This document shows, piece after piece, positions 1 to 64,000 of a DNA stretch of 64,000 nt. Where the stretch lies: contig MFPR01000019.1 in NCBI GenBank assembly GCA_001784175.1, forward strand, positions 7,994-71,993. Reading direction: 5' to 3'. The notes below the pieces were generated by a model that was not told the origin of the DNA, searched no databases, and was given only the letters and a program-made list of their open reading frames with translations. Source of the stretch: Candidatus Lindowbacteria bacterium RIFCSPLOWO2_12_FULL_62_27 (GTDB taxonomy: Bacteria > Lindowbacteria > 2-12-FULL-62-27). The translations under genes and the position numbers were made by a program. The number at the start of each line of letters is the position of its first letter. Within the stretch, counting starts at the first letter, position 1.

Positions 1-3000
1 CGCTGCTCTCCCGGGACGTGATGTTCGTCCAGGTGACCGACACGGACGAAAACTGCGATCCGCAGGACCGGGACACCGTGCAGGTCACCGTGTTCGTCGG
101 CAACGGCTATGCCGAAGGCTCGAGCGCCCAGGGCCTGGTGATCGACACGGAAACGCTGACGCTGACGGAGACGGGTGAAACCAGCGGCGTCTTCCGCAGC
201 GACACGATCGTGGTCACCGACACGAAGGCGCCCGTGGTGAACGACGGCGTCGTGAGCTGGGGCCGGAACGACACGCTGACCGTGAGGTACGGCGACAAGA
301 ACGGTTCCGACACGACGACGGACACGGCGCTGGCGCTTGAAATCGCGACCGCCGCGCGCGCAGTCCTCTATGAGGACGCCGCCTTCGGCGACGAGGTCGA
401 CACCTACCAGACGCGCGACGTCCTGTACGTGGCGGTCCACGACACGGACGAGAATCGCAATCCGCAGTCGAAGGACACGGTCTCCGTCACGGTCTACATC
501 GGAAACGGCTCGGTGGAGGGGTCCGACACGCAGGCGCTGGTGCTCGACACCCAGACGCTGGTCCTGACCGAAAGCGGCGAGACCACGGGCGTGTTCCAGA
601 GCGCCGCGATCGCGCTGACCGACACGGAGAAACCCGCCGTGGAGAACGGCATGGTGAGCTGGGGCAGGAGCGACACGCTGCACATCGTCTACACCGACGT
701 GACCGGCACAAGCGAGACCACGACCGACACGGCGCTGGCCCTTGAGATCGCCGCCACCGCGCGCGTAATCTTCTACGAGGACGCCGCCTACGGCGACGAG
801 GTCGATACCTACCAGACGCGTGACATCATGTACGTCGCGGTCCATGACACGGACGAAAACCGAAATCCGCAGTACAAAGACACCGTCCAAGCGACCGTCT
901 ACGTGGGCAACGGCTACGCCGAGGGCTCGTACGCCCAGGGTCTCGTGCTCGACACGCAGACCCTGGTCTTGACCGAGAGCGGCGAGACCACGGGCGTCTT
1001 CCAGAGCGCCGCGATCGCGCTGACCGACACTGAGGTGCCGGTCACCGAAAACACGCGCCTCTCCTGGGGCCGCAGCGACACGATGCACGCGACCTACACG
1101 GACGTGACGGGCACGAGCGAGACCACGAACGACACGGCGCTGGCGCTCGAGATCGCGACCGCTTCCGTCGTCCAGCTTTACGAGGACAGCGACTACACGG
1201 ACGCGGTGGACACGTACCTCGTACGGAACGACGCCATGTTCATCTGGCTGGCGGACACCGACGAAAACCGCAATCCCCAGATGATCGACACGGTGAGCGT
1301 GACGATTTATGCGGGAGACGACGCGAGCGCGCTGGTGACCGACACCGAGATTATCGTGATGACCGAGACAACTGAAACCAGCGGCATCTTCCGCTTCTCC
1401 GGCCTGACCGTCGCGGATACGGGAGTCTCGACATCCCAGAACGGGAGCCTGAACTGGGGCACGAGCGACACGGCGCATGTCTCCTACACGGACGTGACCG
1501 GCGGGACGTCGGATGCGGCGTCCGATACGGCGTTGTCGATCGCTGTTCCGACCCAGAGCGTGGTACAGGTTTACGAGGACGCCCTCTACACAGACGATGT
1601 CGACACCTATCTGACGCGTGACATTCTTTACGTCGCCCTGTACGACACGGACGAGAATCAGAACCCGCAGAGCGTTGAAACCGTCACGGTGACCGTCTAT
1701 GTCGGAAACGGATACACGGAAGGCTCGACCGCGCAGGGTCTGATCATCGACACGGAAACGCTGACCTTGACGGAAGCGACCGACACGCCGGGAGTCTTCC
1801 GAAGCGGCGCGGTCGTCCTCACCGACACGACGAAGCCGGTCGTCAGCGACGGCGTCGTGAGCTGGGGCCGGGCGGACACGCTGACCGTAAAATATCTGGA
1901 CAACGACGACGCAACGGACACCTCGGCCGATACGGCCCTGGCGATCGAGATCGCCTCGACCGTGGCGTTGCAGTTGTTCGAGGACAACGGATACGCCGAC
2001 GGCGTCGACACCTATCTGACGCGCGATGTCATGCATCTTTGGGCGCAGGACACGGACGAAAACCGCAATCCCAGTCTCAAAGACACGATTGCGGTGACCG
2101 TGTACGTCGGCAACGGCGCCGCCGAGGGTGCGAGCGCGGCGGGACTCGTGCTGGACACGGAGGTGTTGACCCTGACGGAAACGACGGAGACGTCGTCGAT
2201 CTTCGTGAGTGACACGGTCAACCTGACGGATACGAAGCTCCCCGGGGTGAGCGACGGCGTCATCAGTTGGGGCCGCTCGGACACGCTGCACGTCACCTAC
2301 ACCGACGTGACCGGCACGAGCGAATCGGCCAACGACACTGCGCTGGCCATTGAAAGCGCAACATCCGCACGGGCGATTTTCTATGAGGACCCGGCCTACG
2401 GCGACGAAGTCGACACCTACCTCACGCGCGACGTGATGTACGTGGCGGTTCATGACACGGACGAAAACCGCAACCCGCAACTGAAAGACACGGTACAGGT
2501 GACCGTCTACGCCGGGAACGGCTACGCCGAAGGCGGCTACGCGCAGGGCCTGGTGCTGGACACGCAGACGCTGGTCCTGACGGAGAGCGGCGAGACCACA
2601 GGGATATTCTGGAGCGACACGGTGGTCCTGACCGACACCCTGACGCCGGCCGTCGAGAACAACCGCCTGAGCTGGGGCCGGCAGGACACGCTGTTTGTGA
2701 CATACACCGACGTGACAGGCACGAGCGAAACGGCGAACGACACGGCGCTGGCGCTTGAAATCGCGACGACCGCGCGGGCTGTCCTGTACGAAGACGGCGC
2801 CTACGGCGACGAGGTCGACACGTACCTGACACGTGACGTGATGTACGTGGCCGTCCACGACACAGACGAAAACCGAAACCCGCAATTCAAAGACACCGTG
2901 CAGGTGACCGTCTACGTCGGAAACGGCTACGCCGAAGGGTCCTACGCGCAGGGTCTCGTGCTGGATACGCAGACGCTGGTGCTGACCGAGAGTGGCGAGA

Positions 3001-6000
3001 CGACGGGCGTCTTCTGGAGTGACACACTGGTTCTGACCGACACAAGGACGCCGGCGGTGGAGGACAACCGCCTGTCGTGGGGCCGGTCGGACACCCTGCA
3101 GGTTGCCTACTCCGACGTGACGGGATCAAGCGAGTCCGCAACGGACACCGCGCTCGCGCTCGAAATCGCCAGCGCCCTCACACTGCAAATATACGAAAAC
3201 GAAGGAAACACGGACGACGTCGACACCTACCTGACCCGCGACGTCATGCACGTGTGGGTCATGGACACGGATGAGAACCGCAACCCGCAAATGCGCGACA
3301 CCGTGCAGGTGACGGTCTACGTCGGAAACAGCTACTCCGAAGGAGGCTACGCCCAGGGCCTCGTCCTCGACACGGACGCGATCACGCTCACGGAGAGTTC
3401 CGAAACCTCGGGCATCTTCCGCAGCGACACCGTGAACCTCACCGATACAAAGTGGCCCGTCGTGAACGACGGCGTCGTGAGCTGGGGCCGCGCCGACACG
3501 CTGCACGTGCTCTACAGCGACGTCACGGGCACAAGCGAGAGCGGCAACGACACGGCGCTCGCGCTCGAGATCGCCACGACCGCCCGCGCCGTCCTGTACG
3601 AGGACGCCGCCTACGGCGACGAGGTCGACACGTACTTCACGCGCGACTTCCTGTACGTGGCCGTGCACGACACGGACGAAAACCGCAATCCCCAGGCCAA
3701 AGACACCGTGCAGGTGGTGGTATACATCGGCAACGGCACGGCCGAGGGCACGGCGTCATCGGGGATCGAGGCGGCGGCGCTGGTCATCGACACCCAGACG
3801 CTGGTCCTGACGGAGAGCGGCGAAACCACGGGCATCTTCCAGAGCGGCGCGATCCCGCTGACCGACACCGAAAAACCGGTCGTCGAAAACAGCCGGCTCA
3901 GTTGGGGCCGCTCCGACACCCTGCACCTCGTCTACACCGACGTGACCGGCACAAGCGAAACGACGAACGATACGGCGCTCGCCCTCGAAACGGGGACGGC
4001 GATGACGATCCAGTTGTACGAGGACGCCAATTTCACCGACGACGTCGACACCTATTTGAAGCGCGACGTCATGTACATTCAGGTGCAGGACACCGACGAG
4101 AACCGCAACCCGCAGGTGAAGGACACCGTCAGCGCGATCGTCCGGGTCGGCAACGACACCGATGGATCCTTCATCGACACCGAAACGATTGTCCTGACGG
4201 AAACAAGCGAAACGAGCGGCATCTTCCGCAGCGCTGCCATCAATCTGACCGACACGACCAGCCCGGTCGTCGGCGACGGCGTGGTGAGCTGGGGGCTCTC
4301 CGACACGACGCACGTCGTGTACGTCGACGCGAGCGACGGCGCGGACCAGGGCTTCGACACGGCGCTGGCCATTGACATTCCGACGCCGAGCCGCGTGCTG
4401 TTCTACGAGGACGCGGGCTACGGCGACGAGGTCGACACCTTCTACACGCGCGACTTCCTCTACCTCGCCGTGCACGACACCGACGAAAACCGCAGCCCGC
4501 AGGGCGTCGACACGGTGACGGTGACGATGGTCGTCGGGAACGACCGGGACGGCCTCGTGCTCGATACGGAGACGCTGATCCTCACCGAGTCCGGCAGCAC
4601 CACCGGCATCTTCCGCAGCGACACGATCAACCTCACGGACACGAAGGTGCCGGCGGTCAACGACGGCATCGTCAGTTGGGGCGTGAGCGACACGCTGTTT
4701 GTGAAATATACGGACGCGAACGACGCGTCGGACAGCGCGACCGACACGGCCCTGGCGCTGGAGATCGCCAGCGCGGTGTCGATGCAGCTTTACGAGAACC
4801 ACGGCAACACCGACGACGTGGACACCTACCTGACGCGGGACGTGATGCACGTGTGGCTGATGGACACGGACGAAAACCGCAACCCGCAGTCGCGGGACAC
4901 CGTGACCGTGACCGTCCACGTCGGCAACGGCGTGGCGGAGGGCGGCGCCGGGCAGGGGCTGGTGATCGACACGGAAACGCTGACGATGACGGAAACGGCG
5001 GAGACCTCGGGGATTTTCGTGAGCGACACCGTCAACCTCACCGACACGAAGGTCCCCGCCGCAAACGACGGCGTCGTGAGCTGGGGCCGGTCCGATACGC
5101 TGCAGGTCGTCTACACGGACGTGAGCGGGACGAGCGAGTCCGCAAACGACACCGCGCTGGCGATCGAAATTCCGTCCACGGCCGCCCTCCAGCTCTTTGA
5201 CGACCTCGCGCTCACCGATCCCGTGGATACGTACCTCACAATCGACGCGATGTACGTGATGGTCCAGGACACCGACGAGAACCGCAATCCGGAACTGCGC
5301 GACACCGTCTACGTCACGGCCTACATCGGAAACGGCAGTTCCGTCGGCGGCGGCGCCGCGCTGGTCCTCGACACGATGACCATCGTTCTGACGGAAAGCG
5401 CCGAAACCTCGGGCCTCTTCCGGAGCGACACCCTCACCCTGACGAACGTTGTGGTCCCGTCAACCTCCGACAGTGTTCTCTCCTGGGGCGAGATCGACAC
5501 CCTGCACGTCGTCTACGTCGACGCGCTGGGAACAAGCGAATCGGCCGGTGATACCGCGCTTGCGATCGAGGATCCGAAGACATCGACGGTCGAGATATAT
5601 GAGGAGCTCACCTTCACCGACGTCGTCGATACGCTCTTCACGAGGGACGTCCTGTTCATCCAGGTGACCGACACCGACGAGAACCGCAACCCGCAGTCGA
5701 CCGACACCGTGAGCGTCACGATCTACGTCGGCAACGGCTACGCCGAGGGCGCCTCCGCCCAGGGACTCGTCCTTGACACCGCCACATGGGTGCTCACGGA
5801 GGTGAGCACGGCCGCCTCCACATTCCGCAGCGACACGATCCCGCTGTCCGACACGGTCGTCCCGTCCGCATCCGACGGATTCCTGAGCTGGGGCCGGGCG
5901 GACACGCTGCACGTCACGTATACGGACGCGACCGCCGCCACCGACGCGAGCTACGACACGGCCCTGGCGCTCGAAATCGCGCAGACCGCGCGTGTCATTC

Positions 6001-7150
6001 TCTACGAGGACAGCGCGTTCTCCGACGATGTCGACACCTATCTGACCCGGGACCTCATGTTCGTGGCGGTGCATGACACGGACGAGAACCGCAATCCGCA
6101 ACAGAAAGACACCGTGAGCGTGACCGTCTACGTGGGGAACAACTACGAGGGGCTGGTCCTCGATACCGAAACGCTCGTGTTGACGGAGAGCGGAGAAACG
6201 ACCGGCGTCTTCCTGAGCGACACCGTGACCCTGACGGACACGGAGCAGCCGTCGGCCGAGAACAGCCGCATCAGTTGGGGCCGGTCCGACACGCTCTACG
6301 CAGGCTACACGGACGTGACGGGTACGAGCGAAACCGCGACTGACACGGCCCTGGCGCTTGAAATCGCGTCGACCGCCGCTCTGCAGCTCTTCGAAGACGC
6401 GAATTACACGGACGACGTCGACACGTATCTCACGAGAGACGCAATGTACGTCTGGATGATGGACACGGACGAAAACCGCAACCCACAGAGCAAGGACACC
6501 GTGACCGTCACGGTCTATGTGGCCAACGCGACCTACGGCGGCGGCGCGGCCGCGCTGGTGATCGACACGGAAACCCTGACGCTGACCGAAAGCGGCGAGA
6601 CCACGGCGATCTTCCGCAGCGGGTCTCTGACCGTGACCGATACGAAAGTCCCGTCCGTCAACGACGGCGTCCTGTCCTGGGGAGCTTCCGACACTCTGCA
6701 CGTCGCGTACACCGACGCGACGGGCACTTCGGAGGAACGCTCGGACACGGCGCTTGCGGTTGAAATCGCGACCGCCGCCGCCGTCTACTTCTACGAGGAC
6801 AGCGGCTACACCGACATCGTCGACACCTATCTCATGCGCAACGACCTCGCCTATCTCGTGGTCTACGACACCGACGAGAACCGCAACCCGCAGGCCATCG
6901 AAACGGTGACGGTCACCGTTCATGTCGGCGACACGACCGGGCTCGTCCGAGACACCGAAACCTTCGTCCTCACAGAATCCGGCGAGACCACCGGCATCTT
7001 CCGCAGCGTCGCCGTCAACCTTGTCGATTCGGACGCGACCTCGCCCGCGTCGAACGGCAGGCTCGAGGTCCGAAAAGCCGACACCCTCCACATGGCCTAC
7101 ACCGATTCCAATGCCGGAACGGACATCGCCTACGACACCGCCCTCGTCAA
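1..7150 (+). repeat. 18 tandem copies of a ~390-bp (130-residue) coding repeat
   Basis: Each copy contains DTDEN, a GNGYAEG-like turn, LTLTESGETTGVF, SWGRSDTL, DVTGTSE, DTALALEI and VDTYLTRD. I counted 18 DTDEN motifs. Neighbouring copies can be almost identical over their first ~70 residues (for example the copies starting near 2460 and 2870), which points to recent amplification or conversion. Copies 4, 11, 12, 16 and 18 lack most of the GNGYAEG loop. Confidence 0.92.
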
Positions 7151-10100
7151 ATGGGTAACGAACGTCACGCTGGTCAGCCCGGCCAACGGCCACGAAACAA
7201 CCAACGCCAAACCCGTGGTGCGCTGGAGCGGGGATGCGGACAGCGTGCTGGTGGATTCCTTCGTCGTCGAGGTCTCGAAGGTCTCGACGTTTGCTTCGAC
7301 GGTGCTGGTGGACACGGTGGACGGAACGCTCGAGCAGGATTCCTTGGCGTCCCTCCCCGACAACGACACCTACTACTGGCGTGTCCGGGCCATCGACTAC
7401 CTCGGCATCGTCGGGTCCTACTCGGCGGAAACCCGATGGTTCACGATCGACACCAACGTCAATCAGGTGAACCTGTCTCTGCCGGCGGACGGCCACGAGA
7501 CGTCGGCCGCAAGCTTCCTGTTGAGCTGGACCGCCGTGATCGACAGCGTCGGCGTCGACAGCTACGCGGTGGAGGTGTCGAAGAACACGGCCTTCACGAA
7601 CATCGCCTTCACGGACACGCTCGACGCCGCGCTCACGAACGACACGGTCACCGGCCTCTACAACGACACCTACTACTGGCGCGTCCGCGCGATCGACAAC
7701 TTGGCCAACGGCGGCGCCTACGCAGCCACTCGCGGGTTCGTCTCGGACACCCTGGTGGGCAAAGTATCGCTCGTGACGCCGGTCGAGGCCTTCGAAACGG
7801 CCTCCATCGTGCTCGTGGTGACTTGGACCGGCCTCTCAGACAGCGTTGGCATTGACAGCTACGCCCTGGAGGTTTCCCGCAACTCGGCCTTCACGAATAT
7901 GACAATCCAGGACACGATCGACGGCTCGCTCACCACCTTCACCTGCACCAACCTCATCGCGGACACGTACCACTGGCGTGTCCGTGCGGTCGACGATCTC
8001 GGTAACAACGGCGCCTACTCCGATTCCCGCTACTTCATCACCGATACGTCGGTCCAGCCCGTCACCTTCCTCCTGCCGGCGGATGGCCACGAAACGAATG
8101 CGTCGCCCTTCACGCTGACGTGGGCGGCCAACTCGGACAGCTCGGGAATCGACTCGTACGCGGTCGAAGTCTCAAAGAATACGCTGTTCACGGACATCGT
8201 GTTTACCGACACCATCGACGGCAGTTTCACCACCGACACGATCTCCGGCCTCTACAACGACACCTACTACTGGCGCGTGCGGGCGATGGACAATTTCCAG
8301 AACCCCGGGCCCTTCGCGGCCATCTGGGGATTCATCATGGACACCAACGTCAATCAGATTTCAACCGTCCTGCCGGCCGCGGGCCACGAGACGACCGCGA
8401 CCAGCGTCGTCATGAGCTGGACCGCAATCACGGACAGCGTCGGCGTCGACTCCTACGCCGTCGAGGTTTCAAAGAATTCGGCCTTCACCAACATGGTCTT
8501 CACGGATACCGTCGACGCCGCCCTCACGACCGACACCGTCACGGGCCTCTATAACGACACCTACTTCTGGCACGTCCGCGGCGTCGACGACCTCGGCAAC
8601 ACCGGCCTCTACTCGACCACGATCGGATTCGTCACCGACACCATCGTCGACTCCGTTACGCTCTCTCTGCCCGCCGACGGCCACGAGACCAGCGTGATCG
8701 ACTTCCTGGTAAGCTGGATCAGCGCCGGCGCCGATTCGGTGGGCTTCGACTCCTTCGCGCTGGAGGTTTCAAAGAGCACCGCCTTCACCTCCGTCGTCTT
8801 CACCGACACGCTGGACGGCGCATTCACGAGCGACACGGTGACCGGCCTCTACAACGATACGTACTACTGGCGAATGCGCGGCGTCGACGATCTGGCCAAT
8901 GCCGGCCCCTACTCCGCCATCCGGGGCTTCGTGACCGACACGATCGTCGCCCAGGTCAGCGCAAGCCAGCCGGCCGACGCGCATGAAACGAGCGCCATCA
9001 ACTTCCTGGTGAGCTGGACCGCAGTGACGGACAGCGTCGGCGTGGACAGCTACGCGGTCGAAGTGTCCAAGAATTCGGACTTCACGAACATCGCCTTCAC
9101 CGACACCGTCGATCAGGCCAACACGTCCGACACGGTCACCGGCCTCTACAACGACACGCACTTCTGGCGCGTCCGGGCGATCGACGACCTCGGCAACGGC
9201 GGCGCCTTCTCGACCACGCGCGGCTTCGTGACCGACACGATCGTGAACCAGGTGTCCGCGAGCCAGCCGGCGGACGGCCATGAGACGACGGCCATCAGCC
9301 TCGTTGTGAGCTGGAGCGCCATCTCGGACAGCGTGGGCGTGGACAGCTACGCGCTGGAGGTGTCGACGAACGCGACGTTCACCGCCCTCGCGTTCACCGA
9401 CACCGTCGACCAGGCGATCCTCAGTGACACGGTGACCGGCCTCTATAACGATACATACTACTGGCGCGTCCGGGCGATCGACGACCTCGCGAACGGCGGC
9501 GCTTATTCGACCACCCGCGGCTTCGTCACCGACACGCTGATCGCCCAAGTCAGCCTGTCCCAGCCGGCGGACGCGCACGAAACGAGCGCGGTCAATTTCC
9601 TCGTGAGCTGGCAGACACTGTCCGACAGCGTCGGCATCGACAGCTACGCGCTGGAAGTCTCGAAGAACACCGCGTTCACCAACATCGCCTTCACCGATAC
9701 GGTCGACGGCGCCCTGACGTCCGACACGGTGACCGGCCTCTACAACGACACCTACTACTGGCGCGTCCGCGCGATCGACGATCTGGCCAACGCCGGCGCG
9801 TTTTCCTCCACCCGCGGCTTCGTCGCCGACACGATCGTCGCCCAGGTGAGCGCGAGCCTCCCGGCCGACGCGCATGAAACGAACGCCATCAACTTCCTGG
9901 TGAGCTGGAGCGCCGTGACGGACAGCGTGGGCGTCGACTCCTACGCGGTGGAGGCGTCGAAGAACACAGCCTTCACGAACATCGCCTTCACCGACACGGT
10001 CGACCAGGCCAACACGTCCGACACGGTCACCGGTCTTTACAATGACACGTACTACTGGCGCGTCCGCGCGATCGACGATCTGGCCAACGCCGGAACTTAT

Positions 10101-13100
10101 TCCTCCACCCGCGGCTTCGTTACCGACACCCTCGTCGACACCCTGACGCTGTCCCTGCCGGCCGACGCGCACGAAACCTCGGCGATCAACCTCGTCGTGA
10201 GCTGGAGCGCCGGCGCCGACAGCGTGGGCGTCGACAGCTACGCGGTCGAGGTGTCAAAGAACTCGGCCTTCACGAACATCGCCTTCACCGACACCGTCGA
10301 TCAGGCCAACACGTCCGACACCGTCACCGGCCTCTACAATGACACGTACTACTGGCGCGTCCGCGCGATCGACGACCTCGCCAACGGCGGCGCATTCTCG
10401 ACCGCACGCGGCTTCGTCACTGACACCATCGTCAATCAGGTGTCCCTGAGCCTGCCGGCGGACGGCCACGAGACGACCTCGAACAGCGTCGTCGTGAGTT
10501 GGAGCGCCAACGCCGACAGCGTCGGGATCGACTCCTACGCTGTCGAGGTTTCCCTCAGCACGGCCTTTACCTCGATGGCCTTCACCGACACGGTGGATCA
10601 GGCGCTCACGAGCGACACGGTGACCGGCCTGTACAACGACACCTACTACTGGCGCGTCCGCGCGATCGACGACCTCGCCAACGGCGGCGCCTATTCGTCC
10701 ACGCGGGGATTCGTCACCGACACCCTCGTCAACGCCGTGGCGCTGTCCCTGCCGGCCGACGGCCACGAAACGAGCGCGGCGAACTTCCTGGCGAGCTGGA
10801 GCATGAACGCGGACAGTTCCGGCATCGATTCGTACGCCGTCGAAGTCTCGAAGAACACCGCCTTTACCTCCATCGCCTTCACCGACACCATCGATGGCGG
10901 CCAGACAAGCGACACGCTGACGGGCCTGTACAACGACACGTATTACTGGCGCGTCCGGGCCATCGACAACCGCGGTAATTTCGGCGTCTACGCCACGACG
11001 CGCGGGTTCGTCCACGACTCGAACGTCAACAAAGTCTCGCTGTCCGGCCCGTCCACGGGATCGTCCACGAACGACTCCCGGCTGACGCTCGCATGGAGCG
11101 CGATCACCGACACCGTGGGTGTCGATTCCTACGTCCTTGAACTCTCAAAGTCCCCGGATTTCTCGTCGATCTTCTCGACCGACACCTTCGACGCGACCGT
11201 TACCTCGGACTCGAGCGAAACCGGCCTGATCTCGGACACCTACTACTGGCGCGTCCGGGCCGTCGATTACCTGCGGAACGCCGGCCTGAACTCCGACACA
11301 TTCCAGTTCCTGATCGACACAACGCCCATCACGACCACCATCGTCTCGCCGGCCGACGCCCATGAAACCAGCGCGCGCCGGCCGGTCTTCCTCTGGACCT
11401 CCAACGCCGAAACCTTCACGCTCCAGATCGCCCGCGATTCGGCCTTTACCAACATCTTCTCCTCCACGACGGCCGTGAACGTCAGCGTCCTTCAGCCCGA
11501 TACCAATCTCACGATCGAGGACACCCATTACTGGCGTCTCATCAGCCGCAACCGCGCCGGCACCTTCGATACGACCAGCGCCCGCGGATTCCTGCTCGAC
11601 ACCACCGTCCGGCAGGTCACCCTCGTCGCGCCGGTCTACGACACCATCACGCCGGACACCACGCCCACGTTCTACTGGAGCGCCATCGCCGACAGCGTCG
11701 GCATCGACTCCTACGTGCTCGAAATTTCCAGCGCCGACACGTTCGGCCCCATCGTCTATGTCGACACGGTCGACGGGACCGTCACCGTCGACACCGTTAC
11801 GCCCGGCCTTGTCGCCGACACCTACTGGTGGCGCATCCGGGCCATCGACGATCTGGGCAACATCGGCCCCAACTCCGACAGCCGCACCATCGGCATTGAC
11901 ACCGGGTCGCCCTTCCAGGCCGTCGGGTCGGTCAACATCATCAGCGGCAACCACCAGCTCGCCGAAGTTCAGCAGACCCTGACCCTCCCGTTCCGCGTCC
12001 GTGTCCTCGACACGACCGTCCTGACCCTGCCGGTGCCCAACTCGCCGGTCCGGTTCGTGATCTCGCGGCCCAGCGGCGGCGACGGCTATTTCGGGATTGC
12101 GGGGATCACCTCCAAGACCGCCTTCACCGATTCGGACGGGTACGCCTCCGAGACGCTGACGCTCGGAACCAAAGGCGGCGTGTATGAAATCCAGGCCATC
12201 TCCGACTCCCGGCCCAGCCTCTACGCCATCTTCCTCGCCTATGCCGACGGTATCGAGATCACCGCAAGCAAATGGAGGATGATCAGCCCCAACAAGGTCA
12301 CGCTGAGCGCCACGACGGTGGATGCGTCCATCAAGGACGATCTCTCCGACGCGCTCGTCTATTGGTGGAATGAGAGCACGACGGAAGATCCCACGTTCTC
12401 GAAATACGTCAAGCCCACGACCATCAGCCGCGGGACCGGATACTGGGTGTACAGCAAGACCGGCGGCAAGCTCGTGACGCAGGGAACCGCCGGATTCGAC
12501 ACCCTCACCTACGCGCTCACCACGGCGTGGAACATGATCGGCACCGGGCATTACTTCTTCGTCGACTGGGATTCCAGTGTCCGCTTCCAGACCGCCACGT
12601 CCGGCGCCCTGACGCCCACGGAGGCGGCGAGCGCGGGCCTCATCGAAAACGCCGTCTACTGGTACAATGGCAACGGCTACAGTTGGGGCCCGGACGCCCG
12701 GACGACCACGCTGACCCGCATCCAGCTCAAGCCGATGGTCGGATTTGCTCTCTATGTATTGCAATCCTGCTCTATGGTGATCTATCCCAACCCGGCCACG
12801 CCGCTGGACACGTCCACCGAAATCTACGACCAGTCGCCGAAATTCAACGCCGCCCTCTACCAGGATCCCTCCGAGCAGGACTGGGCCGTCCGGGTCGTCG
12901 CTCATCGCGGCGCGATTCAGGACGTGCAGAACTACATCGGTGTGAAGGCCACGCCGGACGAAGCCCGCCTCTCCGCCCGGCGCGAGCCGCCGCCCGTCGC
13001 GCTCGAGTACCTCAGCGTCGCCTTCGAAGACGCCCAGGGCGTCCAGCGGTCCGCCAGTTTCGTCGATCCGATCACGACCGCGAACGTCTGGACCGTCAAG

Positions 13101-13610
13101 CTCGCCACCGACCTCCAGGGGCCGGTGCTCGTGTCGTTTGACGGCGTGGCCGGCGTTCCGAAAAAATACGACGCCTACCTGGTCGGCGGCCCGCAGGGCC
13201 CGATGAACCTGCGCGAGCAGACCACGGTCCTCATGTCCGACGTCGGCACCCTGCGCGCGCCCAGCCAGTACAGCGTCATTGTCGGCCTGCCGGAATTTCT
13301 GCTGCCGTACCTGTCGGCGCCGCTGGCCAAGGATCAGTCCTTCGTCTATCCCAATCCCGGCCCGGATCCCAACACGGGGTTCATGACCTTCAAGTACAAC
13401 CTCGGCGCCGCCGCTCCGGTCACCATCCGCATCTTCGACGTCGCCGGCCGCCTCGTGAAACAGGTCGAGGCCCTGGGCATGCCGGGATCCAACAAGACCG
13501 TCTGGGACACGACCGACCGCTTCGGGCAGCGGGTCGGATCGGGCGTGTATATTTACATGATTAACTCGAGCGGAACCAAACTCGTTGATAAACTGGCCAT
13601 CGTGAGGTGA
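3..13610 (+). CDS. Giant repeat surface protein with C-terminal sorting domain (5' end outside window)
   Basis: The reading frame is already inside a repeat at base 3, so the N-terminus and signal peptide lie upstream of the window. More than 4530 residues are visible. Domain order: 18 copies of a ~130-residue Asp/Thr-rich repeat (to about base 7150), 16 fibronectin-III-like repeats of ~98 residues each carrying an NDTYYWRVRAID-like motif (to about 11900), one Ig-like domain (~11930-12240), a module starting near SKWRMISPNKVTL, and a C-terminal FlgD-Ig/type-9-like sorting domain (FVYPNPGPDP near 13350, then GRLVKQ, WDTTDRFGQRVGSGVYIY, ending KLAIVR). Proteins of this build are exported and displayed on the cell surface; adhesion or matrix function is an inference. 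The same C-terminus occurs in the minus-strand protein ending at 30917. The next genes follow with overlapping or nearly overlapping starts. Confidence 0.9.
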   Translation: MLSRDVMFVQVTDTDENCDPQDRDTVQVTVFVGNGYAEGSSAQGLVIDTETLTLTETGETSGVFRSDTIVVTDTKAPVVNDGVVSWGRNDTLTVRYGDKNGSDTTTDTALALEIATAARAVLYEDAAFGDEVDTYQTRDVLYVAVHDTDENRNPQSKDTVSVTVYIGNGSVEGSDTQALVLDTQTLVLTESGETTGVFQSAAIALTDTEKPAVENGMVSWGRSDTLHIVYTDVTGTSETTTDTALALEIAATARVIFYEDAAYGDEVDTYQTRDIMYVAVHDTDENRNPQYKDTVQATVYVGNGYAEGSYAQGLVLDTQTLVLTESGETTGVFQSAAIALTDTEVPVTENTRLSWGRSDTMHATYTDVTGTSETTNDTALALEIATASVVQLYEDSDYTDAVDTYLVRNDAMFIWLADTDENRNPQMIDTVSVTIYAGDDASALVTDTEIIVMTETTETSGIFRFSGLTVADTGVSTSQNGSLNWGTSDTAHVSYTDVTGGTSDAASDTALSIAVPTQSVVQVYEDALYTDDVDTYLTRDILYVALYDTDENQNPQSVETVTVTVYVGNGYTEGSTAQGLIIDTETLTLTEATDTPGVFRSGAVVLTDTTKPVVSDGVVSWGRADTLTVKYLDNDDATDTSADTALAIEIASTVALQLFEDNGYADGVDTYLTRDVMHLWAQDTDENRNPSLKDTIAVTVYVGNGAAEGASAAGLVLDTEVLTLTETTETSSIFVSDTVNLTDTKLPGVSDGVISWGRSDTLHVTYTDVTGTSESANDTALAIESATSARAIFYEDPAYGDEVDTYLTRDVMYVAVHDTDENRNPQLKDTVQVTVYAGNGYAEGGYAQGLVLDTQTLVLTESGETTGIFWSDTVVLTDTLTPAVENNRLSWGRQDTLFVTYTDVTGTSETANDTALALEIATTARAVLYEDGAYGDEVDTYLTRDVMYVAVHDTDENRNPQFKDTVQVTVYVGNGYAEGSYAQGLVLDTQTLVLTESGETTGVFWSDTLVLTDTRTPAVEDNRLSWGRSDTLQVAYSDVTGSSESATDTALALEIASALTLQIYENEGNTDDVDTYLTRDVMHVWVMDTDENRNPQMRDTVQVTVYVGNSYSEGGYAQGLVLDTDAITLTESSETSGIFRSDTVNLTDTKWPVVNDGVVSWGRADTLHVLYSDVTGTSESGNDTALALEIATTARAVLYEDAAYGDEVDTYFTRDFLYVAVHDTDENRNPQAKDTVQVVVYIGNGTAEGTASSGIEAAALVIDTQTLVLTESGETTGIFQSGAIPLTDTEKPVVENSRLSWGRSDTLHLVYTDVTGTSETTNDTALALETGTAMTIQLYEDANFTDDVDTYLKRDVMYIQVQDTDENRNPQVKDTVSAIVRVGNDTDGSFIDTETIVLTETSETSGIFRSAAINLTDTTSPVVGDGVVSWGLSDTTHVVYVDASDGADQGFDTALAIDIPTPSRVLFYEDAGYGDEVDTFYTRDFLYLAVHDTDENRSPQGVDTVTVTMVVGNDRDGLVLDTETLILTESGSTTGIFRSDTINLTDTKVPAVNDGIVSWGVSDTLFVKYTDANDASDSATDTALALEIASAVSMQLYENHGNTDDVDTYLTRDVMHVWLMDTDENRNPQSRDTVTVTVHVGNGVAEGGAGQGLVIDTETLTMTETAETSGIFVSDTVNLTDTKVPAANDGVVSWGRSDTLQVVYTDVSGTSESANDTALAIEIPSTAALQLFDDLALTDPVDTYLTIDAMYVMVQDTDENRNPELRDTVYVTAYIGNGSSVGGGAALVLDTMTIVLTESAETSGLFRSDTLTLTNVVVPSTSDSVLSWGEIDTLHVVYVDALGTSESAGDTALAIEDPKTSTVEIYEELTFTDVVDTLFTRDVLFIQVTDTDENRNPQSTDTVSVTIYVGNGYAEGASAQGLVLDTATWVLTEVSTAASTFRSDTIPLSDTVVPSASDGFLSWGRADTLHVTYTDATAATDASYDTALALEIAQTARVILYEDSAFSDDVDTYLTRDLMFVAVHDTDENRNPQQKDTVSVTVYVGNNYEGLVLDTETLVLTESGETTGVFLSDTVTLTDTEQPSAENSRISWGRSDTLYAGYTDVTGTSETATDTALALEIASTAALQLFEDANYTDDVDTYLTRDAMYVWMMDTDENRNPQSKDTVTVTVYVANATYGGGAAALVIDTETLTLTESGETTAIFRSGSLTVTDTKVPSVNDGVLSWGASDTLHVAYTDATGTSEERSDTALAVEIATAAAVYFYEDSGYTDIVDTYLMRNDLAYLVVYDTDENRNPQAIETVTVTVHVGDTTGLVRDTETFVLTESGETTGIFRSVAVNLVDSDATSPASNGRLEVRKADTLHMAYTDSNAGTDIAYDTALVKWVTNVTLVSPANGHETTNAKPVVRWSGDADSVLVDSFVVEVSKVSTFASTVLVDTVDGTLEQDSLASLPDNDTYYWRVRAIDYLGIVGSYSAETRWFTIDTNVNQVNLSLPADGHETSAASFLLSWTAVIDSVGVDSYAVEVSKNTAFTNIAFTDTLDAALTNDTVTGLYNDTYYWRVRAIDNLANGGAYAATRGFVSDTLVGKVSLVTPVEAFETASIVLVVTWTGLSDSVGIDSYALEVSRNSAFTNMTIQDTIDGSLTTFTCTNLIADTYHWRVRAVDDLGNNGAYSDSRYFITDTSVQPVTFLLPADGHETNASPFTLTWAANSDSSGIDSYAVEVSKNTLFTDIVFTDTIDGSFTTDTISGLYNDTYYWRVRAMDNFQNPGPFAAIWGFIMDTNVNQISTVLPAAGHETTATSVVMSWTAITDSVGVDSYAVEVSKNSAFTNMVFTDTVDAALTTDTVTGLYNDTYFWHVRGVDDLGNTGLYSTTIGFVTDTIVDSVTLSLPADGHETSVIDFLVSWISAGADSVGFDSFALEVSKSTAFTSVVFTDTLDGAFTSDTVTGLYNDTYYWRMRGVDDLANAGPYSAIRGFVTDTIVAQVSASQPADAHETSAINFLVSWTAVTDSVGVDSYAVEVSKNSDFTNIAFTDTVDQANTSDTVTGLYNDTHFWRVRAIDDLGNGGAFSTTRGFVTDTIVNQVSASQPADGHETTAISLVVSWSAISDSVGVDSYALEVSTNATFTALAFTDTVDQAILSDTVTGLYNDTYYWRVRAIDDLANGGAYSTTRGFVTDTLIAQVSLSQPADAHETSAVNFLVSWQTLSDSVGIDSYALEVSKNTAFTNIAFTDTVDGALTSDTVTGLYNDTYYWRVRAIDDLANAGAFSSTRGFVADTIVAQVSASLPADAHETNAINFLVSWSAVTDSVGVDSYAVEASKNTAFTNIAFTDTVDQANTSDTVTGLYNDTYYWRVRAIDDLANAGTYSSTRGFVTDTLVDTLTLSLPADAHETSAINLVVSWSAGADSVGVDSYAVEVSKNSAFTNIAFTDTVDQANTSDTVTGLYNDTYYWRVRAIDDLANGGAFSTARGFVTDTIVNQVSLSLPADGHETTSNSVVVSWSANADSVGIDSYAVEVSLSTAFTSMAFTDTVDQALTSDTVTGLYNDTYYWRVRAIDDLANGGAYSSTRGFVTDTLVNAVALSLPADGHETSAANFLASWSMNADSSGIDSYAVEVSKNTAFTSIAFTDTIDGGQTSDTLTGLYNDTYYWRVRAIDNRGNFGVYATTRGFVHDSNVNKVSLSGPSTGSSTNDSRLTLAWSAITDTVGVDSYVLELSKSPDFSSIFSTDTFDATVTSDSSETGLISDTYYWRVRAVDYLRNAGLNSDTFQFLIDTTPITTTIVSPADAHETSARRPVFLWTSNAETFTLQIARDSAFTNIFSSTTAVNVSVLQPDTNLTIEDTHYWRLISRNRAGTFDTTSARGFLLDTTVRQVTLVAPVYDTITPDTTPTFYWSAIADSVGIDSYVLEISSADTFGPIVYVDTVDGTVTVDTVTPGLVADTYWWRIRAIDDLGNIGPNSDSRTIGIDTGSPFQAVGSVNIISGNHQLAEVQQTLTLPFRVRVLDTTVLTLPVPNSPVRFVISRPSGGDGYFGIAGITSKTAFTDSDGYASETLTLGTKGGVYEIQAISDSRPSLYAIFLAYADGIEITASKWRMISPNKVTLSATTVDASIKDDLSDALVYWWNESTTEDPTFSKYVKPTTISRGTGYWVYSKTGGKLVTQGTAGFDTLTYALTTAWNMIGTGHYFFVDWDSSVRFQTATSGALTPTEAASAGLIENAVYWYNGNGYSWGPDARTTTLTRIQLKPMVGFALYVLQSCSMVIYPNPATPLDTSTEIYDQSPKFNAALYQDPSEQDWAVRVVAHRGAIQDVQNYIGVKATPDEARLSARREPPPVALEYLSVAFEDAQGVQRSASFVDPITTANVWTVKLATDLQGPVLVSFDGVAGVPKKYDAYLVGGPQGPMNLREQTTVLMSDVGTLRAPSQYSVIVGLPEFLLPYLSAPLAKDQSFVYPNPGPDPNTGFMTFKYNLGAAAPVTIRIFDVAGRLVKQVEALGMPGSNKTVWDTTDRFGQRVGSGVYIYMINSSGTKLVDKLAIVR
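7155..11900 (+). repeat. 16 tandem fibronectin-III-like coding repeats (~295 bp each)
   Basis: Units run from a hydrophobic strand (VNQVSLSLPADGHET) through VSW, DSVGVDSYAVEVSKN, FTDT and GLYNDTYYWRVRAIDDL to GFVTDT. The middle copies (about 8930-10730) are nearly identical; the first copy and the last three are divergent, as expected for an array that expands in its centre. The same unit appears five times in the protein at 44567-61078 and about twice in the one at 30917-34207. Confidence 0.9.
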
Positions 13611-13618
13611 TGCTTGCC

Positions 13619-15097
13619 ATGAATCGCATTCTAAAGTGGTCTTCCGTGGGACTGATCTCTCTTGCCGCTTGCCTGCTGCCGGTCGCGTCTCCGGAATCCC
13701 GCGCCCAGCTTTCCGAAGAGGAGCTGCGCCGGGAGCGGCTCGAGACCGTCGAGGAACTGCGGCGCACGGAAACAGAATGGGAAAAGTACATCCGGAGCCG
13801 CGGCTGGAGCGTCAGTTACGGCGGATGGCTCTCCTCCTCCTTCGGCTCCTCCGACAACGACGACCGGAACCGGTCGGTCCAGGATTCGCTCGATCACACC
13901 TGGGACCAGGAATTCCGCTGGTTCTACTCCGGGCGCAGCGGCACCGGCCGCACCCGCTGGTACGCGCGGTTCGGAACGAACTACACCTTCTCGAGCGCCA
14001 TCATCCCGTCCATCCGCCACTCCGACTGGGTCCAGCCGGGAATCGACATGATCTATATGGAAAGGGATTTCAAATCGGCCCGCCGCAAGCACACGTTGAC
14101 CGTCGGCCGCCAGTTCGTCCAGGTCGAAAACTCCATCGCGCTCGCGCAGGTCGCCGACGGCCTCAAATACGATCTTCGCACGGCGCGCCAGACGTTCGAG
14201 GTGTTCCTGCTCCGGCAGCAGTCGGGCGACAACAACGTCGATTTCCTGGCGCCCCGCGCGGGCCGCACCCGACGCTGGTTCACGGGGCTTCAATATACGG
14301 CGTCGTACCTTCCCACGCAGTCTGTGAATTTCTTCTGGGTCTGGAACAACGACGGCAATTCCGAATCGCCCGACGCCGCCGGCCAGCGCCACCAGCTTGA
14401 TTCGCGGTACCTCGGCCTGACGCTGTCGGGCAGATTCTTTTCAAAATTGAAATATGATCTCCAGTACATTCAGGAGTTCGGCACGACCTACTCCGGATCG
14501 AACGCGACCAACGCCTCCAACACGGCGCCGAGCGCGAAGATCAAAGTCGACGCCAACGCATTCACCGGCGGCCTGAAATACTATTTCGGCGGCATTCTCA
14601 GCATGGTCGCGCACTCCACATATTATTCCGGCAGCGGCGACCCCGACGCCATCGACGCCTTCACCAGCACGGGCGGCAGCGGCTCCCTGGACGGCAGCGG
14701 CACGGGCGGCCGGGACAAACGATTCATGGCATTCGGCGGGAAAAGCCTGGGCTATGCCCTCGCGCCAACGCTCACAAACCTTAGCGTCATCAAAAACGGC
14801 TTCAGCCTGAAACCCTTCGGCTGGTCCGAAAACCGCTTCTGGGAGGACCTGAGCGTCCACCCGCAGGTGTTCTTCTACCGCCGGAACGAGCCCACGGGCA
14901 AAACGTCGGATCCCTACATCAACATCGGCGCCGGCGCGTCGGCGAAGGTCGGCCACGAAGTCGACCTCGACATCTCGTGGCGGCTCATGAGCGACGTGAA
15001 ATACAATCTCAAGTGGGGCAAATTCTTCCCGGGATCCGCCTATCCGACACGCTCGGCGGAGTCGATCCTGCGCTTCCGGATATCGGTGGACCTGTGA
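13619..15097 (+). CDS. Predicted outer-membrane beta-barrel protein
   Basis: 492 residues with a signal peptide (hydrophobic VGLISLAACLLPVAS, cleavage near SRAQ), a short charged helix (residues ~32-55), then alternating aromatic-ended strands typical of a porin-like barrel (for example RWYARFGTNYTF, HTLTVGRQFVQVEN, LKYDLQYIQEF), ending in an amphipathic strand, LRFRISVDL. The start at 13619 is chosen because GAGGTG at 13604-13609 sits 9 bases upstream; the alternatives GTG 13607 and ATG 13610 overlap that site. The upstream stop codon is within 9 bases, so translation is probably coupled. No named porin family is recognised. Its position after a sorting-domain exoprotein suggests a role in secretion or anchoring, but this is context only. 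Confidence 0.72.
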   Translation: MNRILKWSSVGLISLAACLLPVASPESRAQLSEEELRRERLETVEELRRTETEWEKYIRSRGWSVSYGGWLSSSFGSSDNDDRNRSVQDSLDHTWDQEFRWFYSGRSGTGRTRWYARFGTNYTFSSAIIPSIRHSDWVQPGIDMIYMERDFKSARRKHTLTVGRQFVQVENSIALAQVADGLKYDLRTARQTFEVFLLRQQSGDNNVDFLAPRAGRTRRWFTGLQYTASYLPTQSVNFFWVWNNDGNSESPDAAGQRHQLDSRYLGLTLSGRFFSKLKYDLQYIQEFGTTYSGSNATNASNTAPSAKIKVDANAFTGGLKYYFGGILSMVAHSTYYSGSGDPDAIDAFTSTGGSGSLDGSGTGGRDKRFMAFGGKSLGYALAPTLTNLSVIKNGFSLKPFGWSENRFWEDLSVHPQVFFYRRNEPTGKTSDPYINIGAGASAKVGHEVDLDISWRLMSDVKYNLKWGKFFPGSAYPTRSAESILRFRISVDL

Positions 15098-16296
15098 TGG
15101 CCCGCGCCGTGCGTGCCGCCCGGATTCTGCTCCTGGGACTGATCGTGTCCGCGGTCGCCCTTGCCGCCGCGCGCCCGGCCCGCGCGGCGTCGATCGTGGA
15201 GGGGAAGATCACGGAAGTCTCCGGCGCCGTGGAGGTCCGCAAGCGCGGCGGCGAGGACTGGATCGCGGCCTACCCCGGCATGAAGATCACGCCGGGCGAC
15301 CAGATCACCACCGGCATCGGCGGCCGCGCGGTTCTGGAGCTCAAGGACAGCAAAACCGAAATCCTCGCGCTCACGCAGTTCGTCGTCGGCCGGTGCGTCG
15401 AGGACGAGAAGACCAATTACTCCGAGCTGTTCCTCCAGATCGGCAAGGTCGCCTCCGAGGTATCGAAGCAGTCCGCCAAGGCCAACAAATTCAATATCGT
15501 CACCCCGACCACCGTGGCCGGCGTGCGGGGAACCCGAATGACCGTGTCTCACCTGCCGGCGCTGGGAACGCAGGTGCAGATCCTCGAAGGCCGCGGCTAC
15601 ACCATCCCTCTGCCCCCGCCCGCGCCGATGCCGGCCCTGACCGTTCCGGCCGCGCGGGAGGAAAAGAAGGCGAAAGAGGAGAAAGAGAAAAAAGAGAAGG
15701 AAGACAAGAGGGAGGCGAGAGAGGATCGCAAGGAGGAGCGGAAAGCGGAGAGAGAAGAACGCCGCGCGGAACGGGCCGAAGCGCGCGCCGCCCCCGCCGA
15801 ACCGCTGACGATCGAGCAGATCATGACCGCCTCGGCCGCCTCGCCGGAAGCCGCCGTCGAGGTCTTCAACCAGTTCCTCGAAAGCTTCGACCAGTCGATC
15901 TCGCCTGACCTCAAAACCGAGGACCTCGGCGTGCTGGACGTCAAGACGTTCGAGACCGTGATCGAAGTCGACGTCGGCCAGCGGGTCGAAATGACCTCGG
16001 CGACCGCGACCGACTTCTCCGCGATCGTCACCCCGACCCGCGCCCTCGAACTCGACGCCCTGACCTCCCTGGCGCCGGCCGGCCTCTCCGCCACCGAGAT
16101 CCAGGCCACGACCACCACCGTCGAATCGACCGTCGCCCCCGAGGCCGTTCAGATCCGGCAGGAACTCTCAACCTCCAATCAGGTCACCGAAAGCGCCACC
16201 GCCACGTCCACCTCCCAGGGCGGGTTGCCTCCCTCCACCGAACTCGTCCCGCCTTCCTTGCCGGACCGCACGAACAAAAGCAACTTGACGAATTAG
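15097..16296 (+). CDS. FecR-domain periplasmic/surface protein
   Basis: 399 residues. The ATG overlaps the stop of the barrel gene (TGATG) and has GGTGGA 6 bases upstream, so the two are translationally coupled. A signal peptide (residues 1-30, ending ARPARA) is followed by a FecR domain (about 35-150) with the family pattern: GKITEVSGAVEVRK, a P-G-D-Q-I-T-TG turn, AVLELKDSKTEI, and NIVTPTTVAGVRGTRMTV. Then come a proline turn, a highly charged Lys/Glu/Arg linker (about 187-235) likely to be a long helix, and a Thr/Ser-rich C-terminal part. FecR domains outside iron signalling are common in proteins next to exoprotein or barrel genes. No sigma factor is adjacent, so a classical FecI/FecR role is unlikely. 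Confidence 0.85.
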   Translation: MARAVRAARILLLGLIVSAVALAAARPARAASIVEGKITEVSGAVEVRKRGGEDWIAAYPGMKITPGDQITTGIGGRAVLELKDSKTEILALTQFVVGRCVEDEKTNYSELFLQIGKVASEVSKQSAKANKFNIVTPTTVAGVRGTRMTVSHLPALGTQVQILEGRGYTIPLPPPAPMPALTVPAAREEKKAKEEKEKKEKEDKREAREDRKEERKAEREERRAERAEARAAPAEPLTIEQIMTASAASPEAAVEVFNQFLESFDQSISPDLKTEDLGVLDVKTFETVIEVDVGQRVEMTSATATDFSAIVTPTRALELDALTSLAPAGLSATEIQATTTTVESTVAPEAVQIRQELSTSNQVTESATATSTSQGGLPPSTELVPPSLPDRTNKSNLTN

Positions 16297-16306
16297 GCCG
16301 CGCAGC

Positions 16307-16765
16307 ATGTCCGAAGGAGCGGTGGCCACCAACCGCAAGGCGTTCGCCGACTACGAAATCCTTGAGAAATACGAGGCGGGTCTCGCGCTCCTCGGCAGCG
16401 AAGTCAAATCGCTCCGGCAGGGCAACGCCAATTTACGCGACGCCTTCGCCACCCTCCACGGCAGCGAACTCATGCTGCTCAACTGCCACATCGGCCCCTA
16501 CAAACAAGCCGGCCCCCTCGGCCACGCCCCGACCCGCTCCCGCAAGCTTCTCCTGCACAAGGAGGAGATCAAACGGCTGATCGGGAAAGTCCAGCAGAAA
16601 GGCCTCACGCTGATCCCGCTGAAAATTTACTTCAACAAGAAAAATCTCGCCAAGGTGGAACTCGCGCTCGGCAAGGGCAAAACCCACGCCGACCGGCGCG
16701 AGGACATCAAGCGCCGGGACGTGAGCCGGGAGATTTCGAGGGCGTTAAAACAGAGAAACCGCTGA
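16307..16765 (+). CDS. smpB: SsrA-binding protein SmpB
   Basis: 152 residues, the usual SmpB length. Recognisable stretches are TNRKAFADYEILEKYEAG, GSEVKSLRQGNANLRDAF, LLNCHIGPY, RSRKLLLHKEEI and the basic C-terminal tail KGKTHADRREDIKRRD. SmpB binds tmRNA and brings it to stalled ribosomes for trans-translation. The ATG at 16307 has no clear Shine-Dalgarno; a GTG at 16322 in the same frame follows GAAGGAG by only two bases, so either start is possible. No tmRNA gene was found in the window. It ends flush against the convergent gene: TGA is directly followed by TCA, leaving no room for a terminator. Confidence 0.95.
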   Translation: MSEGAVATNRKAFADYEILEKYEAGLALLGSEVKSLRQGNANLRDAFATLHGSELMLLNCHIGPYKQAGPLGHAPTRSRKLLLHKEEIKRLIGKVQQKGLTLIPLKIYFNKKNLAKVELALGKGKTHADRREDIKRRDVSREISRALKQRNR

Positions 16766-18409
16766 TCACCGACCTTCCGGCGCCACGTGGGTGACCCTGT
16801 AAACCGCGAACTGATCGATGTAGTCTTCCTTCGAAAAACCGAACGGCGCCGGCCCGTAGAGCGAGCTGTAAAATCCCGCGTGGGACGTGGGGCTCATCAG
16901 GTGAAACGGGTATGGGTTGGGAAACGCGCGCTGCGTGACGGGCTGCATCGGCACCTGGATCTTCCGGACGTTCGTGTTGATCCCCGGCATCACGATGAGG
17001 TCTCCGGCCGCGAGGTCCTGCCCCTGATAATTGAACGGCCCGGCGCCTTCGCGTTCCATGTAATATTGAAAGCCCCAGTGGCCTGAAAACCATATCCGCG
17101 GGTGATCCCGTTTCAGGTCCCGCACGGTGGTCTCAACGAACGTCCGGCTCGCGTTGGCATGCCGAAGGTCCACGAGCGCCAGGAGGAACGACAGGCCCAG
17201 CGTCAGCGCCACGGCGACCTTCAGCCACGACGTCCAGTACGCGGCGCCGCCGCCCTCCATCGACTCCAGCCAGCGCACGAGGAGCAGCGCGGACGGGAAG
17301 GCCGCCGGAAGGATCACCCGCGCGGCCACCGTCCAGTTGAAGAACATCGCAAACGCGATCGTCCCGCCGAGCCACAAGACCAGCAGCGCCGAATCGGCGT
17401 CGGGCCGGGCCCGCCACGAAGCGGCGGCGAACAGCGCCGTCACGACTCCGCCGGCGGCCATGACAATCCAAAGACCCCGGATGTCCTCCGGTACCCGGCC
17501 CAGGCCCAGCCACAGGACGGCGCCGACCAACACCGCCCCCGCCGCAAGACCCGCCGGCCGCAGGCGAATCGCGAGCGGAAACAGGAACAGCGGCCACGCG
17601 AGCGTCCCCCCCAGAAACGCCATCGTGTTCGCGGTCTGTTGCCGCAGGTCCCTCGTTGTCTCGACGGCGTAGGAGGCGGCGCTCAGTGGATGAATCACGC
17701 CGCCGTGCGCTTTCGAGTACCAGCTCCACAGGACCAGCATGGCCACCGGCATGAGAAGTCCCGCGAGATGGACCGTCCAGCGGCGGTGTTTGTAAAGAAA
17801 ATAGACGGCGAGGAGCGGCACAAGCGCAGCGGCAAAATACTTGGTCATCACCGCCGCACTCGCGGCGGCGCCGGCGCCCCAGAGCCGGGCGCCGTCCGGG
17901 TGAAGACATAAATAAACGGACAGCAGCCACAGCCCCAGCATCGGGATCTCCGCCATCACGTTCCCCGCGCTCACCAGAAACGCCGGGCTGGCCACCGTCA
18001 GGGCCGCCGCCAAAAACGCGTTCCGGCAGAATGACTGCGCGATCAAGTACATCAGCGCGGCGCATCCGGCGGCCATGACCGCATACACCGCGTGGAAAAC
18101 AAACTCGCGCCCGCCCGCGGCCGCCGACACCGCCGCCAGGACATACGCGTTCAAAGGCGGATTGTTGCTCGTGACCCACCGCGACTGCGGCGACCGGTAC
18201 CAGTTCCATTCATAATCATACGGCCGCAGGGGCGCTTCCAGAATCTGCCGGGCATCCCGCAGAAACGCCGTGTCGTCCAGGTGAAACGCCTTGTTCAAAA
18301 ACGGCGCCAGAATCGCCAGCGTGATCAGCCCGGCCAGCCACGGCCGGCTCAGCCGGGACAACTGCGCCGGGCCGGCCTCCTCTTTCTCCGCGCGCTTGTG
18401 TCGTTTCAT
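16766..18409 (-). CDS. Multispanning GT39/ArnT-like glycosyltransferase
   Basis: 547 residues with roughly 11-13 hydrophobic segments. The first periplasmic loop carries HLDD (residues 43-46) and NNPPLN (82-87), matching the acidic motif and the H/N-PPL motif of polyprenyl-phosphate-dependent PMT/ArnT-type transferases; VMAEIPML (about 152-158) fits the second acidic loop. The family moves a sugar from a polyprenyl-phosphate donor to protein or lipid on the outer side of the inner membrane. ATG 18409 is preferred to TTG 18418, which would lie inside the inverted repeat. No good Shine-Dalgarno is visible. It is divergent from the diguanylate cyclase gene. Substrate unknown. Confidence 0.75.
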   Translation of the reverse strand: MKRHKRAEKEEAGPAQLSRLSRPWLAGLITLAILAPFLNKAFHLDDTAFLRDARQILEAPLRPYDYEWNWYRSPQSRWVTSNNPPLNAYVLAAVSAAAGGREFVFHAVYAVMAAGCAALMYLIAQSFCRNAFLAAALTVASPAFLVSAGNVMAEIPMLGLWLLSVYLCLHPDGARLWGAGAAASAAVMTKYFAAALVPLLAVYFLYKHRRWTVHLAGLLMPVAMLVLWSWYSKAHGGVIHPLSAASYAVETTRDLRQQTANTMAFLGGTLAWPLFLFPLAIRLRPAGLAAGAVLVGAVLWLGLGRVPEDIRGLWIVMAAGGVVTALFAAASWRARPDADSALLVLWLGGTIAFAMFFNWTVAARVILPAAFPSALLLVRWLESMEGGGAAYWTSWLKVAVALTLGLSFLLALVDLRHANASRTFVETTVRDLKRDHPRIWFSGHWGFQYYMEREGAGPFNYQGQDLAAGDLIVMPGINTNVRKIQVPMQPVTQRAFPNPYPFHLMSPTSHAGFYSSLYGPAPFGFSKEDYIDQFAVYRVTHVAPEGR

Positions 18410-18493
18410 AAGGCTCAATATTCAATGTTCAATGCTCAATTTTCAAGGTGGAAAACTTGAGAATTGAAAATTGAACATTGAATATTGAGCCTT
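18410..18493. repeat. 84-bp foldback: two 38-bp arms of ATTCAAT-type words
   Basis: Left arm 18410-18447 and right arm 18456-18493 are near-perfect reverse complements separated by an 8-base loop. Each arm is built of the word NTTCAAT repeated every 7-8 bases (ATTCAAT, GTTCAAT, GCTCAAT). It fills most of the 110-bp gap between two divergent genes, so any promoters for them lie in or beside it. It resembles in design, not in sequence, the foldbacks at 40696, 42606, 42746, 43919 and 44405. Confidence 0.9.
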
Positions 18494-18519
18494 GATCTGT
18501 AAGCATACCCTCGCAGGGG

Positions 18520-20406
18520 GTGAGTCGGATCGAGCAGAATATTCTCCGGTCATTGCGGATTGTCCGGCCGGGCGGGTCCTTCAAACTGGCCTACAAAATT
18601 CACGTCCTCGTCACCCTGGTGGTGATCGTGGTCGAGGCGGTCATCGTCTTTTTTGCGCTGGCCGAATACCGCACCAGCATGTACGAGCAGCTCCTCCGCC
18701 GGTCCTTCAACAACCTCCAGACGGTCGATGACCGGTTCCAGGCGCGGCTCTGGACCCGGACCGGCCGGCTGCGCGGCATGACCACCAAGAGCCTCACCGC
18801 GAAGACCCGGCTGCCGCAGGAACTCGTGTACCAGATCGAAAAGGTTTTCGACGCGGCCATCCAGACGGATCCCTCGATCACCTACTTCATCCTCTACACC
18901 CGCGCCGGCGCGCACGTCTATCCGGGCGCGCCGCGGTCGAAGGCGGCCTCCCTCCGGCAGGACGCCGCGGCCGTTCAGCACATCGAGCACGTCGGCGCGC
19001 GATACAACGAGCACAGCGGATACATCGAAGTCTACCGGACGCTCCTCGACAAGGAGCAGAACCCGTGGGCCCGGGTCGAAATGGGCGTCAACCCGTCGGT
19101 GGTCCGGGACGGGATCCTGAGGACGATCTGGAGCAGCGTCGTGATCGCGTGGGTGGCCGCCATCGCCGGACTCTACGCCGCCTTCCGGTTTTCCGACGTG
19201 ATCCTCGTGCCGATCCAGCGTCTCCGCAAGACCGCCGAGTCCCTGTCGGCCGGCGATCTCACCCAGCGCGCGACTGTCACCACCCGCGACGAGATCGCCG
19301 ACCTCTCGGCTTCATTCAATACGATGGCCGACCACCTGCAAAAACGGATCGAGGACCTCCGCGCCATCCAGATGCTCAGCACCGAAATCAGCGCCACCCT
19401 GACCCAGAACGACCTTCAGCGCGTCATCGCTCAGACATTCCACAAAATCGCCCATGCCGATTTCTGCGCCCTCCTCGCCCGCGCCGACCATTCCTCCGTC
19501 CTCACGGTGGCCGCGGGCATCGGCGTCGCCAATTCGGAGCTTCAGATGCAGACCGCCACGCCTGTCCTCGCGGAGGCCTGCGGACACAGCCGCGAGGTCC
19601 TGACGACCATCGCGGCCGCGCCGGACCTCGCGCGATTATTCCTGCCGGACGGACCCGCGCTGGCCGCGCCGCTCCCCGGAACCACGGTGGATCGCCCGCT
19701 CGTGCCGATCCCCCCTCCGCCGCCTTCCGCGCCGCTCATGGTCCTGCCCTTCATCTATGACGGCGAGGTTCGCTCGGTTCTCCTCCTGGGCGGCGAGAAG
19801 CTCAAGAAGGAGGACGAGGACATCAACTTTTTCCGGACCCTCTCCGGCCACGCGTCGGTGGCCCTGCAAAACGCGCGGCTCTATCAGCTCTCCATCACCG
19901 ACGGCCTCACCGGTCTTTATCTTCGCCGCCATTTCCTTTTCGAGCTTGAACGCCTTCTTACTCCGCCGGCCGACGGCGGCCGACTGGCGCTCCTCATGAC
20001 GGACATCGACCACTTCAAAAATGTCAATGACTCTTTCGGCCATCCCGAAGGCGATTTCATCCTGATCCACGTCGCCCGCACGATCTGGAAAACCCTCCGC
20101 ACCCATGACGTCACCGGCACCGGCCGCGCCTACGACATGGTCGGCCGTTACGGCGGCGAGGAATTCATCGCGCTCGTCCGCAACGTCACCCCGGAGGGCG
20201 CCCAGCGGTCGGCCGAACGCGTCCGGGCCGCGATCGAGGGCCAGGTTTTCAAGAGCGACAAGCGCGAGCACCGGATCACGACCAGCGTCGGCGTCTGCCC
20301 CTTCCAGCCGGGCCTCACCGTGCAGGACTGGATCGACCGCGCCGACCAGGCCCTCTATCAATCCAAATCCGGCGGCCGCAACCGCGTGACGGTGTACCAT
20401 GGCTAG
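18520..20406 (+). CDS. Membrane diguanylate cyclase (HAMP-GAF-like-GGDEF)
   Basis: 628 residues. Two membrane segments (about 25-46 and 203-223) flank a ~155-residue periplasmic sensor domain; then HAMP (224-276), a GAF-like domain (290-455) interrupted by a Pro-rich loop near 395-403, and GGDEF (456-628). The active-site motif is GGEEF (545-549), and an inhibitory I-site RAYD (536-539) lies exactly five residues before it, so the protein should make c-di-GMP from two GTP and be product-inhibited. The GTG start at 18520 follows a G-rich run immediately; the exact start is uncertain. The next gene overlaps by 8 bp. c-di-GMP control of surface adhesion would suit the exoprotein-rich neighbourhood, but no c-di-GMP receptor is seen. 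Confidence 0.9.
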   Translation: MSRIEQNILRSLRIVRPGGSFKLAYKIHVLVTLVVIVVEAVIVFFALAEYRTSMYEQLLRRSFNNLQTVDDRFQARLWTRTGRLRGMTTKSLTAKTRLPQELVYQIEKVFDAAIQTDPSITYFILYTRAGAHVYPGAPRSKAASLRQDAAAVQHIEHVGARYNEHSGYIEVYRTLLDKEQNPWARVEMGVNPSVVRDGILRTIWSSVVIAWVAAIAGLYAAFRFSDVILVPIQRLRKTAESLSAGDLTQRATVTTRDEIADLSASFNTMADHLQKRIEDLRAIQMLSTEISATLTQNDLQRVIAQTFHKIAHADFCALLARADHSSVLTVAAGIGVANSELQMQTATPVLAEACGHSREVLTTIAAAPDLARLFLPDGPALAAPLPGTTVDRPLVPIPPPPPSAPLMVLPFIYDGEVRSVLLLGGEKLKKEDEDINFFRTLSGHASVALQNARLYQLSITDGLTGLYLRRHFLFELERLLTPPADGGRLALLMTDIDHFKNVNDSFGHPEGDFILIHVARTIWKTLRTHDVTGTGRAYDMVGRYGGEEFIALVRNVTPEGAQRSAERVRAAIEGQVFKSDKREHRITTSVGVCPFQPGLTVQDWIDRADQALYQSKSGGRNRVTVYHG

Positions 20407-20992
20407 CAGAAAACTCCTCACCGCTGTCGCCGTCCTGCTGGTCATCACCGGCTGTGTCACCGATCCCTCGCACGACATGATCGAGGAATTCGTGTCCATG
20501 GAGCAGGCCCGGATCGCCGGCGAATCTATCGGCGAGGACCGCGCCTCCCGCAAAAAATGGCAGGACCGCACGGAGCGGATCAAGAAAATTGTCGGCAAGG
20601 ATTTCGTGACCTACATCCACGACATGCGCGGAACCCGGGGGCTGGCCATGGTCGAAAACGTCGAAGTCTACGTCGACGGCGCCGACATCGGCGAGAAGGT
20701 CAAGCTGCGGATCCGCAAATCCCCCAGCGGCGCCGGACTCGGCGACATCCTCGAGCGGCTGGGCAGCGCCCGCGTGGCCGCGCAGGGCGAGGAGGCGGAG
20801 GAAGGGCAGATTTACTCGCTCGAAATCATCGGCCGCACGCCGGCCGGCGATTATTACGGGCTGATCGATAAGACGAAAGCATACGTGCTCGGCGCGCGGA
20901 AAGTCGGCGAAAAGGTCCGCGCGAAAGTGATGGGGTTGGACACGCTGGACGGCAGGGAGGACGTGGTGTACCTGAAAATAATCGGATCCTGA
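20399..20992 (+). CDS. Lipoprotein with two TRAM-like beta-barrel segments
   Basis: 197 residues; its ATG overlaps the end of the cyclase gene by 8 bp. The signal peptide ends in a lipobox (VITGC), so the protein is lipidated at Cys. Two segments, about residues 80-105 (VENVEVYVDGADIGEKVKLRI) and 145-175 (GRTPAGDYYGLIDKTKAY...GEKVRAKV), resemble TRAM/OB-type small barrels, which in cytosolic proteins bind RNA. An exported TRAM-like protein is unusual; the resemblance is by eye. Function unknown; operon position suggests a link with the cyclase's periplasmic sensor. Confidence 0.65.
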   Translation: MASRKLLTAVAVLLVITGCVTDPSHDMIEEFVSMEQARIAGESIGEDRASRKKWQDRTERIKKIVGKDFVTYIHDMRGTRGLAMVENVEVYVDGADIGEKVKLRIRKSPSGAGLGDILERLGSARVAAQGEEAEEGQIYSLEIIGRTPAGDYYGLIDKTKAYVLGARKVGEKVRAKVMGLDTLDGREDVVYLKIIGS

Positions 20993-20994
20993 TT

Positions 20995-21396
20995 TTAGAC
21001 CGCCTGCCGCCCCGCAAACCCGGCGTCCAGATCGTGCCAGTGTCCGATTTCGCTTTCGCCCTCCTTCCAGCACAAATACACTTCCCGGCCGTCCCGCTGC
21101 GAATAAAAATCGACAAGGATCGGCGCCAGGCCCTTGACCTCGCATGAGTATTTCGTCTTGAGCCCGAGGATCATCCTCTGGATCTCCCGCTCCGACCGGC
21201 CCAGCGACTTGGCGAGCTGGTCGATGTACGTGGCCGAAATGTCGCCGCCGTTGAGCGCGATGGCGAGCATGATCTCCGACAGCGCCTTCTGCTTCTCCTG
21301 CCGCGCGTCCTCCGCCTTCCGGATCCTCGCCACGATCCCCCGGACCTCCGGCAATACGGCGTTGGCCTCATCGAGCGTGTAGTATTTCTTACTCAA
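20995..21396 (-). CDS. DUF2203 family protein
   Basis: 133 residues, the normal DUF2203 length. It begins MSKKYYTLDEANAVLPEV and ends with the family signature VDFYSQRDGREVYLCWKEGE...GHWHDLDAGFAGRQ. The start is TTG at 21396 with GAGGGG about 5 bases upstream. The biochemical role of DUF2203 is unknown. It overlaps the end of nfo by 8 bp, making it the last gene of a three-gene minus-strand operon, and converges with the lipoprotein gene across two bases. Confidence 0.88.
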   Translation of the reverse strand: MSKKYYTLDEANAVLPEVRGIVARIRKAEDARQEKQKALSEIMLAIALNGGDISATYIDQLAKSLGRSEREIQRMILGLKTKYSCEVKGLAPILVDFYSQRDGREVYLCWKEGESEIGHWHDLDAGFAGRQAV

Positions 21397-22258
21397 GGAG
21401 CCCCCTCAGCGTTCGCAAATTCATCACGTCCTCCTTCATGTCCGGCCCCTTCGGCGTTTCCAGCACCATGGGAAGGCCGCCGAACCGGCGGTCATTCAGA
21501 AGAAACCGGAACGCGTCGAGGCCGATTTCTCCCCGGCCGATGTGCTCATGCCGGTCTACCCGGCTTCCCAGGCCTCGCAATGAATCGTTCAGGTGAAAGG
21601 CCCGGACGGCCCGCAGGCCGACGGCCCGGTCGAGTTCGCTCATCGTCGCCTCGTATCCCCGCCGCGACCGGATCTCATATCCGGCCGCAAAAATATGGCA
21701 CGTATCAACGCACACGCCCAGCCGCCGCGCCCCCGCCGCACCGAGCTTGGAGCGCACGGCCCGGCGCAAGGATCGGAGATGCTCGAATTTCCAGCCGAGC
21801 GAATTCCCCTGGCCGGCGGTCGTCTCAAGCAAAATGCCGGCCCGAAATCCCGCTGTTTTCTTGAGCAGTCTCGTCAGAGATTCCGCCACCCGCCCAAGGC
21901 CCCACGCCTCGCCCCGGCCGCCGTGACTCCCCGGATGCAGAACAACCCACGCCAGCCCCAGCGTCTCCGCGCGGACCAGCTCGTCCTGCATCGACGCCAT
22001 CGATCGGCGATGAATGTCCCTGTCCGACCCGCAGAGGTTGATCAGGTATCCGGCGTGCGACACGAGATTGCGCCGCCCAAAGGCCCGCGCGCGATCCCGG
22101 AATCGCCTGACCTCCGCCGCCTCCAGCGGCGCCTCCCGCCAGCATTTGTTGTTCTTCGCAAATATCTGCGCCGCCTCGCACCGGATCCGCTCCGCCCGCT
22201 CCAGCCCCACGCTCACCCCTCCAGCCACCGACACATGCGCGCCCAAAAACGGCGTCAT
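21389..22258 (-). CDS. nfo: Endonuclease IV (AP endonuclease)
   Basis: 289 residues, close to E. coli Nfo. The metal ligands of the trinuclear zinc site are all in place: H68, H108 (in HPGSHGG), E145 (LETTAGQGNSLG), D185 and H188 (VDTCHIFAAGY), H222 (HLNDS), D235 and H237 (DRHEHIG) and E267 (LETPKG). The enzyme cleaves DNA 5' to abasic sites in base-excision repair. The ATG at 22258 overlaps the stop of the upstream methyltransferase (ATGA), so the two are coupled. The frame is open further upstream, but that is antisense-like noise over the methyltransferase gene. Confidence 0.96.
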   Translation of the reverse strand: MTPFLGAHVSVAGGVSVGLERAERIRCEAAQIFAKNNKCWREAPLEAAEVRRFRDRARAFGRRNLVSHAGYLINLCGSDRDIHRRSMASMQDELVRAETLGLAWVVLHPGSHGGRGEAWGLGRVAESLTRLLKKTAGFRAGILLETTAGQGNSLGWKFEHLRSLRRAVRSKLGAAGARRLGVCVDTCHIFAAGYEIRSRRGYEATMSELDRAVGLRAVRAFHLNDSLRGLGSRVDRHEHIGRGEIGLDAFRFLLNDRRFGGLPMVLETPKGPDMKEDVMNLRTLRGLLE

Positions 22259-22908
22259 TCCGCAATCTTCAGGCTGATCCCGACCCCGTCCCGCACCGGA
22301 ACGACCGACGTGACGTATCGCCGGTCGGCCAGGATCAGGTCCGTGTAGCGCTTCACCCCAAGCGTACTCGCCTCGGTGTTCTGCATGTCGATCACGCGCC
22401 CGTCCCACAGAAGATTGTCCACGATCACGAGCGCTCCAGCCCGCAGGCGGTCCTTGAACGACTGATACGCGCGCGGGTACTGCTCCTTGTCGATGTCCAT
22501 GAACAGAATGTCGGGCGAAGCGCCGCTCTTTTCGAATGATTCGATCGCGTCGCCTTCGTGGAACCGCACGCGATCCAGTATCTTCGCGCGCGAAAGGTAA
22601 GCCCGGGCCTTCTCCCGGTTCTCCCCGCTCCGGTCCGTGTGATGCACCTCGCCGCCCGGACCGACCGCCCGCGCGAACCACAGGGTCGAATAGCCGTAGC
22701 CGGACCCCAGTTCGAACACGACGCGCGCGCGCCTAAGAAGGGTCAGCACCTGGAGGAGCCGGCCCACCTGCGGACCGACAATCGGAAAATTTCGCTCGAT
22801 CCCGACGGCCTCCATCTCGAGGAGAACCTCGTCCTCTTTGGCCGCCGCAAGCTGCGTGAGATACGCGTCAATGTACGGATTGATGACCTCCAGCCGTCCC
22901 GTGTCCAT
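22255..22908 (-). CDS. SAM-dependent O-methyltransferase, caffeoyl-CoA OMT type
   Basis: 217 residues from ATG 22908 (a TTG at 22920 is an alternative). SAM-binding motif I is VFELGSGYGYST, followed by the acidic end of strand 2 (HHTDRSGEN), a metal/substrate acidic motif MDIDKEQYP and the VIVDNLLWDGRV stretch that marks the Methyltransf_3 family of Mg-dependent O-methyltransferases. Bacterial members methylate catechol-like small molecules; the substrate here is unknown. First gene of the OMT-nfo-DUF2203 operon. Confidence 0.9.
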   Translation of the reverse strand: MDTGRLEVINPYIDAYLTQLAAAKEDEVLLEMEAVGIERNFPIVGPQVGRLLQVLTLLRRARVVFELGSGYGYSTLWFARAVGPGGEVHHTDRSGENREKARAYLSRAKILDRVRFHEGDAIESFEKSGASPDILFMDIDKEQYPRAYQSFKDRLRAGALVIVDNLLWDGRVIDMQNTEASTLGVKRYTDLILADRRYVTSVVPVRDGVGISLKIAE

Positions 22909-22956
22909 CCCACCCAGCAAAAATCAAACCCCGCCCCTCCGTCAACCCCTGAACGG

Positions 22957-22982
22957 TTGAATTATTCTTGAAATCTTATAAA
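22957..22982 (+). promoter_or_regulatory. Possible promoter for the DUF1338 gene
   Basis: TTGAAT at 22957-22962 and TATAAA at 22977-22982, with only 14 bases between them, which is short for sigma-70. It lies in the AT-rich gap between divergent genes, about 20 bases before ATG 23002. Confidence 0.3.
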
Positions 22983-23001
22983 ATGACGTTCACTTGTGAA
23001 A

Positions 23002-23964
23002 ATGAAAACAACGAGCGCGGTGCTTCAGGCACCCCATCGGCCTATTCCGGTTCGTGATGAAAAGGAAAAACTGGCGTTGAACCTGTTCGACGCCCTCTGG
23101 GTCCGCTACCGGCGGCGCGTGGCGCATGTGCGCGCCTACGAGCAGGTCATCCGTCGGCACGGCGCGACGTTCGTGAACGACCACATCGCCTTTCGGACCC
23201 TCGCCCTCCAGAAACCGATGACCGGCATTTTCACCCTTTCCAGAATTTTCATGTCTCTGGGCTGGTCGCCGGCCGCCTGCCATGAATTCCCGGACAAGCA
23301 CATGAGTTCCATTCACCTTGAACACGCCAACACCCTCTTTCCGAAACTGTTCGTCACCGAACTCAAAACGTGGGAACTCCCGGACGCCGCGCGGAAAATC
23401 ATCCGGCAGGCGATCAAATCCCACGGGCCGCAATTCTCCGATAACGATCTCACGGACCTCCGGAACGCAAACCAAATCCGGCCCGCCCGGCGGCGGGCTC
23501 TGCTCAAGTCGCTCATCCGGTTCTTCACCGCGCTGCCATGGAAGATCCCGCGGCGCGAGTGGGTGGCGGCGATCGACCGGGAAACGCAGTTCGGCGCGTG
23601 GGTGCTTCTGAACGGCTATGAGGTCAACCACTTTACCGCCTCGGTCAATTCCCACGGTGTCGCGAGCCTCGATGACATCGACAAGACAGTTGCCGCCATG
23701 AAAAAAGCCGGCGTGCCGATGAAAAAGGAAATCGAGGGCGCGCCGGGCAGCGTCCTGCGGCAGACCTCGACGGAATCGGTCGTCCTGCCCTTTCGGGTGC
23801 GCGGAAAACGCGGGCCGGAAAAACTCGACTGGACCTGCGCCTATTTCGAAATCGCCGAGCGCGGCTATTGGGTGGACCCGCTGAGCGGCCTCCGGCGGCG
23901 GTTCGAGGGATTCCTGGGCGCACAGGCCACGCACCTGTTCGACATGACGAGGCTGCAAAAATAA
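23002..23964 (+). CDS. DUF1338 / 2-oxoadipate dioxygenase-decarboxylase (HglS) family protein
   Basis: 320 residues. It has the DUF1338 pattern NDHIAFRTL, VNHFTASVN, LRQTSTES and AYFEIAERG. The likely Fe(II) triad is H61, H210 and E283 (ATG numbering), matching by position the two His and one Glu of the HglS enzyme that turns 2-oxoadipate into 2-hydroxyglutarate in D-lysine breakdown. No other lysine-catabolic gene is nearby, so the substrate may differ. GTG 22996 is an alternative start; neither has a Shine-Dalgarno, so a short leader or leaderless message is possible. Confidence 0.82.
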   Translation: MKTTSAVLQAPHRPIPVRDEKEKLALNLFDALWVRYRRRVAHVRAYEQVIRRHGATFVNDHIAFRTLALQKPMTGIFTLSRIFMSLGWSPAACHEFPDKHMSSIHLEHANTLFPKLFVTELKTWELPDAARKIIRQAIKSHGPQFSDNDLTDLRNANQIRPARRRALLKSLIRFFTALPWKIPRREWVAAIDRETQFGAWVLLNGYEVNHFTASVNSHGVASLDDIDKTVAAMKKAGVPMKKEIEGAPGSVLRQTSTESVVLPFRVRGKRGPEKLDWTCAYFEIAERGYWVDPLSGLRRRFEGFLGAQATHLFDMTRLQK

Positions 23965-23985
23965 ATATATGGTATGCTGTGGCCG

Positions 23986-25317
23986 ATGAGTGTCCTGTGT
24001 CTGATCGTGGCGTTGCTCTGTCCCGTAACCGCGTGGGCCGCGCCGGCGTCTGAGATCGAGAAAGGTTTTCTGGCGGAGATCAAGGCCAATCCCGAAGACG
24101 GCGCCGCCTATTATGCCCTCGGCCTGATCCGCTTCAAGGAAAGCCGGCTCGCCGAGGCCAACTACTATTTCAAGTCCGCCGCGCGGCTCATGCCGGACGA
24201 CCCCAACTGCCGGGTGCGGCTCGGCATGACCCTTGAGCGCATGGGCCTGACAGAACGCGCGCGGGCCATGTTCGGCGAAGCCCTGAAGCTCGACCCGGAC
24301 CACGCGGAGGCCCGGGCGCATCTTGAGCCGCCCTCCGGAGGCGATGACCCGGGTCCCGCCATCCCAAAAGATACATCCCCCCCACCTATTATTTTTGAGA
24401 AATCACCGCCGCCTGCTCCTGCGAAACAGGCGCCCGTAGAGAAAAAGGATACATCTCCCCCCAAGATCGACGTAAACGAGGCCCGCGCCGGTTTCCGGGC
24501 CGAATCCCGCGACCGGATCCTGGCCGAAACTCGCCCCTTGGTCGCCGTCGTCGATACGATCCCGCGTCTTCGCCTGCCGCCTCCATCCCCGGACACGGCC
24601 GTGGCCCGGCGCGATACGCCGGCGCAGGCGCGCGAGACGCACGAGGCCCGCAAGGCGCCGGACTTGGCCAGGCTGCCGGCCCCGAAACTTCAGTGGCCGG
24701 TCTCTACCGCCGCCAAACCGGAAACGGCCCTCGTGCGTCCGCCGGCGCCGGCTCAGTCGTCGGCGCCTCCGCCACCACCGCCCCCGCCGCCCCCTCCTCC
24801 CGCGCCCGAAATCTCCGCGTCGCGCGAGGACCTGAGCCGCGTCCACGAGCTGATTCGCGTCACCGAACTGTCCATCCGCGGCATGGAGCGTCAAGCCGAG
24901 ACGATCCGGGACAAGGTGCGTGAAACGGAGAAAGGCATCGACGGCCTCGGCGCCCGGACGGACCAGAAGGAGAGCGAGATCAAAAAACAATACAAGGAAC
25001 AGATTCTCCGCCAGGAGGCCGAGCTCGAACGGCTCCGCCAGAGGCTCCGCGCCCTCGAAGAGCGCCAGTGGATGGAACCCCGCGTCACGTGGAACCCGCC
25101 GCCCCCGACGCCCTCCCTCGCCGGCTTGAACCTCAACACCGCCACGCTCAAGGAGCTCGAATCCCTCCCCGGCGTCGACCGCCGGCTGGCCGAGAACATC
25201 CTCTGGTATCGCGAGAACGTCGGGCCTTTCCTCGGACCCCGCGATATGCTATTTGTGCCGGGCATGACGGAAGACCGCTATCTGGATCTCATCAACCGCG
25301 GGGTGGACGTGCGTTGA
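23986..25317 (+). CDS. Exported TPR / poly-proline / coiled-coil protein with ComEA-like helix-hairpin-helix end
   Basis: 443 residues. Signal-peptide-like N-terminus (LCLIVALLCPVTAWAA), two TPR motifs (about residues 33-110), a long Pro/Ala-rich region including a run of 12 prolines (near 255-270), a coiled coil (about 280-355), and a C-terminal helix-hairpin-helix domain (last ~65 residues: NLNTATLKELESLPGVD...ILWYRENVGPF...MLFVPGMTEDRYLDLI). That domain is the DNA-binding unit of ComEA-type competence proteins. The combination suggests an envelope protein that reaches across the periplasm and may touch DNA, but this is inference. ATG 23974 is a possible start. It begins the signalling operon; the next start overlaps its stop (TTGA). 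Confidence 0.75.
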   Translation: MSVLCLIVALLCPVTAWAAPASEIEKGFLAEIKANPEDGAAYYALGLIRFKESRLAEANYYFKSAARLMPDDPNCRVRLGMTLERMGLTERARAMFGEALKLDPDHAEARAHLEPPSGGDDPGPAIPKDTSPPPIIFEKSPPPAPAKQAPVEKKDTSPPKIDVNEARAGFRAESRDRILAETRPLVAVVDTIPRLRLPPPSPDTAVARRDTPAQARETHEARKAPDLARLPAPKLQWPVSTAAKPETALVRPPAPAQSSAPPPPPPPPPPPPAPEISASREDLSRVHELIRVTELSIRGMERQAETIRDKVRETEKGIDGLGARTDQKESEIKKQYKEQILRQEAELERLRQRLRALEERQWMEPRVTWNPPPPTPSLAGLNLNTATLKELESLPGVDRRLAENILWYRENVGPFLGPRDMLFVPGMTEDRYLDLINRGVDVR

Positions 25318-25673
25318 AAAAGAAGGATTTTTACACCGAGGTCGACAAGGTCGGCGACCAGGACCGGGCGACGCTGGTCAAGATCCACGGATTTTTGGAC
25401 GAGGCGACCGCGCCCGAAATGGACAAGCAGCTCGTGTCGATGATCGACAAGGGCCGCATCCGGTTCGTCTTTGACTGCACCGAGATGAAGTACATCGCTT
25501 CCAGCGGCATCGGCGTCTTCATCCGGCTCTTCGGCGTCGTTTCCGAAAAGGACGGCGATTTCGTGTTCATCCATGTCCGCCCCGAAATCCAGCGCATCTT
25601 CTCCATGCTCGGGCTTGAAAAGCTCTTCAAGTTCCGACCCAGCCTCCAGGCGGCCCTGAAAGAATTCTCGTAA
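25314..25673 (+). CDS. STAS-domain anti-sigma-factor antagonist
   Basis: 119 residues covering a single STAS fold: KIHGFLDEATAPEMD, FVFDCTEMKYIASSGIGVFI, FVFIHVRPEIQRIFSMLGL. The SSG at residues 63-65 is the site that SpoIIAA-like antagonists use for phosphorylation by a partner kinase. The only plausible start is TTG 25314, overlapping the previous stop, with GGTGGA six bases upstream. No RsbW-type kinase or sigma factor is adjacent; the following gene is a His kinase, so the partner is not shown by the sequence. Confidence 0.88.
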   Translation: MKKKDFYTEVDKVGDQDRATLVKIHGFLDEATAPEMDKQLVSMIDKGRIRFVFDCTEMKYIASSGIGVFIRLFGVVSEKDGDFVFIHVRPEIQRIFSMLGLEKLFKFRPSLQAALKEFS

Positions 25674-25675
25674 TC

Positions 25676-27316
25676 TTGCTCCGGAAAACGAAAACGCGGG
25701 CCCGGACGCGGCCGGGTCAGCGCCTCCGGCGCCGGCCGTCCCCCGCGCCGGACCTGACCTATCCGCCCGGCGATTTCGCCGACAACGTCATTCGCAGCAT
25801 GGTTGACACCCTGATCGTGACGGACGCGCGCGGGGTGGTCCGGCGCGTCAACGAAGTGACGTGCAGGCTGTCCGGCTATGTTGAACGCGAACTCGTCGGC
25901 CGGCCGGTGGGGATCCTGTTTGTCGAGCAGAAAAAAATGCCGTTCATGGAATACTGGATGAAAAAACTGGACACCGGCATGGTCGCCCGGGACGTCGGCA
26001 TGACCCTGCGGACCAAATCCGGCGTCGACATCCCCATGTTCTTCTCCGGGTCCGTCATGAAAAACCGCCGCGGCGACGTCCTCGGCAGCGTCTTTGTCGG
26101 CCGCGACATGCGCGAGACCCAGAAACTCATGCAGTCCTCGACCGAGGCCATCCTCGACGCGCGCCAGAAAGCCACCGAGCTTCGGAAACACGCCCAGGAG
26201 CTGGCGGACCAGAAGGCCTACAACGAGGAGATCGTGTCGGCCATCCCGACCGCCCTCCTTGTCCTCAATACCGAGTTCGACATCCTGTCCGTGAACCGCC
26301 GCTATCAGGAACTCTTCGGCCTCGGCGCCGAGGAGGTGTACCTCCGGCCCTTCGTCGAATGCGTGGGCGAGATCAGCGACGAAACGCGTGCGCGGATTCT
26401 CGAGCGCCTCGAACAGCTCAAGTCCCAGGGCGGGGCCATGGCAAGTTTCGAGTTCCCGTTCCTCCGGGCCGACCGCGCCTCCGGCGCCGAACCCGCGGCG
26501 AAAATCGTCTCGATGTCGGCCGTCGTCCTTCGGCTGACCCGCGACGTGAGGCTCCTCATCCTGCTGGAAGACGTCACCGAATCCAAGCGCCTCATGGAGC
26601 ATCTGGTCCGGAGCGAAAAGCTGGAGGCGACCACCAACCTCGCCGCCGGCCTGGCCCACGAAATCAAAAACCCGCTCGGCATCATCCTCGGCCATATTCA
26701 GCTTCTGTCCATGAAACTCAAAGCCCAACAGGCCGCCGATGGCGACGTGAAGCACAGCGTCCAGGTCATCGAAAAAATGGTCGACCGCGCGACCTCGCTG
26801 GTCCGCGGCCTCATGGATTTCGCCCGCGAAACCGAAGTGCGGCCCAAGCCCATTCAGCTTCACGAGTTCCTCTCCGGCATCCTCGACATGGTCTTCCCCC
26901 GCATGAACGAACACAAAATCCACCTCATCCAGCAGTATCCCCGGCGACGGCCCATGACCATCCGCGCCGACGAAACCATGATGACACAGCTCTTCACCAA
27001 CCTCCTCTTCAACGCCATCGAAAGCATGACCGACGGCGGGGAACTCCGCGTCGAAACGCTAGCCGTCGAGGAGACGAACATGGCGCAGGTCCGCATCGCC
27101 GACTCCGGATGCGGCATTCCGCCCGAACATCTCGCCCGCGTCTTTCAGCCGTTTTTCTCCACCAAACCCAAGGGCACCGGCATGGGCCTGCCCGTCTGTT
27201 ACGGGATCGTCGAAAAGCACGGCGGCCAGATCGACATCCAGAGCGAGGCCGGCCGGGGCACGACCGTCACCGTGTGGCTGCCGCTGCACGCGCCGAAGCA
27301 CGCCGGAACGCCCTGA
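25676..27316 (+). CDS. NtrB-like PAS sensor histidine kinase (soluble)
   Basis: 546 residues with no membrane segment. PAS 1 (about 35-150, with LSGYVERELVGRPVG), a coiled linker (150-185), PAS 2 (186-300), a dimerisation domain with the phospho-acceptor H328 in LAAGLAHEIKNPLG, and the ATPase with N446 in TNLLFNAIES, DSGCG (476-480), FFSTKPKGTGMGL. It should phosphorylate the response regulator encoded next. The start is taken as TTG 25676, two bases after the STAS stop, because PAS 1 begins near residue 36 and no ATG is available before it. Residues about 13-28 are encoded by a palindrome related to insertions in two PIN genes (25715-25759). Confidence 0.93.
   Translation: MLRKTKTRARTRPGQRLRRRPSPAPDLTYPPGDFADNVIRSMVDTLIVTDARGVVRRVNEVTCRLSGYVERELVGRPVGILFVEQKKMPFMEYWMKKLDTGMVARDVGMTLRTKSGVDIPMFFSGSVMKNRRGDVLGSVFVGRDMRETQKLMQSSTEAILDARQKATELRKHAQELADQKAYNEEIVSAIPTALLVLNTEFDILSVNRRYQELFGLGAEEVYLRPFVECVGEISDETRARILERLEQLKSQGGAMASFEFPFLRADRASGAEPAAKIVSMSAVVLRLTRDVRLLILLEDVTESKRLMEHLVRSEKLEATTNLAAGLAHEIKNPLGIILGHIQLLSMKLKAQQAADGDVKHSVQVIEKMVDRATSLVRGLMDFARETEVRPKPIQLHEFLSGILDMVFPRMNEHKIHLIQQYPRRRPMTIRADETMMTQLFTNLLFNAIESMTDGGELRVETLAVEETNMAQVRIADSGCGIPPEHLARVFQPFFSTKPKGTGMGLPVCYGIVEKHGGQIDIQSEAGRGTTVTVWLPLHAPKHAGTP
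25715..25759 (+). repeat. Coding palindrome, third likely copy of the PIN-insertion element
   Basis: It begins GGTCAGCGCCTCCGGCGCC and ends CTGACC, an imperfect palindrome. The first 19 bases match the minus-strand sequence of the insert in vapC (39322-39360). It falls in the unconserved N-terminus of the kinase. Confidence 0.55.
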
Positions 27317-27321
27317 GCGCG

Positions 27322-28761
27322 ATGTCCGCGAAGCAGATCCTCGTCGTGGACGATGAGGAAGAGTTCGGCTGGTTTCTGAAGAAGGCGCTCGAACAGGAGG
27401 GGTACCAGGTCGATCACGTTCTCTCCGCCGAAGCCGCCCTCCAGCGGGCGCTGTCGAAGGACCCGGTGGACCTGATGATTCTGGACCACAAGATGCCGGG
27501 CATGAGCGGCGTCGATCTCTTGAAGCGGCTGAGTTTCGAGAAGAAACTTCCGCGGACCATCATGATGACCGCCTTCGGGCACCGCGCCATGGCCGTCGAG
27601 TGCCTCGAGCTTGGCGTGTTTGACTTCGTCCAAAAACCCTTCAACCTCGACAACATGCTCTTCCGCGTCTACCGCGCGTTCGAGGGAAAGGCCGGCGCGC
27701 CGGACGCGGTCGGGGGAAAATCCAAGTGGCGCAAGAGCACCGCCGGGATCACCTACGCCAGCCCCGTGATGAAAAATATTCTGAACACGATCGACAAAGT
27801 CGCCAAGGAAAACGTGCCGGTCCTGATCCTCGGCGAAACCGGCACCGGCAAGGAACTCATCGCGTCGGCCATCCATCACAACACCTACAATCCCCGCAAG
27901 GACCGGACCTTCATCGCGATCAACTGCAGTTCGCTTTCGGAATCGCTTCTCGAAAGCGAGCTGTTCGGGCACGCCAGGGGCGCCTTCACCGGCGCGGTGG
28001 GCACGAAGCTCGGCATATTCGAGGCCGCAGCCGGCGGCACGCTCTTTCTGGACGAGATCGTCGACGCTTCGCCGGCGATCCAGGCCAAGCTCCTGCGGGT
28101 CCTCGACTCGGGCGAGTATTTCAAGCTCGGCGAGACGCGGCCCCGCAAGGCCGACGTGCGGATCCTCGCAGCTACCAACCAGGATATTCCGGACCGGATC
28201 GCCGCCGGCGCGTTCCGGGAGGATCTGTACCAGCGACTCAAGGGCGTCCAGATTTTCATCCCGCCGCTCCGGGAGCGCCCGGAGGACATCCCGATCCTGA
28301 TCGATTTTTATCTCGACTATTACAACCGCCTCGCCGAAAAGGACGTAACCCTGAGCGACGACGCGCGGGCGGCGCTGACAAAATACGAATGGATCGGAAA
28401 CATCCGCGAGCTCAGCCACCTCGTGCAGAACCTCGTGATCGTCTCCGAAGGCTCCGTGGTCCGGCTGTCCGACCTGCCCGATTCCGTCACCCGGACGGCG
28501 GCCCAAACCCGCCCGAAGGGAACGGCCGGCCCGGTCATCAACATGGAGAGCATCCCGCCGGGCGCGTCGCTTTCGGAACTTCGGGCCGGCGCCCTCGAGC
28601 AGGTCGAGCGCGCCTATTTCGTGCAGCTTCTGAAAGCGCACCACGGCAAAATCCAGGCGGTGGCCGACTCGGCCAAAGTCACGCGCCGGCACGTGTCGCA
28701 GAAACTGAAAGAACTCGGAATCAACCCCAAACAGTACAAGGTCCGCAAGCGCAAAAAATGA
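27322..28761 (+). CDS. Sigma-54-dependent response regulator, NtrC type
   Basis: 479 residues. Receiver domain with phospho-acceptor D55 (MILDHKMPGM), T83 and K105; AAA+ domain with Walker A GETGTGKE (171-178), the sigma-54 contact loop GAFTGA (220-225), Walker B LFLDEI (241-246) and arginine-finger region REDLYQRL; C-terminal Fis-type helix-turn-helix (about 440-475, KVTRRHVSQKLKELGI). It activates sigma-54 promoters when phosphorylated, presumably by the kinase five bases upstream. I could not find a convincing -24/-12 promoter in the window, so its targets are unknown. Confidence 0.95.
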   Translation: MSAKQILVVDDEEEFGWFLKKALEQEGYQVDHVLSAEAALQRALSKDPVDLMILDHKMPGMSGVDLLKRLSFEKKLPRTIMMTAFGHRAMAVECLELGVFDFVQKPFNLDNMLFRVYRAFEGKAGAPDAVGGKSKWRKSTAGITYASPVMKNILNTIDKVAKENVPVLILGETGTGKELIASAIHHNTYNPRKDRTFIAINCSSLSESLLESELFGHARGAFTGAVGTKLGIFEAAAGGTLFLDEIVDASPAIQAKLLRVLDSGEYFKLGETRPRKADVRILAATNQDIPDRIAAGAFREDLYQRLKGVQIFIPPLRERPEDIPILIDFYLDYYNRLAEKDVTLSDDARAALTKYEWIGNIRELSHLVQNLVIVSEGSVVRLSDLPDSVTRTAAQTRPKGTAGPVINMESIPPGASLSELRAGALEQVERAYFVQLLKAHHGKIQAVADSAKVTRRHVSQKLKELGINPKQYKVRKRKK

Positions 28762-29621
28762 CACTCGACCCGCGCGCGCGGGAGGTTCTGCAAAGGATCG
28801 AGGGCATTGCGGCCCTGCCGACCATCGCCCGCCGGGCGATCGACCTTCTGGACAACCCGCATTCGAACGTCGACCAGATCTGCGCCGTGGCCTCGGTCGA
28901 CCCGGGCCTGGTGACGCTCCTTCTTCGCACCGTCAACTCCGCCTACTTCGGACTGCGCTCGCGCGTGACGTCGGTCAAGCACGCGCTGGTGATTCTGGGC
29001 ATCGAAAAATTCCGCCGGCTGATCGTGGCCTCGGCCCTCATGCAGAAATTCCGGGGCGTGTCCAAGGCCGTCGACGAGGCCTTCTGGGACCACGCCCTGC
29101 ACGCGGCCCAGTGGTCCAAGGAAATCGGCCGGCATCTGCGGCTCGACAACCCCGACGACCTGTACATCTGCGGCCTCATCCACAATACGGGCCATTTCGT
29201 GATCCTCCTGTATTTCAAATCCGAATCCAAGATCATCGAAGCCGCCGTCCGGTCCGGCGCGCCGCCGGTCCGGGCCGAAAAGGACATCCTGGGATGGACC
29301 CACGCCGAAATCGGCGCCTGGCTGTTTCACCACTGGAAAATGCCGGAAGAAATCATCGAAAGCGCCTTCTATCATCACCACGACCTGCGCCGCGTCAAAC
29401 CCAAAAAAGACCTGCGCTCCTCAACCCTCGTCGTCCATCTCGCCGCCGCCCTCACCGACATCGATCCCGCGTCCGGCGCCTACGACTACGACGAGAAACT
29501 GGAAAAAACCTTCCGGTCGCACGAGGGCCTGCTGGCCTTGCAGGACATCGACGCCGTCAAACTCTCAGACGAAGTCAGCGCCGCCTGCGAGGCGGTCAGA
29601 AAAATATTTGCTAAGTCCTGA
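28758..29621 (+). CDS. HDOD-domain signalling protein with degenerate HD pair and altered C-terminus
   Basis: 287 residues; the ATG overlaps the response-regulator stop (ATGA). HDOD core: ALPTIARRAIDLLDNP, VASVDPGLVTLLLRTVNSAYFGL, VKHALVILGIEKFRRLIV, then GLIHNTGHFV where an active HD domain would have HD; here N143 replaces Asp, so phosphohydrolase activity is unlikely, as in many HDOD proteins. The last three residues and the stop codon lie beyond a 24-bp repeat (29587-29610) and come from inserted DNA; the original end may be the one still readable at 30804 onward (EAVRKIFGNPGF...). Its stop overlaps the tail of the minus-strand nucleotidyltransferase gene by 11 bp. Confidence 0.9.
   Translation: MTLDPRAREVLQRIEGIAALPTIARRAIDLLDNPHSNVDQICAVASVDPGLVTLLLRTVNSAYFGLRSRVTSVKHALVILGIEKFRRLIVASALMQKFRGVSKAVDEAFWDHALHAAQWSKEIGRHLRLDNPDDLYICGLIHNTGHFVILLYFKSESKIIEAAVRSGAPPVRAEKDILGWTHAEIGAWLFHHWKMPEEIIESAFYHHHDLRRVKPKKDLRSSTLVVHLAAALTDIDPASGAYDYDEKLEKTFRSHEGLLALQDIDAVKLSDEVSAACEAVRKIFAKS
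29587..29610 (+). repeat. Left copy of 24-bp direct repeat (in 3' end of HDOD gene)
   Basis: Starts GCGAGGCGGTCAGAAAAAT and ends TTTG. The copy at 30804-30827 matches at 23 of 24 positions. The repeats bracket the nucleotidyltransferase/antitoxin/vapC-fragment segment. Confidence 0.9.
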
Positions 29622-30276
29622 TAATCTCCGCGACCACCGTCCGGATTTTGCCGGTCATCCACTGGAGTTCCTGGTCGGTGAGCGCCAGCTTGGTTCCCTC
29701 GACGTTGATCACCTCCAGCCGCCGGTTGATGGCGGCGACCAGCTCATGTGTCTCCAGGGTGCGTTTCAGGTCTTCACAGGCAACGCGAAAGGCCTCCGGA
29801 TAACACTCGTGGAGAACGCACAAATCGTGGATGTCCGTCGGTTCGATCCGGTTCACGATGCAGCGCATTTTTTCAACGGCCATGTCCTCGGGGGACAGGA
29901 CCGGCAGTTGCAGGTCCGGATCGATCAGAACGCTTAGAGGCCTCCATATCTTGCCGATGTCGACCTTGATCGGCTTTCCCGCGGTCGGGTACTCCACATA
30001 AATCTGGCAAAAATGCTCGCCCCGGCGCTCGACCCGGTGGCCGATCTTGTCTTTCTCGCAGGTCTGCACAAGCTCTCGCATGGCCCTGTAACTCGACACT
30101 TCTTCCTTTGGGCTGAACACATCGATATCCGTGCTGGTCCTCGCCTGCCGCGGATTTCGCAGCGTGAGCCATGTGCCGCCGCCCAGCGCGAAATTCTCGC
30201 GGATCAGCGGATGGGCCATCACCCATTGGGCAAGCGCCAGGACATCCTCGCGAAGAATGACGCGTTGTTCAGCCAT
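29611..30276 (-). CDS. AbiEii/MenT-like nucleotidyltransferase (putative toxin)
   Basis: 221 residues from ATG 30276, which has GAAGG six bases upstream and overlaps the antitoxin gene by 8 bp. The nucleotidyltransferase signature is present: LGGGTWLTLR (31-40) and the metal aspartates D50 and D52 in TSTDIDVFSP, with D106 (KVDIGKI) a likely third. The helical C-terminal part has VEKMRCIVNRIEPTDIHDLCVLHE (134-157). Members of this group act as toxins in type IV-like or MenAT-like systems by transferring nucleotides to RNA or other targets. The tandem small upstream gene supports a toxin-antitoxin reading. Its C-terminal half is shared with the chimeric gene at 38400-39131. Confidence 0.85.
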   Translation of the reverse strand: MAEQRVILREDVLALAQWVMAHPLIRENFALGGGTWLTLRNPRQARTSTDIDVFSPKEEVSSYRAMRELVQTCEKDKIGHRVERRGEHFCQIYVEYPTAGKPIKVDIGKIWRPLSVLIDPDLQLPVLSPEDMAVEKMRCIVNRIEPTDIHDLCVLHECYPEAFRVACEDLKRTLETHELVAAINRRLEVINVEGTKLALTDQELQWMTGKIRTVVAEIIRT

Positions 30277-30601
30277 AGAGACCTTCAACCAGTCCAAGGC
30301 GCGCGTTCCGTTCGAGGGCGGTGGGGGCGGACCGCGCAAATCGCAGGGCGGTTCGTCGGTTGAGCGCTTTGGGTATGAGTTGCGGGGCCCTCGTATACAG
30401 CACGCGGGCGATTTCCATGAGGGTCATCCGGCCCTCCTCCCTCCAGAAAATGGGCCTTAACTCCCTTGGGATATCGATTGCCCACCGGGTTCTTGCGGCC
30501 TCGACCGCCGCCGCCCGCTTGGCGGCGCTTCGGATCCCCTTGGTGGCCCTGCCTCCCAGCCTTCCCAGCGCCACGGCATGCGGGTTTTTTCGTCTTCTCA
30601 T
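30269..30601 (-). CDS. Putative antitoxin of the nucleotidyltransferase pair
   Basis: 110 residues, first gene of the two-gene unit. A basic, Ala-rich N-terminal part (LGRLGGRATKGIRSAAKRAA) is followed by a module of about 60 residues beginning IFWREEGRMTLMEIARVL and ending GLVEGLYG. That module is clearly related to residues 70-131 of the 38400-39131 protein. The promoter places the ATG at or next to the transcription start, so the message is probably leaderless. The antitoxin role is inferred from gene order and overlap. Confidence 0.7.
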   Translation of the reverse strand: MRRRKNPHAVALGRLGGRATKGIRSAAKRAAAVEAARTRWAIDIPRELRPIFWREEGRMTLMEIARVLYTRAPQLIPKALNRRTALRFARSAPTALERNARLGLVEGLYG

Positions 30602-30607
30602 AGGCTA

Positions 30608-30636
30608 TTTATACAACAGCGCTGTCGCATTATCAA
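30608..30636 (-). promoter_or_regulatory. Sigma-70-like promoter with palindromic operator for the antitoxin-toxin pair
   Basis: On the minus strand: TTGATA (30636-30631), 17 bases, TATAAA (30613-30608), then six bases to the ATG. The spacer holds the perfect palindrome ACAGCGCTGT (30616-30625), a good place for an autoregulating antitoxin to bind. Confidence 0.75.
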
Positions 30637-30664
30637 TGGACCCCCATTTTTCATATCGAGATTA

Positions 30665-30807
30665 TTAAACGTACCAGTCTTCGGTCCGAAGACCCGTAAA
30701 CAGGCGGAAGTGTTTGGTGTTGTGGGTGACGAGGGTGGCGCGGTGGACGAGGGCCGTGGCCGCGATGAAGGTGTCCACGTCGCCGACGGGACGGCCCCGG
30801 CCGGCGA
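30665..30807 (-). pseudogene. 3' fragment of a vapC (PIN toxin) gene
   Basis: Minus-strand translation gives about 46 residues, AGRGRPVGDVDTFIAATALVH then ATLVTHNTKHF and LRTEDWYV with a stop at 30667-30665, almost identical to the last third of the intact vapC at 39181-39624. The 5' two thirds are missing; homology stops at the 24-bp repeat. It lacks the 16-residue insert carried by the intact gene, and so shows the uninterrupted LAGRG junction. Confidence 0.9.
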
Positions 30808-30827
30808 GGCGGTCAGAAAAATCTTTG
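30804..30827 (+). repeat. Right copy of 24-bp direct repeat
   Basis: Differs from the copy at 29587-29610 at one base. It is followed by sequence that continues the HDOD frame (FGNPGFRPPLKRGD, then stop). Its first bases, GCGAGGC, are also present in vapC, so the right junction has microhomology. Confidence 0.88.
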
Positions 30828-30833
30828 GAAATC

Positions 30834-30880
30834 CGGGGTTTCGTCCCCCCTTGAAAAGGGGGGACTGAGGGGGGTTCGCC
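30834..30880. repeat. C/G-rich hairpin repeat (REP-like)
   Basis: A hairpin TCCCCCCTT-GA-AAGGGGGGA (30844-30864 with flanks) is followed by a further GGGGGG run. C-run/G-run palindromes of this form recur between genes in many bacteria. It lies downstream of the minus-strand exoprotein operon and could stop transcription, although no T-run follows. Confidence 0.6.
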
Positions 30881-30916
30881 TTTTCTTCACCTCCTTCCCC
30901 GAATCCGCCCGGACCC

Positions 30917-33900
30917 TTACCTCACAATCGCCAGCTTGTCCACGAATTTCGCCCCGCCGATTTCGAGAATGTAGATATAAACGCCGGACCCCACCCTCTG
31001 CCCGTGCCGGTCGGTCGTGTCCCATTTCAAGGTCGAGTTGGTTCCCGGCGCGCCCGCCTCTTTGAGTTCCTTCACCAGGCGTCCTCCAACGTCATAGATT
31101 TTCAGCGTCACCTCTCCGGCGGATTGTAGATTGTATTTGAATATCATGTTGCCCGCCGCGTCCGGCCCCGGGTTCGGAAAGACGAAGGTCCGATCCTTGC
31201 TGAAATTTGGCGCGAGAAGCGCCGATAGATAGTCCGCATATCCGACAGCCACCATCAACGTCACCGGCGACCGGTCGTCCGTGATCTGCAGGACCGCCGA
31301 GGAGGTTTGGGTCATGTCCACCGCCCCGTCCGGTCCGCCCACGAGAAACGCGCGATATTCCGGCGGCAGCGCGCCCGCATCCCACTTGAGCGTGACGGCG
31401 CCCGCCGGCCCGCGGACGCTGAGGGGCCAGAACGTCGCGGTCTTCACAGGCGCCGCGATGCTCGCGCCGTAATAATGAGCGGTTGGCGCGCCGCCGGGCG
31501 CCGCCGGATCCTGCTGCATTCCCGACGCGTCTCCGACGAACACCTGCAAGTCTCCATACAGCCCGGGCGCTTTCCAGAGATCGTTCACGTCTTCGCCGTC
31601 GGCCGCGGCAGGCGCTACGCCGATGAAAGAGAACTCGTCCCGGATTTCGCTCTTCGATCCGTAGGCCATGAGACGCAGACGCCAGTTCGTCATGTCCCTC
31701 TCCATATTCTTATACAAGGCCGCCTGGCGTTTTGAGTTTGCTGTTTGAGGCAGGCGCGGGTTGGGATAAAACACCAGCGTGCAGGCCTGGTTGACTTTGA
31801 CCCACATCCCAACCCACGGTTTGAGCTGCGCCGCCGTGTCGCCGCTTCCCATCGGATTGATGTACTGCTCCGCGCTCTGGTCCCGCCATTGCAAACGCGT
31901 GTCGATGACCGACGCCGAATTCAACCCGCGCAGCAGGACCACGGGCGCCGTCCCGGACGGATCCGTATCCACGGCGACGTCATCCAGCCAGTCGATGAAA
32001 TGCGTGAAAGGATTGCCGATCATGTTGGCCCCGGTCGCGAGCGGCAGGAGGAAGGTGTCCGGGTTCGGGATGGGTGAATCCGCCAGCCCGACGCCAGTCG
32101 CAACCGTGGACTTGAACCAGTACCCACGCCCGGCCGCATAGGAGTCGAATTCCCCATTGGCGGAATTGTTCGGCGCCGACTGACCGGCCACCGATTTATA
32201 TCTGTCAAATGTGCCGTTCGCCGAGGCGATGGCGGGATCGTACCAGTAGGATGTCGCGGTTCCGCTGTAGGACAACTGTGAGAGCCCGGCCAAACGGGTG
32301 TCCGGATGTTTGAACGGCGCGATGAGCGTCCACTTGTTTGCCGGCACATCCCGCCGGTCCGTATACGCCACGAGCGTGCCGTTCCCGCCGCCGGTGGATG
32401 CCGACGCCTTCACGATGTAGACCCCGTTCCCCGCGCCCAGTGTCAGCGTGCAGGCCAAGATGCCGTCCGCCGGCGTGATGGTGGTAGTCCCGGCCGTCAC
32501 GGATGCGCCGCCGGCGGCGCCGCTTCCATTATAATCAATCGCGAACGTGACGGTTTCATTGGACACCGTATCGCCGGCGGCGTCATAGACGGCGATCGAA
32601 AACGGCGCCAATTGGCCCGCAGCGACGACTGGATGGTTGCCGCTGAATACCGCAACCGAATCTCCGGCAAGCCCGCCGCCCGTCATGGTCGCCGACGCCG
32701 TCACTGCGATGTATCGAGGAATGTCGATGTAAGTGACTTTGATGGAATCCCCGGGACGGACATAGAGCTTCCCGTCATTGCCGATGTTCGAGGCGCTGAT
32801 CGACACGGCCACCGTGCCCTGAAAGGTCGACGAGTTCGCCGACTGTTCGCTCAGCACGACCGTTTCGATCTCGGTTCCCAAGGTGACATTCGTAATCGTC
32901 ACGGCCGTGGTTTCGATGGCACCGGCATTGGCGTTGGGATCCGTGTCGTTGACCTCCACCACGATGCTGTCCATGGCGCGCGCCCGGTAGCTCGCCGCCG
33001 CCGGCCCGTTCGGTTGAATCAACCGCACGGCGCCGAAACTCACATTCGTATCGATCCGGAGGACGCGGACCGCGGACGGCGCACCGGTATTCCCTAGGCG
33101 GTCGATCGCCCGGATCCGCCAGGAATAGGTGTCGTTGTACAGACCGCTGACGGTGTCGGCCGTTCGGGAGCCGCCGACGGTGTCCGCAAAGACCAGCCCG
33201 GTGAACGCCGAACTCGTCGACACCTCCACAACGAAACTGTCGATCCCGACGCTGTCGGCGGGCGCAAGCCACGAAACCACCGGCCGGAACTGGCTCGTTT
33301 CATGGCCGTCCGCGGGCAGGAGGGCGCTGACCTGCCTCACGGACGTGTCCAGAATCAGAATGCGTCCGCTCGTCGTTTCATACGTGTTCGTGTCTCTCCC
33401 GATCACCCGCCAGTAGAAGGTGTCCTCGTGTGGAACGTCCCTGAGGATCGATGTGGATTTCGTGTCCACAATGCTGTCCACCAGACTTGTAAACGACGCG
33501 TTCTTGGACAACTGCCACGTATACGTTTCAGCCTCCTGCGAAGACCACGCAAACCGAACCGTGGCCTGGCTGGTTTCATGTCCGCTCGCCGGCGCGACAA
33601 GGGCGATTCCCAGGCCCGTATCAGCGACCGTCAGCGCCAGCGTTACGGTCTCCGCCGACGGCAACGACACCGCCGTTGAAGTTGCGCTGAGCAGAAGCGT
33701 GTCGGCCGACCCGTCGGCGGCGGCCGCCGGCGCCTGCACCAGCACGAGGACCACGGTTTCCGCAAGCTCTCGAAGAACGACGGTGCTCACGGGCGGATCG
33801 GAGGCGTCATAGACGCTGTCGCCATCCGCGTCCAGATACATCCCCCTCACAAAATTGGCGGTCGACTCGCCCCGGACCTGATAGGTGTCGTAGCCGTTGC

Positions 33901-34207
33901 CCAGATTCCGTATATGTTTGATGAAGACGTAGCTGTCCGCCGGCTGGATATCGGCGGTCTCAAGATTCGTCGCCACGTCCACCGCCGACAAGAGCGCCAC
34001 CGTCTCGTAGGCGGTGTCCGTATAGACGGTCCGGCTGTCTCCAAACAACTGGCCGGTGGATCTCAGGAGCCATGTGTACTGGAATGAGGCCACGTTGGTC
34101 AGAAGCGTGTTCGCCGGCGTGTGCGTTTCGCCGTGGATCGCGGCCGCATGGGGCAGACCGGCGCCGAGACTCATGAGAACAAGAATGAGTGCGATCGTCC
34201 GTTTCAT
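30917..34207 (-). CDS. Surface protein with fibronectin-like repeats and FlgD-type sorting domain
   Basis: 1096 residues from ATG 34207 (signal peptide TIALILVLMSLGAGLPHAAA). After an N-terminal DUF11-like region there are two fibronectin-like units (PASGHETSQ..., PADGHETSQ...), one divergent copy of the repeat that is tandem in the protein at 3-13610 (with the loop DTDPNANAGAIE), an Ig-like domain (FSGNHPVVAAGQLAPF), a module starting ANKWTLIAPFKHP, and a C-terminal sorting domain (FVFPNPGPD, GRLVKE, WDTTDRHGQRVGSGVYIYI, KLAIVR). It is probably exported and attached to the cell surface by the same machinery as the protein at 3-13610. The frame is open 72 codons further upstream, but the signal peptide fixes the start. 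Last gene of the minus-strand exoprotein operon. Confidence 0.87.
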   Translation of the reverse strand: MKRTIALILVLMSLGAGLPHAAAIHGETHTPANTLLTNVASFQYTWLLRSTGQLFGDSRTVYTDTAYETVALLSAVDVATNLETADIQPADSYVFIKHIRNLGNGYDTYQVRGESTANFVRGMYLDADGDSVYDASDPPVSTVVLRELAETVVLVLVQAPAAAADGSADTLLLSATSTAVSLPSAETVTLALTVADTGLGIALVAPASGHETSQATVRFAWSSQEAETYTWQLSKNASFTSLVDSIVDTKSTSILRDVPHEDTFYWRVIGRDTNTYETTSGRILILDTSVRQVSALLPADGHETSQFRPVVSWLAPADSVGIDSFVVEVSTSSAFTGLVFADTVGGSRTADTVSGLYNDTYSWRIRAIDRLGNTGAPSAVRVLRIDTNVSFGAVRLIQPNGPAAASYRARAMDSIVVEVNDTDPNANAGAIETTAVTITNVTLGTEIETVVLSEQSANSSTFQGTVAVSISASNIGNDGKLYVRPGDSIKVTYIDIPRYIAVTASATMTGGGLAGDSVAVFSGNHPVVAAGQLAPFSIAVYDAAGDTVSNETVTFAIDYNGSGAAGGASVTAGTTTITPADGILACTLTLGAGNGVYIVKASASTGGGNGTLVAYTDRRDVPANKWTLIAPFKHPDTRLAGLSQLSYSGTATSYWYDPAIASANGTFDRYKSVAGQSAPNNSANGEFDSYAAGRGYWFKSTVATGVGLADSPIPNPDTFLLPLATGANMIGNPFTHFIDWLDDVAVDTDPSGTAPVVLLRGLNSASVIDTRLQWRDQSAEQYINPMGSGDTAAQLKPWVGMWVKVNQACTLVFYPNPRLPQTANSKRQAALYKNMERDMTNWRLRLMAYGSKSEIRDEFSFIGVAPAAADGEDVNDLWKAPGLYGDLQVFVGDASGMQQDPAAPGGAPTAHYYGASIAAPVKTATFWPLSVRGPAGAVTLKWDAGALPPEYRAFLVGGPDGAVDMTQTSSAVLQITDDRSPVTLMVAVGYADYLSALLAPNFSKDRTFVFPNPGPDAAGNMIFKYNLQSAGEVTLKIYDVGGRLVKELKEAGAPGTNSTLKWDTTDRHGQRVGSGVYIYILEIGGAKFVDKLAIVR

Positions 34208-34535
34208 GATCGGTCTTCGGGCGCAGTCTCTCCCCGCCGGGTTGCGAGACTCGCAATCCGTCATCGAAACTACACGCGTCATGATGAACTTGCCCTCCGC
34301 CCTGTGCTCCACGGGTGGAGGATGGTCCCGTACACGAACATCCATAATAAGTGCGCTCGCTCTACTCCAGAGCGTTCGTCGCCTCCTATCTTCGGTTCCC
34401 TCGGCGCGCGCCTGCGTCCTCATGGATGGGCGCGCCTGAAGGTCTTCCGCTCGGGCGGTGATTTCCGCCCATCAGAAACTCGTTCCCGCTACACGCTCCT
34501 TCCTCGCAGTTCCGCCGCGGCGCTTCGTCTTCCGC
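34208..34535 (-). other. Long hairpin-rich leader between DUF11 protein B and the sorting-domain gene
   Basis: 328 bp without a convincing gene. On the minus strand it holds several clean hairpins: GGGCGG-N6-CCGCCC (near 34453-34470), GGCGCGC...GCGCGCC (34403-34436), CGCTCT-GGAGT-AGAGCG (34354-34370), CTCCA-CCCG-TGGAG (34307-34320) and TTGCGA-GTC-TCGCAA (34243-34257). None is followed by a T-run. It may hold a structured leader or attenuation signals; no known riboswitch fits. Confidence 0.4.
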
Positions 34536-35750
34536 TTACTGAATGACCACCCGGTACGCCACGCGCCCGTTGTCGTAGACGCCGTCCGCGAAATTGACCA
34601 TCCCCTTCGCGTCGCCGTTGTTCTCGCCCAAGTTCGTCTCCAGCGACCACCGGATCGCGCGCACCTGCTGGTTCACGCCCGTCGTCGGCGCCGTGTCCGA
34701 CTGGTGACCCTCCGTGTCCTTGAAGTCCAGCTCGGTCCCCGGCGCGTCCGTGTCGAACGTCACCGTGATGTCCGAATCCCCGTACGCCGTCGCCGTCTGG
34801 TTCGAGTTCCCCAGGTAAATCCCGCTGTCCGCCGAATTGCGCACATACCGCGTGTTGGTCGGAATCGCGTCCATCAGCTCGCAACCGCGCGCCGTGTCGC
34901 CGCCGTCGTTGTCGAACGTGATGTTGATGATGAGCGTGTCGCCCGGCCGGGACCGGCCCGACGTCTCCTCGGACATCGTCTTGTCCACAAACACGTTCGG
35001 CGCCAAGACCGTCGTCACCGTCGTGTCGTACTGCGTGTCCCGCTCATTCGACACCGCTCCCACCGGAACGCTGTCCTGCCACCCGTCGCCCGACGTGCCG
35101 CCGTTGCCGACCGGCGCGCGGTTCGTGACCAGAATGAACGCCGCCGTCGTTTCGTTGTCGTTGGCGTCCGTCGGAATCAGCACCACCAAAACCACCGTGT
35201 CAGACGCCCCGGCCGCCAACTGGATGAAGTTGCTCGCGCCCTGGTAGGCGCCGATAATCGTGTCGCCGTTGTCCCAGCCGCCGTCGTTGTCCGAATCCGT
35301 GTACACCTTGTAACTGCCCGTGATGTTCCAGTTTGTGCTCCCGGCGCTCGGCCCCGAATCCCCCTGGCTCGACGGATGTCCCGCCGAGTCGAAATAGATC
35401 CGCATCGTCGCGTTCCCTTCGTTCTTCACGTAGTACGGGTAGCTCGCCGTATCTCCAGCGGCCCACCGCGTGTCCGCGGGCGTCCCGATATTCGCGAGGT
35501 CGTATCCCGTGTCCACCGAAATCTGCGCCACGCTCGTGGGTCCCCGGAAGGCCGAATCGCTGCTGCCGGACGACCTCATGTACGAGACCGACACCTCGCC
35601 GCGCGCCTGCGGCTCCGTGTCGCCTGTCACAAACACGCCGTTCGTGATGCTGTCCGTACTCGCCGTCCCGGCTGCCATGGCGGTCCCCGCCATGAGACCG
35701 ATCAGCGCCAGTGCCATCGTTAAAACCAAACCTTTCTTCAATCCGTTCAT
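34536..35750 (-). CDS. DUF11-type exported protein B
   Basis: 404 residues. The start is ATG 35750, with a strong AAAGGAGG nine bases upstream; signal peptide LVLTMALALIGLMAGTAMA. Two halves: an N-terminal domain (TDSITNGVFVTGDTEPQARG...YYVKNEGNATMRIYFDSAG) and a C-terminal DUF11-like domain (FVDKTMSEETSGRSRPGDT...ITFDNDGGDTARG...NTRYVRNSADSG), ending in NGRVAYRVVIQ. No sorting domain or anchor is visible. The plus-strand paralogue starts at 63659 with the same ribosome-binding site. It is very similar in its second half to the gene at 35821-37035, suggesting duplication with later conversion. Function unknown; likely a subunit of a surface structure. Confidence 0.85.
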   Translation of the reverse strand: MNGLKKGLVLTMALALIGLMAGTAMAAGTASTDSITNGVFVTGDTEPQARGEVSVSYMRSSGSSDSAFRGPTSVAQISVDTGYDLANIGTPADTRWAAGDTASYPYYVKNEGNATMRIYFDSAGHPSSQGDSGPSAGSTNWNITGSYKVYTDSDNDGGWDNGDTIIGAYQGASNFIQLAAGASDTVVLVVLIPTDANDNETTAAFILVTNRAPVGNGGTSGDGWQDSVPVGAVSNERDTQYDTTVTTVLAPNVFVDKTMSEETSGRSRPGDTLIINITFDNDGGDTARGCELMDAIPTNTRYVRNSADSGIYLGNSNQTATAYGDSDITVTFDTDAPGTELDFKDTEGHQSDTAPTTGVNQQVRAIRWSLETNLGENNGDAKGMVNFADGVYDNGRVAYRVVIQ

Positions 35751-35820
35751 CTCAGTGCCTCCTTTGGCTTTGTTCCCGTCCAACTTCCCTTCATCTATGC
35801 TCATGTCCTCGTGTCACCCA

Positions 35821-37035
35821 TCACTCAATGACGACGCGGTAGGCCACGCGCCCGTTGTCGTAGTCGCCGTTGTTGAAATTCACGGTCCCCTTCGCGTCCC
35901 CGTTGTTCTCTCCCAGCGGCGTCTCCAGCGACCACCGGATCGCGCGCACGGTCTGGTTCGGGCCCGTCGTCGGCGCCGTGTCCGACTGATGGCCCTCCGT
36001 GTCCTTGAAGTCCATCTCCGCGCCCGGCGCGTCCGTGTCGAACGTCACCGTGATGTCCGAATCCCCGTACGACGTGGCCGTCTGGTTCGAATTGCCCAGA
36101 TAGATCCCGCTGTCCGCGGAGTTGCGGACGTACCGGGTGTTGTTCGGGATCGCGTCCATGATCTCGACCCCGCGCGCCGTGTCGCCGCCGTCGTTGTCGA
36201 ACGTGATGTTGATGACCAGCGTGTCGCCCGGCCGGGACCGGCCCGGTGTCTCCTCGGACATCGTCTTGTCCAAAAACACGTTCGGGCCGACCACCGTCGT
36301 CACCGTCGTGTCGTACTGCGTGTCCCGCTCCGTGCCCGTGTACGGCACGCTGTCCTGCCAGCCGTCGCCGGTCGTCGAGCCGTTCCCGACCGGCGCGCGG
36401 TTCGTCACCAAAAGAAACGCCGTCGTCGTCTCTCCGTCGTTCGCGTCGCCCGGGATCGCCACCACGAGAACCATGGTGTCCGACGCATCCGGCGCAAGCT
36501 GGATGTAGTTGGCGGCGCCCTGGTAGGGCCCGATGATCGTGTCGCCGTTGTCCCAGCTCCCGTCGTTGTCCGAATCGGTGTACACCTTGTAACTGCCCGG
36601 GATGCTCCAGTTCGCGCTTCCCGCCGCCGGGCCCGAATCGCCCTGGCTCGCCGGATGCCCCGCCGAGTCGAAATAGATGCGGAGGGTCGCGTTGCCGGTA
36701 TTCTTGATCCAGTAGCCGTAACTGACCGTGTCGCCGATCGCCGCGCGCGAGTCCGGCGGCGTGCCGATCAGCGCCATGTCGTAGCCCGTGTCGACCGTGA
36801 CGCTCACGCCCGCGGAGGTGAAACCGGAGTAGATGGAATCCGGAACGCTGGCTGAAATCTGGTAGGCCACGGACAGCCGGCCCGCGGCCTGCGGAACGGT
36901 ATCGCCCGGCGTGAATACCCCGTTCGTAATGGTGGTCTGGCTCGACGTGCCGGCGCCCCGGGCCGGGATGGCGAGCGCTGCCCACACGAGAAGCGCCGCC
37001 ATCCACCTCACTGCGGAAGCAGGCCGGATCGTCAT
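35821..37035 (-). CDS. DUF11-type exported protein A
   Basis: 404 residues; signal peptide MAALLVWAALAIPARG. Same two-domain plan as protein B, with TITNGVFTPGDTVPQAAGRLS at the start of the mature protein and RYVRNSADSGIYLGN near the end. Its ATG shares one base with the stop of the upstream gene (TAATG), so the two are coupled. The paralogue on the plus strand is at 62346-63575. No anchor or catalytic motif is seen. Confidence 0.85.
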   Translation of the reverse strand: MTIRPASAVRWMAALLVWAALAIPARGAGTSSQTTITNGVFTPGDTVPQAAGRLSVAYQISASVPDSIYSGFTSAGVSVTVDTGYDMALIGTPPDSRAAIGDTVSYGYWIKNTGNATLRIYFDSAGHPASQGDSGPAAGSANWSIPGSYKVYTDSDNDGSWDNGDTIIGPYQGAANYIQLAPDASDTMVLVVAIPGDANDGETTTAFLLVTNRAPVGNGSTTGDGWQDSVPYTGTERDTQYDTTVTTVVGPNVFLDKTMSEETPGRSRPGDTLVINITFDNDGGDTARGVEIMDAIPNNTRYVRNSADSGIYLGNSNQTATSYGDSDITVTFDTDAPGAEMDFKDTEGHQSDTAPTTGPNQTVRAIRWSLETPLGENNGDAKGTVNFNNGDYDNGRVAYRVVIE

Positions 37036-38168
37036 TATTTGACTATAATCTTCAAGGTTAAGGTGTCCGAAGGTGTCGCCGTACTCGGATCCATGCGGTT
37101 GTTCCGCGTGAATCGGACCATCGTGGCCGAGTCGGCCATCGGCGTCTGCCAGACGTCCTCGCCTCCGCCGCCCGTGACGCGATACTCGATGCTCCACCCG
37201 CTCTGCGCGCTCGCCGCCGTGGACGAATCCGCGAAGACGGTATTGGCCGGAAGATAATCGTAGACGACAACGCCCTTGGCGGGCGCATAGCCGTTGTTCC
37301 GCACGGTGATGCTGTAGACCACCGTGTCGCCGGGCCGGGGCCGGCCGGTCGGCGCGCTGGAATCGGCCGACACCGCCTTGACCACATCCACATTCGGCGC
37401 CGACCACAACGCCGACGAGTCGCTCAAATTCCCGTGGGTGTCCGACGCCACCACATAATAGAATTGACTATCCCCCTGGGATGCAGTTGTGTCGAGACAA
37501 CCCCGCGTGTCCACAAGGAGGCTTGCGTTGATGCGCGAGGACAAACGGCTGTCGGTTGTCGCCGACCGGAACACGTGGTAGCCGGACGAGTCCGGCGCGG
37601 CCGACGTGTTCCAAGTCACATAAACGCCGGTCTCCGCCCCGCTCAGATTGGCCACGGCCTGTACTCCGGTCACGAGCGCGGGTTTCTCGTTGTCGATCCC
37701 GATATTCTGCGTCGTGTCCGCCGGCCCGGTTCCCGACGCGTCGGCCACCGCAATCCGCAGTTGAACTCTTGATGTGATCGTATCCGGCAGGTCGGTCTTC
37801 GACAACCACACAACAGTTTTCGTGTCCCCCAGGGTGGGACAATAAAGGTTTGATATAACCGATGTTCCGCTCAACGTCGCCGTCAGCCAGGTGCTTCCGC
37901 TGTCCTTGCTGAACTCCACCGTCGCGGTGCAAAAGTCGCTGTCTGCGTCTATCGCCAGAAACTGTACAGTGACTGCCGCGGAATAGGTCTCCCCATCAAC
38001 TGGATTGAGAATCGTGTCGTAGGGTTGAACGGCGAGTGCGGAGGGACACGGAAGAAACAGTGATGCGACAGCGCCCGTGACGGCCCCAATCCCCGCGCGG
38101 AGGAAGTATCGGAACAGACCGTTCAAGAAAACATGGCGCCGAGTGGTATCTATTTGGTACTCAGACAT
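37035..38168 (-). CDS. Exported protein equal to the C-terminal unit of the 5503-residue protein
   Basis: 377 residues: a long signal peptide (hydrophobic AGIGAVTGAVASLFLP, ending SALA), then two fibronectin-like domains (QPYDTILNPVDGETYSAAV..., IDNEKPALVTGVQAV...) and a DUF11 domain (PTGRPRPGDTVVYSITVRNNGYAPAKGVVVYDYLPANT), ending RMDPSTATPSDTLTLKI. From residue ~48 on it aligns end to end with the last ~330 residues of the 44567-61078 protein. First gene of the minus-strand exoprotein operon, with its own promoter at 38210-38238. Confidence 0.85.
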   Translation of the reverse strand: MSEYQIDTTRRHVFLNGLFRYFLRAGIGAVTGAVASLFLPCPSALAVQPYDTILNPVDGETYSAAVTVQFLAIDADSDFCTATVEFSKDSGSTWLTATLSGTSVISNLYCPTLGDTKTVVWLSKTDLPDTITSRVQLRIAVADASGTGPADTTQNIGIDNEKPALVTGVQAVANLSGAETGVYVTWNTSAAPDSSGYHVFRSATTDSRLSSRINASLLVDTRGCLDTTASQGDSQFYYVVASDTHGNLSDSSALWSAPNVDVVKAVSADSSAPTGRPRPGDTVVYSITVRNNGYAPAKGVVVYDYLPANTVFADSSTAASAQSGWSIEYRVTGGGGEDVWQTPMADSATMVRFTRNNRMDPSTATPSDTLTLKIIVK

Positions 38169-38209
38169 AAGCTCGCTAATGCCTTCACCACAACATTGAC
38201 GGAAGGATA

Positions 38210-38238
38210 AGAATACTTATTGTAATATATACATACAA
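38210..38238 (-). promoter_or_regulatory. Sigma-70-like promoter of the minus-strand exoprotein operon
   Basis: On the minus strand TTGTAT (38238-38233), 17 bases, TATTCT (38215-38210), in an AT-rich patch; expected start about 35 bases before ATG 38168. Confidence 0.55.
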
Positions 38239-38399
38239 GGGAAAGCTGGATTTGTTATGTCATAGTGACCCAAATCGGTTGACGGCCCGGGGGGCGGATA
38301 CTGTGAGTAACGGGATGGATTGGAGCGGTTGACTACGCTTTGGCTGTCACCGCAAGTCCTGATCTTGCTAAAATTGACTGGAGTTTTCTATATCACGTC
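38239..38399. other. Intergenic stretch, nothing recognised
   Basis: 161 bp between the exoprotein promoter and the 3' end of the chimeric gene. No open frame, hairpin with T-run or repeat family member was found. Confidence 0.5.
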
Positions 38400-39131
38400 C
38401 TACCCCTCGAAATGTTTCCCCAATTCCTCCCGCCCGGCCTTGGTGACGGCCCGGACAAGTTTCGGAACGGCCGTCTCCATCCACCGCCGGTGCGCGCGGG
38501 TGAGTCGGACTTTCCCCGCCGGTCCCTCTTCGGTTTCGAGACAGCGATTGATGTAAACCAGGAGGGCGTTGGCCTCCATGCTGGCGATGAGCCGGGCGAG
38601 CGCCTTGTCGAATTCGTCTGGGAATTGTTCGTGGAGCACGCATAGGTCGTACAGATCGGTGGGTTCAATGCGATCAACGACGCACTGGAGTTTCTCCGAT
38701 ACCATTTCCAGAGGGGAAGGACGTTGTATCCGTGCGACGCCATACAGTTCGTCCATCATGGCCTGTCGGGCAATTTTTTGCAGTCGGGTTTTCGAGGCAT
38801 TGACGAATTTCCGGCAAGCCTCGCGGGAAACGGTCGCCGGCAACAGCGCCGGCAGGCGTGTCGAAATGGTTTTGGCGCGGTCCGCGGCCGACATGCGGCC
38901 GGGGCGTTCTCTCCAGAGAATGGCGCCGGCAAGACGCCGGTCGAGCGGCGGCCGGCCGGGCCGGTACTGTTTCCTGATTTCCACGAATTGCGCAACGGAC
39001 TCCCGAGGAATGAGCCATGTCCGCCCTTTGAGCGCGGCGCCCTGAATTCTCCCTTGCCTGCAATATTTGGCGACGAGTTCCTCTGAAACGCCAATGACCT
39101 TGGCGGCGTCCGGGCCGGTCAGGATATCCAT
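38400..39131 (-). CDS. Chimera: HTH + antitoxin module fused to toxin C-terminal domain, catalytic core missing
   Basis: 243 residues. Residues 1-55 are an excisionase/MerR-type helix-turn-helix (LTGPDAAKVIGVSEELVAKYC...GRTWLIPRESV). Residues 70-131 (ILWRERPGRMSAADRAKTI...MDELYG) match the C-terminal module of the antitoxin at 30269-30601. Residues 139-199 (SPLEMVSEKLQCVVDRIEPTD, DLCVLHE) match residues 128-188 of the nucleotidyltransferase at 29611-30276, with about 22 identities in the first 36. The GGGT and DID active site is absent. This looks like a deletion that joined an antitoxin to the tail of its toxin. The frame is intact, so it may act as a regulator or stand-alone antitoxin. The strong promoter puts the ATG at the transcription start. 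Confidence 0.85.
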   Translation of the reverse strand: MDILTGPDAAKVIGVSEELVAKYCRQGRIQGAALKGRTWLIPRESVAQFVEIRKQYRPGRPPLDRRLAGAILWRERPGRMSAADRAKTISTRLPALLPATVSREACRKFVNASKTRLQKIARQAMMDELYGVARIQRPSPLEMVSEKLQCVVDRIEPTDLYDLCVLHEQFPDEFDKALARLIASMEANALLVYINRCLETEEGPAGKVRLTRAHRRWMETAVPKLVRAVTKAGREELGKHFEG

Positions 39132-39138
39132 GTTCTAT

Positions 39139-39166
39139 ATTATACGTTTTTCCGAATAGTTTTCAA
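39139..39166 (-). promoter_or_regulatory. Strong promoter of the chimeric gene (leaderless)
   Basis: On the minus strand TTGAAA (39166-39161), 16 bases, TATAAT (39144-39139), and the ATG at 39131, so the predicted start of transcription falls on or next to the start codon. Confidence 0.8.
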
Positions 39167-39180
39167 GTAAAAAGCGCGTG

Positions 39181-39624
39181 CTATACGTACCAGTCTTCGG
39201 TCCGAAGACCCGGAAACAGGTTGAAGTGTTTGGTGTTGTGGGTGACCAGGGTGGCGTGGTGGACGAGGGCCGTGGCTGCGATGAAAGTGTCGACGTCGCC
39301 GACGGGAAGTCCCCGGCCGGCGTCAGAGACGCCGGCACTTGGGGCGCCGGAGGCGCTGACCCGGCCGGCGAGGCCGGCTTTGAGTTCTCCGAACCGGCGG
39401 CAGACTTCGCGGTCGATCGGAAGGAGGATGATATTCTCCGCGAGTTCCTCGACCCGCGTCAGGTTGGCCTGCTTCTTCTGGGATCGGCAGGCGCCGTAAT
39501 AGAGTTCACCCAGCGTGGGAGATGCAACCGCCAGATGCTGGAGGCCGGCCTCGCCGGCCTTTTGGACGACGGGCTTGACGCCGTTGAGAAAGTAGATGAC
39601 CGTGTCGGTGTCGAGGACGATCAT
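39181..39624 (-). CDS. vapC: VapC-type PIN-domain ribonuclease toxin with a 16-residue insert
   Basis: 147 residues: LDTDTVIYFLNG (first acidic motif), SPTLGELYYGA (Glu motif), PVGDVDTFIAATAL (third motif) and VTHNTKHF. The active-site acids are present. Just before PVGD the sequence carries 16 extra residues (VSASGAPSAGVSDAGR) encoded by a 48-nt palindromic insert flanked by 9-bp direct repeats; the fragment at 30665-30807 lacks them. The start overlaps the vapB stop by 4 bp. VapC toxins cleave RNA such as initiator tRNA or rRNA. Whether the insert harms activity is unknown. Confidence 0.93.
   Translation of the reverse strand: MIVLDTDTVIYFLNGVKPVVQKAGEAGLQHLAVASPTLGELYYGACRSQKKQANLTRVEELAENIILLPIDREVCRRFGELKAGLAGRVSASGAPSAGVSDAGRGLPVGDVDTFIAATALVHHATLVTHNTKHFNLFPGLRTEDWYV
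39313..39369 (-). repeat. In-frame palindromic insert in vapC with 9-bp direct repeats
   Basis: Direct repeats CCGGCCGGC at 39313-39321 and 39361-39369 flank a palindrome from GTCAG (39322) to CTGAC (39360). Unit length is 48 nt. It contains CCGGCACTTGGG; the related element in the PIN gene at 40107 has CCGGCACTGGG. As both are written on the plus strand, the two share the order GTCAG then CCGGCACT. Confidence 0.8.
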
Positions 39625-39875
39625 GCAAGTTCCGCTCTCCCTTCACCGGAGGTTCGTCTCGCATACACGTCCTCGACGATCTCTTCCGGCGACCGCTCAT
39701 CCATCCATGACCCGGCCAGGGCCTTAAGCCGGCCCGCCCGGTCCGACCGTGGCCCCTGCCGGAGCGCTTCGGACAAGAGTTCCGACACAACCTCCGACCG
39801 GCTCCGTTTCTCCCGCCGGGCCCGCCGGTCGACCCGCCTAATCAGCGACTCATCGAGATAAATCGATACCTGCAT
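39621..39875 (-). CDS. vapB: VapB-type ribbon-helix-helix antitoxin
   Basis: 84 residues: an N-terminal ribbon-helix-helix (QVSIYLDESLIRRVDRRARREKRSRSEVVSELLSEAL) that binds operator DNA, then a flexible tail (SPEEIVEDVYARR) that would block VapC. The ATG at 39875 has a GAGGGAGAGG ribosome-binding site. Overlaps vapC by 4 bp (ATGA). Confidence 0.92.
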   Translation of the reverse strand: MQVSIYLDESLIRRVDRRARREKRSRSEVVSELLSEALRQGPRSDRAGRLKALAGSWMDERSPEEIVEDVYARRTSGEGRAELA

Positions 39876-39905
39876 CGCGCCTCTCCCTCACGTGGTATGG
39901 ATATA

Positions 39906-39942
39906 ACATATTATATTATGTGTATTTTATTCGAAAAGTCAA
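39906..39942 (-). promoter_or_regulatory. vapBC promoter and near-palindromic operator
   Basis: On the minus strand TTGACT (39942-39937), 18 bases, TAATAT (39918-39913). The sequence ACATA-N6-TATGT (39906-39921) overlaps the -10 box and is a fair operator for the ribbon-helix-helix VapB. Confidence 0.6.
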
Positions 39943-39968
39943 GGACCGGGTGGACCCTTCCGTGACGG

Positions 39969-40430
39969 TCAGGGGGCGGGAGATACGATGGAGAGATCCT
40001 TGAAATAGGCGCGATAGAATCCGAGGTCGCGGGTGAGGAATTGGTCGGCGCAGGTTTGGGCGTGGGACGCGACCAGAAAATCGGGGAGGATGCGGGTTCG
40101 CGATCCGCCGCCGGCCATGGACGGCCCAGTGCCGGTCCTGACACGGATGTCAGAGGACCGGCCGCCGGCGCGGTACTGTTTCCACATGAGCCCCGCGAGG
40201 AGGCACGCATGGCCGGGTGTGGATGCAAGCGAGATTCCGGTGTCGGACATGAATTTCTGAGTCGTCGCCTCCTCTCCGATTTGCGCCGCAAGCTCCGCAA
40301 GAACGACTTCGCACACCACCAGTTGCCCCTGTTGGAGCGCCGCATAGAGCGCGGCGCTGGACGCGGCGCGCCATTGGGGATCGGGGAGAAGGACGTCGAG
40401 CAGGATGTTGGTGTCGACGGCGGTGATCAT
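39969..40430 (-). CDS. PIN-domain ribonuclease toxin with an 18-residue insert
   Basis: 153 residues: TAVDTNILLDVLLPD (acidic motif), VVCEVVLAELAAQIG (Glu motif), ILPDFLVASHA (third motif) and TRDLGFYRAYF (fourth). Eighteen extra residues (RSSDIRVRTGTGPSMAGG) sit before GSRTRILPDF, encoded by a 54-nt insert between direct repeats GCCGCCGGC (plus strand). This is the same structural position as the insert in vapC. It forms a pair with the AbrB-type gene upstream, overlapping by 4 bp. Confidence 0.9.
   Translation of the reverse strand: MITAVDTNILLDVLLPDPQWRAASSAALYAALQQGQLVVCEVVLAELAAQIGEEATTQKFMSDTGISLASTPGHACLLAGLMWKQYRAGGRSSDIRVRTGTGPSMAGGGSRTRILPDFLVASHAQTCADQFLTRDLGFYRAYFKDLSIVSPAP
40107..40169 (-). 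repeat. In-frame palindromic insert in the second PIN gene
   Basis: Direct repeats GCCGCCGGC at 40107-40115 and 40161-40169, 54 nt apart. The interior folds as CCGGTCCTGACA / TGTCAGAGGACCGG. Related to the vapC insert by GTCAG and CCGGCACT blocks, read here on the opposite strand. Confidence 0.75.
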
Positions 40431-40645
40431 GAAGGATGCCCGCGCATCTTTTTGACCAGCCGGTCGCTCGACTGGGGCCGCTTGAGGGCGCCGGCCCAGC
40501 CCTCGAAGGGGTTTGGGCCGATCTTCTTGGTAATGACGATCCTGCCGCCGTCGATCGCAAACTCGACTTCGGAATTCTCCTCGATCCCCGTCTTTCGCCG
40601 GATCTCCCTGGGAATCGTCACCTGCCCGCGCCGCGTGACTTTCAT
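40427..40645 (-). CDS. AbrB/SpoVT-type antitoxin
   Basis: 72 residues beginning MKVTRRGQVTIPREIRRKTGI, the classic swapped-hairpin AbrB fold, followed by GRIVITKK and a tail (GWAGALKRPQSSDRLVKKMRG) likely to bind the PIN toxin. ATG 40645 has AAAGGAG eight bases upstream. The frame is open further upstream into a foldback repeat, but that is not expected to be coding. Confidence 0.92.
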   Translation of the reverse strand: MKVTRRGQVTIPREIRRKTGIEENSEVEFAIDGGRIVITKKIGPNPFEGWAGALKRPQSSDRLVKKMRGHPS

Positions 40646-40695
40646 GCTCACAGCTCCTTTTGTCAGCCCCAGGTAAAGCGCGACGAAAACATCTG

Positions 40696-40796
40696 CCACG
40701 AACGAACACGAACTTGGAACACGAACGAACACGAACATTTTCACATGGGATTAATGTTCTTTCGTGTCCGTTCGTGATCGTTCGTGACGTTCGTGG
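40696..40796. repeat. Foldback repeat with CACGAACGAA-type words
   Basis: The left arm begins CCACGAACGAACACGAAC and the right arm ends GTTCGTGG; arms of about 45 bp are imperfect reverse complements. Each arm repeats CACGAAC every 8-11 bases. Same design as 44405-44539, which uses CACGAATG. Confidence 0.85.
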
Positions 40797-41572
40797 TCAT
40801 GGGGTTGCGATGTTTCCCCTTCTATCTACCAATATCCTATTTCCTATTCCTACTTCTTGTAATATTATTCCGCATCTGGGCGATCCGGTCAAGCCTACTA
40901 CCAGTAAATATATATACTAAAAGCTCTAAAATATGATGAACCCGGATTTCCCGTTTTGAAACTACGCGCGGATCGCGTCGTAACTTCCATGTTAGTCAAT
41001 AAGCTATAATCGTTTCTCTGCATATCATGGGAAGCCACGCTTCTCCTTCTTGCAAAATGGCCCATCCATAAATGACCCATCCGCTGTGTGGTTAACTTTC
41101 TACAAATTAATAGCTTATAAATAACCTCTTCGCGGCGGAGTCTCTGGGTCGGATTTTGCACTGCTGTATGTATATGTATATTCCTATGGTAATTCGACCC
41201 ATCTGTTTCAAGGCTTCTTCGGGGTTCTATCCCGGCCATCCGGTCCCGGATGCCCGGGGCCGGACCGTTGTCACCAGTTACCGATTCCCGATCACCGACT
41301 TCCAGAAATCCTGATCATGATATCAAGGGCGCTCACACTTGTTGTCTATCCCGTATATATATTTCCAAAAGCAGTTCAAATCCCCTCGATCCCGCCGGTC
41401 AGCCGCTAATCCCATGTCCCTCCGCCGAATCCCCCCAGGTATCCTCACGGCGGTCTTATATACATACAAGTTATTGCGACGCGGTTGGGGTAACTTAACA
41501 ACTTGCGGTCTGGCCCAGAAAGTCCATAACTCAATACCCGGCACCATCGCCGCTCTGGGGAAGAGGATCGCG
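40797..41572. other. AT-rich gene-free stretch with isolated word-like repeats
   Basis: About 780 bp with lower GC than its surroundings and no supported gene. It contains single-arm word runs, for example TATCCTATTTCCTATTCC (40842-40859) and ACCGATTCCCGATCACCGA (41280-41298), and the string TATATACATACAAG near 41458 that also occurs at 38227. No tRNA or clear terminator was found. Confidence 0.5.
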
Positions 41573-41625
41573 GATTCGATTGTGATTTTTGAGGCGCCCG
41601 CGGTCCGTTGTGGGGCTGGGAACGG

Positions 41626-41922
41626 TTATCTAAATTTGAGGAACAGGCCAAGCACGACGGCGGCCTGGCCGAGCCAGAAGAGGAACATCCATTTAATGAT
41701 TTCGGCGCGGAGTTTGCCGAGTTCGTCATGCATTTCAACGCGGAGTTTGCCGAGTTCTTCCGCGAGGCGGCGTTCGAATCGTTCGGCGGCGAGTTCAATC
41801 ACGTCCCTTTTGTTCTCATTGAGCGCGCCATTGACGACGCCATTGACGAATTCCACCAGCCGGTCGGCGCCGTCCTCGCCCAATTTCTCGCGCAGCGCTT
41901 TAGGCACCGTCACCACCGGCAT
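41626..41922 (-). CDS. Small coiled-coil protein with C-terminal membrane anchor (a1)
   Basis: 98 residues. It begins MPVVTVPKALREKLGEDGADRLVEFVN, followed by a coiled coil (FERRLAEELGKLRVEMHDELGKLRAEI) and a single membrane helix (WMFLFWLGQAAVVLGLFL). This is the pattern of DUF1640/LA_3696-like small proteins, whose function is unknown. ATG 41922 has a perfect GAAGGAGGT six bases upstream. Paralogue of the gene at 43093-43455. Confidence 0.85.
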   Translation of the reverse strand: MPVVTVPKALREKLGEDGADRLVEFVNGVVNGALNENKRDVIELAAERFERRLAEELGKLRVEMHDELGKLRAEIIKWMFLFWLGQAAVVLGLFLKFR

Positions 41923-41993
41923 GGCAAACCTCCTTCAGCTTTCATCCTTGTCAGTATACCTGCGCCTGCAGAGGGAAGTCAAATGAGCCGGGT

Positions 41994-42170
41994 ATTTCGG
42001 ATTTTAAATCCAAAATCCAAAATCCAAAATCCAAAATCCCAACTCCCAGCCCCGGCCCGCCGCCCGAATCTGTCCCGGTTCCTGGTTTCCGGATTCGCGA
42101 TCCCCTCCCTCGCTCTCCTCGCGCCGGCGCCGGCGATGGGGAAGAGGATGGCGGATTCTAGTGTGATTTT
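41994..42170 (+). repeat. Signal-peptide-like fragment with AAATCC tract (copy 2)
   Basis: A tract of AAATCCA repeated about every 7 bases (41994-42039) is followed by a segment encoding NLSRFLVSGF, LALLAPAPAMG and ADSSVIF on the plus strand. This is nearly the signal peptide and first mature residues of the 44567-61078 protein. It ends directly before the 3' end of gene b1. CTAG at 42158-42161 is the empty counterpart of the element insertion at 43919. Confidence 0.8.
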
Positions 42171-42180
42171 CGGCGAAGGG

Positions 42181-42522
42181 TTATTTTCGGCCGTTGAGGA
42201 TGGCGGTGTACAACTGGTCGATGCGGGCGTTCAGATCGGCGAATTTCTGGTCGATGGCGGCGAATTTCTGGTCAATCGCGGAAAACCGCTGGTCCATTTT
42301 CTGGTCCAAGGCTTCAAACCGGCGGTTGATTTCGGACTGGAGGGTGTCAAACCTGGTTTCCACATGCTCGACGCGCCGCCGAAGTTCAGTAACCTCATGT
42401 CTGAGTTCCGACACGTCCTGTCTGAGGTCCGACAAACCTTCTTTCAACGTTTCCGTCCGTTTGTCGATCACGTCATACAGCATTTCATTGGTGATCCGTT
42501 TGACGATGTCCTGAGCTTTCAT
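42181..42522 (-). CDS. Small coiled-coil protein (b1)
   Basis: 113 residues from ATG 42522 (AGGA eight bases upstream; TTG 42558 and ATG 42531 are alternatives). MKAQDIVKRITNEMLYDVIDKRTE is followed by almost continuous heptads (LRQDVSELRHEVTELRRRVEHVE..., then DQKFAAIDQKFA repeats) and the tail RIDQLYTAILNGRK. No membrane segment. Family unknown. Paralogue b2 at 44058-44324 has fewer heptads. Confidence 0.75.
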   Translation of the reverse strand: MKAQDIVKRITNEMLYDVIDKRTETLKEGLSDLRQDVSELRHEVTELRRRVEHVETRFDTLQSEINRRFEALDQKMDQRFSAIDQKFAAIDQKFADLNARIDQLYTAILNGRK

Positions 42523-42605
42523 CGCCCTCATCCTACCAACCGCATCGAGGGCAGTCAAGATTTCCGTGCCCGTGAACGTGCCCGAACCCGGGATCGGGTA
42601 TTATG

Positions 42606-42671
42606 GCCACAAAAGGCGCAAAAGTCACAAGAAAACTCACAAAATTATGTGCATTTTGTGCTTTTTGTGGC
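42606..42671. repeat. Foldback repeat with CACAAAAG-type words
   Basis: GCCACAAAAGG at 42606 pairs with CTTTTTGTGGC ending at 42671; arms repeat CACAA every 8-9 bases. Related in sequence to the core of the element at 43919-44034. Confidence 0.8.
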
Positions 42672-42745
42672 TGGATCATCAACGACCGTTTTGCAGAAGG
42701 CTCCGCAGTCATGACCTGCCGGCAGATCGAGAAAAAGAATCTTGA

Positions 42746-42827
42746 ACTACGAAAGGACGCGAAAGGACGCGAAAGGGGCAAATTCCACCATGAAATTTTT
42801 CGCGAACTTTTGCGTTCCATTCGTAGT
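42746..42827. repeat. Foldback repeat with GAAAGGACGC-type words
   Basis: ACTACGAAAGGACGCGAAAG at 42746 pairs with the end of TTGCGTTCCATTCGTAGT at 42827. The left arm repeats CGAAAGGACG every 10 bases. Confidence 0.8.
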
Positions 42828-42854
42828 AAATGGAATTATCGAGTTTGGCAACTT

Positions 42855-43061
42855 TTGAAATCCGAAATCCGAATCTCGAAATCCGAAACAAATCAGAATG
42901 TTCCAAATCCAAAATCCAAAATCCAAAATCCCAACCGCCGTCCCGCCGCCCGATCCTGTCCCGGTTCCTGGTTTCCGGATTCTCGATTCTCTCCCTTGCG
43001 CTCCTTTCGCCGGCGCCGGCGCTGGGGAAGATGATGGCGGATTCGACTGTGATTTTTGAGG
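42855..43061 (+). repeat. Signal-peptide-like fragment with AAATCC tracts (copy 3)
   Basis: AAATCCGA and AAATCCA word tracts (42857-42942) lead into a segment encoding RPILSRFLVSGF, LALLSPAPALGKMMADSTVIFE, the closest copy to the real N-terminus at 44567. It runs into the 3' end of gene a2. Confidence 0.8.
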
Positions 43062-43092
43062 AGCCTGCGATCAGTTGCGGGGCTGGGAAGGG

Positions 43093-43455
43093 TTATCTAA
43101 ATTTCAGGAACAGGCCAAGCACGACGGCGGCCTGGCCGAGCCAGAAGAGGAACATCCATTTAATGATCTCGGCGCGGAGTTTGCCGAGTTCGTCGTGCAT
43201 TTCGGCGCGGAGTTTGCCGATCTCCGAATGGAGGGCGCCGAAGAATTCGGCGCGGAGTTTGCCGAGTTCGTCGTGCATTTCGACGCGGAGTTTGCCGATC
43301 TCTTCGGAAAGTCTGCGGGCGAATTTGTCATCGACCAACGAAACGATTTCAGATCGCAGGGCGCCGTTGGTGCGGGCAACAAACTCCACCAGCCCCTCAA
43401 CGCCGTCATCGCCCATTTTTTCCCTGAGCACGCGCGGAACCGTCATGACGGTCAT
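43093..43455 (-). CDS. Small coiled-coil protein with membrane anchor (a2)
   Basis: 120 residues, same plan as a1 (MTVMTVPRVLREKMGDDGVEGLVEF..., coiled coil, WMFLFWLGQAAVVLGLFL). The coiled coil is longer because the segment EIGKLR-EMHDELGKLRAE occurs twice (about 26 residues, visible as a ~78-bp tandem repeat at 43180-43300). ATG 43455 overlaps the stop of the gene upstream by 4 bp. Confidence 0.85.
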   Translation of the reverse strand: MTVMTVPRVLREKMGDDGVEGLVEFVARTNGALRSEIVSLVDDKFARRLSEEIGKLRVEMHDELGKLRAEFFGALHSEIGKLRAEMHDELGKLRAEIIKWMFLFWLGQAAVVLGLFLKFR

Positions 43456-43664
43456 GCCCGTCCGTTCTCCTTCTTCACCTGCGCGAAATACTCCGCCAGA
43501 CCTTTGGCCGCCTCGTCCCCGAGTTTATCGAGAAGCAGGTGCGGCATGACCCGGAGGTTCGCGTCCGTGTCCGGCGTGGCGGCATTGAAGAAATCGACCA
43601 GCGCGTCCGCTCCATCCTCGCCCAGTTTCTTCCGCAGCACCTTCGGCACCGTTACAATCGTCAT
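43452..43664 (-). CDS. Small protein related to the N-terminus of a1/a2
   Basis: 70 residues. It starts TIVTVPKVLRKKLGEDGADALVDFFN, clearly the same N-terminal unit as a1 and a2, and has a second similar unit (MPHLLLDKLGDEAAKGLAEYF) instead of a coiled coil and membrane helix. Overlaps a2 by 4 bp, so the two probably form an operon. Function unknown. No strong ribosome-binding site. Confidence 0.7.
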   Translation of the reverse strand: MTIVTVPKVLRKKLGEDGADALVDFFNAATPDTDANLRVMPHLLLDKLGDEAAKGLAEYFAQVKKENGRA

Positions 43665-43745
43665 GTCTGAAGTCTACCGATGGCGCCGTCCGAAGTCAAC
43701 CGTTCCCGGAGGCCAACCATGACCCGCCGTGCGCCATTGACTTGG

Positions 43746-43914
43746 ATATTTCGGATTGTGGATCGGGGACTGCGGATTTTAAATCCAAAATCCAAAATCC
43801 AAAATCCAAAATCCCAAACGCCGTCCCGCCGCCCGAATCTGTTCCGGTTTCTCGTTTCAGGATTCGCGATTCTCTCCCTCGCTCTGCTCGCGCCGGCGCT
43901 GGGGATGGCGGATT
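43746..43914 (+). repeat. Signal-peptide-like fragment with AAATCC tract (copy 4, interrupted)
   Basis: The AAATCC tract (43781-43816) is followed by a segment encoding NLFRFLVSGFAILSLALLAP and MADS. The copy is cut at CTAG (43915) by the 116-bp element and resumes at 44039 (TGTGATTTTCGG). Confidence 0.8.
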
Positions 43915-43918
43915 CTAG

Positions 43919-44034
43919 AAGCTATCTCAAAAATCATTACTGGCCACAAGAAGCACAAGAGTCACAAGATGCTCAAGGGAAACTCGGAATTTTTGTGCCT
44001 CCTGTGCCTCTTGCGGCTAATTTTGAGACAGGTT
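43919..44034. mobile_element. 116-bp MITE-like foldback element with CTAG target duplication
   Basis: The ends AAGCTATCTCAAAA and, read inward from the other side, AACCTGTCTCAAAA match at 12 of 14 positions. CTAG flanks both sides (43915-43918 and 44035-44038). The interior arms pair (CCACAAGAAGCACAAGAG with CTCCTGTGCCTCTTGCGG). The sister copy of the surrounding sequence at 42151-42180 has a single CTAG and no element, showing an empty site. Too short to code for a transposase, so it would be moved in trans. Confidence 0.85.
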
Positions 44035-44057
44035 CTAGTGTGATTTTCGGCGAAGGG

Positions 44058-44324
44058 TTATTTTCGGCCGTTGAGGATGGCGGTATAGAGCTGATCGATG
44101 CGTCGGTTGAGGTCGGCGAATTTCCGGTCCATGGCCTCGAACCGGCGGTTGATGTCCGACTGCAGGTTGTCGAATCGCAATTTCAGATGTTCCATTCTCC
44201 GGCGCGGTTCTCCCACGTCCTGTTTGAAGTCCGACAACCCTTCTTTCAACGAGTCCATCCGTTTGTCGATCAAATCATACAGCATTTCCTTGGTGATCCG
44301 TTTGACGATGTCCTGAGCTTTCAT
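44058..44324 (-). CDS. Small coiled-coil protein (b2)
   Basis: 88 residues from ATG 44324 (same context as b1). MKAQDIVKRITKEMLYDLIDKR, a shorter coiled coil (SDINRRFEAMDRKFADLNRR) and the same tail IDQLYTAILNGRK as b1. Its 3' end abuts the resumed signal-peptide fragment. Family unknown. Confidence 0.75.
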   Translation of the reverse strand: MKAQDIVKRITKEMLYDLIDKRMDSLKEGLSDFKQDVGEPRRRMEHLKLRFDNLQSDINRRFEAMDRKFADLNRRIDQLYTAILNGRK

Positions 44325-44404
44325 CGCCCTCATCCTACCCACCGCGTCGACGGCAGTCAAGAAAGCGCGGAGAGCTTACGTAAGGGGTCGGTGGAAGGGG
44401 GCAT

Positions 44405-44539
44405 GAAACAATTTCACACGAATGAACACGAATGTCCGAGCACGAATGAGCACGAATTTTTTTATGGTTTAAACTTCGAAAATCTCTTATTCGTGGGCGT
44501 TCGTGTTCCATATTCGTGTCCATTCGTGTCAAATGTTTC
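44405..44539. repeat. 135-bp foldback repeat upstream of the giant gene, CACGAATG-type words
   Basis: The outer ends pair (GAAACAATTTCACACGAATG with the reverse of CATTCGTGTCAAATGTTTC), and the arms carry CACGAATG words every 9-10 bases. Its right end is 28 bases before ATG 44567, so it forms most of the leader or promoter region of the 5503-residue protein. A GTG at 44516 lies inside it and is rejected as the start. Confidence 0.85.
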
Positions 44540-44566
44540 CTCTGTTTACCAACCGGGTACGAGCTT

Positions 44567-47500
44567 ATGTTGACCCCCCGCCCGATTCTGTCCCGGTTCC
44601 TGGTTTCCGGATTCGCGATCCTCTCCCTCGCCCTCCTCGCGCCACAGCCGGCGATCGGGAAGATGATGTCGGATTCGATTGTGATTTTTGAAGTCTCTGT
44701 TGGGGCCGGAGCTGTGGCAGATGAGTACATGACGCTGTACAATCCCACGCCGGACTCCAAAGGATTGACGGCGTATCGCATGACACGGGCAACTGCAACG
44801 ATGGCGACTATGAGCGTCATTACGTCGAGAATTGACAGTACTGTTGCAGACACGATTGGCCCTTTTGGATTTTACCGGCTGGTTTCAGTGGGCGCCAATG
44901 CCGTTCTTCGAGGAACAGCAGACAGCGTGTCAAGCACGGCCACCTTGGCCGCGGACAATCAGATAATGCTTGGCCAAGCCACTTCGAACACAAACTATAC
45001 GGACAGTAGAGATCGGCTGGGGTGGGGTGCCGTCACTACTCGAAAGTTTACTGAAACGCAGGCGGTGACAGACACTACACCCGGCAATCCGCCAGCCGGC
45101 AAGGCGCTCTATCGTTTTCCGGGCAAGATTGCCGGGGGCATGATCGACCGACAACGAAACGGATTTGATTTTGATACGGCTTTGGTCACGGATACGTTCA
45201 ACACAGGGACGCGCCACCGCCGCGTTGTATTTTCATGCACGACGCCGACCAAGGCGGTGCGGGTCGGATTGGCATTCAACCTCTACTGTACGGCCACCGT
45301 CGTATATGGCGACACCTACTGGATACAGGACACGAACGTGGTCGCCTCCTATAGCGGAGATTCCGCGTGGGCGGATCTGACCGGATGGGGGAAGGACACG
45401 CTGGTGGTGGACAGTTCGGGCGACACGGCGGACACAACGGGGATATTCAGGAACGGGCTTTGTACAATGACGCTGCGGTTTACACCCTTTGCTCGCATCG
45501 CCGACACGGTTCGGATTGTGGCTTCGGACGCCTATTGTACAGGCTTCATCATTTTGCGCGTTTTCGACTCGCCGACCGCTGATCTTCCCGCGATTGGCCA
45601 TGAGACGAACGTGATTGATTTTCTTGTTAGGTGGACCATGTCGGACAGCTCGGGATTCGACAGTTACGAAATCGAGGTGTCAAAGAGCGTTGGCTTCTCG
45701 AGCATCGCCTTTGCCGACACCATCGACATCACGCAGACCAGCGACACGATCACGGGATTGTACAACGACACGTACTATTGGCGCGTGCGGTTCATCGACA
45801 ATTTCGGCGTACGCGGGAACTGGTCGGAGACGCGGTCGTTTGTGACGGACACCCTCATCGGCGCGCCGACGGCCTCGTATCCCGCGGACGCGCATGAGAC
45901 GACGTCATCGTCCGTGGTCGTCGGCTGGACGCAGGTGTCGTCCGACAGCGTGGGGATCGACAGTTACGCGGTTGAGGCGTCGACCAATGCGGGGTTCACG
46001 GCGATGGTCTTGACGGACACCGTCGACGGCACGCGCGACAACGACACGGTGACGGCGGCGACGGAGGCCACCTACTCCTGGCGTGTCCGCGCGATCGACG
46101 ATCTGGGCAATGGCGGGTCGTATTCAACGACGAGGACATTTGTGCGGACATCGGCGTCGGCGTCGCCGACGCCGAGCGTGAAGGTCGACGGCGACAGTTC
46201 GGACTGGGTGGGGACGCGGTCGAGCACCGTTCACGACACGGTCATATCGCTGGGCGAGTGGATATATTCAGGCGACCCGAATGATGTGCGGGGGGAAGGC
46301 ACGGACCCCGACGAGAATTACGACATCACGGAGGCGCGGCTGTCAGGCGATACGCTTCATCTTTTCATGCTCGTCGTCATGGAGGGCATCTCCTCCAACA
46401 CACTGCCGTTTGTGGGTCTGTCGGTCGACGTGGATCAAGTTTCCTACGGCATGGACTGGGCCCTGGCGGACGACGGCATGGCGAACGGCTACCCGTCCTC
46501 CGACAGATATTCCGAAACCAATGTGAGTTTCCATAGGGTGTCCGGCTCAGACACAATCGAGATGTTCGAGGCCAGCGGGTCGTGGGGCGGAAATTGGTGG
46601 CATTCTCCAGTCGCCACGCCCCGTGCCGCGGATTCGATATCGATCAGCACGACGAACGAGGTTGTGGAGGCGGCGCTTCGCTGGGAAGATCTCAGCGTGA
46701 CGCTGCCCAAACGGCTCAAATTCGTGCTGGCCAGCGCCGAAAACGACGGCACCTCGTGCGACAACGACGGCACGGTGGACAGAGCCGATGCCGACATCCT
46801 TGACGTCGTCACGCCGTATTACTCCGGCTCGGCGAGTTCATGGACGCGCGACATCATCGACGATGAATACGATTACTCGTTCGTTGTCAACTTCAACAAA
46901 AACGGCAAAGTCAATCACCCGCCGGACACCCCGACTTTGAGCTCTCCGGCGGACGGCACGATTTACACGTCCGCCACCACCGTGACGATGTCGTGGACCC
47001 TGAACGACGCGACGGCCGACGTCTCCAAGGACTCGATGGTCCATATCCAGATCGGCACCAACTCGGACTCGAACGACGTGCTGGACACGAAGATCCATGG
47101 CGCCGACCTCGATCTGGACTTCCGGTTCTGGATGGAGGACACCTACTACTGGCGCATCCGCCATGCCGACGATTTCAACACGTCGCCGTGGACGAAGTCC
47201 CGGCAATTCGGGATACAGCTTTCGGCCACGACCGGGTTCGCCGTGGACGGCGACACGTCGGAGTGGACCGGGACGCCCTCATCGACGGCGCATGACACGG
47301 CGATCTCGAACGGCGAGTTCATCTACACCGGCGTCGCCTACGACATGCGGACCGACCCGGACATCTGGACGGATTCCAACTACGACATCACACAGGTGCG
47401 GTTTTCCGGAGACACGAACCATCTCTACCTCATGGTGGCGATCTCGGTATTGAGCGACCGCCGCGCGCCGCACATTGCGTTCAATGTGGACCTCGATCAG

Positions 47501-50500
47501 CTTTCGGGCGATGGTTCGCTCGACTGGATCGGCCCGGACGACGGCGCGACCCTTGCGGGCACCACGCAGTACGGCGAGACAAACGTTTCTCTGCACGTCG
47601 CCGGCCGGGGGACTTCGTACGACTCGGCCACCTATCCCGAAATCGAGATGTTCGCGCAGGACTGGACGAGCTGGCATTCTCCGTCGGCCGGGTCGTACGA
47701 TTCGGTGGCGATCAGCAACGCGAACAACGTGATCGAAGCGGGATTTCGGTGGCCGGACATCATCGGCGGCGGCGGAACGCTTCCGAAGAAAATCCGGATC
47801 GCGCTGGCCTCCTACAGCAACAACACGTCATGGAACAGCAACAGCGCCGCGACGCATGACGTTACGGGATCGGCCGACGCGATGGACAACATCCGGCCGT
47901 ATGCCGGCACCACCTGCGCCGCCTGTCCCGCTTCTTGGGACTGGGACCTCGTCGACGCCGATTATGACACGTCGGTCACGATCGAATTCAACAGGACCGG
48001 CCGCGTGAACCATATTCCCGGCCAGCCGTCCGTGTACTCTCCCGCGAACGGTTCATCTTTCTCGGAAGCGGACAATCTCATCACCCTGCAATGGTCGATC
48101 AACGACGCGGACAGTTGGACCGCGCTGGACTCGGCCGTCTTCGTGCAGGTCACCAACCGCCGCGGCATCTTGATTCTGGACACCGAACTCGTCGGCCCCG
48201 ACGCCGATCTCGTCTACCGGTTCCCGGCCGGCGACAGCTTCTACTGGCGTGTGCGGCACTCGGACGATTTCGAAACCTCGCCCTGGTCGGACAGCGGCTA
48301 TTTCTCCGTCAGCGACACGATTGACATCAAGACCCCGGTGGACGCGACGGGCGGGACGCAAGAGACGACCAACGCGACGGTGACGCTGACCGGATACGCC
48401 GGTTCGAGCGACACGACGTCCGACACAGTGCAGGTCACGGTGAACGGCGCCGAGACGACCGTGATGTTTCTATCGAGCGCCGGCGTGTGGTCCTGTTCGG
48501 CGACGCTGGCCGACCGTGCCGGCGAATCGGTCATCATCCGGCTGTTCAACAACGGCGTGCAGACGGCGAACGACACGATCAACCTGTTCTATGACGCGAC
48601 GAAACCGCGGATCACCAAAATCTCCGACTCGTCCCTGCGGGACGCTTCGAGCGCCAGTGTGAGCGACACGGTGTTTTTCTACATCTTCGACACCGGCGTC
48701 GGATTCGGCGGCGACGGCGGCTGTACGTTGTACTGGCACATCGACAGCGGCGCGAACACGAACTGGTCCGTCGCGACGGAGAGCAGTTCCAGCCCGTCCG
48801 GCACGACGACGATCGAGGCGATGATTCCGGTCAGCACATTCAATCCGCTGGTCGACACGCAGGTGGGATTCTGGTGGATTTGCCGGGACGACCTCGGGAA
48901 CCTCATGGATTCGACTTCGCTGTCCCCCAGTTACCTGGATGTGAGACCCGGCACATTCACAGTCGAGGTCGTCGGCGTCCGGGACATCGTGATCAACGAA
49001 ATCATGTGGGGCGGCAGTGGGGGAGAATACATTGAATTGCGGAATATGACGGGCGTGGCCATCCGACTTACGAACTGGGTCCTGAAGGACCTCGCAAGTG
49101 ACCCGACAAGCATGTTCGCCTTCCAATCTGCGGACAGCATCCCGGCCTACGGGTTTTTCCTGGCATTGGATTCGGGTGCGATTGACGACACGAGCAGTCA
49201 TGCCACCAGGTTTCCACGGACCAACTCGGCCCTCACTTTGACCAATACTGGAGACTCGATATCGCTGGTCTCCGATGGCGGTCTCGATATTGACTCCGCA
49301 TGGTTCAACGGCGGCTGGCCCGCCGGTTCCGCGACGGGCGACGGCACTTCGATGGAGCGCAAGCCTTCTCCCGGCTACGGCAACGCGTCCTCGGACTGGG
49401 ACGACTGCACCACGACTCTTTATCCGGGCACGGGCGGCCGGACCACCGGCACGCCCGGGCACCGCAACACGAACGTGGACAGTGTGACGTTCAGCGTGGT
49501 CTCTTCCGGCGGCACGTATGAAACGAACGCGACGGGGATCACGCTGACCGGCTTCTGCTCCTTGCAGTCCGGAGATTCCGTTTGGATTTTCATCAGCAAC
49601 ACCGCGGCCGAATCGACGGTTCTCACCAGCGGCGGCGTCTGGAGCGTGTCCGGCATCGATCTTTCGGGCACGAAGCGCGGGGAGAGCATCGCGATCTACA
49701 CGTTCGATGACAGCGTCTATGCCCGATCCGACACGATCACCATCGTCTATGACGCGGTCGTGAGTCAGGTGAGCCTCTCGGCCCCGGCGACCGGCCACGA
49801 GACGACATCGATCAGCGTGGTGTTGAGCTGGAGCGCGGTGTCGGACACCGTGGACATCGACAGCTACGCGTTGGAGGTGTCGAAGAACACGGACTTCACG
49901 AACATGGTTTTCACGGACACCCTCGACGGCACGCGGACGAACGACACCTCGACGGGTCTTTACAACGACACGTACTACTGGCGAGTGCGCGCGATCGACG
50001 ATCTGGGCAACGGCGGCCCGTATTCGGACACGCGCGGATTCGTGACGGACACGATCGTGGGCGCCCCGACGTTGTCGCAGCCGTCGGACGGGCACGAGAC
50101 GACCTCGATCAGCGTGGTGGTGAGCTGGAGCCTGTCCGACAGCGTTGGGATCGACAGCTTCGCGGTGGAGGCGTCGAAGAATACGGCCTTCACAAACATC
50201 GCCTTCACGGACACGATCGACGGCTCGCGGACGAACGACACGGTGACAGGTCTGTACAACGACACGTACTACTGGCGCGTGCGCGCGATCGACGATCTGG
50301 GCAATCGCGGCCCGTATTCGGACACGCGCGGATTCGTGACGGACACCCTGGTCGGCACGCCGGCGGCCTCGTATCCGGCGGAAGCGCATGAGACGACCGT
50401 GACATCCGTGGTGGTCGGCTGGTCGGCCGTGTCGTCGGACAGCGTGGGGATCGACAGTTACGCGGTGGAGGTGTCGAGGAACGGGGCCTTCACGGAGATG

Positions 50501-53500
50501 GCGCTGACGGACACGATCGACGGCACGCGGACGAACGACACGGTGTCGGCGTCGACCCCGGCCACCTACTCCTGGCGTGTGCGCGCGATCGACGATCTGG
50601 GCAACTCCGGCGCCTATTCGTCCACGGCGACGTTCGTCCGGACGGTGACCCAGAGCATCACCATCGATGGAGACAGCAATGATTGGCCGGGCACGCCGTC
50701 GACGACCGCTCATGACACGGTGATTTCAAGCGGGGTGTTCATCTACACGGGCGTGGCGGGCGACGAGCGAACGGAGGTGAACGACTGGTCGGACCTCAAT
50801 TACGACATCACCCAGGTCCGTTTCTTCGGCGACACCAATTTCTTCTATGTCCTGGTCGTCATGCAGGACATCACCGACAGCCGCGGCCCGTACGTCGGCC
50901 TTGGAATCGACAAGGATTCCGCGACCTCGGACGGCGACCTGAACTGGATCGCGGACGAGGACGGCCTGACCGTCGCGGGCGCCAACCACGATCCGGAGTC
51001 GTCCGTCCGGCTGTCCGTGGCGGGCCGGTCGAACGGAAGCGCTCCGGAAATCGAGATCACCGACGAGGCGGCCGGCCTCGGTTCGTGGCAAGCTCCGACG
51101 AATTCGGGCGGGCACGCGGCGACCGCGTACGAATCCGTCGCGATCAGCGTCTCCAACAACGTGATCGAGGCGGCCCTCCAGTGGAAGGATCTCAGCGTCA
51201 CACTCCCGGCCAGACTGAACTTGACCCTGGCTGCGTACAGCAACACGACTCCGGCGGACTGGGCCAACAACAACGACGCCACCGCAGACAACGGCGCCAT
51301 CGACGGCGCCGACGTGATGACGCCCTATTGCACGAACGGCGACAACGCCTGGGGCCGGGATTTATCGGACGCCGACTTCGACAGTTTCGTGACCGTCGGT
51401 TTCAACAAGACCGGCCAGGTCAACTATCGGCCCTTCGTGCCGACGCAGGACACGCCGGGGAATCTGTATGTATTCACAGAATCGAACAACTCGATCACGT
51501 TGCAGTGGCAGATCAGCGACGCCGACAGCAACGTGGCCAAGGATTCGATGGCCCAAATTCAGGTGACGACCGGCACGGGCCGGACGGTTCTGGACACGAA
51601 GATTCAAGGCTGGGACCCCGACCTCGTTTACAGGTTCCTGTCGGGCGACAGTTATTACTGGCGTGTCCGGTACGCGGACGATTTCGAGACAACGACGTGG
51701 ACGGACAGCCTCGTGTTCAGGGTGTCGGACACGATCGACATCAAGACGCCGGTGGACGCGACGGGCGGGACGCATGAGACGACGACGCAGGTGGTGGTGT
51801 TGACGGGTTATGCCGGCTCAGGCGATACGACAACCGACACGGTGCAGGTCACGGTGAACGGGGCCGAGACGACCGTCATGTTTTTATCGAGCGCCGGCGT
51901 GTGGTCCTGTTCGGCGACGTTGCGGGACCTCGCGGGTGAATCAGTGATCGTCCGGTTGTTCAACAACGGCATTCAGACCGCCAACGACACGATCAATCTG
52001 TTTTACGACGCGACGCCCCCGCGGATCACCCGAATCGGCGACACGTCCGTGCGGAACGACTCGACGGTTCGCGGGTCGTCGGACACGATCTTTTTCTATG
52101 TGTTTGACACCGGCGTCGGATTCGGCAGCGCCGGCGGCTGTACGCTGTACTGGCACGCCGACACGGGCACGAACATCAACTGGGTGGTCGCGTCGGAGAG
52201 CAGTTCCAGTCCGTCGGGCACGACGACGATCGAAGCGATGATCCCGGCCGCCACTTGGAGCCCGTCCGTGGACACGGATATTGGTTTTTGGTGGGTGTGC
52301 CGGGACGATCTGGGCAACACGATGGACTCGACGTCGCTGTCGCCCAGCTACATCGAGTCGCGGCCGGGAACCTACACGGTCGACGTCCTCACCGTGGGCG
52401 ACGTGGTCATCAACGAAATCATGTGGGGCGGCCGGTCCGGTTCCGGCGAATACATCGAGCTTCGAAACGCGTCGAGCCTGGCCGTCAGTTTGACGAACTG
52501 GGTTTTGCGCGACAAGGGCGGCGGGTCGAGCGGATTTTCGATCACCTTTCAAAGCGCGGACAGCATCCCGGCCGGCGGATTTTTTCTGGTGATGGATTCC
52601 GGCGCGATCGACGACACAAGCAGCCACTACGTCCGTTTCCCTCCGAAGACCGGCGGCATCGCGTTGACGGACGGCGGCGACTCGATCGAGTTGCTCACCG
52701 ACGTCGGCGCCGAGATGGACTCGGCCGTTTTCACAAGCGGCTGGCCGGCAGGCTCTGCAACAGGGGACGGCAAGTCGATGGACCGCACGCCGACGCCGGG
52801 CTACGGGAACACTTCGACGAACTGGGAGAACGGCTGGGACAGCGCAGCCGACGGCGGCCGGGCGAACGGTTCGCCCGGACACCGCAACCCGAACGCGTCG
52901 CCGTATGTGACGGTCTCTCCGGATTCGACGCCGGCGGCGACGGGCGGCCGCGGGGTGTGGACATTCACGTTCACGAACGGCCAGACGGCGTTTACGAGCG
53001 GCCGGCTTGTGATGCAGATCGACACCGGCGGGTCGACCGACCAGACCAACAACTGGACCCAGCCGCAGACGTCGACGTCGTCTTCGCCCGGCTATGTCAC
53101 CACGAGCGTGTCGAACGGCACGCTGGGCACGGTCACGACATCCGGCGATTCCGTCATCATCGACGTGACGTCTCTCACGGCGACCACCGGCCAGATCACG
53201 ATCACGTACGGAAGCGTCACGGCCAACACCGGGGGCGCCGCCAAAGTCCGGACGACCACCGGCCGGGCCTATTTCCGTTTTTATTATGATGAGGACAGCA
53301 CCGTCACCGCGCCCGTGCGGGACACGGCCGAGGTGACGATCCCGATCGTTTCGCTGTCCGGCGGATCGTTCGCGGACACCGACCCGGCCTCCAACCCGCA
53401 GAGTTTTATCGGTTCGGAATACGCCGTGACCATCAAGGTCAAGGACTCGAACAACAACGCGGTGCACGCCGCCCATGTCTGGGCCACGCTGCCGGCCGAC

Positions 53501-56500
53501 GGCGCCGACTCGCAGTTGTCGGAGTACTCGTCGTTCGGCGGCGCCTACGACACGACCGGCAACGGCGTCACGCGGATCGGCGGCTACACGAACGGTTCCG
53601 GCAATTTCCAATTTAATCTGAAAGTTTCCGCGACCGTCGGCCTCAATCAGGTCAAGATCGACGACACGGACGTGTCGTCGCTCGGTCCGACCACCTACTC
53701 CGACTCGGCGCGTCTGCCGTCGCTGGTGATCAGCGAGATCATGTGGGCCGGCGGCGGCGAGTACATCGAGCTGTACAATCCGACGCACGAAACGCAATCG
53801 CTCAACAATTTCGGCATCTGGACGCAGGCGGCCACGGACGACGCCAACCGGATTCAATCCGTCGACACGGCGACGATGGGCAAGGTCGGATATTTGAACC
53901 CATTTTCCTACGCGCTCATCGCCGGCGCCGCCGATCTGGCCCAGGACAGCGGGTTTTCCCCGGTCAATACCGGCCCCATCGATGTCCCCACGCTGGCGGA
54001 CGCCGGAGAAAGTTTCTGGCTCGTGAACGCGCAGGGCGGAACGCTCGATCGCATTTACAAAACCACGACGGGCTTTTTTGCCGGGAGTTCAAACCCCGCC
54101 GGAGACACGTCGATGGAGCGCGTCAACCCCTCGCGCGGCGGCGGCATTTCCTCGTCCTGGGACGCGTCCGACTCCGTCCTGAACACGTCCGACGGCGGCG
54201 GCGGCGGCGGATCTCCGGGCCGGCCCAACGCGAAGTCGTTGTATTCGACGGAAGTCGACCGGCTGGATTCCTTCATCGGCCGAGCGAACGGATCGACGAT
54301 GGACACGGCGCGCGTGACGCTGATTCTAAAAATCGCGAACGGCGACACCCAGCCCAACCAGGAGATCGGTCTATCGGCGGTGGTCAGTCTGGGCCCGCAG
54401 AATCAGGATTCGACCTGGTACCTCTCCTATCCGTCGACGACCAACAGCGCCGGCACGGCGGCGATCACCGTCTCGGCGAACGGAAACAACACCTCCGGCA
54501 CCGTTCACATCCGTCTGCGCCAGCCGTACGGCGCGACCGACAGCGCGTTCATCGTGTTCGACCGCGGGGACAGCATGGCGTACGTGTTCACGTCCTCCGA
54601 GACGAACGTATGGGACACATCAGCGACGAATGCGATGCTGGTCTACGTCGCCTTTTACGACTCGTTCTCCGGCATCGACACGGCCATCATGCCGAAACTG
54701 CAGTGGAAGATCGGCGCCGCCGGCACGTTCTCGACCATGACGAACATGACGAACGTATCGGGCGAGACGCACCTGGCGAGGATCGACATCTCGACCGACA
54801 CGTGGTCCAAGATCGCGCACGATTCGATCTACTGGCGCGTGACATGGCGCGACAAGGCCGGCAATTACGACACGTCGCCGGACAATAACGCGGCCACGGC
54901 CGAATACATCGACAACACGAAGGCGCGGGACACGCTGACCTATCCGACCACGACCGACACCCTGTCGGGCACGAGCGCGAATGTCAAGTTCAAACTGGTG
55001 GATGCGGCGAACGACGCGTGCACGGTCATTCTCAAGTACGACAGTTACAGCAACGGCAACTGGCAAACCATCACGATGAACTCCGGGTACAATCAGCTCT
55101 CCTCCATCCGCTCGACCCCCGACGGTCTTTTGTACGACACCCTGCAGTGGAACACGATCACGGACCTTCCGGAGACCCGCGTTTACAGCATCCGGCTTCG
55201 CATCGAAGTGTTCGACGGCTACGACACGTATACGGAGACGAGTTCCACGTTCACCGTCGACAATCTGCCGCCCGACACCGCGCAGATCGTGATTCCTGTG
55301 GCGATGGGCAATCTGGAAAACACGACGACGGTCCAGATCCGGTGGAGGTTCACCAGCAGTGTCGCCGACGACACGCAGGGCTCGTGGCTGATGGAGATCG
55401 ACACAGGCCCAAATCCGGACTGGGCGCAGCTTGCGGACAGCCAGAGCCGCGGCAACAGCCGGAACGAAACGTACACGGCGCCGCTGGCGGGCGGCCAGCG
55501 GTATCACGTGCGGATCCGGACGTGGGGCAAGTACGGCGTGGCGGGTCCGTATTCGAGCGACACGTGGTTCTGGGTCCCGCGCCGGGTGATGGACGGGCAG
55601 ATGAACGACTGGCAGCAAGACACGTCGGGCGCGGACACGGACGCGGGATTCGTGGCGGGCGGTGAATTCATCTGGATGGACCGGATCGGGGACAGGCGGA
55701 ACGACGCGGCGGTGGATGACGATTATGACCTGCACGAATTCCGGGTCATCTCGGACTCGTACTTCTACTACTTCCTCTTCCGCAACGTATCCATGACGAC
55801 CACGTCGATCCTGTACTCGATCTCGATCGATTCGGACCGGTCGGGTGCGGACACGGATTTGAACTGGTTCGGCGACGAATCGAACGGCGGCGGCAGCACG
55901 TCGATGGGCCGGGGCGGCGAGCAGTACGGCGAGTTCAATTTCGACTATGCCCTGGCCGGCGCCGACTCTCCGATCTGGTTTTACACCGACACGACGGGGA
56001 CATGGCGCAAGGAAAATTATTACTCGCGCGAGTACATGAGCGGCACGAACAAGATCGCCGAGATGGCGATTCCCAAAATGGCGCTGCGTCCGCGGATGGT
56101 GGGCGACACGATGCGCCTGACGATCGCGACCGCGGAGAACAATTCCGGCGATCCGAATTTGGTGGACCGCACCGTCGACTACTCGCCGGACCATCTGGAC
56201 GACATTTATCCGGGCTTTGCGGGCGGCAGCGCTTGGGACGATCTGTCGGATGGCGACATCGATTTCTACGTCGACATCTTTTTCCGCGACACCGGCGATG
56301 TCCGGTCGAACGCGTCGCCGACCGGATCGATGGCCGCGCTCGCCCCGGCGGACAATTCCGAAACCTACGTCCAGGGCGTGGCCTTCCGGTGGGCGCCCGC
56401 CGCGGACGCGGATGCCGCCGACACGGTGACGTACTGGTTCCGGTTCGACGACGACAGCGGGTTCGGCGGTATCGTCGACTCGCAGGCCGTTCTCGTGCGC

Positions 56501-59500
56501 GGCGCCGAATCGGTGACGTTGGCGGGCGCGATGGACGCGAACAAAACGTACTACTGGCAGGTCCGCGCGCGGGACAATCACGGACAGTACGGCCAGTGGA
56601 GCGACACGTACGAATTCACGACGCGGGCGTATCCGGACACGCCCATGATTATTTCCGCGGCGTTGGGCGGCACGTTCGAAAACACGACGACCGTCCGGGT
56701 GATCTGGCAGTACCGCTCGACCGTGTTCACGGCGGACACGCAGTCCGGCTATGAGGTCCAGATCGACACCGGCCCGAATCCCGACTGGTCGAACCTCGCC
56801 GACAGCAAGAGCGGGATGGGCACGCTGACGGAGACGCGGACGGCGGCGCTGGCGCAGGGCCATCGGTATCACGTCCGGGTGAGGACCGTGAACGACAGCG
56901 GCTACAGCCCGTACAGCGAGGCCGACAGTTGGTTCTGGGTCCCGCGCCGGATCATGGACGGCCAGACGGGCGACTGGATCGGGACAGCGGGCACGGACAC
57001 GGACGCGGGGAGCGTCTCGGCGGGCGAGTTCATCTGGATGGACCGTGTGGACGACCGGCGGACGGACCCGGGGACGCCGGACGATTTTGACCTGACTGAG
57101 TTTCGTGTGACGTCGGATTCGTACTTCTACTTCTTCCTGTTCCGCATGGGCAGCATGTCGCTGAGCGGGGAGCCGCTGTTTTCGATCGCGATCGATTCGG
57201 ACCGCAAGTCGGGCGACACGGATCTCAACTGGATTGGCGACCAGTCGGCCGGCGGGGCCAGCATGGGACTGGGCTGGGGCGCCGATCAATACAGCGAAAT
57301 CAACATCGACTATACGGCGGCGGGATCGGACTCGCCGATCTACATCTACACCGACACGGGTGGCACATGGGTCAATGAGAACAAGTGGGCCTACGAGTAC
57401 CTGCGTACCACGACCCAGGCGGGCGAGCTGGCGATTCCCAAGATGTCCATCAAACCGCTGGCCGGCAGCGACACGCTGAGGATCACGGTGGGCATCGCCG
57501 GCAATAACGCCGGCGACCCCAACAGTGTCAACCGGACGGACGACTGGCCGACGACGGACTATCTGGACAACATCTTTCCAGGAAGCGGCAACAGCGCTTG
57601 GACGGACGATCTGTCAGACGCCGACATTGATTTCTTCCTGGACATCTTCTTCGTAGACACCGGCGATGTGCGGTCGAACAACGCCCCGAGCGGCGGCCTT
57701 GCGGCGGTGGCCCCGGCCGACCTCGGCAACACCTATACGACGCGCCCGCTTCTTCAGTGGACGCGCGCGACGGACGCCGACGCGGAGGACACAGTCACCT
57801 ACTGGGTGCGGCTGGACGACGACAGCAGTTTCGGCTCGGAGAATTTCGAGATTCTGCTTTTGAGAGGCACCGACACATGTCTGGCCTCGGGCCTGACCGA
57901 CAGCAAGACCTATTACTGGCAGGTGCGCGCGCGGGACAACCACGGCCAGTACAGCGCGTGGAGCGACACGTTCGAGTTTCTGTACCGCCGGCCCGGCTAC
58001 AACGCGGACGGCGACACGAGCGAGTGGACCGGAACGCGCCCGACGACGGACAACGACACGGTCGTTTCCAACAACGAGTTCATTTATCGCGGCGCGGCAA
58101 ATGTCCGGACCGACCCGAACGACTGGCCGGACTCGAATTATGACATCACGGAAGTCCGCTTCACCGGCGACACGAACAACTTGTACGTCATGGTGGCGAT
58201 GGTGGACATCACCGACACGATGGCGCCGCATGTGGCCTTCAACATCGACAAGGACCAGTCCAGCTCCGACGCCAACCTGATCTGGCTCGGCCCGGACGAC
58301 AACGGCGCGATCGACAGCGCGCCCCACTACGGCGAGACGAATGTTTCCCTCCACGGCAACACGAACGACGGCGGCGAGCCGCGGATCGAAATGTTCGCGG
58401 AGGACTGGACAAGCTGGCACTCGCCCTCCGCCGGCTCGGCCGATTCGGTGGTGATGAGCACGACGAACAACGTCGTCGAAGCGGCGTTTCGCTGGCCGGA
58501 CCTGATCGGTGGCGGCGCTTCCCTGCCGATGAGGCTTCGCATCACCCTCGCGTCCTACAGCAACGTCAAGAACATGAACAGCTCGGGCAACGCGACCACC
58601 GACATCGGCGGCAGCATCGACGCCACCGACGTCTTGATGCCGGACCACCCGAACAACAACAACTGGACCGGCGAGCTGGACGACGCGGACTACGACACGT
58701 TCGTCACCATCGACTTCAACAAATACGGCCGCATCAACCTGTTCCCGGACGCGCCGACCCCCGACACGCCGACGGGCGGCGCGGGCTACGCGTCCTCGAA
58801 CAACGCCGTGACGCTGCAATGGATTGTGAACGACGCCGACAGTGTCTACGGCAGGGACTCGTCCGTTCACGTGGAGGTCTACCGGTCGGCGCTGGACACG
58901 CGGGTGGTGGACCGGCGGCTGAACGGCGACTCGTACAATTTCACGTACACGTTCCAGAAGGGCGGGACATATTTCTGGCGAGTCCGGTACGCGGACGATT
59001 TCGGCACGTCGGCGTTTTCGGCGTTTCAAAAGTTACAGATTCTGGACACGTCCACGGTGGTCGTGGACGGGGACAGCACGGACTGGCGCGGGACGCCGTC
59101 GACGACGTCGCACGACACCGTCATTTCCGACGGCGTTTTCATCTATACCGGCGTGGCCGACGACGAGCGCACCGACGCAACCGATCCGGACAAGAATTAC
59201 GATCTGACGCAGGTGCGATTCACGGGCGACACCTACCAGCTCTACGGCCTCTTCGTCCTGCAGGACATCTCGGACACGCGGGAGCCGCACCTGGCGTTCA
59301 ATGTTGACAAGGACCAGACGGCCGCCTCGGGCCTGACGTGGCTGGCGCCGGACGACGACGGCAGCCTGACGAACAGCAGCGCGCGCGGCGAGACGAACGT
59401 GTCGTTGCACGCGGCGGCGGGCGCGTTTCAGATCGAGCTGTTCGACGTGGGCGGAAGCTGGCACAACCCGCCGGCGAACAATTCATTCCGGGACTCGGTC

Positions 59501-61078
59501 GCGATCGATTCGACGACGAACGTGGTGGAGGTGTCGATGGCGTGGACGGACATGAGCGTCACGCTGCCGGCGAAACTGCGGTTCAGCGTTGCGGCGCTGG
59601 CGAACGTGGCCGGCAACGCGAACAGCAGCAACAACGCGACGGAAGGCATTTTCGAGATTGATGCGCTGGACGACATGCGGCCGTTCACCGGCTTGACCGG
59701 GAGCCCCGCCTCTTGGGACTGGGACCTGGAGAATGAAAACTACGACAGTTTCGTCACGCTGGGATTCAACAAAAACGGCCGCGTCAACCATCGGCCGTCG
59801 CCGCCAACCGTGTCGGCCCCGGCGGCCAACACGATTTTCACGCCGGCCCAGCGCTTCGTGGCGTTTCAGTTCACGCTGAGCGACGCCGACAGTTGGTCGG
59901 CGAAAGACTCGGCGGTGCGGCTGAAAGTGATCAACCGGAGCAACTCAACCGTCGTCGATTCGTCCTTCTACGGCCTGACCGACTCGGTCACGATCGGATT
60001 CGCCACCAATGACACGTACCACTGGCAGGTCCGGCATGCGGACGATTTCGAAACTTCGTCCTACACGGACAGCATCACCTTCGGCGTCCTCAACACGCGA
60101 CCCTACGACACGATCCTGGTCCCGCCGGACGGCGACACCGTCGGCGGCCAGGTCACGATCCAGTTCCTCGCGATCGACGCCGACAGCGACCGCTGCACGG
60201 CGGCGATCGAGTACAGCCCGGACACCGGCGTGACGTGGTATCCGGCGACGCTGACGGGCACGTCGGTCATCAACAATCTGTACACGCCGTCGGAGGGGGA
60301 CACCAAGACCGTGGTGTGGCTGTCGAAGACGGACCAGCCGGACACGCAGTACACGTATCTGAGGATCCGCGTCATTTTGTGGGACGGCACCGACACCGGC
60401 AAGGCGGACACGACGCTCAATGTCGGGCTCGACAACGTGAAGCCGGCCGGCGTCGACACGCTCACCGCGGCCGCCGACGTCGACGGGTCGGACACCGGTG
60501 TCTATCTCCTGTGGAGCACGTCTCCCTCCGCGGATTCCAAGGGCTACAATCTCTACCGAAGCAGCACGACGGACAGCCGTCCATCAACGAAAGTCAACGT
60601 CGGCGTGATCACCGACACGTTCGGATTCAAGGATTCCTCCGCCGTCCAGGGCGACACTCAGCACTACTACGTCACGACCGTCGACAGCGTCGGCAACGAA
60701 AGCGACAGCTCGGAACTCGAAGCGGCCCCGAACCTCGAAGTCGTCAAGAGCGTTTCGACCGATTCGAGCAATCCCACCGGCCGGCCGCGTCCCGGCGACA
60801 CCGTCGTGTTCACGATCACGGTCCGCAACAACGGCTACGCGCCGGCCGAAGGCGTTGTCCTCTACGATTACGTTCCATCCAATACCGCCTTTACCGATTC
60901 CTCGACGGCGACCAGCGTCCAGAGCAGTTGGACGATCCACTACCGCGTGGGCGAGGACGTCTGGCAGACGCCCATGACCGACACCGCCACGATGGTGCGG
61001 TTCACGCGGAGCAACCGGTTCGATCCGAGCAAGGCGACGCCGTCGGACACGGTGACGTTGAAGGTGAAAATTAAATGA
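44567..61078 (+). CDS. 5503-residue multidomain exoprotein
   Basis: Start ATG 44567, followed at once by the signal peptide RPILSRFLVSGFAILSLALLAP. Domains in order: a lamin-tail-like N-terminal unit; fibronectin-like units near 45590-46140; seven DOMON/CBM9-like units opening DG(D/Q)-xx-DW (near 46180, 47240, 50660, 55590, 56960, 58005, 59055), most followed by a ladder domain with FYWRVRHADDF; three clear lamin-tail domains (VINEIMWGG near 48990 and 52405, VISEIMWAGG near 53730); fibronectin-like units near 49760-50640; and a C-terminal fibronectin + DUF11 unit shared with the gene at 37035-38168. There is no FlgD sorting domain, so its attachment, if any, is different. DOMON/CBM9 and lamin-tail domains suggest sugar or polymer binding. 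First gene of the plus-strand exoprotein operon. Confidence 0.9.
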   Translation: MLTPRPILSRFLVSGFAILSLALLAPQPAIGKMMSDSIVIFEVSVGAGAVADEYMTLYNPTPDSKGLTAYRMTRATATMATMSVITSRIDSTVADTIGPFGFYRLVSVGANAVLRGTADSVSSTATLAADNQIMLGQATSNTNYTDSRDRLGWGAVTTRKFTETQAVTDTTPGNPPAGKALYRFPGKIAGGMIDRQRNGFDFDTALVTDTFNTGTRHRRVVFSCTTPTKAVRVGLAFNLYCTATVVYGDTYWIQDTNVVASYSGDSAWADLTGWGKDTLVVDSSGDTADTTGIFRNGLCTMTLRFTPFARIADTVRIVASDAYCTGFIILRVFDSPTADLPAIGHETNVIDFLVRWTMSDSSGFDSYEIEVSKSVGFSSIAFADTIDITQTSDTITGLYNDTYYWRVRFIDNFGVRGNWSETRSFVTDTLIGAPTASYPADAHETTSSSVVVGWTQVSSDSVGIDSYAVEASTNAGFTAMVLTDTVDGTRDNDTVTAATEATYSWRVRAIDDLGNGGSYSTTRTFVRTSASASPTPSVKVDGDSSDWVGTRSSTVHDTVISLGEWIYSGDPNDVRGEGTDPDENYDITEARLSGDTLHLFMLVVMEGISSNTLPFVGLSVDVDQVSYGMDWALADDGMANGYPSSDRYSETNVSFHRVSGSDTIEMFEASGSWGGNWWHSPVATPRAADSISISTTNEVVEAALRWEDLSVTLPKRLKFVLASAENDGTSCDNDGTVDRADADILDVVTPYYSGSASSWTRDIIDDEYDYSFVVNFNKNGKVNHPPDTPTLSSPADGTIYTSATTVTMSWTLNDATADVSKDSMVHIQIGTNSDSNDVLDTKIHGADLDLDFRFWMEDTYYWRIRHADDFNTSPWTKSRQFGIQLSATTGFAVDGDTSEWTGTPSSTAHDTAISNGEFIYTGVAYDMRTDPDIWTDSNYDITQVRFSGDTNHLYLMVAISVLSDRRAPHIAFNVDLDQLSGDGSLDWIGPDDGATLAGTTQYGETNVSLHVAGRGTSYDSATYPEIEMFAQDWTSWHSPSAGSYDSVAISNANNVIEAGFRWPDIIGGGGTLPKKIRIALASYSNNTSWNSNSAATHDVTGSADAMDNIRPYAGTTCAACPASWDWDLVDADYDTSVTIEFNRTGRVNHIPGQPSVYSPANGSSFSEADNLITLQWSINDADSWTALDSAVFVQVTNRRGILILDTELVGPDADLVYRFPAGDSFYWRVRHSDDFETSPWSDSGYFSVSDTIDIKTPVDATGGTQETTNATVTLTGYAGSSDTTSDTVQVTVNGAETTVMFLSSAGVWSCSATLADRAGESVIIRLFNNGVQTANDTINLFYDATKPRITKISDSSLRDASSASVSDTVFFYIFDTGVGFGGDGGCTLYWHIDSGANTNWSVATESSSSPSGTTTIEAMIPVSTFNPLVDTQVGFWWICRDDLGNLMDSTSLSPSYLDVRPGTFTVEVVGVRDIVINEIMWGGSGGEYIELRNMTGVAIRLTNWVLKDLASDPTSMFAFQSADSIPAYGFFLALDSGAIDDTSSHATRFPRTNSALTLTNTGDSISLVSDGGLDIDSAWFNGGWPAGSATGDGTSMERKPSPGYGNASSDWDDCTTTLYPGTGGRTTGTPGHRNTNVDSVTFSVVSSGGTYETNATGITLTGFCSLQSGDSVWIFISNTAAESTVLTSGGVWSVSGIDLSGTKRGESIAIYTFDDSVYARSDTITIVYDAVVSQVSLSAPATGHETTSISVVLSWSAVSDTVDIDSYALEVSKNTDFTNMVFTDTLDGTRTNDTSTGLYNDTYYWRVRAIDDLGNGGPYSDTRGFVTDTIVGAPTLSQPSDGHETTSISVVVSWSLSDSVGIDSFAVEASKNTAFTNIAFTDTIDGSRTNDTVTGLYNDTYYWRVRAIDDLGNRGPYSDTRGFVTDTLVGTPAASYPAEAHETTVTSVVVGWSAVSSDSVGIDSYAVEVSRNGAFTEMALTDTIDGTRTNDTVSASTPATYSWRVRAIDDLGNSGAYSSTATFVRTVTQSITIDGDSNDWPGTPSTTAHDTVISSGVFIYTGVAGDERTEVNDWSDLNYDITQVRFFGDTNFFYVLVVMQDITDSRGPYVGLGIDKDSATSDGDLNWIADEDGLTVAGANHDPESSVRLSVAGRSNGSAPEIEITDEAAGLGSWQAPTNSGGHAATAYESVAISVSNNVIEAALQWKDLSVTLPARLNLTLAAYSNTTPADWANNNDATADNGAIDGADVMTPYCTNGDNAWGRDLSDADFDSFVTVGFNKTGQVNYRPFVPTQDTPGNLYVFTESNNSITLQWQISDADSNVAKDSMAQIQVTTGTGRTVLDTKIQGWDPDLVYRFLSGDSYYWRVRYADDFETTTWTDSLVFRVSDTIDIKTPVDATGGTHETTTQVVVLTGYAGSGDTTTDTVQVTVNGAETTVMFLSSAGVWSCSATLRDLAGESVIVRLFNNGIQTANDTINLFYDATPPRITRIGDTSVRNDSTVRGSSDTIFFYVFDTGVGFGSAGGCTLYWHADTGTNINWVVASESSSSPSGTTTIEAMIPAATWSPSVDTDIGFWWVCRDDLGNTMDSTSLSPSYIESRPGTYTVDVLTVGDVVINEIMWGGRSGSGEYIELRNASSLAVSLTNWVLRDKGGGSSGFSITFQSADSIPAGGFFLVMDSGAIDDTSSHYVRFPPKTGGIALTDGGDSIELLTDVGAEMDSAVFTSGWPAGSATGDGKSMDRTPTPGYGNTSTNWENGWDSAADGGRANGSPGHRNPNASPYVTVSPDSTPAATGGRGVWTFTFTNGQTAFTSGRLVMQIDTGGSTDQTNNWTQPQTSTSSSPGYVTTSVSNGTLGTVTTSGDSVIIDVTSLTATTGQITITYGSVTANTGGAAKVRTTTGRAYFRFYYDEDSTVTAPVRDTAEVTIPIVSLSGGSFADTDPASNPQSFIGSEYAVTIKVKDSNNNAVHAAHVWATLPADGADSQLSEYSSFGGAYDTTGNGVTRIGGYTNGSGNFQFNLKVSATVGLNQVKIDDTDVSSLGPTTYSDSARLPSLVISEIMWAGGGEYIELYNPTHETQSLNNFGIWTQAATDDANRIQSVDTATMGKVGYLNPFSYALIAGAADLAQDSGFSPVNTGPIDVPTLADAGESFWLVNAQGGTLDRIYKTTTGFFAGSSNPAGDTSMERVNPSRGGGISSSWDASDSVLNTSDGGGGGGSPGRPNAKSLYSTEVDRLDSFIGRANGSTMDTARVTLILKIANGDTQPNQEIGLSAVVSLGPQNQDSTWYLSYPSTTNSAGTAAITVSANGNNTSGTVHIRLRQPYGATDSAFIVFDRGDSMAYVFTSSETNVWDTSATNAMLVYVAFYDSFSGIDTAIMPKLQWKIGAAGTFSTMTNMTNVSGETHLARIDISTDTWSKIAHDSIYWRVTWRDKAGNYDTSPDNNAATAEYIDNTKARDTLTYPTTTDTLSGTSANVKFKLVDAANDACTVILKYDSYSNGNWQTITMNSGYNQLSSIRSTPDGLLYDTLQWNTITDLPETRVYSIRLRIEVFDGYDTYTETSSTFTVDNLPPDTAQIVIPVAMGNLENTTTVQIRWRFTSSVADDTQGSWLMEIDTGPNPDWAQLADSQSRGNSRNETYTAPLAGGQRYHVRIRTWGKYGVAGPYSSDTWFWVPRRVMDGQMNDWQQDTSGADTDAGFVAGGEFIWMDRIGDRRNDAAVDDDYDLHEFRVISDSYFYYFLFRNVSMTTTSILYSISIDSDRSGADTDLNWFGDESNGGGSTSMGRGGEQYGEFNFDYALAGADSPIWFYTDTTGTWRKENYYSREYMSGTNKIAEMAIPKMALRPRMVGDTMRLTIATAENNSGDPNLVDRTVDYSPDHLDDIYPGFAGGSAWDDLSDGDIDFYVDIFFRDTGDVRSNASPTGSMAALAPADNSETYVQGVAFRWAPAADADAADTVTYWFRFDDDSGFGGIVDSQAVLVRGAESVTLAGAMDANKTYYWQVRARDNHGQYGQWSDTYEFTTRAYPDTPMIISAALGGTFENTTTVRVIWQYRSTVFTADTQSGYEVQIDTGPNPDWSNLADSKSGMGTLTETRTAALAQGHRYHVRVRTVNDSGYSPYSEADSWFWVPRRIMDGQTGDWIGTAGTDTDAGSVSAGEFIWMDRVDDRRTDPGTPDDFDLTEFRVTSDSYFYFFLFRMGSMSLSGEPLFSIAIDSDRKSGDTDLNWIGDQSAGGASMGLGWGADQYSEINIDYTAAGSDSPIYIYTDTGGTWVNENKWAYEYLRTTTQAGELAIPKMSIKPLAGSDTLRITVGIAGNNAGDPNSVNRTDDWPTTDYLDNIFPGSGNSAWTDDLSDADIDFFLDIFFVDTGDVRSNNAPSGGLAAVAPADLGNTYTTRPLLQWTRATDADAEDTVTYWVRLDDDSSFGSENFEILLLRGTDTCLASGLTDSKTYYWQVRARDNHGQYSAWSDTFEFLYRRPGYNADGDTSEWTGTRPTTDNDTVVSNNEFIYRGAANVRTDPNDWPDSNYDITEVRFTGDTNNLYVMVAMVDITDTMAPHVAFNIDKDQSSSDANLIWLGPDDNGAIDSAPHYGETNVSLHGNTNDGGEPRIEMFAEDWTSWHSPSAGSADSVVMSTTNNVVEAAFRWPDLIGGGASLPMRLRITLASYSNVKNMNSSGNATTDIGGSIDATDVLMPDHPNNNNWTGELDDADYDTFVTIDFNKYGRINLFPDAPTPDTPTGGAGYASSNNAVTLQWIVNDADSVYGRDSSVHVEVYRSALDTRVVDRRLNGDSYNFTYTFQKGGTYFWRVRYADDFGTSAFSAFQKLQILDTSTVVVDGDSTDWRGTPSTTSHDTVISDGVFIYTGVADDERTDATDPDKNYDLTQVRFTGDTYQLYGLFVLQDISDTREPHLAFNVDKDQTAASGLTWLAPDDDGSLTNSSARGETNVSLHAAAGAFQIELFDVGGSWHNPPANNSFRDSVAIDSTTNVVEVSMAWTDMSVTLPAKLRFSVAALANVAGNANSSNNATEGIFEIDALDDMRPFTGLTGSPASWDWDLENENYDSFVTLGFNKNGRVNHRPSPPTVSAPAANTIFTPAQRFVAFQFTLSDADSWSAKDSAVRLKVINRSNSTVVDSSFYGLTDSVTIGFATNDTYHWQVRHADDFETSSYTDSITFGVLNTRPYDTILVPPDGDTVGGQVTIQFLAIDADSDRCTAAIEYSPDTGVTWYPATLTGTSVINNLYTPSEGDTKTVVWLSKTDQPDTQYTYLRIRVILWDGTDTGKADTTLNVGLDNVKPAGVDTLTAAADVDGSDTGVYLLWSTSPSADSKGYNLYRSSTTDSRPSTKVNVGVITDTFGFKDSSAVQGDTQHYYVTTVDSVGNESDSSELEAAPNLEVVKSVSTDSSNPTGRPRPGDTVVFTITVRNNGYAPAEGVVLYDYVPSNTAFTDSSTATSVQSSWTIHYRVGEDVWQTPMTDTATMVRFTRSNRFDPSKATPSDTVTLKVKIK
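46175..52900 (+). repeat. Large internal duplication in the giant gene
   Basis: The segment about 48310-49470 (from DTIDIKTPVDATGG through a lamin-tail domain ending GSPGHRN-like) recurs at about 51725-52900 with long identical stretches (for example GTGCAGGTCACGGTGAACGG in both). Each copy is preceded by a DOMON-like unit and ladder domain, so a module of roughly 2.2-3.3 kb was duplicated. Confidence 0.8.
55550..57990 (+). repeat. Second internal duplication in the giant gene
   Basis: Two ~1.35-kb units, about 55300-56640 and 56640-57990, share the order fibronectin-like unit, FWVPRR(V/I)MDGQ, FIWMDR, SYFYFFLFR, SIDSDR, AIPKM, DDLSD-DIDF, RSN and YYWQVRARDNHGQY. Confidence 0.85.
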
Positions 61079-61097
61079 AGAGCGCAACTGTTCACCT

Positions 61098-61194
61098 CCT
61101 CTCCCCCCGCAGGGGGGAGAGGATTGAGGTGAGGGGGGCAGACGGCGACTGGCCACCCTCACCCCGACCCTCTCCCGCCGGGGGCGGGAGAGGG
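61098..61194. repeat. BIME-like pair of C/G-rich palindromes
   Basis: Two hairpins, CCTCTCCCCCC-GCA-GGGGGGAGAGG (61098-61122) and CCCTCTCCCGCC-GGG-GGCGGGAGAGGG (61168-61194), in inverted arrangement with CCCTCACCCC/GGTGAGGGG flanks. This matches the general form of extragenic palindromes in many bacteria. It fills the gap between two genes of the exoprotein operon and may protect or end the giant message. Confidence 0.8.
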
Positions 61195-61236
61195 GGAATT
61201 CCTGAACATTCCCCGAAGAACGGAGTGAGAACGCAC

Positions 61237-62349
61237 ATGAATCGCTTGCTGGTTTACTGGTTGTTGCCGCTGATCGTTTGTCTGTGGTCCTCCCGGTCGT
61301 TCGGGTTCGTGTTCGAATCGGCCGTGGTCTCGCGGGTCGATACGAAGAGCGCGACGATCGAGTGGACGACGGACGTGAAGACAAGCGGCACGATGTACAG
61401 CGGGAAGGGTCCGGACGCGGCGTCGAAGGTCACGATCGGCCTCGACGTCGACACCTGGCACCGCACGTACCTGTTCGGTCTGGAGGAGGGCGAGGACTAT
61501 GTGTTCCGGATCACGGCGCGCGAAGCCGGCGGCCCGCCGAAGACGAGTTCGTGGTACGGATTCCGGACGCTGGGCATTCCAAAGCCGCGGATTCTGAAGG
61601 TCGAGCAGAAACAGCTCGGGAAGGACGGCGGCGTGTTCGTGTGGCATGCGAACATCCCGGTCAAGGGCGTGTTCGAGTGCGGCGAGGACACGACGTATCC
61701 GTACAAGACCGTCGAGAAGAAATTCAACATCGCGCACGAGGTGACGCTCCGGCGGTTTTATCCGCTGCGCCGGGTGTTCTACCGGATCCGCGCGGAGGAC
61801 GCGCGGGGTTTGCAGGCGCCGGCCTTCCACGGCGAGTTCACGACCGCCGAGGACAACATTGCAGTCGGCGCGAAGGTCAGCGGCACGTTCACGCGCAATC
61901 CCGAGCCGGCCTACATCGCGGACAGCCCGCCGATTTTGGCGCGTGTGACCGACGGCGGGATGAACTATTTCCACAACATGGCCTGCAGCGGCGATCCGGA
62001 CGAGGACACGCAGTGGCTGGAGGTGGATCTCGGCAAGTTCACAACGGTGGGCCAGATCCTGACCTACTGGCGGCAGCTCTGTTATCCGCAGAAATTTTCC
62101 CTGCATCTCAGCCTGAACCGCGAGAACTGGTACGACCTGGGCGACACGTTTGACGCGGCCGCGGGCAGAGTCGCGCGGAGCGCCTCCGGAGACCCACTCT
62201 ACGAGCATGTGGCCGGCGCGGGCAACCGGATCGCGCGGTATATCCGGCTGACGGTGCCGAAGGGCGCGCCGTATTACGCGCGGTTTCCGAGTTACAATTT
62301 CGTGCAGATTTTTGAATTGAAGGTTTATCCGCCGGAGCCTCTGAAATGA
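61237..62349 (+). CDS. Exported fibronectin-III / discoidin-like protein
   Basis: 370 residues from ATG 61237 (GGAGTGAG about ten bases upstream; signal peptide LLVYWLLPLIVCLWSSRSFG). The first part is a fibronectin-III domain of the type seen in purple acid phosphatases (VVSRVDTKSATIEWTTD...YLFGLEEGEDYVFRITAREA). A second similar unit follows, then an F5/8-type C (discoidin) domain with SGDPDEDTQWLEVDLGKFTTVGQILTYW and RYIRLTVPKGAPYY...NFVQIFELKVYP. Discoidin domains bind sugars or lipids. No catalytic residues seen. The minus-strand operon has no counterpart. Its stop overlaps the next start (ATGA). Confidence 0.85.
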   Translation: MNRLLVYWLLPLIVCLWSSRSFGFVFESAVVSRVDTKSATIEWTTDVKTSGTMYSGKGPDAASKVTIGLDVDTWHRTYLFGLEEGEDYVFRITAREAGGPPKTSSWYGFRTLGIPKPRILKVEQKQLGKDGGVFVWHANIPVKGVFECGEDTTYPYKTVEKKFNIAHEVTLRRFYPLRRVFYRIRAEDARGLQAPAFHGEFTTAEDNIAVGAKVSGTFTRNPEPAYIADSPPILARVTDGGMNYFHNMACSGDPDEDTQWLEVDLGKFTTVGQILTYWRQLCYPQKFSLHLSLNRENWYDLGDTFDAAAGRVARSASGDPLYEHVAGAGNRIARYIRLTVPKGAPYYARFPSYNFVQIFELKVYPPEPLK

Positions 62350-63575
62350 GAGCGACCCCGCGGCAGGCGCAAGGCTCATCCATGGCGCACGGGATGATTG
62401 CGCTACTGCTGCTCCTCGTGTCGGCCATGCCGGCGCTTGCCGCGGGGACTGCAAGTCAGACGAGCATCGTCAACGGCGTGTTTACGCCGGGCGACACCGT
62501 TCCGCAGTCGGCGGGCAAACTGTCGATCGCGTACAAGGTTTCGGCCAACACATCGGATTCCCGATATTCCGGATTCACGTCGGCCGGCGTCACCCTCACG
62601 GTCGACACGGGCTACGACGTCGCGTCGATCGGCGCGCCGTCGGATTCGCGGGTGTCGATCGGCGAAACGGCGAGCTACGCGTACTGGATCAAGAACGCGG
62701 GCAACGCGACGTTGCGGATTTACTTCGACTCCGCGGGTCATCCGTCGAGCCAGGGGGATTCGGGGCCGGCGGCGAGCAGTACGAACTGGAACTTCACGGG
62801 CAGTTACAAGGTCTACACCGACTCGAACGACAACGGCCTGTGGAACACCGGCGACACCATCATCGGCCCGTATCAGGGCGCAAGCAATTACATCCAACTG
62901 GCGGCAGAGGCGTCCGACACGGTCGTTCTGGTCGTGGTCGTCCCGACCGACGCCAACGACGGCGAGACGACGGCGGCCTTCATTCTGGTGACGAACCGCG
63001 CGCCGGTCGGCAACGGCTCGACGACCGGCGACGGCTGGCAGGACAGCGTGCCGTACACGAGCGCGGAGCGGGACACGCAGTACGACACGACGGTGACGAC
63101 CGTGGTCGGCCCGAACGTGTTTGTCGACAAGACGATGTCCGAGGAGACGTCGGGCCGGTCCCGGCCGGGCGATACGCTGATCATCAACATCACGTTTGAC
63201 AACGACGGCGGCGACACCGCGCGCGGCGTGGAGATCATGGACGCGATTCCGAACAACACGCGGTACGTGCGCAATTCGGCGGACAGCGGGATTTATCTTG
63301 GCAACCGGGCCCAGACGGCGACGTCGTACGGGGATTCGGACATCACGGTGACGTTTGACACGGACGCGCCGGGCGCGGAGCTGGACTTCAAGGACACGGA
63401 GGGCCACCAGTCGGACACGGCGCCGACGACAGGCGCGCGGCAGGCAGTGCGCGCGATCCGGTGGTCGCTGGAGACGTCGCTGGGAGAGAACAACGGCGAC
63501 GCGAAGGGGACCGTGAATTTCAACGACGGCGTCTACGACAACGGGCGCGTGGCGTACCGGGTGGTTATTCAGTGA
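62346..63575 (+). CDS. DUF11-type exported protein A, plus-strand paralogue
   Basis: 409 residues from ATG 62346; ATG 62382 is an alternative that begins nearer the signal peptide (MIALLLLLVSAMPALAAG). Same plan and wording as the gene at 35821-37035: TSIVNGVFTPGDTVPQSAGKLS, NAGNATLRIYFDSAGHPSSQGD, FVDKTMSEETSGRSRPGDT and NTRYVRNSADSGIYLGN. Translation is coupled to the discoidin gene by an ATGA overlap. Confidence 0.88.
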   Translation: MRATPRQAQGSSMAHGMIALLLLLVSAMPALAAGTASQTSIVNGVFTPGDTVPQSAGKLSIAYKVSANTSDSRYSGFTSAGVTLTVDTGYDVASIGAPSDSRVSIGETASYAYWIKNAGNATLRIYFDSAGHPSSQGDSGPAASSTNWNFTGSYKVYTDSNDNGLWNTGDTIIGPYQGASNYIQLAAEASDTVVLVVVVPTDANDGETTAAFILVTNRAPVGNGSTTGDGWQDSVPYTSAERDTQYDTTVTTVVGPNVFVDKTMSEETSGRSRPGDTLIINITFDNDGGDTARGVEIMDAIPNNTRYVRNSADSGIYLGNRAQTATSYGDSDITVTFDTDAPGAELDFKDTEGHQSDTAPTTGARQAVRAIRWSLETSLGENNGDAKGTVNFNDGVYDNGRVAYRVVIQ

Positions 63576-63658
63576 TGAGTAAGAAGGAGCAATCAAACAT
63601 AGATCGGTGGACGGAACACGAGTGTTCCGGAGCAATGTGCCTAAAGGAGGCAATGAAC

Positions 63659-64000
63659 ATGAACGGAGCAATGAAAAGTTTGGTTCTGATGCTCGCGTTG
63701 GTTCTGGTCGGATTCATGGCGGGAAGCGCCATGGCGGCCGGTACGGCGAGCACGGACAGCATCACGAACGGAGTATTTGTGACAGGCGACACGGAGCCGC
63801 AGGCGAGGGGCGAGGTGTCGGTGGGGTACATGAAATCGTCGAACAGCACGGACTCGGCGTTCAAAGGGCCGTCGACGGTTGCGCAGGTGTCCGTGGACAC
63901 AGGGTATGACTTGGCGCTGATCGGGACGCCGCAGGACACGCGGTGGGCAATGGGCGAGACGGCGAGCTACCCGTACTACATCGAGAACAAGGGGAACGCG
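63659..64000 (+). CDS. DUF11-type exported protein B, plus-strand paralogue (3' end outside window)
   Basis: 114 codons are visible before the window ends. ATG 63659 has AAAGGAGG eight bases upstream, the same site as in the paralogue at 35750; ATG 63653 is too close to it. Signal peptide LVLMLALVLVGFMAGSAMA, then STDSITNGVFVTGDTEPQARGE, matching protein B. A small palindrome (GGAACAC-GA-GTGTTCC, 63613-63628) precedes the ribosome-binding site. By analogy with the minus operon, a sorting-domain protein may follow beyond the window. Confidence 0.88.
   Translation, partial: MNGAMKSLVLMLALVLVGFMAGSAMAAGTASTDSITNGVFVTGDTEPQARGEVSVGYMKSSNSTDSAFKGPSTVAQVSVDTGYDLALIGTPQDTRWAMGETASYPYYIENKGNA

Follow-up and report, generated by a model that had tools for sequence, protein, structure and literature searches.

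The six palindromes listed in Table 1, found in a window of 64,000 nucleotides (the whole stretch of DNA analysed) of Candidatus Lindowbacteria bacterium RIFCSPLOWO2_12_FULL_62_27, raise the question of whether foldbacks whose arms are runs of one short word belong to a single kind of element and, if so, what spreads it. An earlier note on this DNA had described them as sharing one architecture and having unrelated sequences; a structure in common without sequence conservation is known for integron attC sites. The presence of internally repetitive palindromes at these positions was confirmed: their inverted-repeat scores (26 for E1, 20.5 for E2, 16 for E4, 20 for E5, and 25 for E6) all exceed the highest value obtained from three Markov-shuffled windows (15.5), while E3, missing from the score list, folds to a clean 18-bp stem. 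The words and periods originally read were also recovered, TRF reporting periods of 7 and 10 in the window. In the case of E6, an outer layer extends the palindrome to about 44378-44561.

Table 1. Foldback elements, target-site sequences and heptamer tracts of the window.
Feature	Positions	Strand	Description	Basis
E1	18410..18493	.	heptamer foldback, TTCAATG words, without gene	
E2	40696..40796	.	foldback with word CACGAACG, family A	
E3	42606..42671	.	foldback with word CACAAAAG	
E4	42746..42827	.	foldback with word ACGCGAAAGG	
E5	43919..44034	.	CACAAG word foldback within terminal inverted repeats AAGCTATCTCAAAAAT / AACCTGTCTCAAAAT; inserted element	
E6	44405..44539	.	foldback with word CACGAATG, family B	
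E5 left target duplication	43915..43918	+	CTAG (TTCTAG if 6 bp)	sequence
E5 right target duplication	44035..44038	+	CTAG	sequence
E5 empty site	42158..42161	+	in paralogous copy (GCGGATTCTAGTGTGATTTTCGG)	sequence
Heptamer tract	42006..42046	+	AAATCCA, not a GxxExxY-type arm	
Heptamer tract	42857..42931	+	AAATCCA/GAAATCC, second duplicated copy, same place	
Heptamer tract	43781..43818	+	AAATCCA, third duplicated copy	

The idea that the sequences are unrelated proved wrong for most of the six palindromes when the words were compared. Four of the six palindromes are built on one word type, CACRARN, with a period of 9-10 (CACGAAC in E2, the word of E3, CACAAG in E5, and CACGAAT in E6), and the word of E4 is near to it. 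The seventh letter of the word is C in 7/8 words of E2 and T in 7/8 words of E6; moreover, copies of the E2 and E6 types have in common the outer flank GGTAAACAGRGGAAACATT and a 10-13-10 spacing of the words. The AAATCCA tracts, which had been considered parts of the same system, are real heptamer runs; nevertheless, an upstream region is present here in four duplicated copies, and the tracts lie at the same position in three of these and thus do not represent three independent cases. The single runs near 40842 and 41280, also assigned to the system, are not supported, since TRF does not list them at score 40.

The palindromes are not confined to the window, so that the absence elsewhere in the genome, which would have spoken against the earlier note, is not observed. 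According to pattern searches and sampled stretches, on which all the genome-wide counts rest, CACGAAN words occur at about 25-30 places in the 4.4 Mb genome and ATTCAAT words at six: CACGAANGNNCACGAA has 62 matches against 1 for the reversed control, and YTCAATNYTCAATNYTCAAT has 23 matches, at the six places, against none for its control, whereas the pattern CACAARRNNNCACAARR, which has the wrong spacing, gave no match. About ten more copies of family A, some of them partial, were disclosed, and four of the six places of the E1 family are palindromic. A sample of 472 kb of the genome contains 12 palindromes with scores of at least 18, while a third-order Markov null gave none. The elements are therefore dispersed, multicopy families. 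Within 20 of them, word uniformity is 0.90, compared with 0.56 after shuffling, a homogeneity that fits copying between the arms; a templated copying process had been proposed in the earlier note as one possible origin.

The search for a linked protein gene led to GxxExxY (PF13366/TIGR04256). No GxxExxY ORF was found in the window; three such genes exist in the same genome (126-136 bits, cut-off 22), one of them lying 58 bp from a palindrome of the CACGAAGG family, and its protein type carries CACGAAG words elsewhere. With scores of 112-138 bits (curated cut-off 35), five linked proteins fall within the family. Their conserved motifs (E, D, ExK, and QxxxY) include the invariant residues E43, D82, E92, K94, and Y110, and the nearly invariant Q106. 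The top structural matches of a GxxExxY model (pLDDT 75) have the PD-(D/E)XK fold, with Z up to 7.9 and at the superfamily level only. By this fold and by the D...ExK residues, the linked gene is predicted to encode a nuclease of the PD-(D/E)XK superfamily; a sequence search of solved structures returned only a marginal match. No function is given in the literature found under the family names. A survey of 192 diverse genomes detected GxxExxY in 47 of them. Relatives of the query were absent from phage records; seven were found in plasmids and two in viral contigs, both of the latter with word arms.

The association between gene and arms was assessed across genomes. At 33 GxxExxY loci, mostly from word-bearing genomes, the median arm score is 22, versus 9.5 for mismatched flanks. 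When genomes were picked irrespective of words, arms scoring at least 15 were found at 21/30 GxxExxY loci (70%) and at 0/30 ParE control loci, the remaining GxxExxY loci (about 30%) having no clear arms at this score. The arms on either side of a gene match each other in 63% of cases, versus 3.5% for arms of other loci of the same genome (p = 1e-9), and PF13366 is carried by 22/27 genomes with word triples versus 22/164 without them (p = 2e-12). The arms are inverted, sometimes direct, with words of 8-11 bp, and members of the class come from at least twelve bacterial phyla. Furthermore, word class and nuclease subfamily are correlated across genomes (Mantel rho 0.20, 0/2000 permutations, p = 0.0005), a correlation that could derive partly from shared descent or from the transfer of whole elements rather than from recognition. 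Since the word class follows the nuclease subfamily across phyla, the readings of the palindromes as mobile hairpins and as binding arrays, both advanced in the earlier note, gain support.

Some loci are particularly informative. In G002, a genome from the same family, a GxxExxY gene lies inside arms made of the E3 word, which are themselves inside arms made of the E6 word; E3 and E6 therefore belong to the GxxExxY-linked class. E2 and E5 may be placed there by word type only, and E4, on the same grounds, probably. A Terriglobia chromosome (OX638355) carries intermediates that retain a remnant of the gene: about 14 dispersed palindromes of the word CACAAAAG, in whose loop only the last ~44 codons, i.e., the 3' end, are left. 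A gene-bearing element stands beside a gene-less sibling at one locus (L295), their left ends being identical at 63/64 positions, and at two others (L346 and L446) the gene is flanked by two direct copies of the whole palindrome. One GxxExxY locus occupies the same site in three genera, so that movement there is not frequent. The search for target duplications in G041, a high-copy genome, gave one match of 8-10 bp (L369), two of 7/8, and none at the other loci; these mixed results make target duplications of the nuclease-bearing element only suggestive. No base-level empty site of a gene-bearing element was found, the best case being that of Bacteroides finegoldii (L361), between radA and a FAD gene.

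On the whole, the explanation that we favour, with moderate confidence, is that the window's CAC-type foldbacks lack the gene but belong to a very widespread class whose full form is a GxxExxY gene between word arrays, the nuclease recognising its own array and repair spreading it. GxxExxY would recognise the array either as double-stranded DNA or as an extruded hairpin, and would then nick or cut it; repair might proceed by template switching between the arms, by break-induced copying, or by recombination between arrays. Such repair would spread the arrays, keep the words of one element alike, and duplicate the flanks, and the loss of the gene would leave solo palindromes, by analogy with the origin of solo LTRs.

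It might be argued that the arms are passive, that is, that the arrays arise by slippage and template switching near hairpins and that GxxExxY is a passenger inserting into, or surviving best inside, them. Palindromes that share this design but are made of heptamers or octamers lack GxxExxY, PF13366 was not detected in two genomes rich in word arrays (G010 and G147), and one-armed arrays are numerous: in G048, which has 127 word matches and one GxxExxY gene, the places inspected are one-armed, indicating that folding back is not obligatory. However, this reading, which we regard as unlikely, predicts neither that word class should track nuclease subfamily across phyla nor the difference between unselected GxxExxY and ParE genes.

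A further reading is that the foldbacks are ordinary MITEs, moved by DDE transposases and having the words as mere interior sequence. E5 is a precise insertion: it has terminal inverted repeats (TIRs) and a CTAG target duplication, and its empty site is also found within the window. The target duplications whose search had been proposed were thus found for this element, while E1, E2, E3, E4, and E6 showed neither a clean duplication nor an empty site. The Terriglobia copies also share a TIR-like end (GAGCCTTTTGCAAAATT), and outer arms are present in the inspected copies of families A and C. Both E5 and the Terriglobia copies lie in TIRs of the MITE type and may therefore owe their movement to a DDE transposase. 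As an account of all the foldbacks, this reading appears improbable, though, since outer ends vary by family and genome while word arrays and GxxExxY recur, and no transposase gene was seen in the place of GxxExxY between the arms. In addition, the search with the E5 TIRs retrieved one further pair (L200), of the same TIR type and devoid of a word core, so that TIR and core are separable. MITEs, i.e., non-autonomous derivatives of DDE transposons, are likewise small, dispersed, and palindromic; the foldback class differs from them in its GxxExxY linkage and in word arrays independent of the TIR type. In the nuclease-based explanation, gene-less palindromes can also travel inside ordinary transposase-mobilised MITEs, E5 and the Terriglobia remnants being examples.

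The arms might instead act in RNA, bracketing the GxxExxY message, with the gene-less copies serving as regulatory hairpins for stability or autoregulation. The arms do lie near the gene ends and their polarity is conserved, 43/50 5' arms being purine-rich on the sense strand, but DNA is the usual substrate of PD-(D/E)XK enzymes, the gene-less copies are dispersed, embedded in MITEs, or one-armed, and no Rfam match was found in the window, all of which renders this possibility very improbable. REP-like elements mobilised by transposases of the Y1 type (RAYT/TIRYT) are hardly credible, because, even though all eight Y1_Tnp genes of the genome have TIRs, mostly a tag plus a twice-repeated word, those words (TTGACTTT, AAGTTATT, and CTACTTT) differ from the words of the window and no CAC-type palindrome occurs within 1.5 kb of any of these genes. 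REP stem-loops (20-40 bp, with a GTAG or CGTC tag) do not match either, the elements being 66-135 bp long and without a constant tag in the copies inspected.

The association of word with nuclease type, as read from the sequences, points to a mobile or homing element of a kind that may have been overlooked. As in the case of homing-endonuclease genes, a small nuclease gene is predicted to recognise its own surroundings, and repair-driven copying would be the mode of spreading; unlike them, the candidate site is a degenerate word array rather than a unique long site, and gene-less copies are abundant. A broader proposal, which we put forward tentatively and which may well prove wrong, is that GxxExxY nucleases form an undescribed, nearly pan-bacterial self-spreading class, where each subfamily would recognise its own word and nuclease-triggered repair would copy the arrays, make the foldbacks, and keep the words identical. 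If true, this would be a third route, beside DDE and HUH transposases, by which bacterial genomes are filled with small palindromes. No explanation was found for the word repeats present in the intergenic DNA of many bacteria, and the link with GxxExxY gives both a testable role, that of a nuclease recognising an array of 8-11 bp words. The natural co-variation of protein subfamily and repeat would offer a way of decoding word-by-word recognition, and the system would be an example in which to study how evolution keeps the arms of palindromes, and the words repeated in them, identical.

The statement that no family had been described in these terms agrees with the literature found on the word sequences, their spurious translations, and GxxExxY, in which no description was encountered; there are, nonetheless, two published parallels that come near. 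The first is represented by the TIRs around Y1 transposases (TIRYT/TIRtrons; Di Nocera 2013, PMC3733652), which, like REP/BIME sequences and their RAYT genes (REPtrons), combine a small enzyme gene with extragenic repeats also dispersed without it in many phyla. Their enzyme is a Y1 HUH transposase, whereas GxxExxY is of the PD-(D/E)XK family and its arms are word arrays without a noticed GTAG/CGTC tag.

The second concerns the heptamers. E1, flanked by PMT_2 and HAMP-GGDEF genes, and the AAATCCA tracts have words that occur in the flanks of 0/85 GxxExxY loci, and these classes may be a separate thing. They resemble the intergenic short-word arrays GGGAATC of Xanthomonas, which form about 70-75 convergent inverted pairs per genome, GGGGA(C/T)T of Nostoc, and the Calothrix heptanucleotide repeats; in the part of the Xanthomonas/Nostoc report considered here (Rehm 2015, PMC4692102), each genome group has a single word, which was investigated as a G-quadruplex, and no linked gene is reported. 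A further class of palindromes is made of GATATCAT octamers.

The six palindromes with short-period arms described in the earlier note are real and all present in the window (see the table); the interpretation given there was partly right, and more weight is carried by a linked nuclease gene of the GxxExxY family (PF13366/TIGR04256), a more important fact than the palindromes themselves. Under imperfect-hairpin scoring of the window, E1, E2, E4, E5 and E6 reach 16-26, versus at most 15.5 in three Markov-shuffled windows, and E3 is a clean stem of 18 bp, shorter than the other five. TRF returned arm periods of 7 and 10, i.e., short-period runs. A 472-kb sample of the genome yields 12 palindromes scoring at least 18, versus none in a third-order Markov null. 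The window also contains two giant ORFs with tandem repeats of ~100-135 aa, the second harboring fn3 and Ig-like domains within its first 1000 aa.

Positions of the palindromes and associated features (window coordinates unless a locus, contig or genome is named)
Feature	Position	Content
E1	18410-18493	heptamer word
E2	40696-40796	CAC-type word
E3	42606-42671	CAC-type word
E4	42746-42827	
E5	43919-44034	CAC-type word
E6	44405-44539	CAC-type word
E5 target duplication		CTAG, 4 bp (or TTCTAG, 6 bp); empty and filled copies compared
Empty site	around 42151-42173	GCGGATTCTAGTGTGATTTTCGG
Filled site	43908-44050	GCGGATT-CTAG, AAGCTATCTCAAAAAT, CACAAG foldback, ATTTTGAGACAGGTT, CTAG-TGTGATTTTCGG
E5 end pair	C33:99029-99178	no word core
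Repeat-rich nest	41626-44360	AAATCCA tracts and E3-E6; adjoins a MazE-type antitoxin gene
Giant ORF	18-13610	4530 aa
Giant ORF	44516-61078	5520 aa
Duplication around GxxExxY gene	L295 1357-2027	includes 3' end of upstream gene
Duplication around GxxExxY gene	L289 1369-2113	includes 3' end of upstream gene; downstream duplicate bears a foreign-looking tyrS-like 3' end
Region upstream of GxxExxY gene	L344 536-1299	degenerate second 3' arm and start of neighboring SDR gene
GxxExxY gene cluster	G168:C1:786000-828000	about six whole genes and fragments in 42 kb of one chromosome
GATATCAT palindromes	L217 18818-18871; L225 16280-16329; L226 13410-13517	octamer word
CCTCTCCC...GGGAGAGG palindromes	61095-61196; L208 8121; L215 3692; L216 15089	flanks TGAGGTGAGGG

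A family search was undertaken because in Trichlorobacter a word run (L070) adjoins a GxxExxY ORF. PF13366 turned up in 23 of the 26 genomes with words, versus 3 of 14 controls, and three such genes lie in the genome of the window. The reading of the flanks revealed that at most loci two inverted word arrays enclose the gene, as at L227 in the same genome (GTCTCACGCAAAGGCGCGAAGGTGCAAAGGCGCAAAG upstream, CTTTGTGTCTTTGCGCCTTTGCGTGAGAC downstream), so that the linked protein gene whose search the earlier note had proposed does exist. The median inverted score between the flanks of 33 loci is 22, versus 9.5 for flanks of different loci. In genomes picked regardless of words, the arm score is at least 15 at 21/30 loci and at least 20 at 16/30, while neither threshold is reached by any of 30 ParE toxin genes from word-bearing genomes (best 12.5); within single genomes, 63% of matched and 3.5% of mismatched flanks reach 15 (p = 1e-9). 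The words are varied (CACAGAGG, CACGAAGG, CACAAAGG, GCAAAGGC, GCAGATTA, ACAGGAT, CGGAATAA), with significant internal periodicity in 34 of 50 arms, a best period of 8-10 in 46, and a purine-rich 5' side in 43.

The linked protein is TIGR04256, with invariant residues E ... D ... ExK and a QxxxYL motif in which Q is nearly invariant and Y invariant. A five-sequence AlphaFold model (pLDDT 75) matches PD-(D/E)XK nucleases (3ijm, Z 7.9; BglII, 7.7; Cas4-type SSO0001, 7.2; Hjc, 5.8), and its Foldseek matches include RecE and lambda exonuclease; the predicted structure establishes the fold class, and the fold class only. The accessible portions of the literature naming the family give no function for it and describe no arms. 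Protein identity correlates with arm-word similarity between different groups (Mantel rho 0.20; 49 loci, 34 genome groups, 0/2000 permutations as high), and the fraction of shared six-mers is 0.19 between nearest protein neighbors from different groups, versus 0.055 for all pairs; one case is that of GCAAAGGC arms, which accompany related proteins both in Cloacimonadota and in the window genome. Part of this correlation may stem from common descent or from whole elements being transferred.

The genome-wide search proposed in the earlier note disclosed that word palindromes are multicopy: in 4.39 Mb, pattern CACGAANGNNCACGAA has 62 matches, versus 1 for the reversed pattern, clustering into about 25-30 places and comprising the families CACGAACG (E2 type), CACGAATG (E6 type) and CACGAAGG. 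The palindromes had been considered unrelated in sequence, which does not hold for the first two families: aligned copies of both have their words spaced 10-13-10 and a common outer flank (GGTAAACAGRGGAAACATT), but the seventh letter differs in nearly all words. Over 20 elements of the window genome, the commonest seventh letter accounts for 90% of an element's words, versus 56% (maximum 64%) in shuffled controls; therefore, the words of one element change together.

Gene-bearing and gene-less forms are joined by gene-loss intermediates. In G002, from the family of the window organism, a GxxExxY gene lies within CACAAAAG arms (the E3 word) nested in CACGAATG arms (the E6 word); another such gene, in the window genome, has a CACGAAGG palindrome at a distance of 58 bp and a further CACGAAGG array at 0.9 kb. 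A Terriglobia chromosome contains about 14 dispersed CACAAAAG palindromes in whose loops all that is left of the gene is its final ~44 codons. At L295 an element with the gene and a foldback lacking it are arranged in tandem, and their left ends are 63/64 identical. At L346 and L446 two direct copies of the whole palindrome flank the gene, an arrangement from which recombination of the two copies would produce a solo palindrome. Long direct repeats (score at least 20), some taking in the end of a neighboring gene, surround 23 of 87 GxxExxY genes versus 0.15% of mismatched pairs, a sign of copying by recombination. At L295 and L289 the gene is surrounded by direct duplications of 64 and 77-79 bp, respectively, and the L344 region is a decayed tandem duplication. 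Movement is probably episodic, since three genera retain the element at one and the same locus, where the flanks are about 76% identical.

A target duplication, also suggested as a check, was found at E5, an insertion with a clean empty site in another of the four copies of a duplicated region; these copies carry small coiled-coil genes of two types, two copies each. The ends of E5 are terminal inverted repeats, and since they recur elsewhere without the word core, E5 is a MITE-like vehicle bearing a word foldback.

Among the matches listed, CACGAAGGRNCACGAAGGRNCACGAAG occurs in Acidobacteriota, Planctomycetota, Chloroflexota, Nitrospirota, Desulfobacterota, Lentisphaerae, Kiritimatiellaeota, Cloacimonadota, Bacteroidota, Armatimonadota, Gemmatimonadota, Aminicenantes, Proteobacteria and Streptomyces, and many runs are one-armed (in 101/126 of those listed, the 130 bp downstream contain no CTTCGTG partner). 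Of 191 other genomes, 27 have a CAC-word triple, with PF13366 in 22 of these 27 versus 22 of the 164 others (p = 2e-12). Clear exceptions are two genomes (G010, G147) with 8-11 triples where PF13366 was not detected; another partner, or a loss, may explain them. G048 has 127 pattern matches alongside one GxxExxY gene; the places read are one-armed, with the upstream unit of that gene.

The E1 family occupies six places in the genome, four of them palindromic. Both E1 and the AAATCCA tracts have the design of the CAC-type foldbacks, and the earlier note had suggested that the tracts look like parts of the same system; their words, however, occur at 0/85 GxxExxY loci. They resemble the heptamer repeats of Xanthomonas and cyanobacteria (PMC4692102).

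The data show the gene-arm association, the matching of the two arms, the co-variation of word and nuclease subfamily, the gene-loss intermediates, the homogeneity of words and one insertion; what we infer beyond this as the most likely mechanism is that the nuclease would recognize its own word array and trigger a repair that copies arrays and homogenizes words. In general terms, PMC8604942 describes how inverted-repeat arms can be homogenized by template switching from one to the other, and the same might occur at these arms. REPtrons likewise combine an enzyme gene with dispersed palindromic repeats; because the mode of spreading is one that we infer, the class is kept with the REPtron-like kind, and it would be categorically new if the nuclease proved to drive spreading.

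Other foldbacks of the same genome include the octamer palindromes, whose word class likewise has no partner known so far, and the dispersed CCTCTCCC...GGGAGAGG class. Terminal inverted repeats surround 8/8 Y1_Tnp genes of this genome (L031-L038), most consisting of a tag (often GGGGTCAG-like) and a word given twice with period 7-9 (e.g., TTGACTTTTTGACTTT, AAGTTATTGAAGTTATT), a design parallel to that of the GxxExxY arms.

Follow-up and report, generated by a model that had tools for sequence, protein, structure and literature searches.

Relics of the start of a giant exoprotein gene, probably carried along by segmental tandem duplication of coiled-coil genes in a Lindowbacteria genome

Introduction

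Segmental tandem duplication that leaves a truncated gene at the end of the duplicated unit is familiar from bacterial duplications in general. A different fate for partial gene copies is illustrated by the silent vls cassettes of Borrelia, which correspond to the variable middle region of the expressed gene and serve as donors for gene conversion (PMC11499132). The locus analyzed here invites comparison with both. It lies in a 4.39-Mb genome assembled in 44 contigs, and the stretch under study (the window) is 64 kb long and is placed at C19:7994-71993. An earlier note on this DNA had reported four decayed copies of the 5' end of a giant exoprotein gene, interleaved with coiled-coil genes, and had offered two readings: a tandemly duplicated block that had picked up the start of this gene, or a stock of alternative 5' ends kept for cassette switching.

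Results

The product of the giant gene (Table 1) begins with a signal peptide followed by KMMSDSIVIF and contains weak lamin-tail-like and fibronectin-like stretches; the translated start of the gene, RFLVSGFAILSLALLAPQPAIGKMMSDSIVIF, served as the reference for the fragments. Other members of the giant family are found at C32, C43 and C28 of the same genome and in the relative G002, and a first scan of a set of genome contigs for the N-terminus of the giant gene gave no match. The contig with the C32 sibling (L045:12216-13475, G000:C32) ends in tandem repeats of about 300 bp with about 81% identity.

Upstream of the giant gene lie four fragments homologous to its codons ~4-41 (BLASTN E-values of 1e-19 to 1e-39). 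The count given in the earlier note thus stands, except that the first copy, f0, has only the tail and no signal peptide, which is present in the other three. In a self-BLASTN of positions 38-46 kb of the window, f1 matched 44574-44688 of the giant gene (89.6%, 2e-39), f2 matched 44574-44691 (87.3%, 1e-36) and f3, over 43825-43894, matched 44574-44643 (87.1%, 8e-19), while the tail-only copy, at 41548, aligned with 43014 (92% over 207 bp). The fragments translate to RFLVSGFAIPSLALLAPAPAMGKRMADSSVIF, RFLVSGFSILSLALLSPAPALGKMMADSTVIF, RFLVSGFAILSLALLAPALGMADS (interrupted) and LGKRIADSIVIF (tail only), and cover the signal peptide and about 10 further residues, no more. All full fragments share a right-hand junction, GTGATTTT (codon ~41), and a left flank, AAATCC/CCCGCCGCCCG, that is absent from the giant gene; the start codon of the giant gene and its upstream sequence are missing from them, homology stopping at GTGATTTT and before the ATG. 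Moreover, the Ala codon of the ADS motif is GCG in all four fragments, in contrast to TCG (SDS) in the giant gene and in at least three relatives (C32, C43 and G002). The insert that splits f3 is flanked by a 6-bp target duplication, TTCTAG (43913-43918 and 44033-44038).

Table 1. Positions in the window of the fragments, the small coiled-coil genes and the giant gene
Feature	Position	Strand	Remarks
f0, tail only (GKRIADSIVIF)	41552..41590	+	without signal peptide; directly 3' of a1
a1, LA_3696-family membrane-anchored coiled-coil protein, 98 aa	41626..41922	-	promoter TTGACT-18-TATACT at 41982-41953
(AAATCCA)n heptamer repeat and f1	42006..42170	+	f1 at 42056-42170; giant-gene codons ~4-41
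b1, coiled-coil protein, 113 aa	42181..42522	-	promoter TTGACT-17-TAGGAT at 42558-42530
(AAATCCA)n and f2	42905..43059	+	f2 at 42942-43059
a2, LA_3696 family, 120 aa	43093..43455	-	almost the same as a1 in its last part; first half far more divergent
a2', short a-like gene, 70 aa, N-terminal LA_3696 domain	43452..43664	-	bears the promoter of the a2'-a2 pair, TTGACT-17-TAGACT at 43699-43671
(AAATCCA)n and first part of f3	43781..43918	+	f3 part at 43825-43918; rest of f3 from 44033
Palindromic MITE-like insert splitting f3, 114 bp	43919..44032		imperfect terminal inverted repeats
b2, coiled-coil protein, 88 aa	44058..44324	-	80% identical to b1, in-frame deletions; promoter TTGACT-17-TAGGAT at 44360-44332
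Giant exoprotein gene, intact, 5503 aa	44567..61078	+	probable source of fragments

Every fragment directly adjoins the 3' terminus of a gene on the minus strand; these genes follow one another as a1, b1, a2 and b2, just as the earlier note had it, with the short a-like gene a2' in addition. The block of 1-1.3 kb proposed there does not fit the distances: fragments are spaced by 0.75-0.89 kb, and the a-b pair repeats with a period of ~1.47-1.88 kb. The N-terminal domain of the LA_3696 family (NF047472) scores above the curated cut-off of 32 bits in a1, a2 and a2' (59.6, 49.5 and 44.6 bits, respectively), and b1 and b2 are generic coiled coils. The region at 41.0-44.8 kb holds seven sigma-70-type promoter matches (1.9 expected by chance), four of which lie on the minus strand directly upstream of a1, a2', b1 and b2; no minus-strand terminator was found between the small genes and the fragments. 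On the plus strand, neither the fragments nor the giant gene had a consensus sigma-70-type promoter immediately before them in the same scan. Substitution is lower at nonsynonymous than at synonymous sites both in b1/b2 (pS 0.38, pN 0.11) and in the C-terminal part of a1/a2 (pS 0.17, pN 0.01), which points to purifying selection on the small genes (pN/pS ~0.3).

The fragments, by comparison, show no sign of coding selection: the changes are about evenly spread over the three codon positions (2/6/4 for f1 and the giant gene, 5/3/7 for f2 and the giant gene, 3/4/6 for f1 and f2), a weak test given that it covers only ~115 bp with 12-15 changes per pair. Nor are the fragments more conserved than their flanks; an apparent excess of conservation relative to the synonymous sites of b1/b2 proved spurious, being caused by the divergent middle of these genes. 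In-frame ATGs occur upstream of three fragments. Plus-strand open frames (up to 368 codons) span the fragments and the a and b genes, and were considered as possible fused genes; in simulations with synonymous codons, the main antisense frame stays open by chance in 53-79% of cases, so these frames carry no meaning.

The blocks pair up, f0-a1 with f2-a2 and f1-b1 with f3-b2, mostly at 83-100% identity across fragment, flank and gene ends. These are repeats in the same orientation that span several features and have a common junction, as segmental tandem duplication would leave, and the shared junctions and matching blocks support the earlier proposal that a block which had captured the start of an exoprotein gene was tandemly duplicated. 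Aligned with each other, the promoter regions of a1 and b1/b2 stay in register down to GATGAAAGCT, which contains the start codon of b and is retained in a1 upstream of its own start; this suggests common descent of the a and b blocks, with gene bodies exchanged between them. The identity, which falls to roughly 40-75% in the middle of b1/b2 and in the N-terminal half of a1/a2 while the flanks stay high, also fits such an exchange. The exchange is a conclusion that we infer from short shared flanks.

Within the genome, the fragments and the a and b genes occur solely at this locus; the genome-wide spread of fragments that would have told against the earlier note is not seen. A mobile signal-peptide element was also considered and rejected, matches elsewhere in the genome being limited to the AAATCC repeat. 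The (AAATCCA)n heptamer itself (42006-42046, 42905-42931 and 43781-43814 in the window) gives 39 pattern matches over many contigs, and no comparable duplicated gene starts were seen around the other AAATCC sites examined, so that these repeats were discarded as a general cause. The idea that similar fragments might stand upstream of other giant genes was not borne out: there are no copies of the 5' end near the siblings at C32, C43 and C28 or in G002. The block is also absent from both genomes of the same family that were examined, neither of them a close relative. Long palindromes of several kinds (CACAA-, CGAAAGGACG- and CACGAATGAACACGAA-type) occupy intergenic stretches at 42605-42672, 42746-42826, 44415-44530 and 40687-40780, and one of the CACGAATGAACACGAA type immediately precedes the giant gene. 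On the minus strand of 39969-40709, upstream of the block, a gene for a MazE/AbrB-type antitoxin (40430-40645) stands beside a probable PIN-type toxin gene, the toxin having been named by eye.

Genes of the LA_3696 type were found at 80 loci in named genomes, with a second copy nearby in 9 of them. Run over ~88 further loci that have a-type genes, an automatic search for duplicated ends of adjacent genes flagged a few, none convincing. That LA_3696 loci behave like this in general was rejected as an explanation, since only one of them, L086, spotted by eye, is similar. This array, from an unrelated genome (L086:1270-10399, JAGLOF010000033.1; also G060:C151:21787-32670), holds three LA_3696 genes among others that were named by eye as DUF433/DUF5615-like, BrnT/DUF2283-like, HipA-like and MNT/HEPN-like, separated by repeats of ~170-430 bp, parts of which are degenerate copies of the 3' end of a beta-barrel-like gene. 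We regard L086 as a loose parallel that falls short of proving a common mechanism. In another unrelated genome (L064:6474-8318, G058:C120), three LA_3696-like/coiled-coil membrane genes lie in tandem, in units of ~0.5-0.7 kb. A search of the literature on LA_3696 and on truncated tandem copies yielded nothing useful.

Discussion

We favour the view that the fragments are passive relics, carried along by segmental tandem duplication of the coiled-coil genes, and put its probability at about 0.8; that the fragments are no better conserved than their surroundings argues for it. In the likely course of events, the start of the giant gene, up to codon ~41, would have been fused, in a single event, to the sequence 3' of a minus-strand coiled-coil gene, and the resulting block (fragment, 3' flank, coiled-coil gene, promoter and AAATCC repeat) would have been multiplied by tandem duplication, probably via recombination between copies. 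In some copies gene body a would have been swapped for b or the reverse, and the a-b pair would have been duplicated as one unit. The palindromic insert would have entered f3 later, after multiplication of the fragments. Selection acts on the coiled-coil genes, and the fragments would drift. The order of these events and the recombination mechanism are our reconstruction, and the parent of the fragments could be a lost sibling gene instead of the giant gene itself.

The alternatives fare less well. Coiled-coil and toxin-antitoxin genes might have integrated at the end of a gene several times over, a further copy of this end arriving with each, like islands at tRNA genes; the L086 array, in which LA_3696 genes and toxin-antitoxin-like pairs lie among decayed gene ends, and the antitoxin gene just upstream of the block here would agree with this. 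Such insertion is nevertheless unlikely, as no integrase was seen beside the block (the neighbouring genes were looked over unsystematically), neither terminal repeats nor target duplications were seen at its edges, the pattern was clear at none of the ~88 other loci by automatic screen, and the blocks are restricted to one locus. It is also conceivable that the captured starts were kept because transcripts of a and b run through them, so that their 3' UTRs would pair as antisense with the giant mRNA at codons ~4-41 and repress it. All of the fragments fall within what are probably 3' UTRs of the small genes, so pairing is physically possible; the promoters at a1, b1, a2' and b2, with no terminator found in between, are compatible with it, and the predicted duplexes of f1-f3 (-148 to -218 kcal/mol) are far stronger than those of shuffled sequences (means of -79 to -89). 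Strong duplexes, however, are the automatic outcome of homology, the fragments are conserved no more than their flanks, and much of the match is lost in f0 and f3. We found nothing that supports retention for this purpose and consider it highly improbable; if true, each small gene would lower expression of the neighbouring giant exoprotein.

The fragments could, finally, form a reserve of silent 5' ends from which the start of the giant gene is replaced by recombination. Several tandem partial copies do lie directly upstream of one expressed gene, their identity of 87-90% is similar to the ~90% given for vls cassettes (PMC11499132), and three fragments have in-frame ATGs upstream. Yet the fragments consist almost entirely of a signal peptide that is cleaved off, so that the mature protein would stay unvaried; they carry neither variants of an expressed variable region nor the homology on both sides of a variable part from which gene conversion could proceed, the ATG and flank of the giant gene having no counterpart in them. 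Moreover, no consensus promoter immediately precedes them on the plus strand, f0 lacks the signal peptide, f3 is split, substitutions are even across codon positions (in the weak test above), and the sibling giant genes of this genome and of G002 have no such fragments. The change being confined to a cleaved signal peptide, with homology absent on the far side and one fragment broken, makes switching extremely unlikely, and this part of the earlier note finds no support.

Passive relics of this kind matter in two respects. Duplication of small, selected genes can leave beside the gene of a large surface protein a row of convincing, probably functionless gene starts, and such rows can pass for a switching system. 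In addition, the loose parallel with L086 suggests that arrays of LA_3696 and toxin-antitoxin genes may suit the study of how blocks with captured gene ends grow.

Set against known systems, the small genes a1, a2 and a2' belong with the LA_3696 family (NCBIfam NF047472), whose copies cluster, two or three close together, in several other genomes as well, whereas nearly all of those other multi-copy loci lack an accompanying duplicate of part of a neighbouring gene. With vls (PMC11499132) the locus shares partial copies that lie contiguously beside a single expressed gene and resemble part of it at about 90% identity; here, in contrast, the copies match the signal peptide region only, alternate with other genes and are damaged. 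Segmental tandem duplication differs from what we describe in that the a and b bodies have apparently been exchanged here between otherwise homologous blocks, and that the copies are old and diverged, but it accounts for the repeated whole small genes, the cut-off start of a neighbouring gene and the junction common to all copies.
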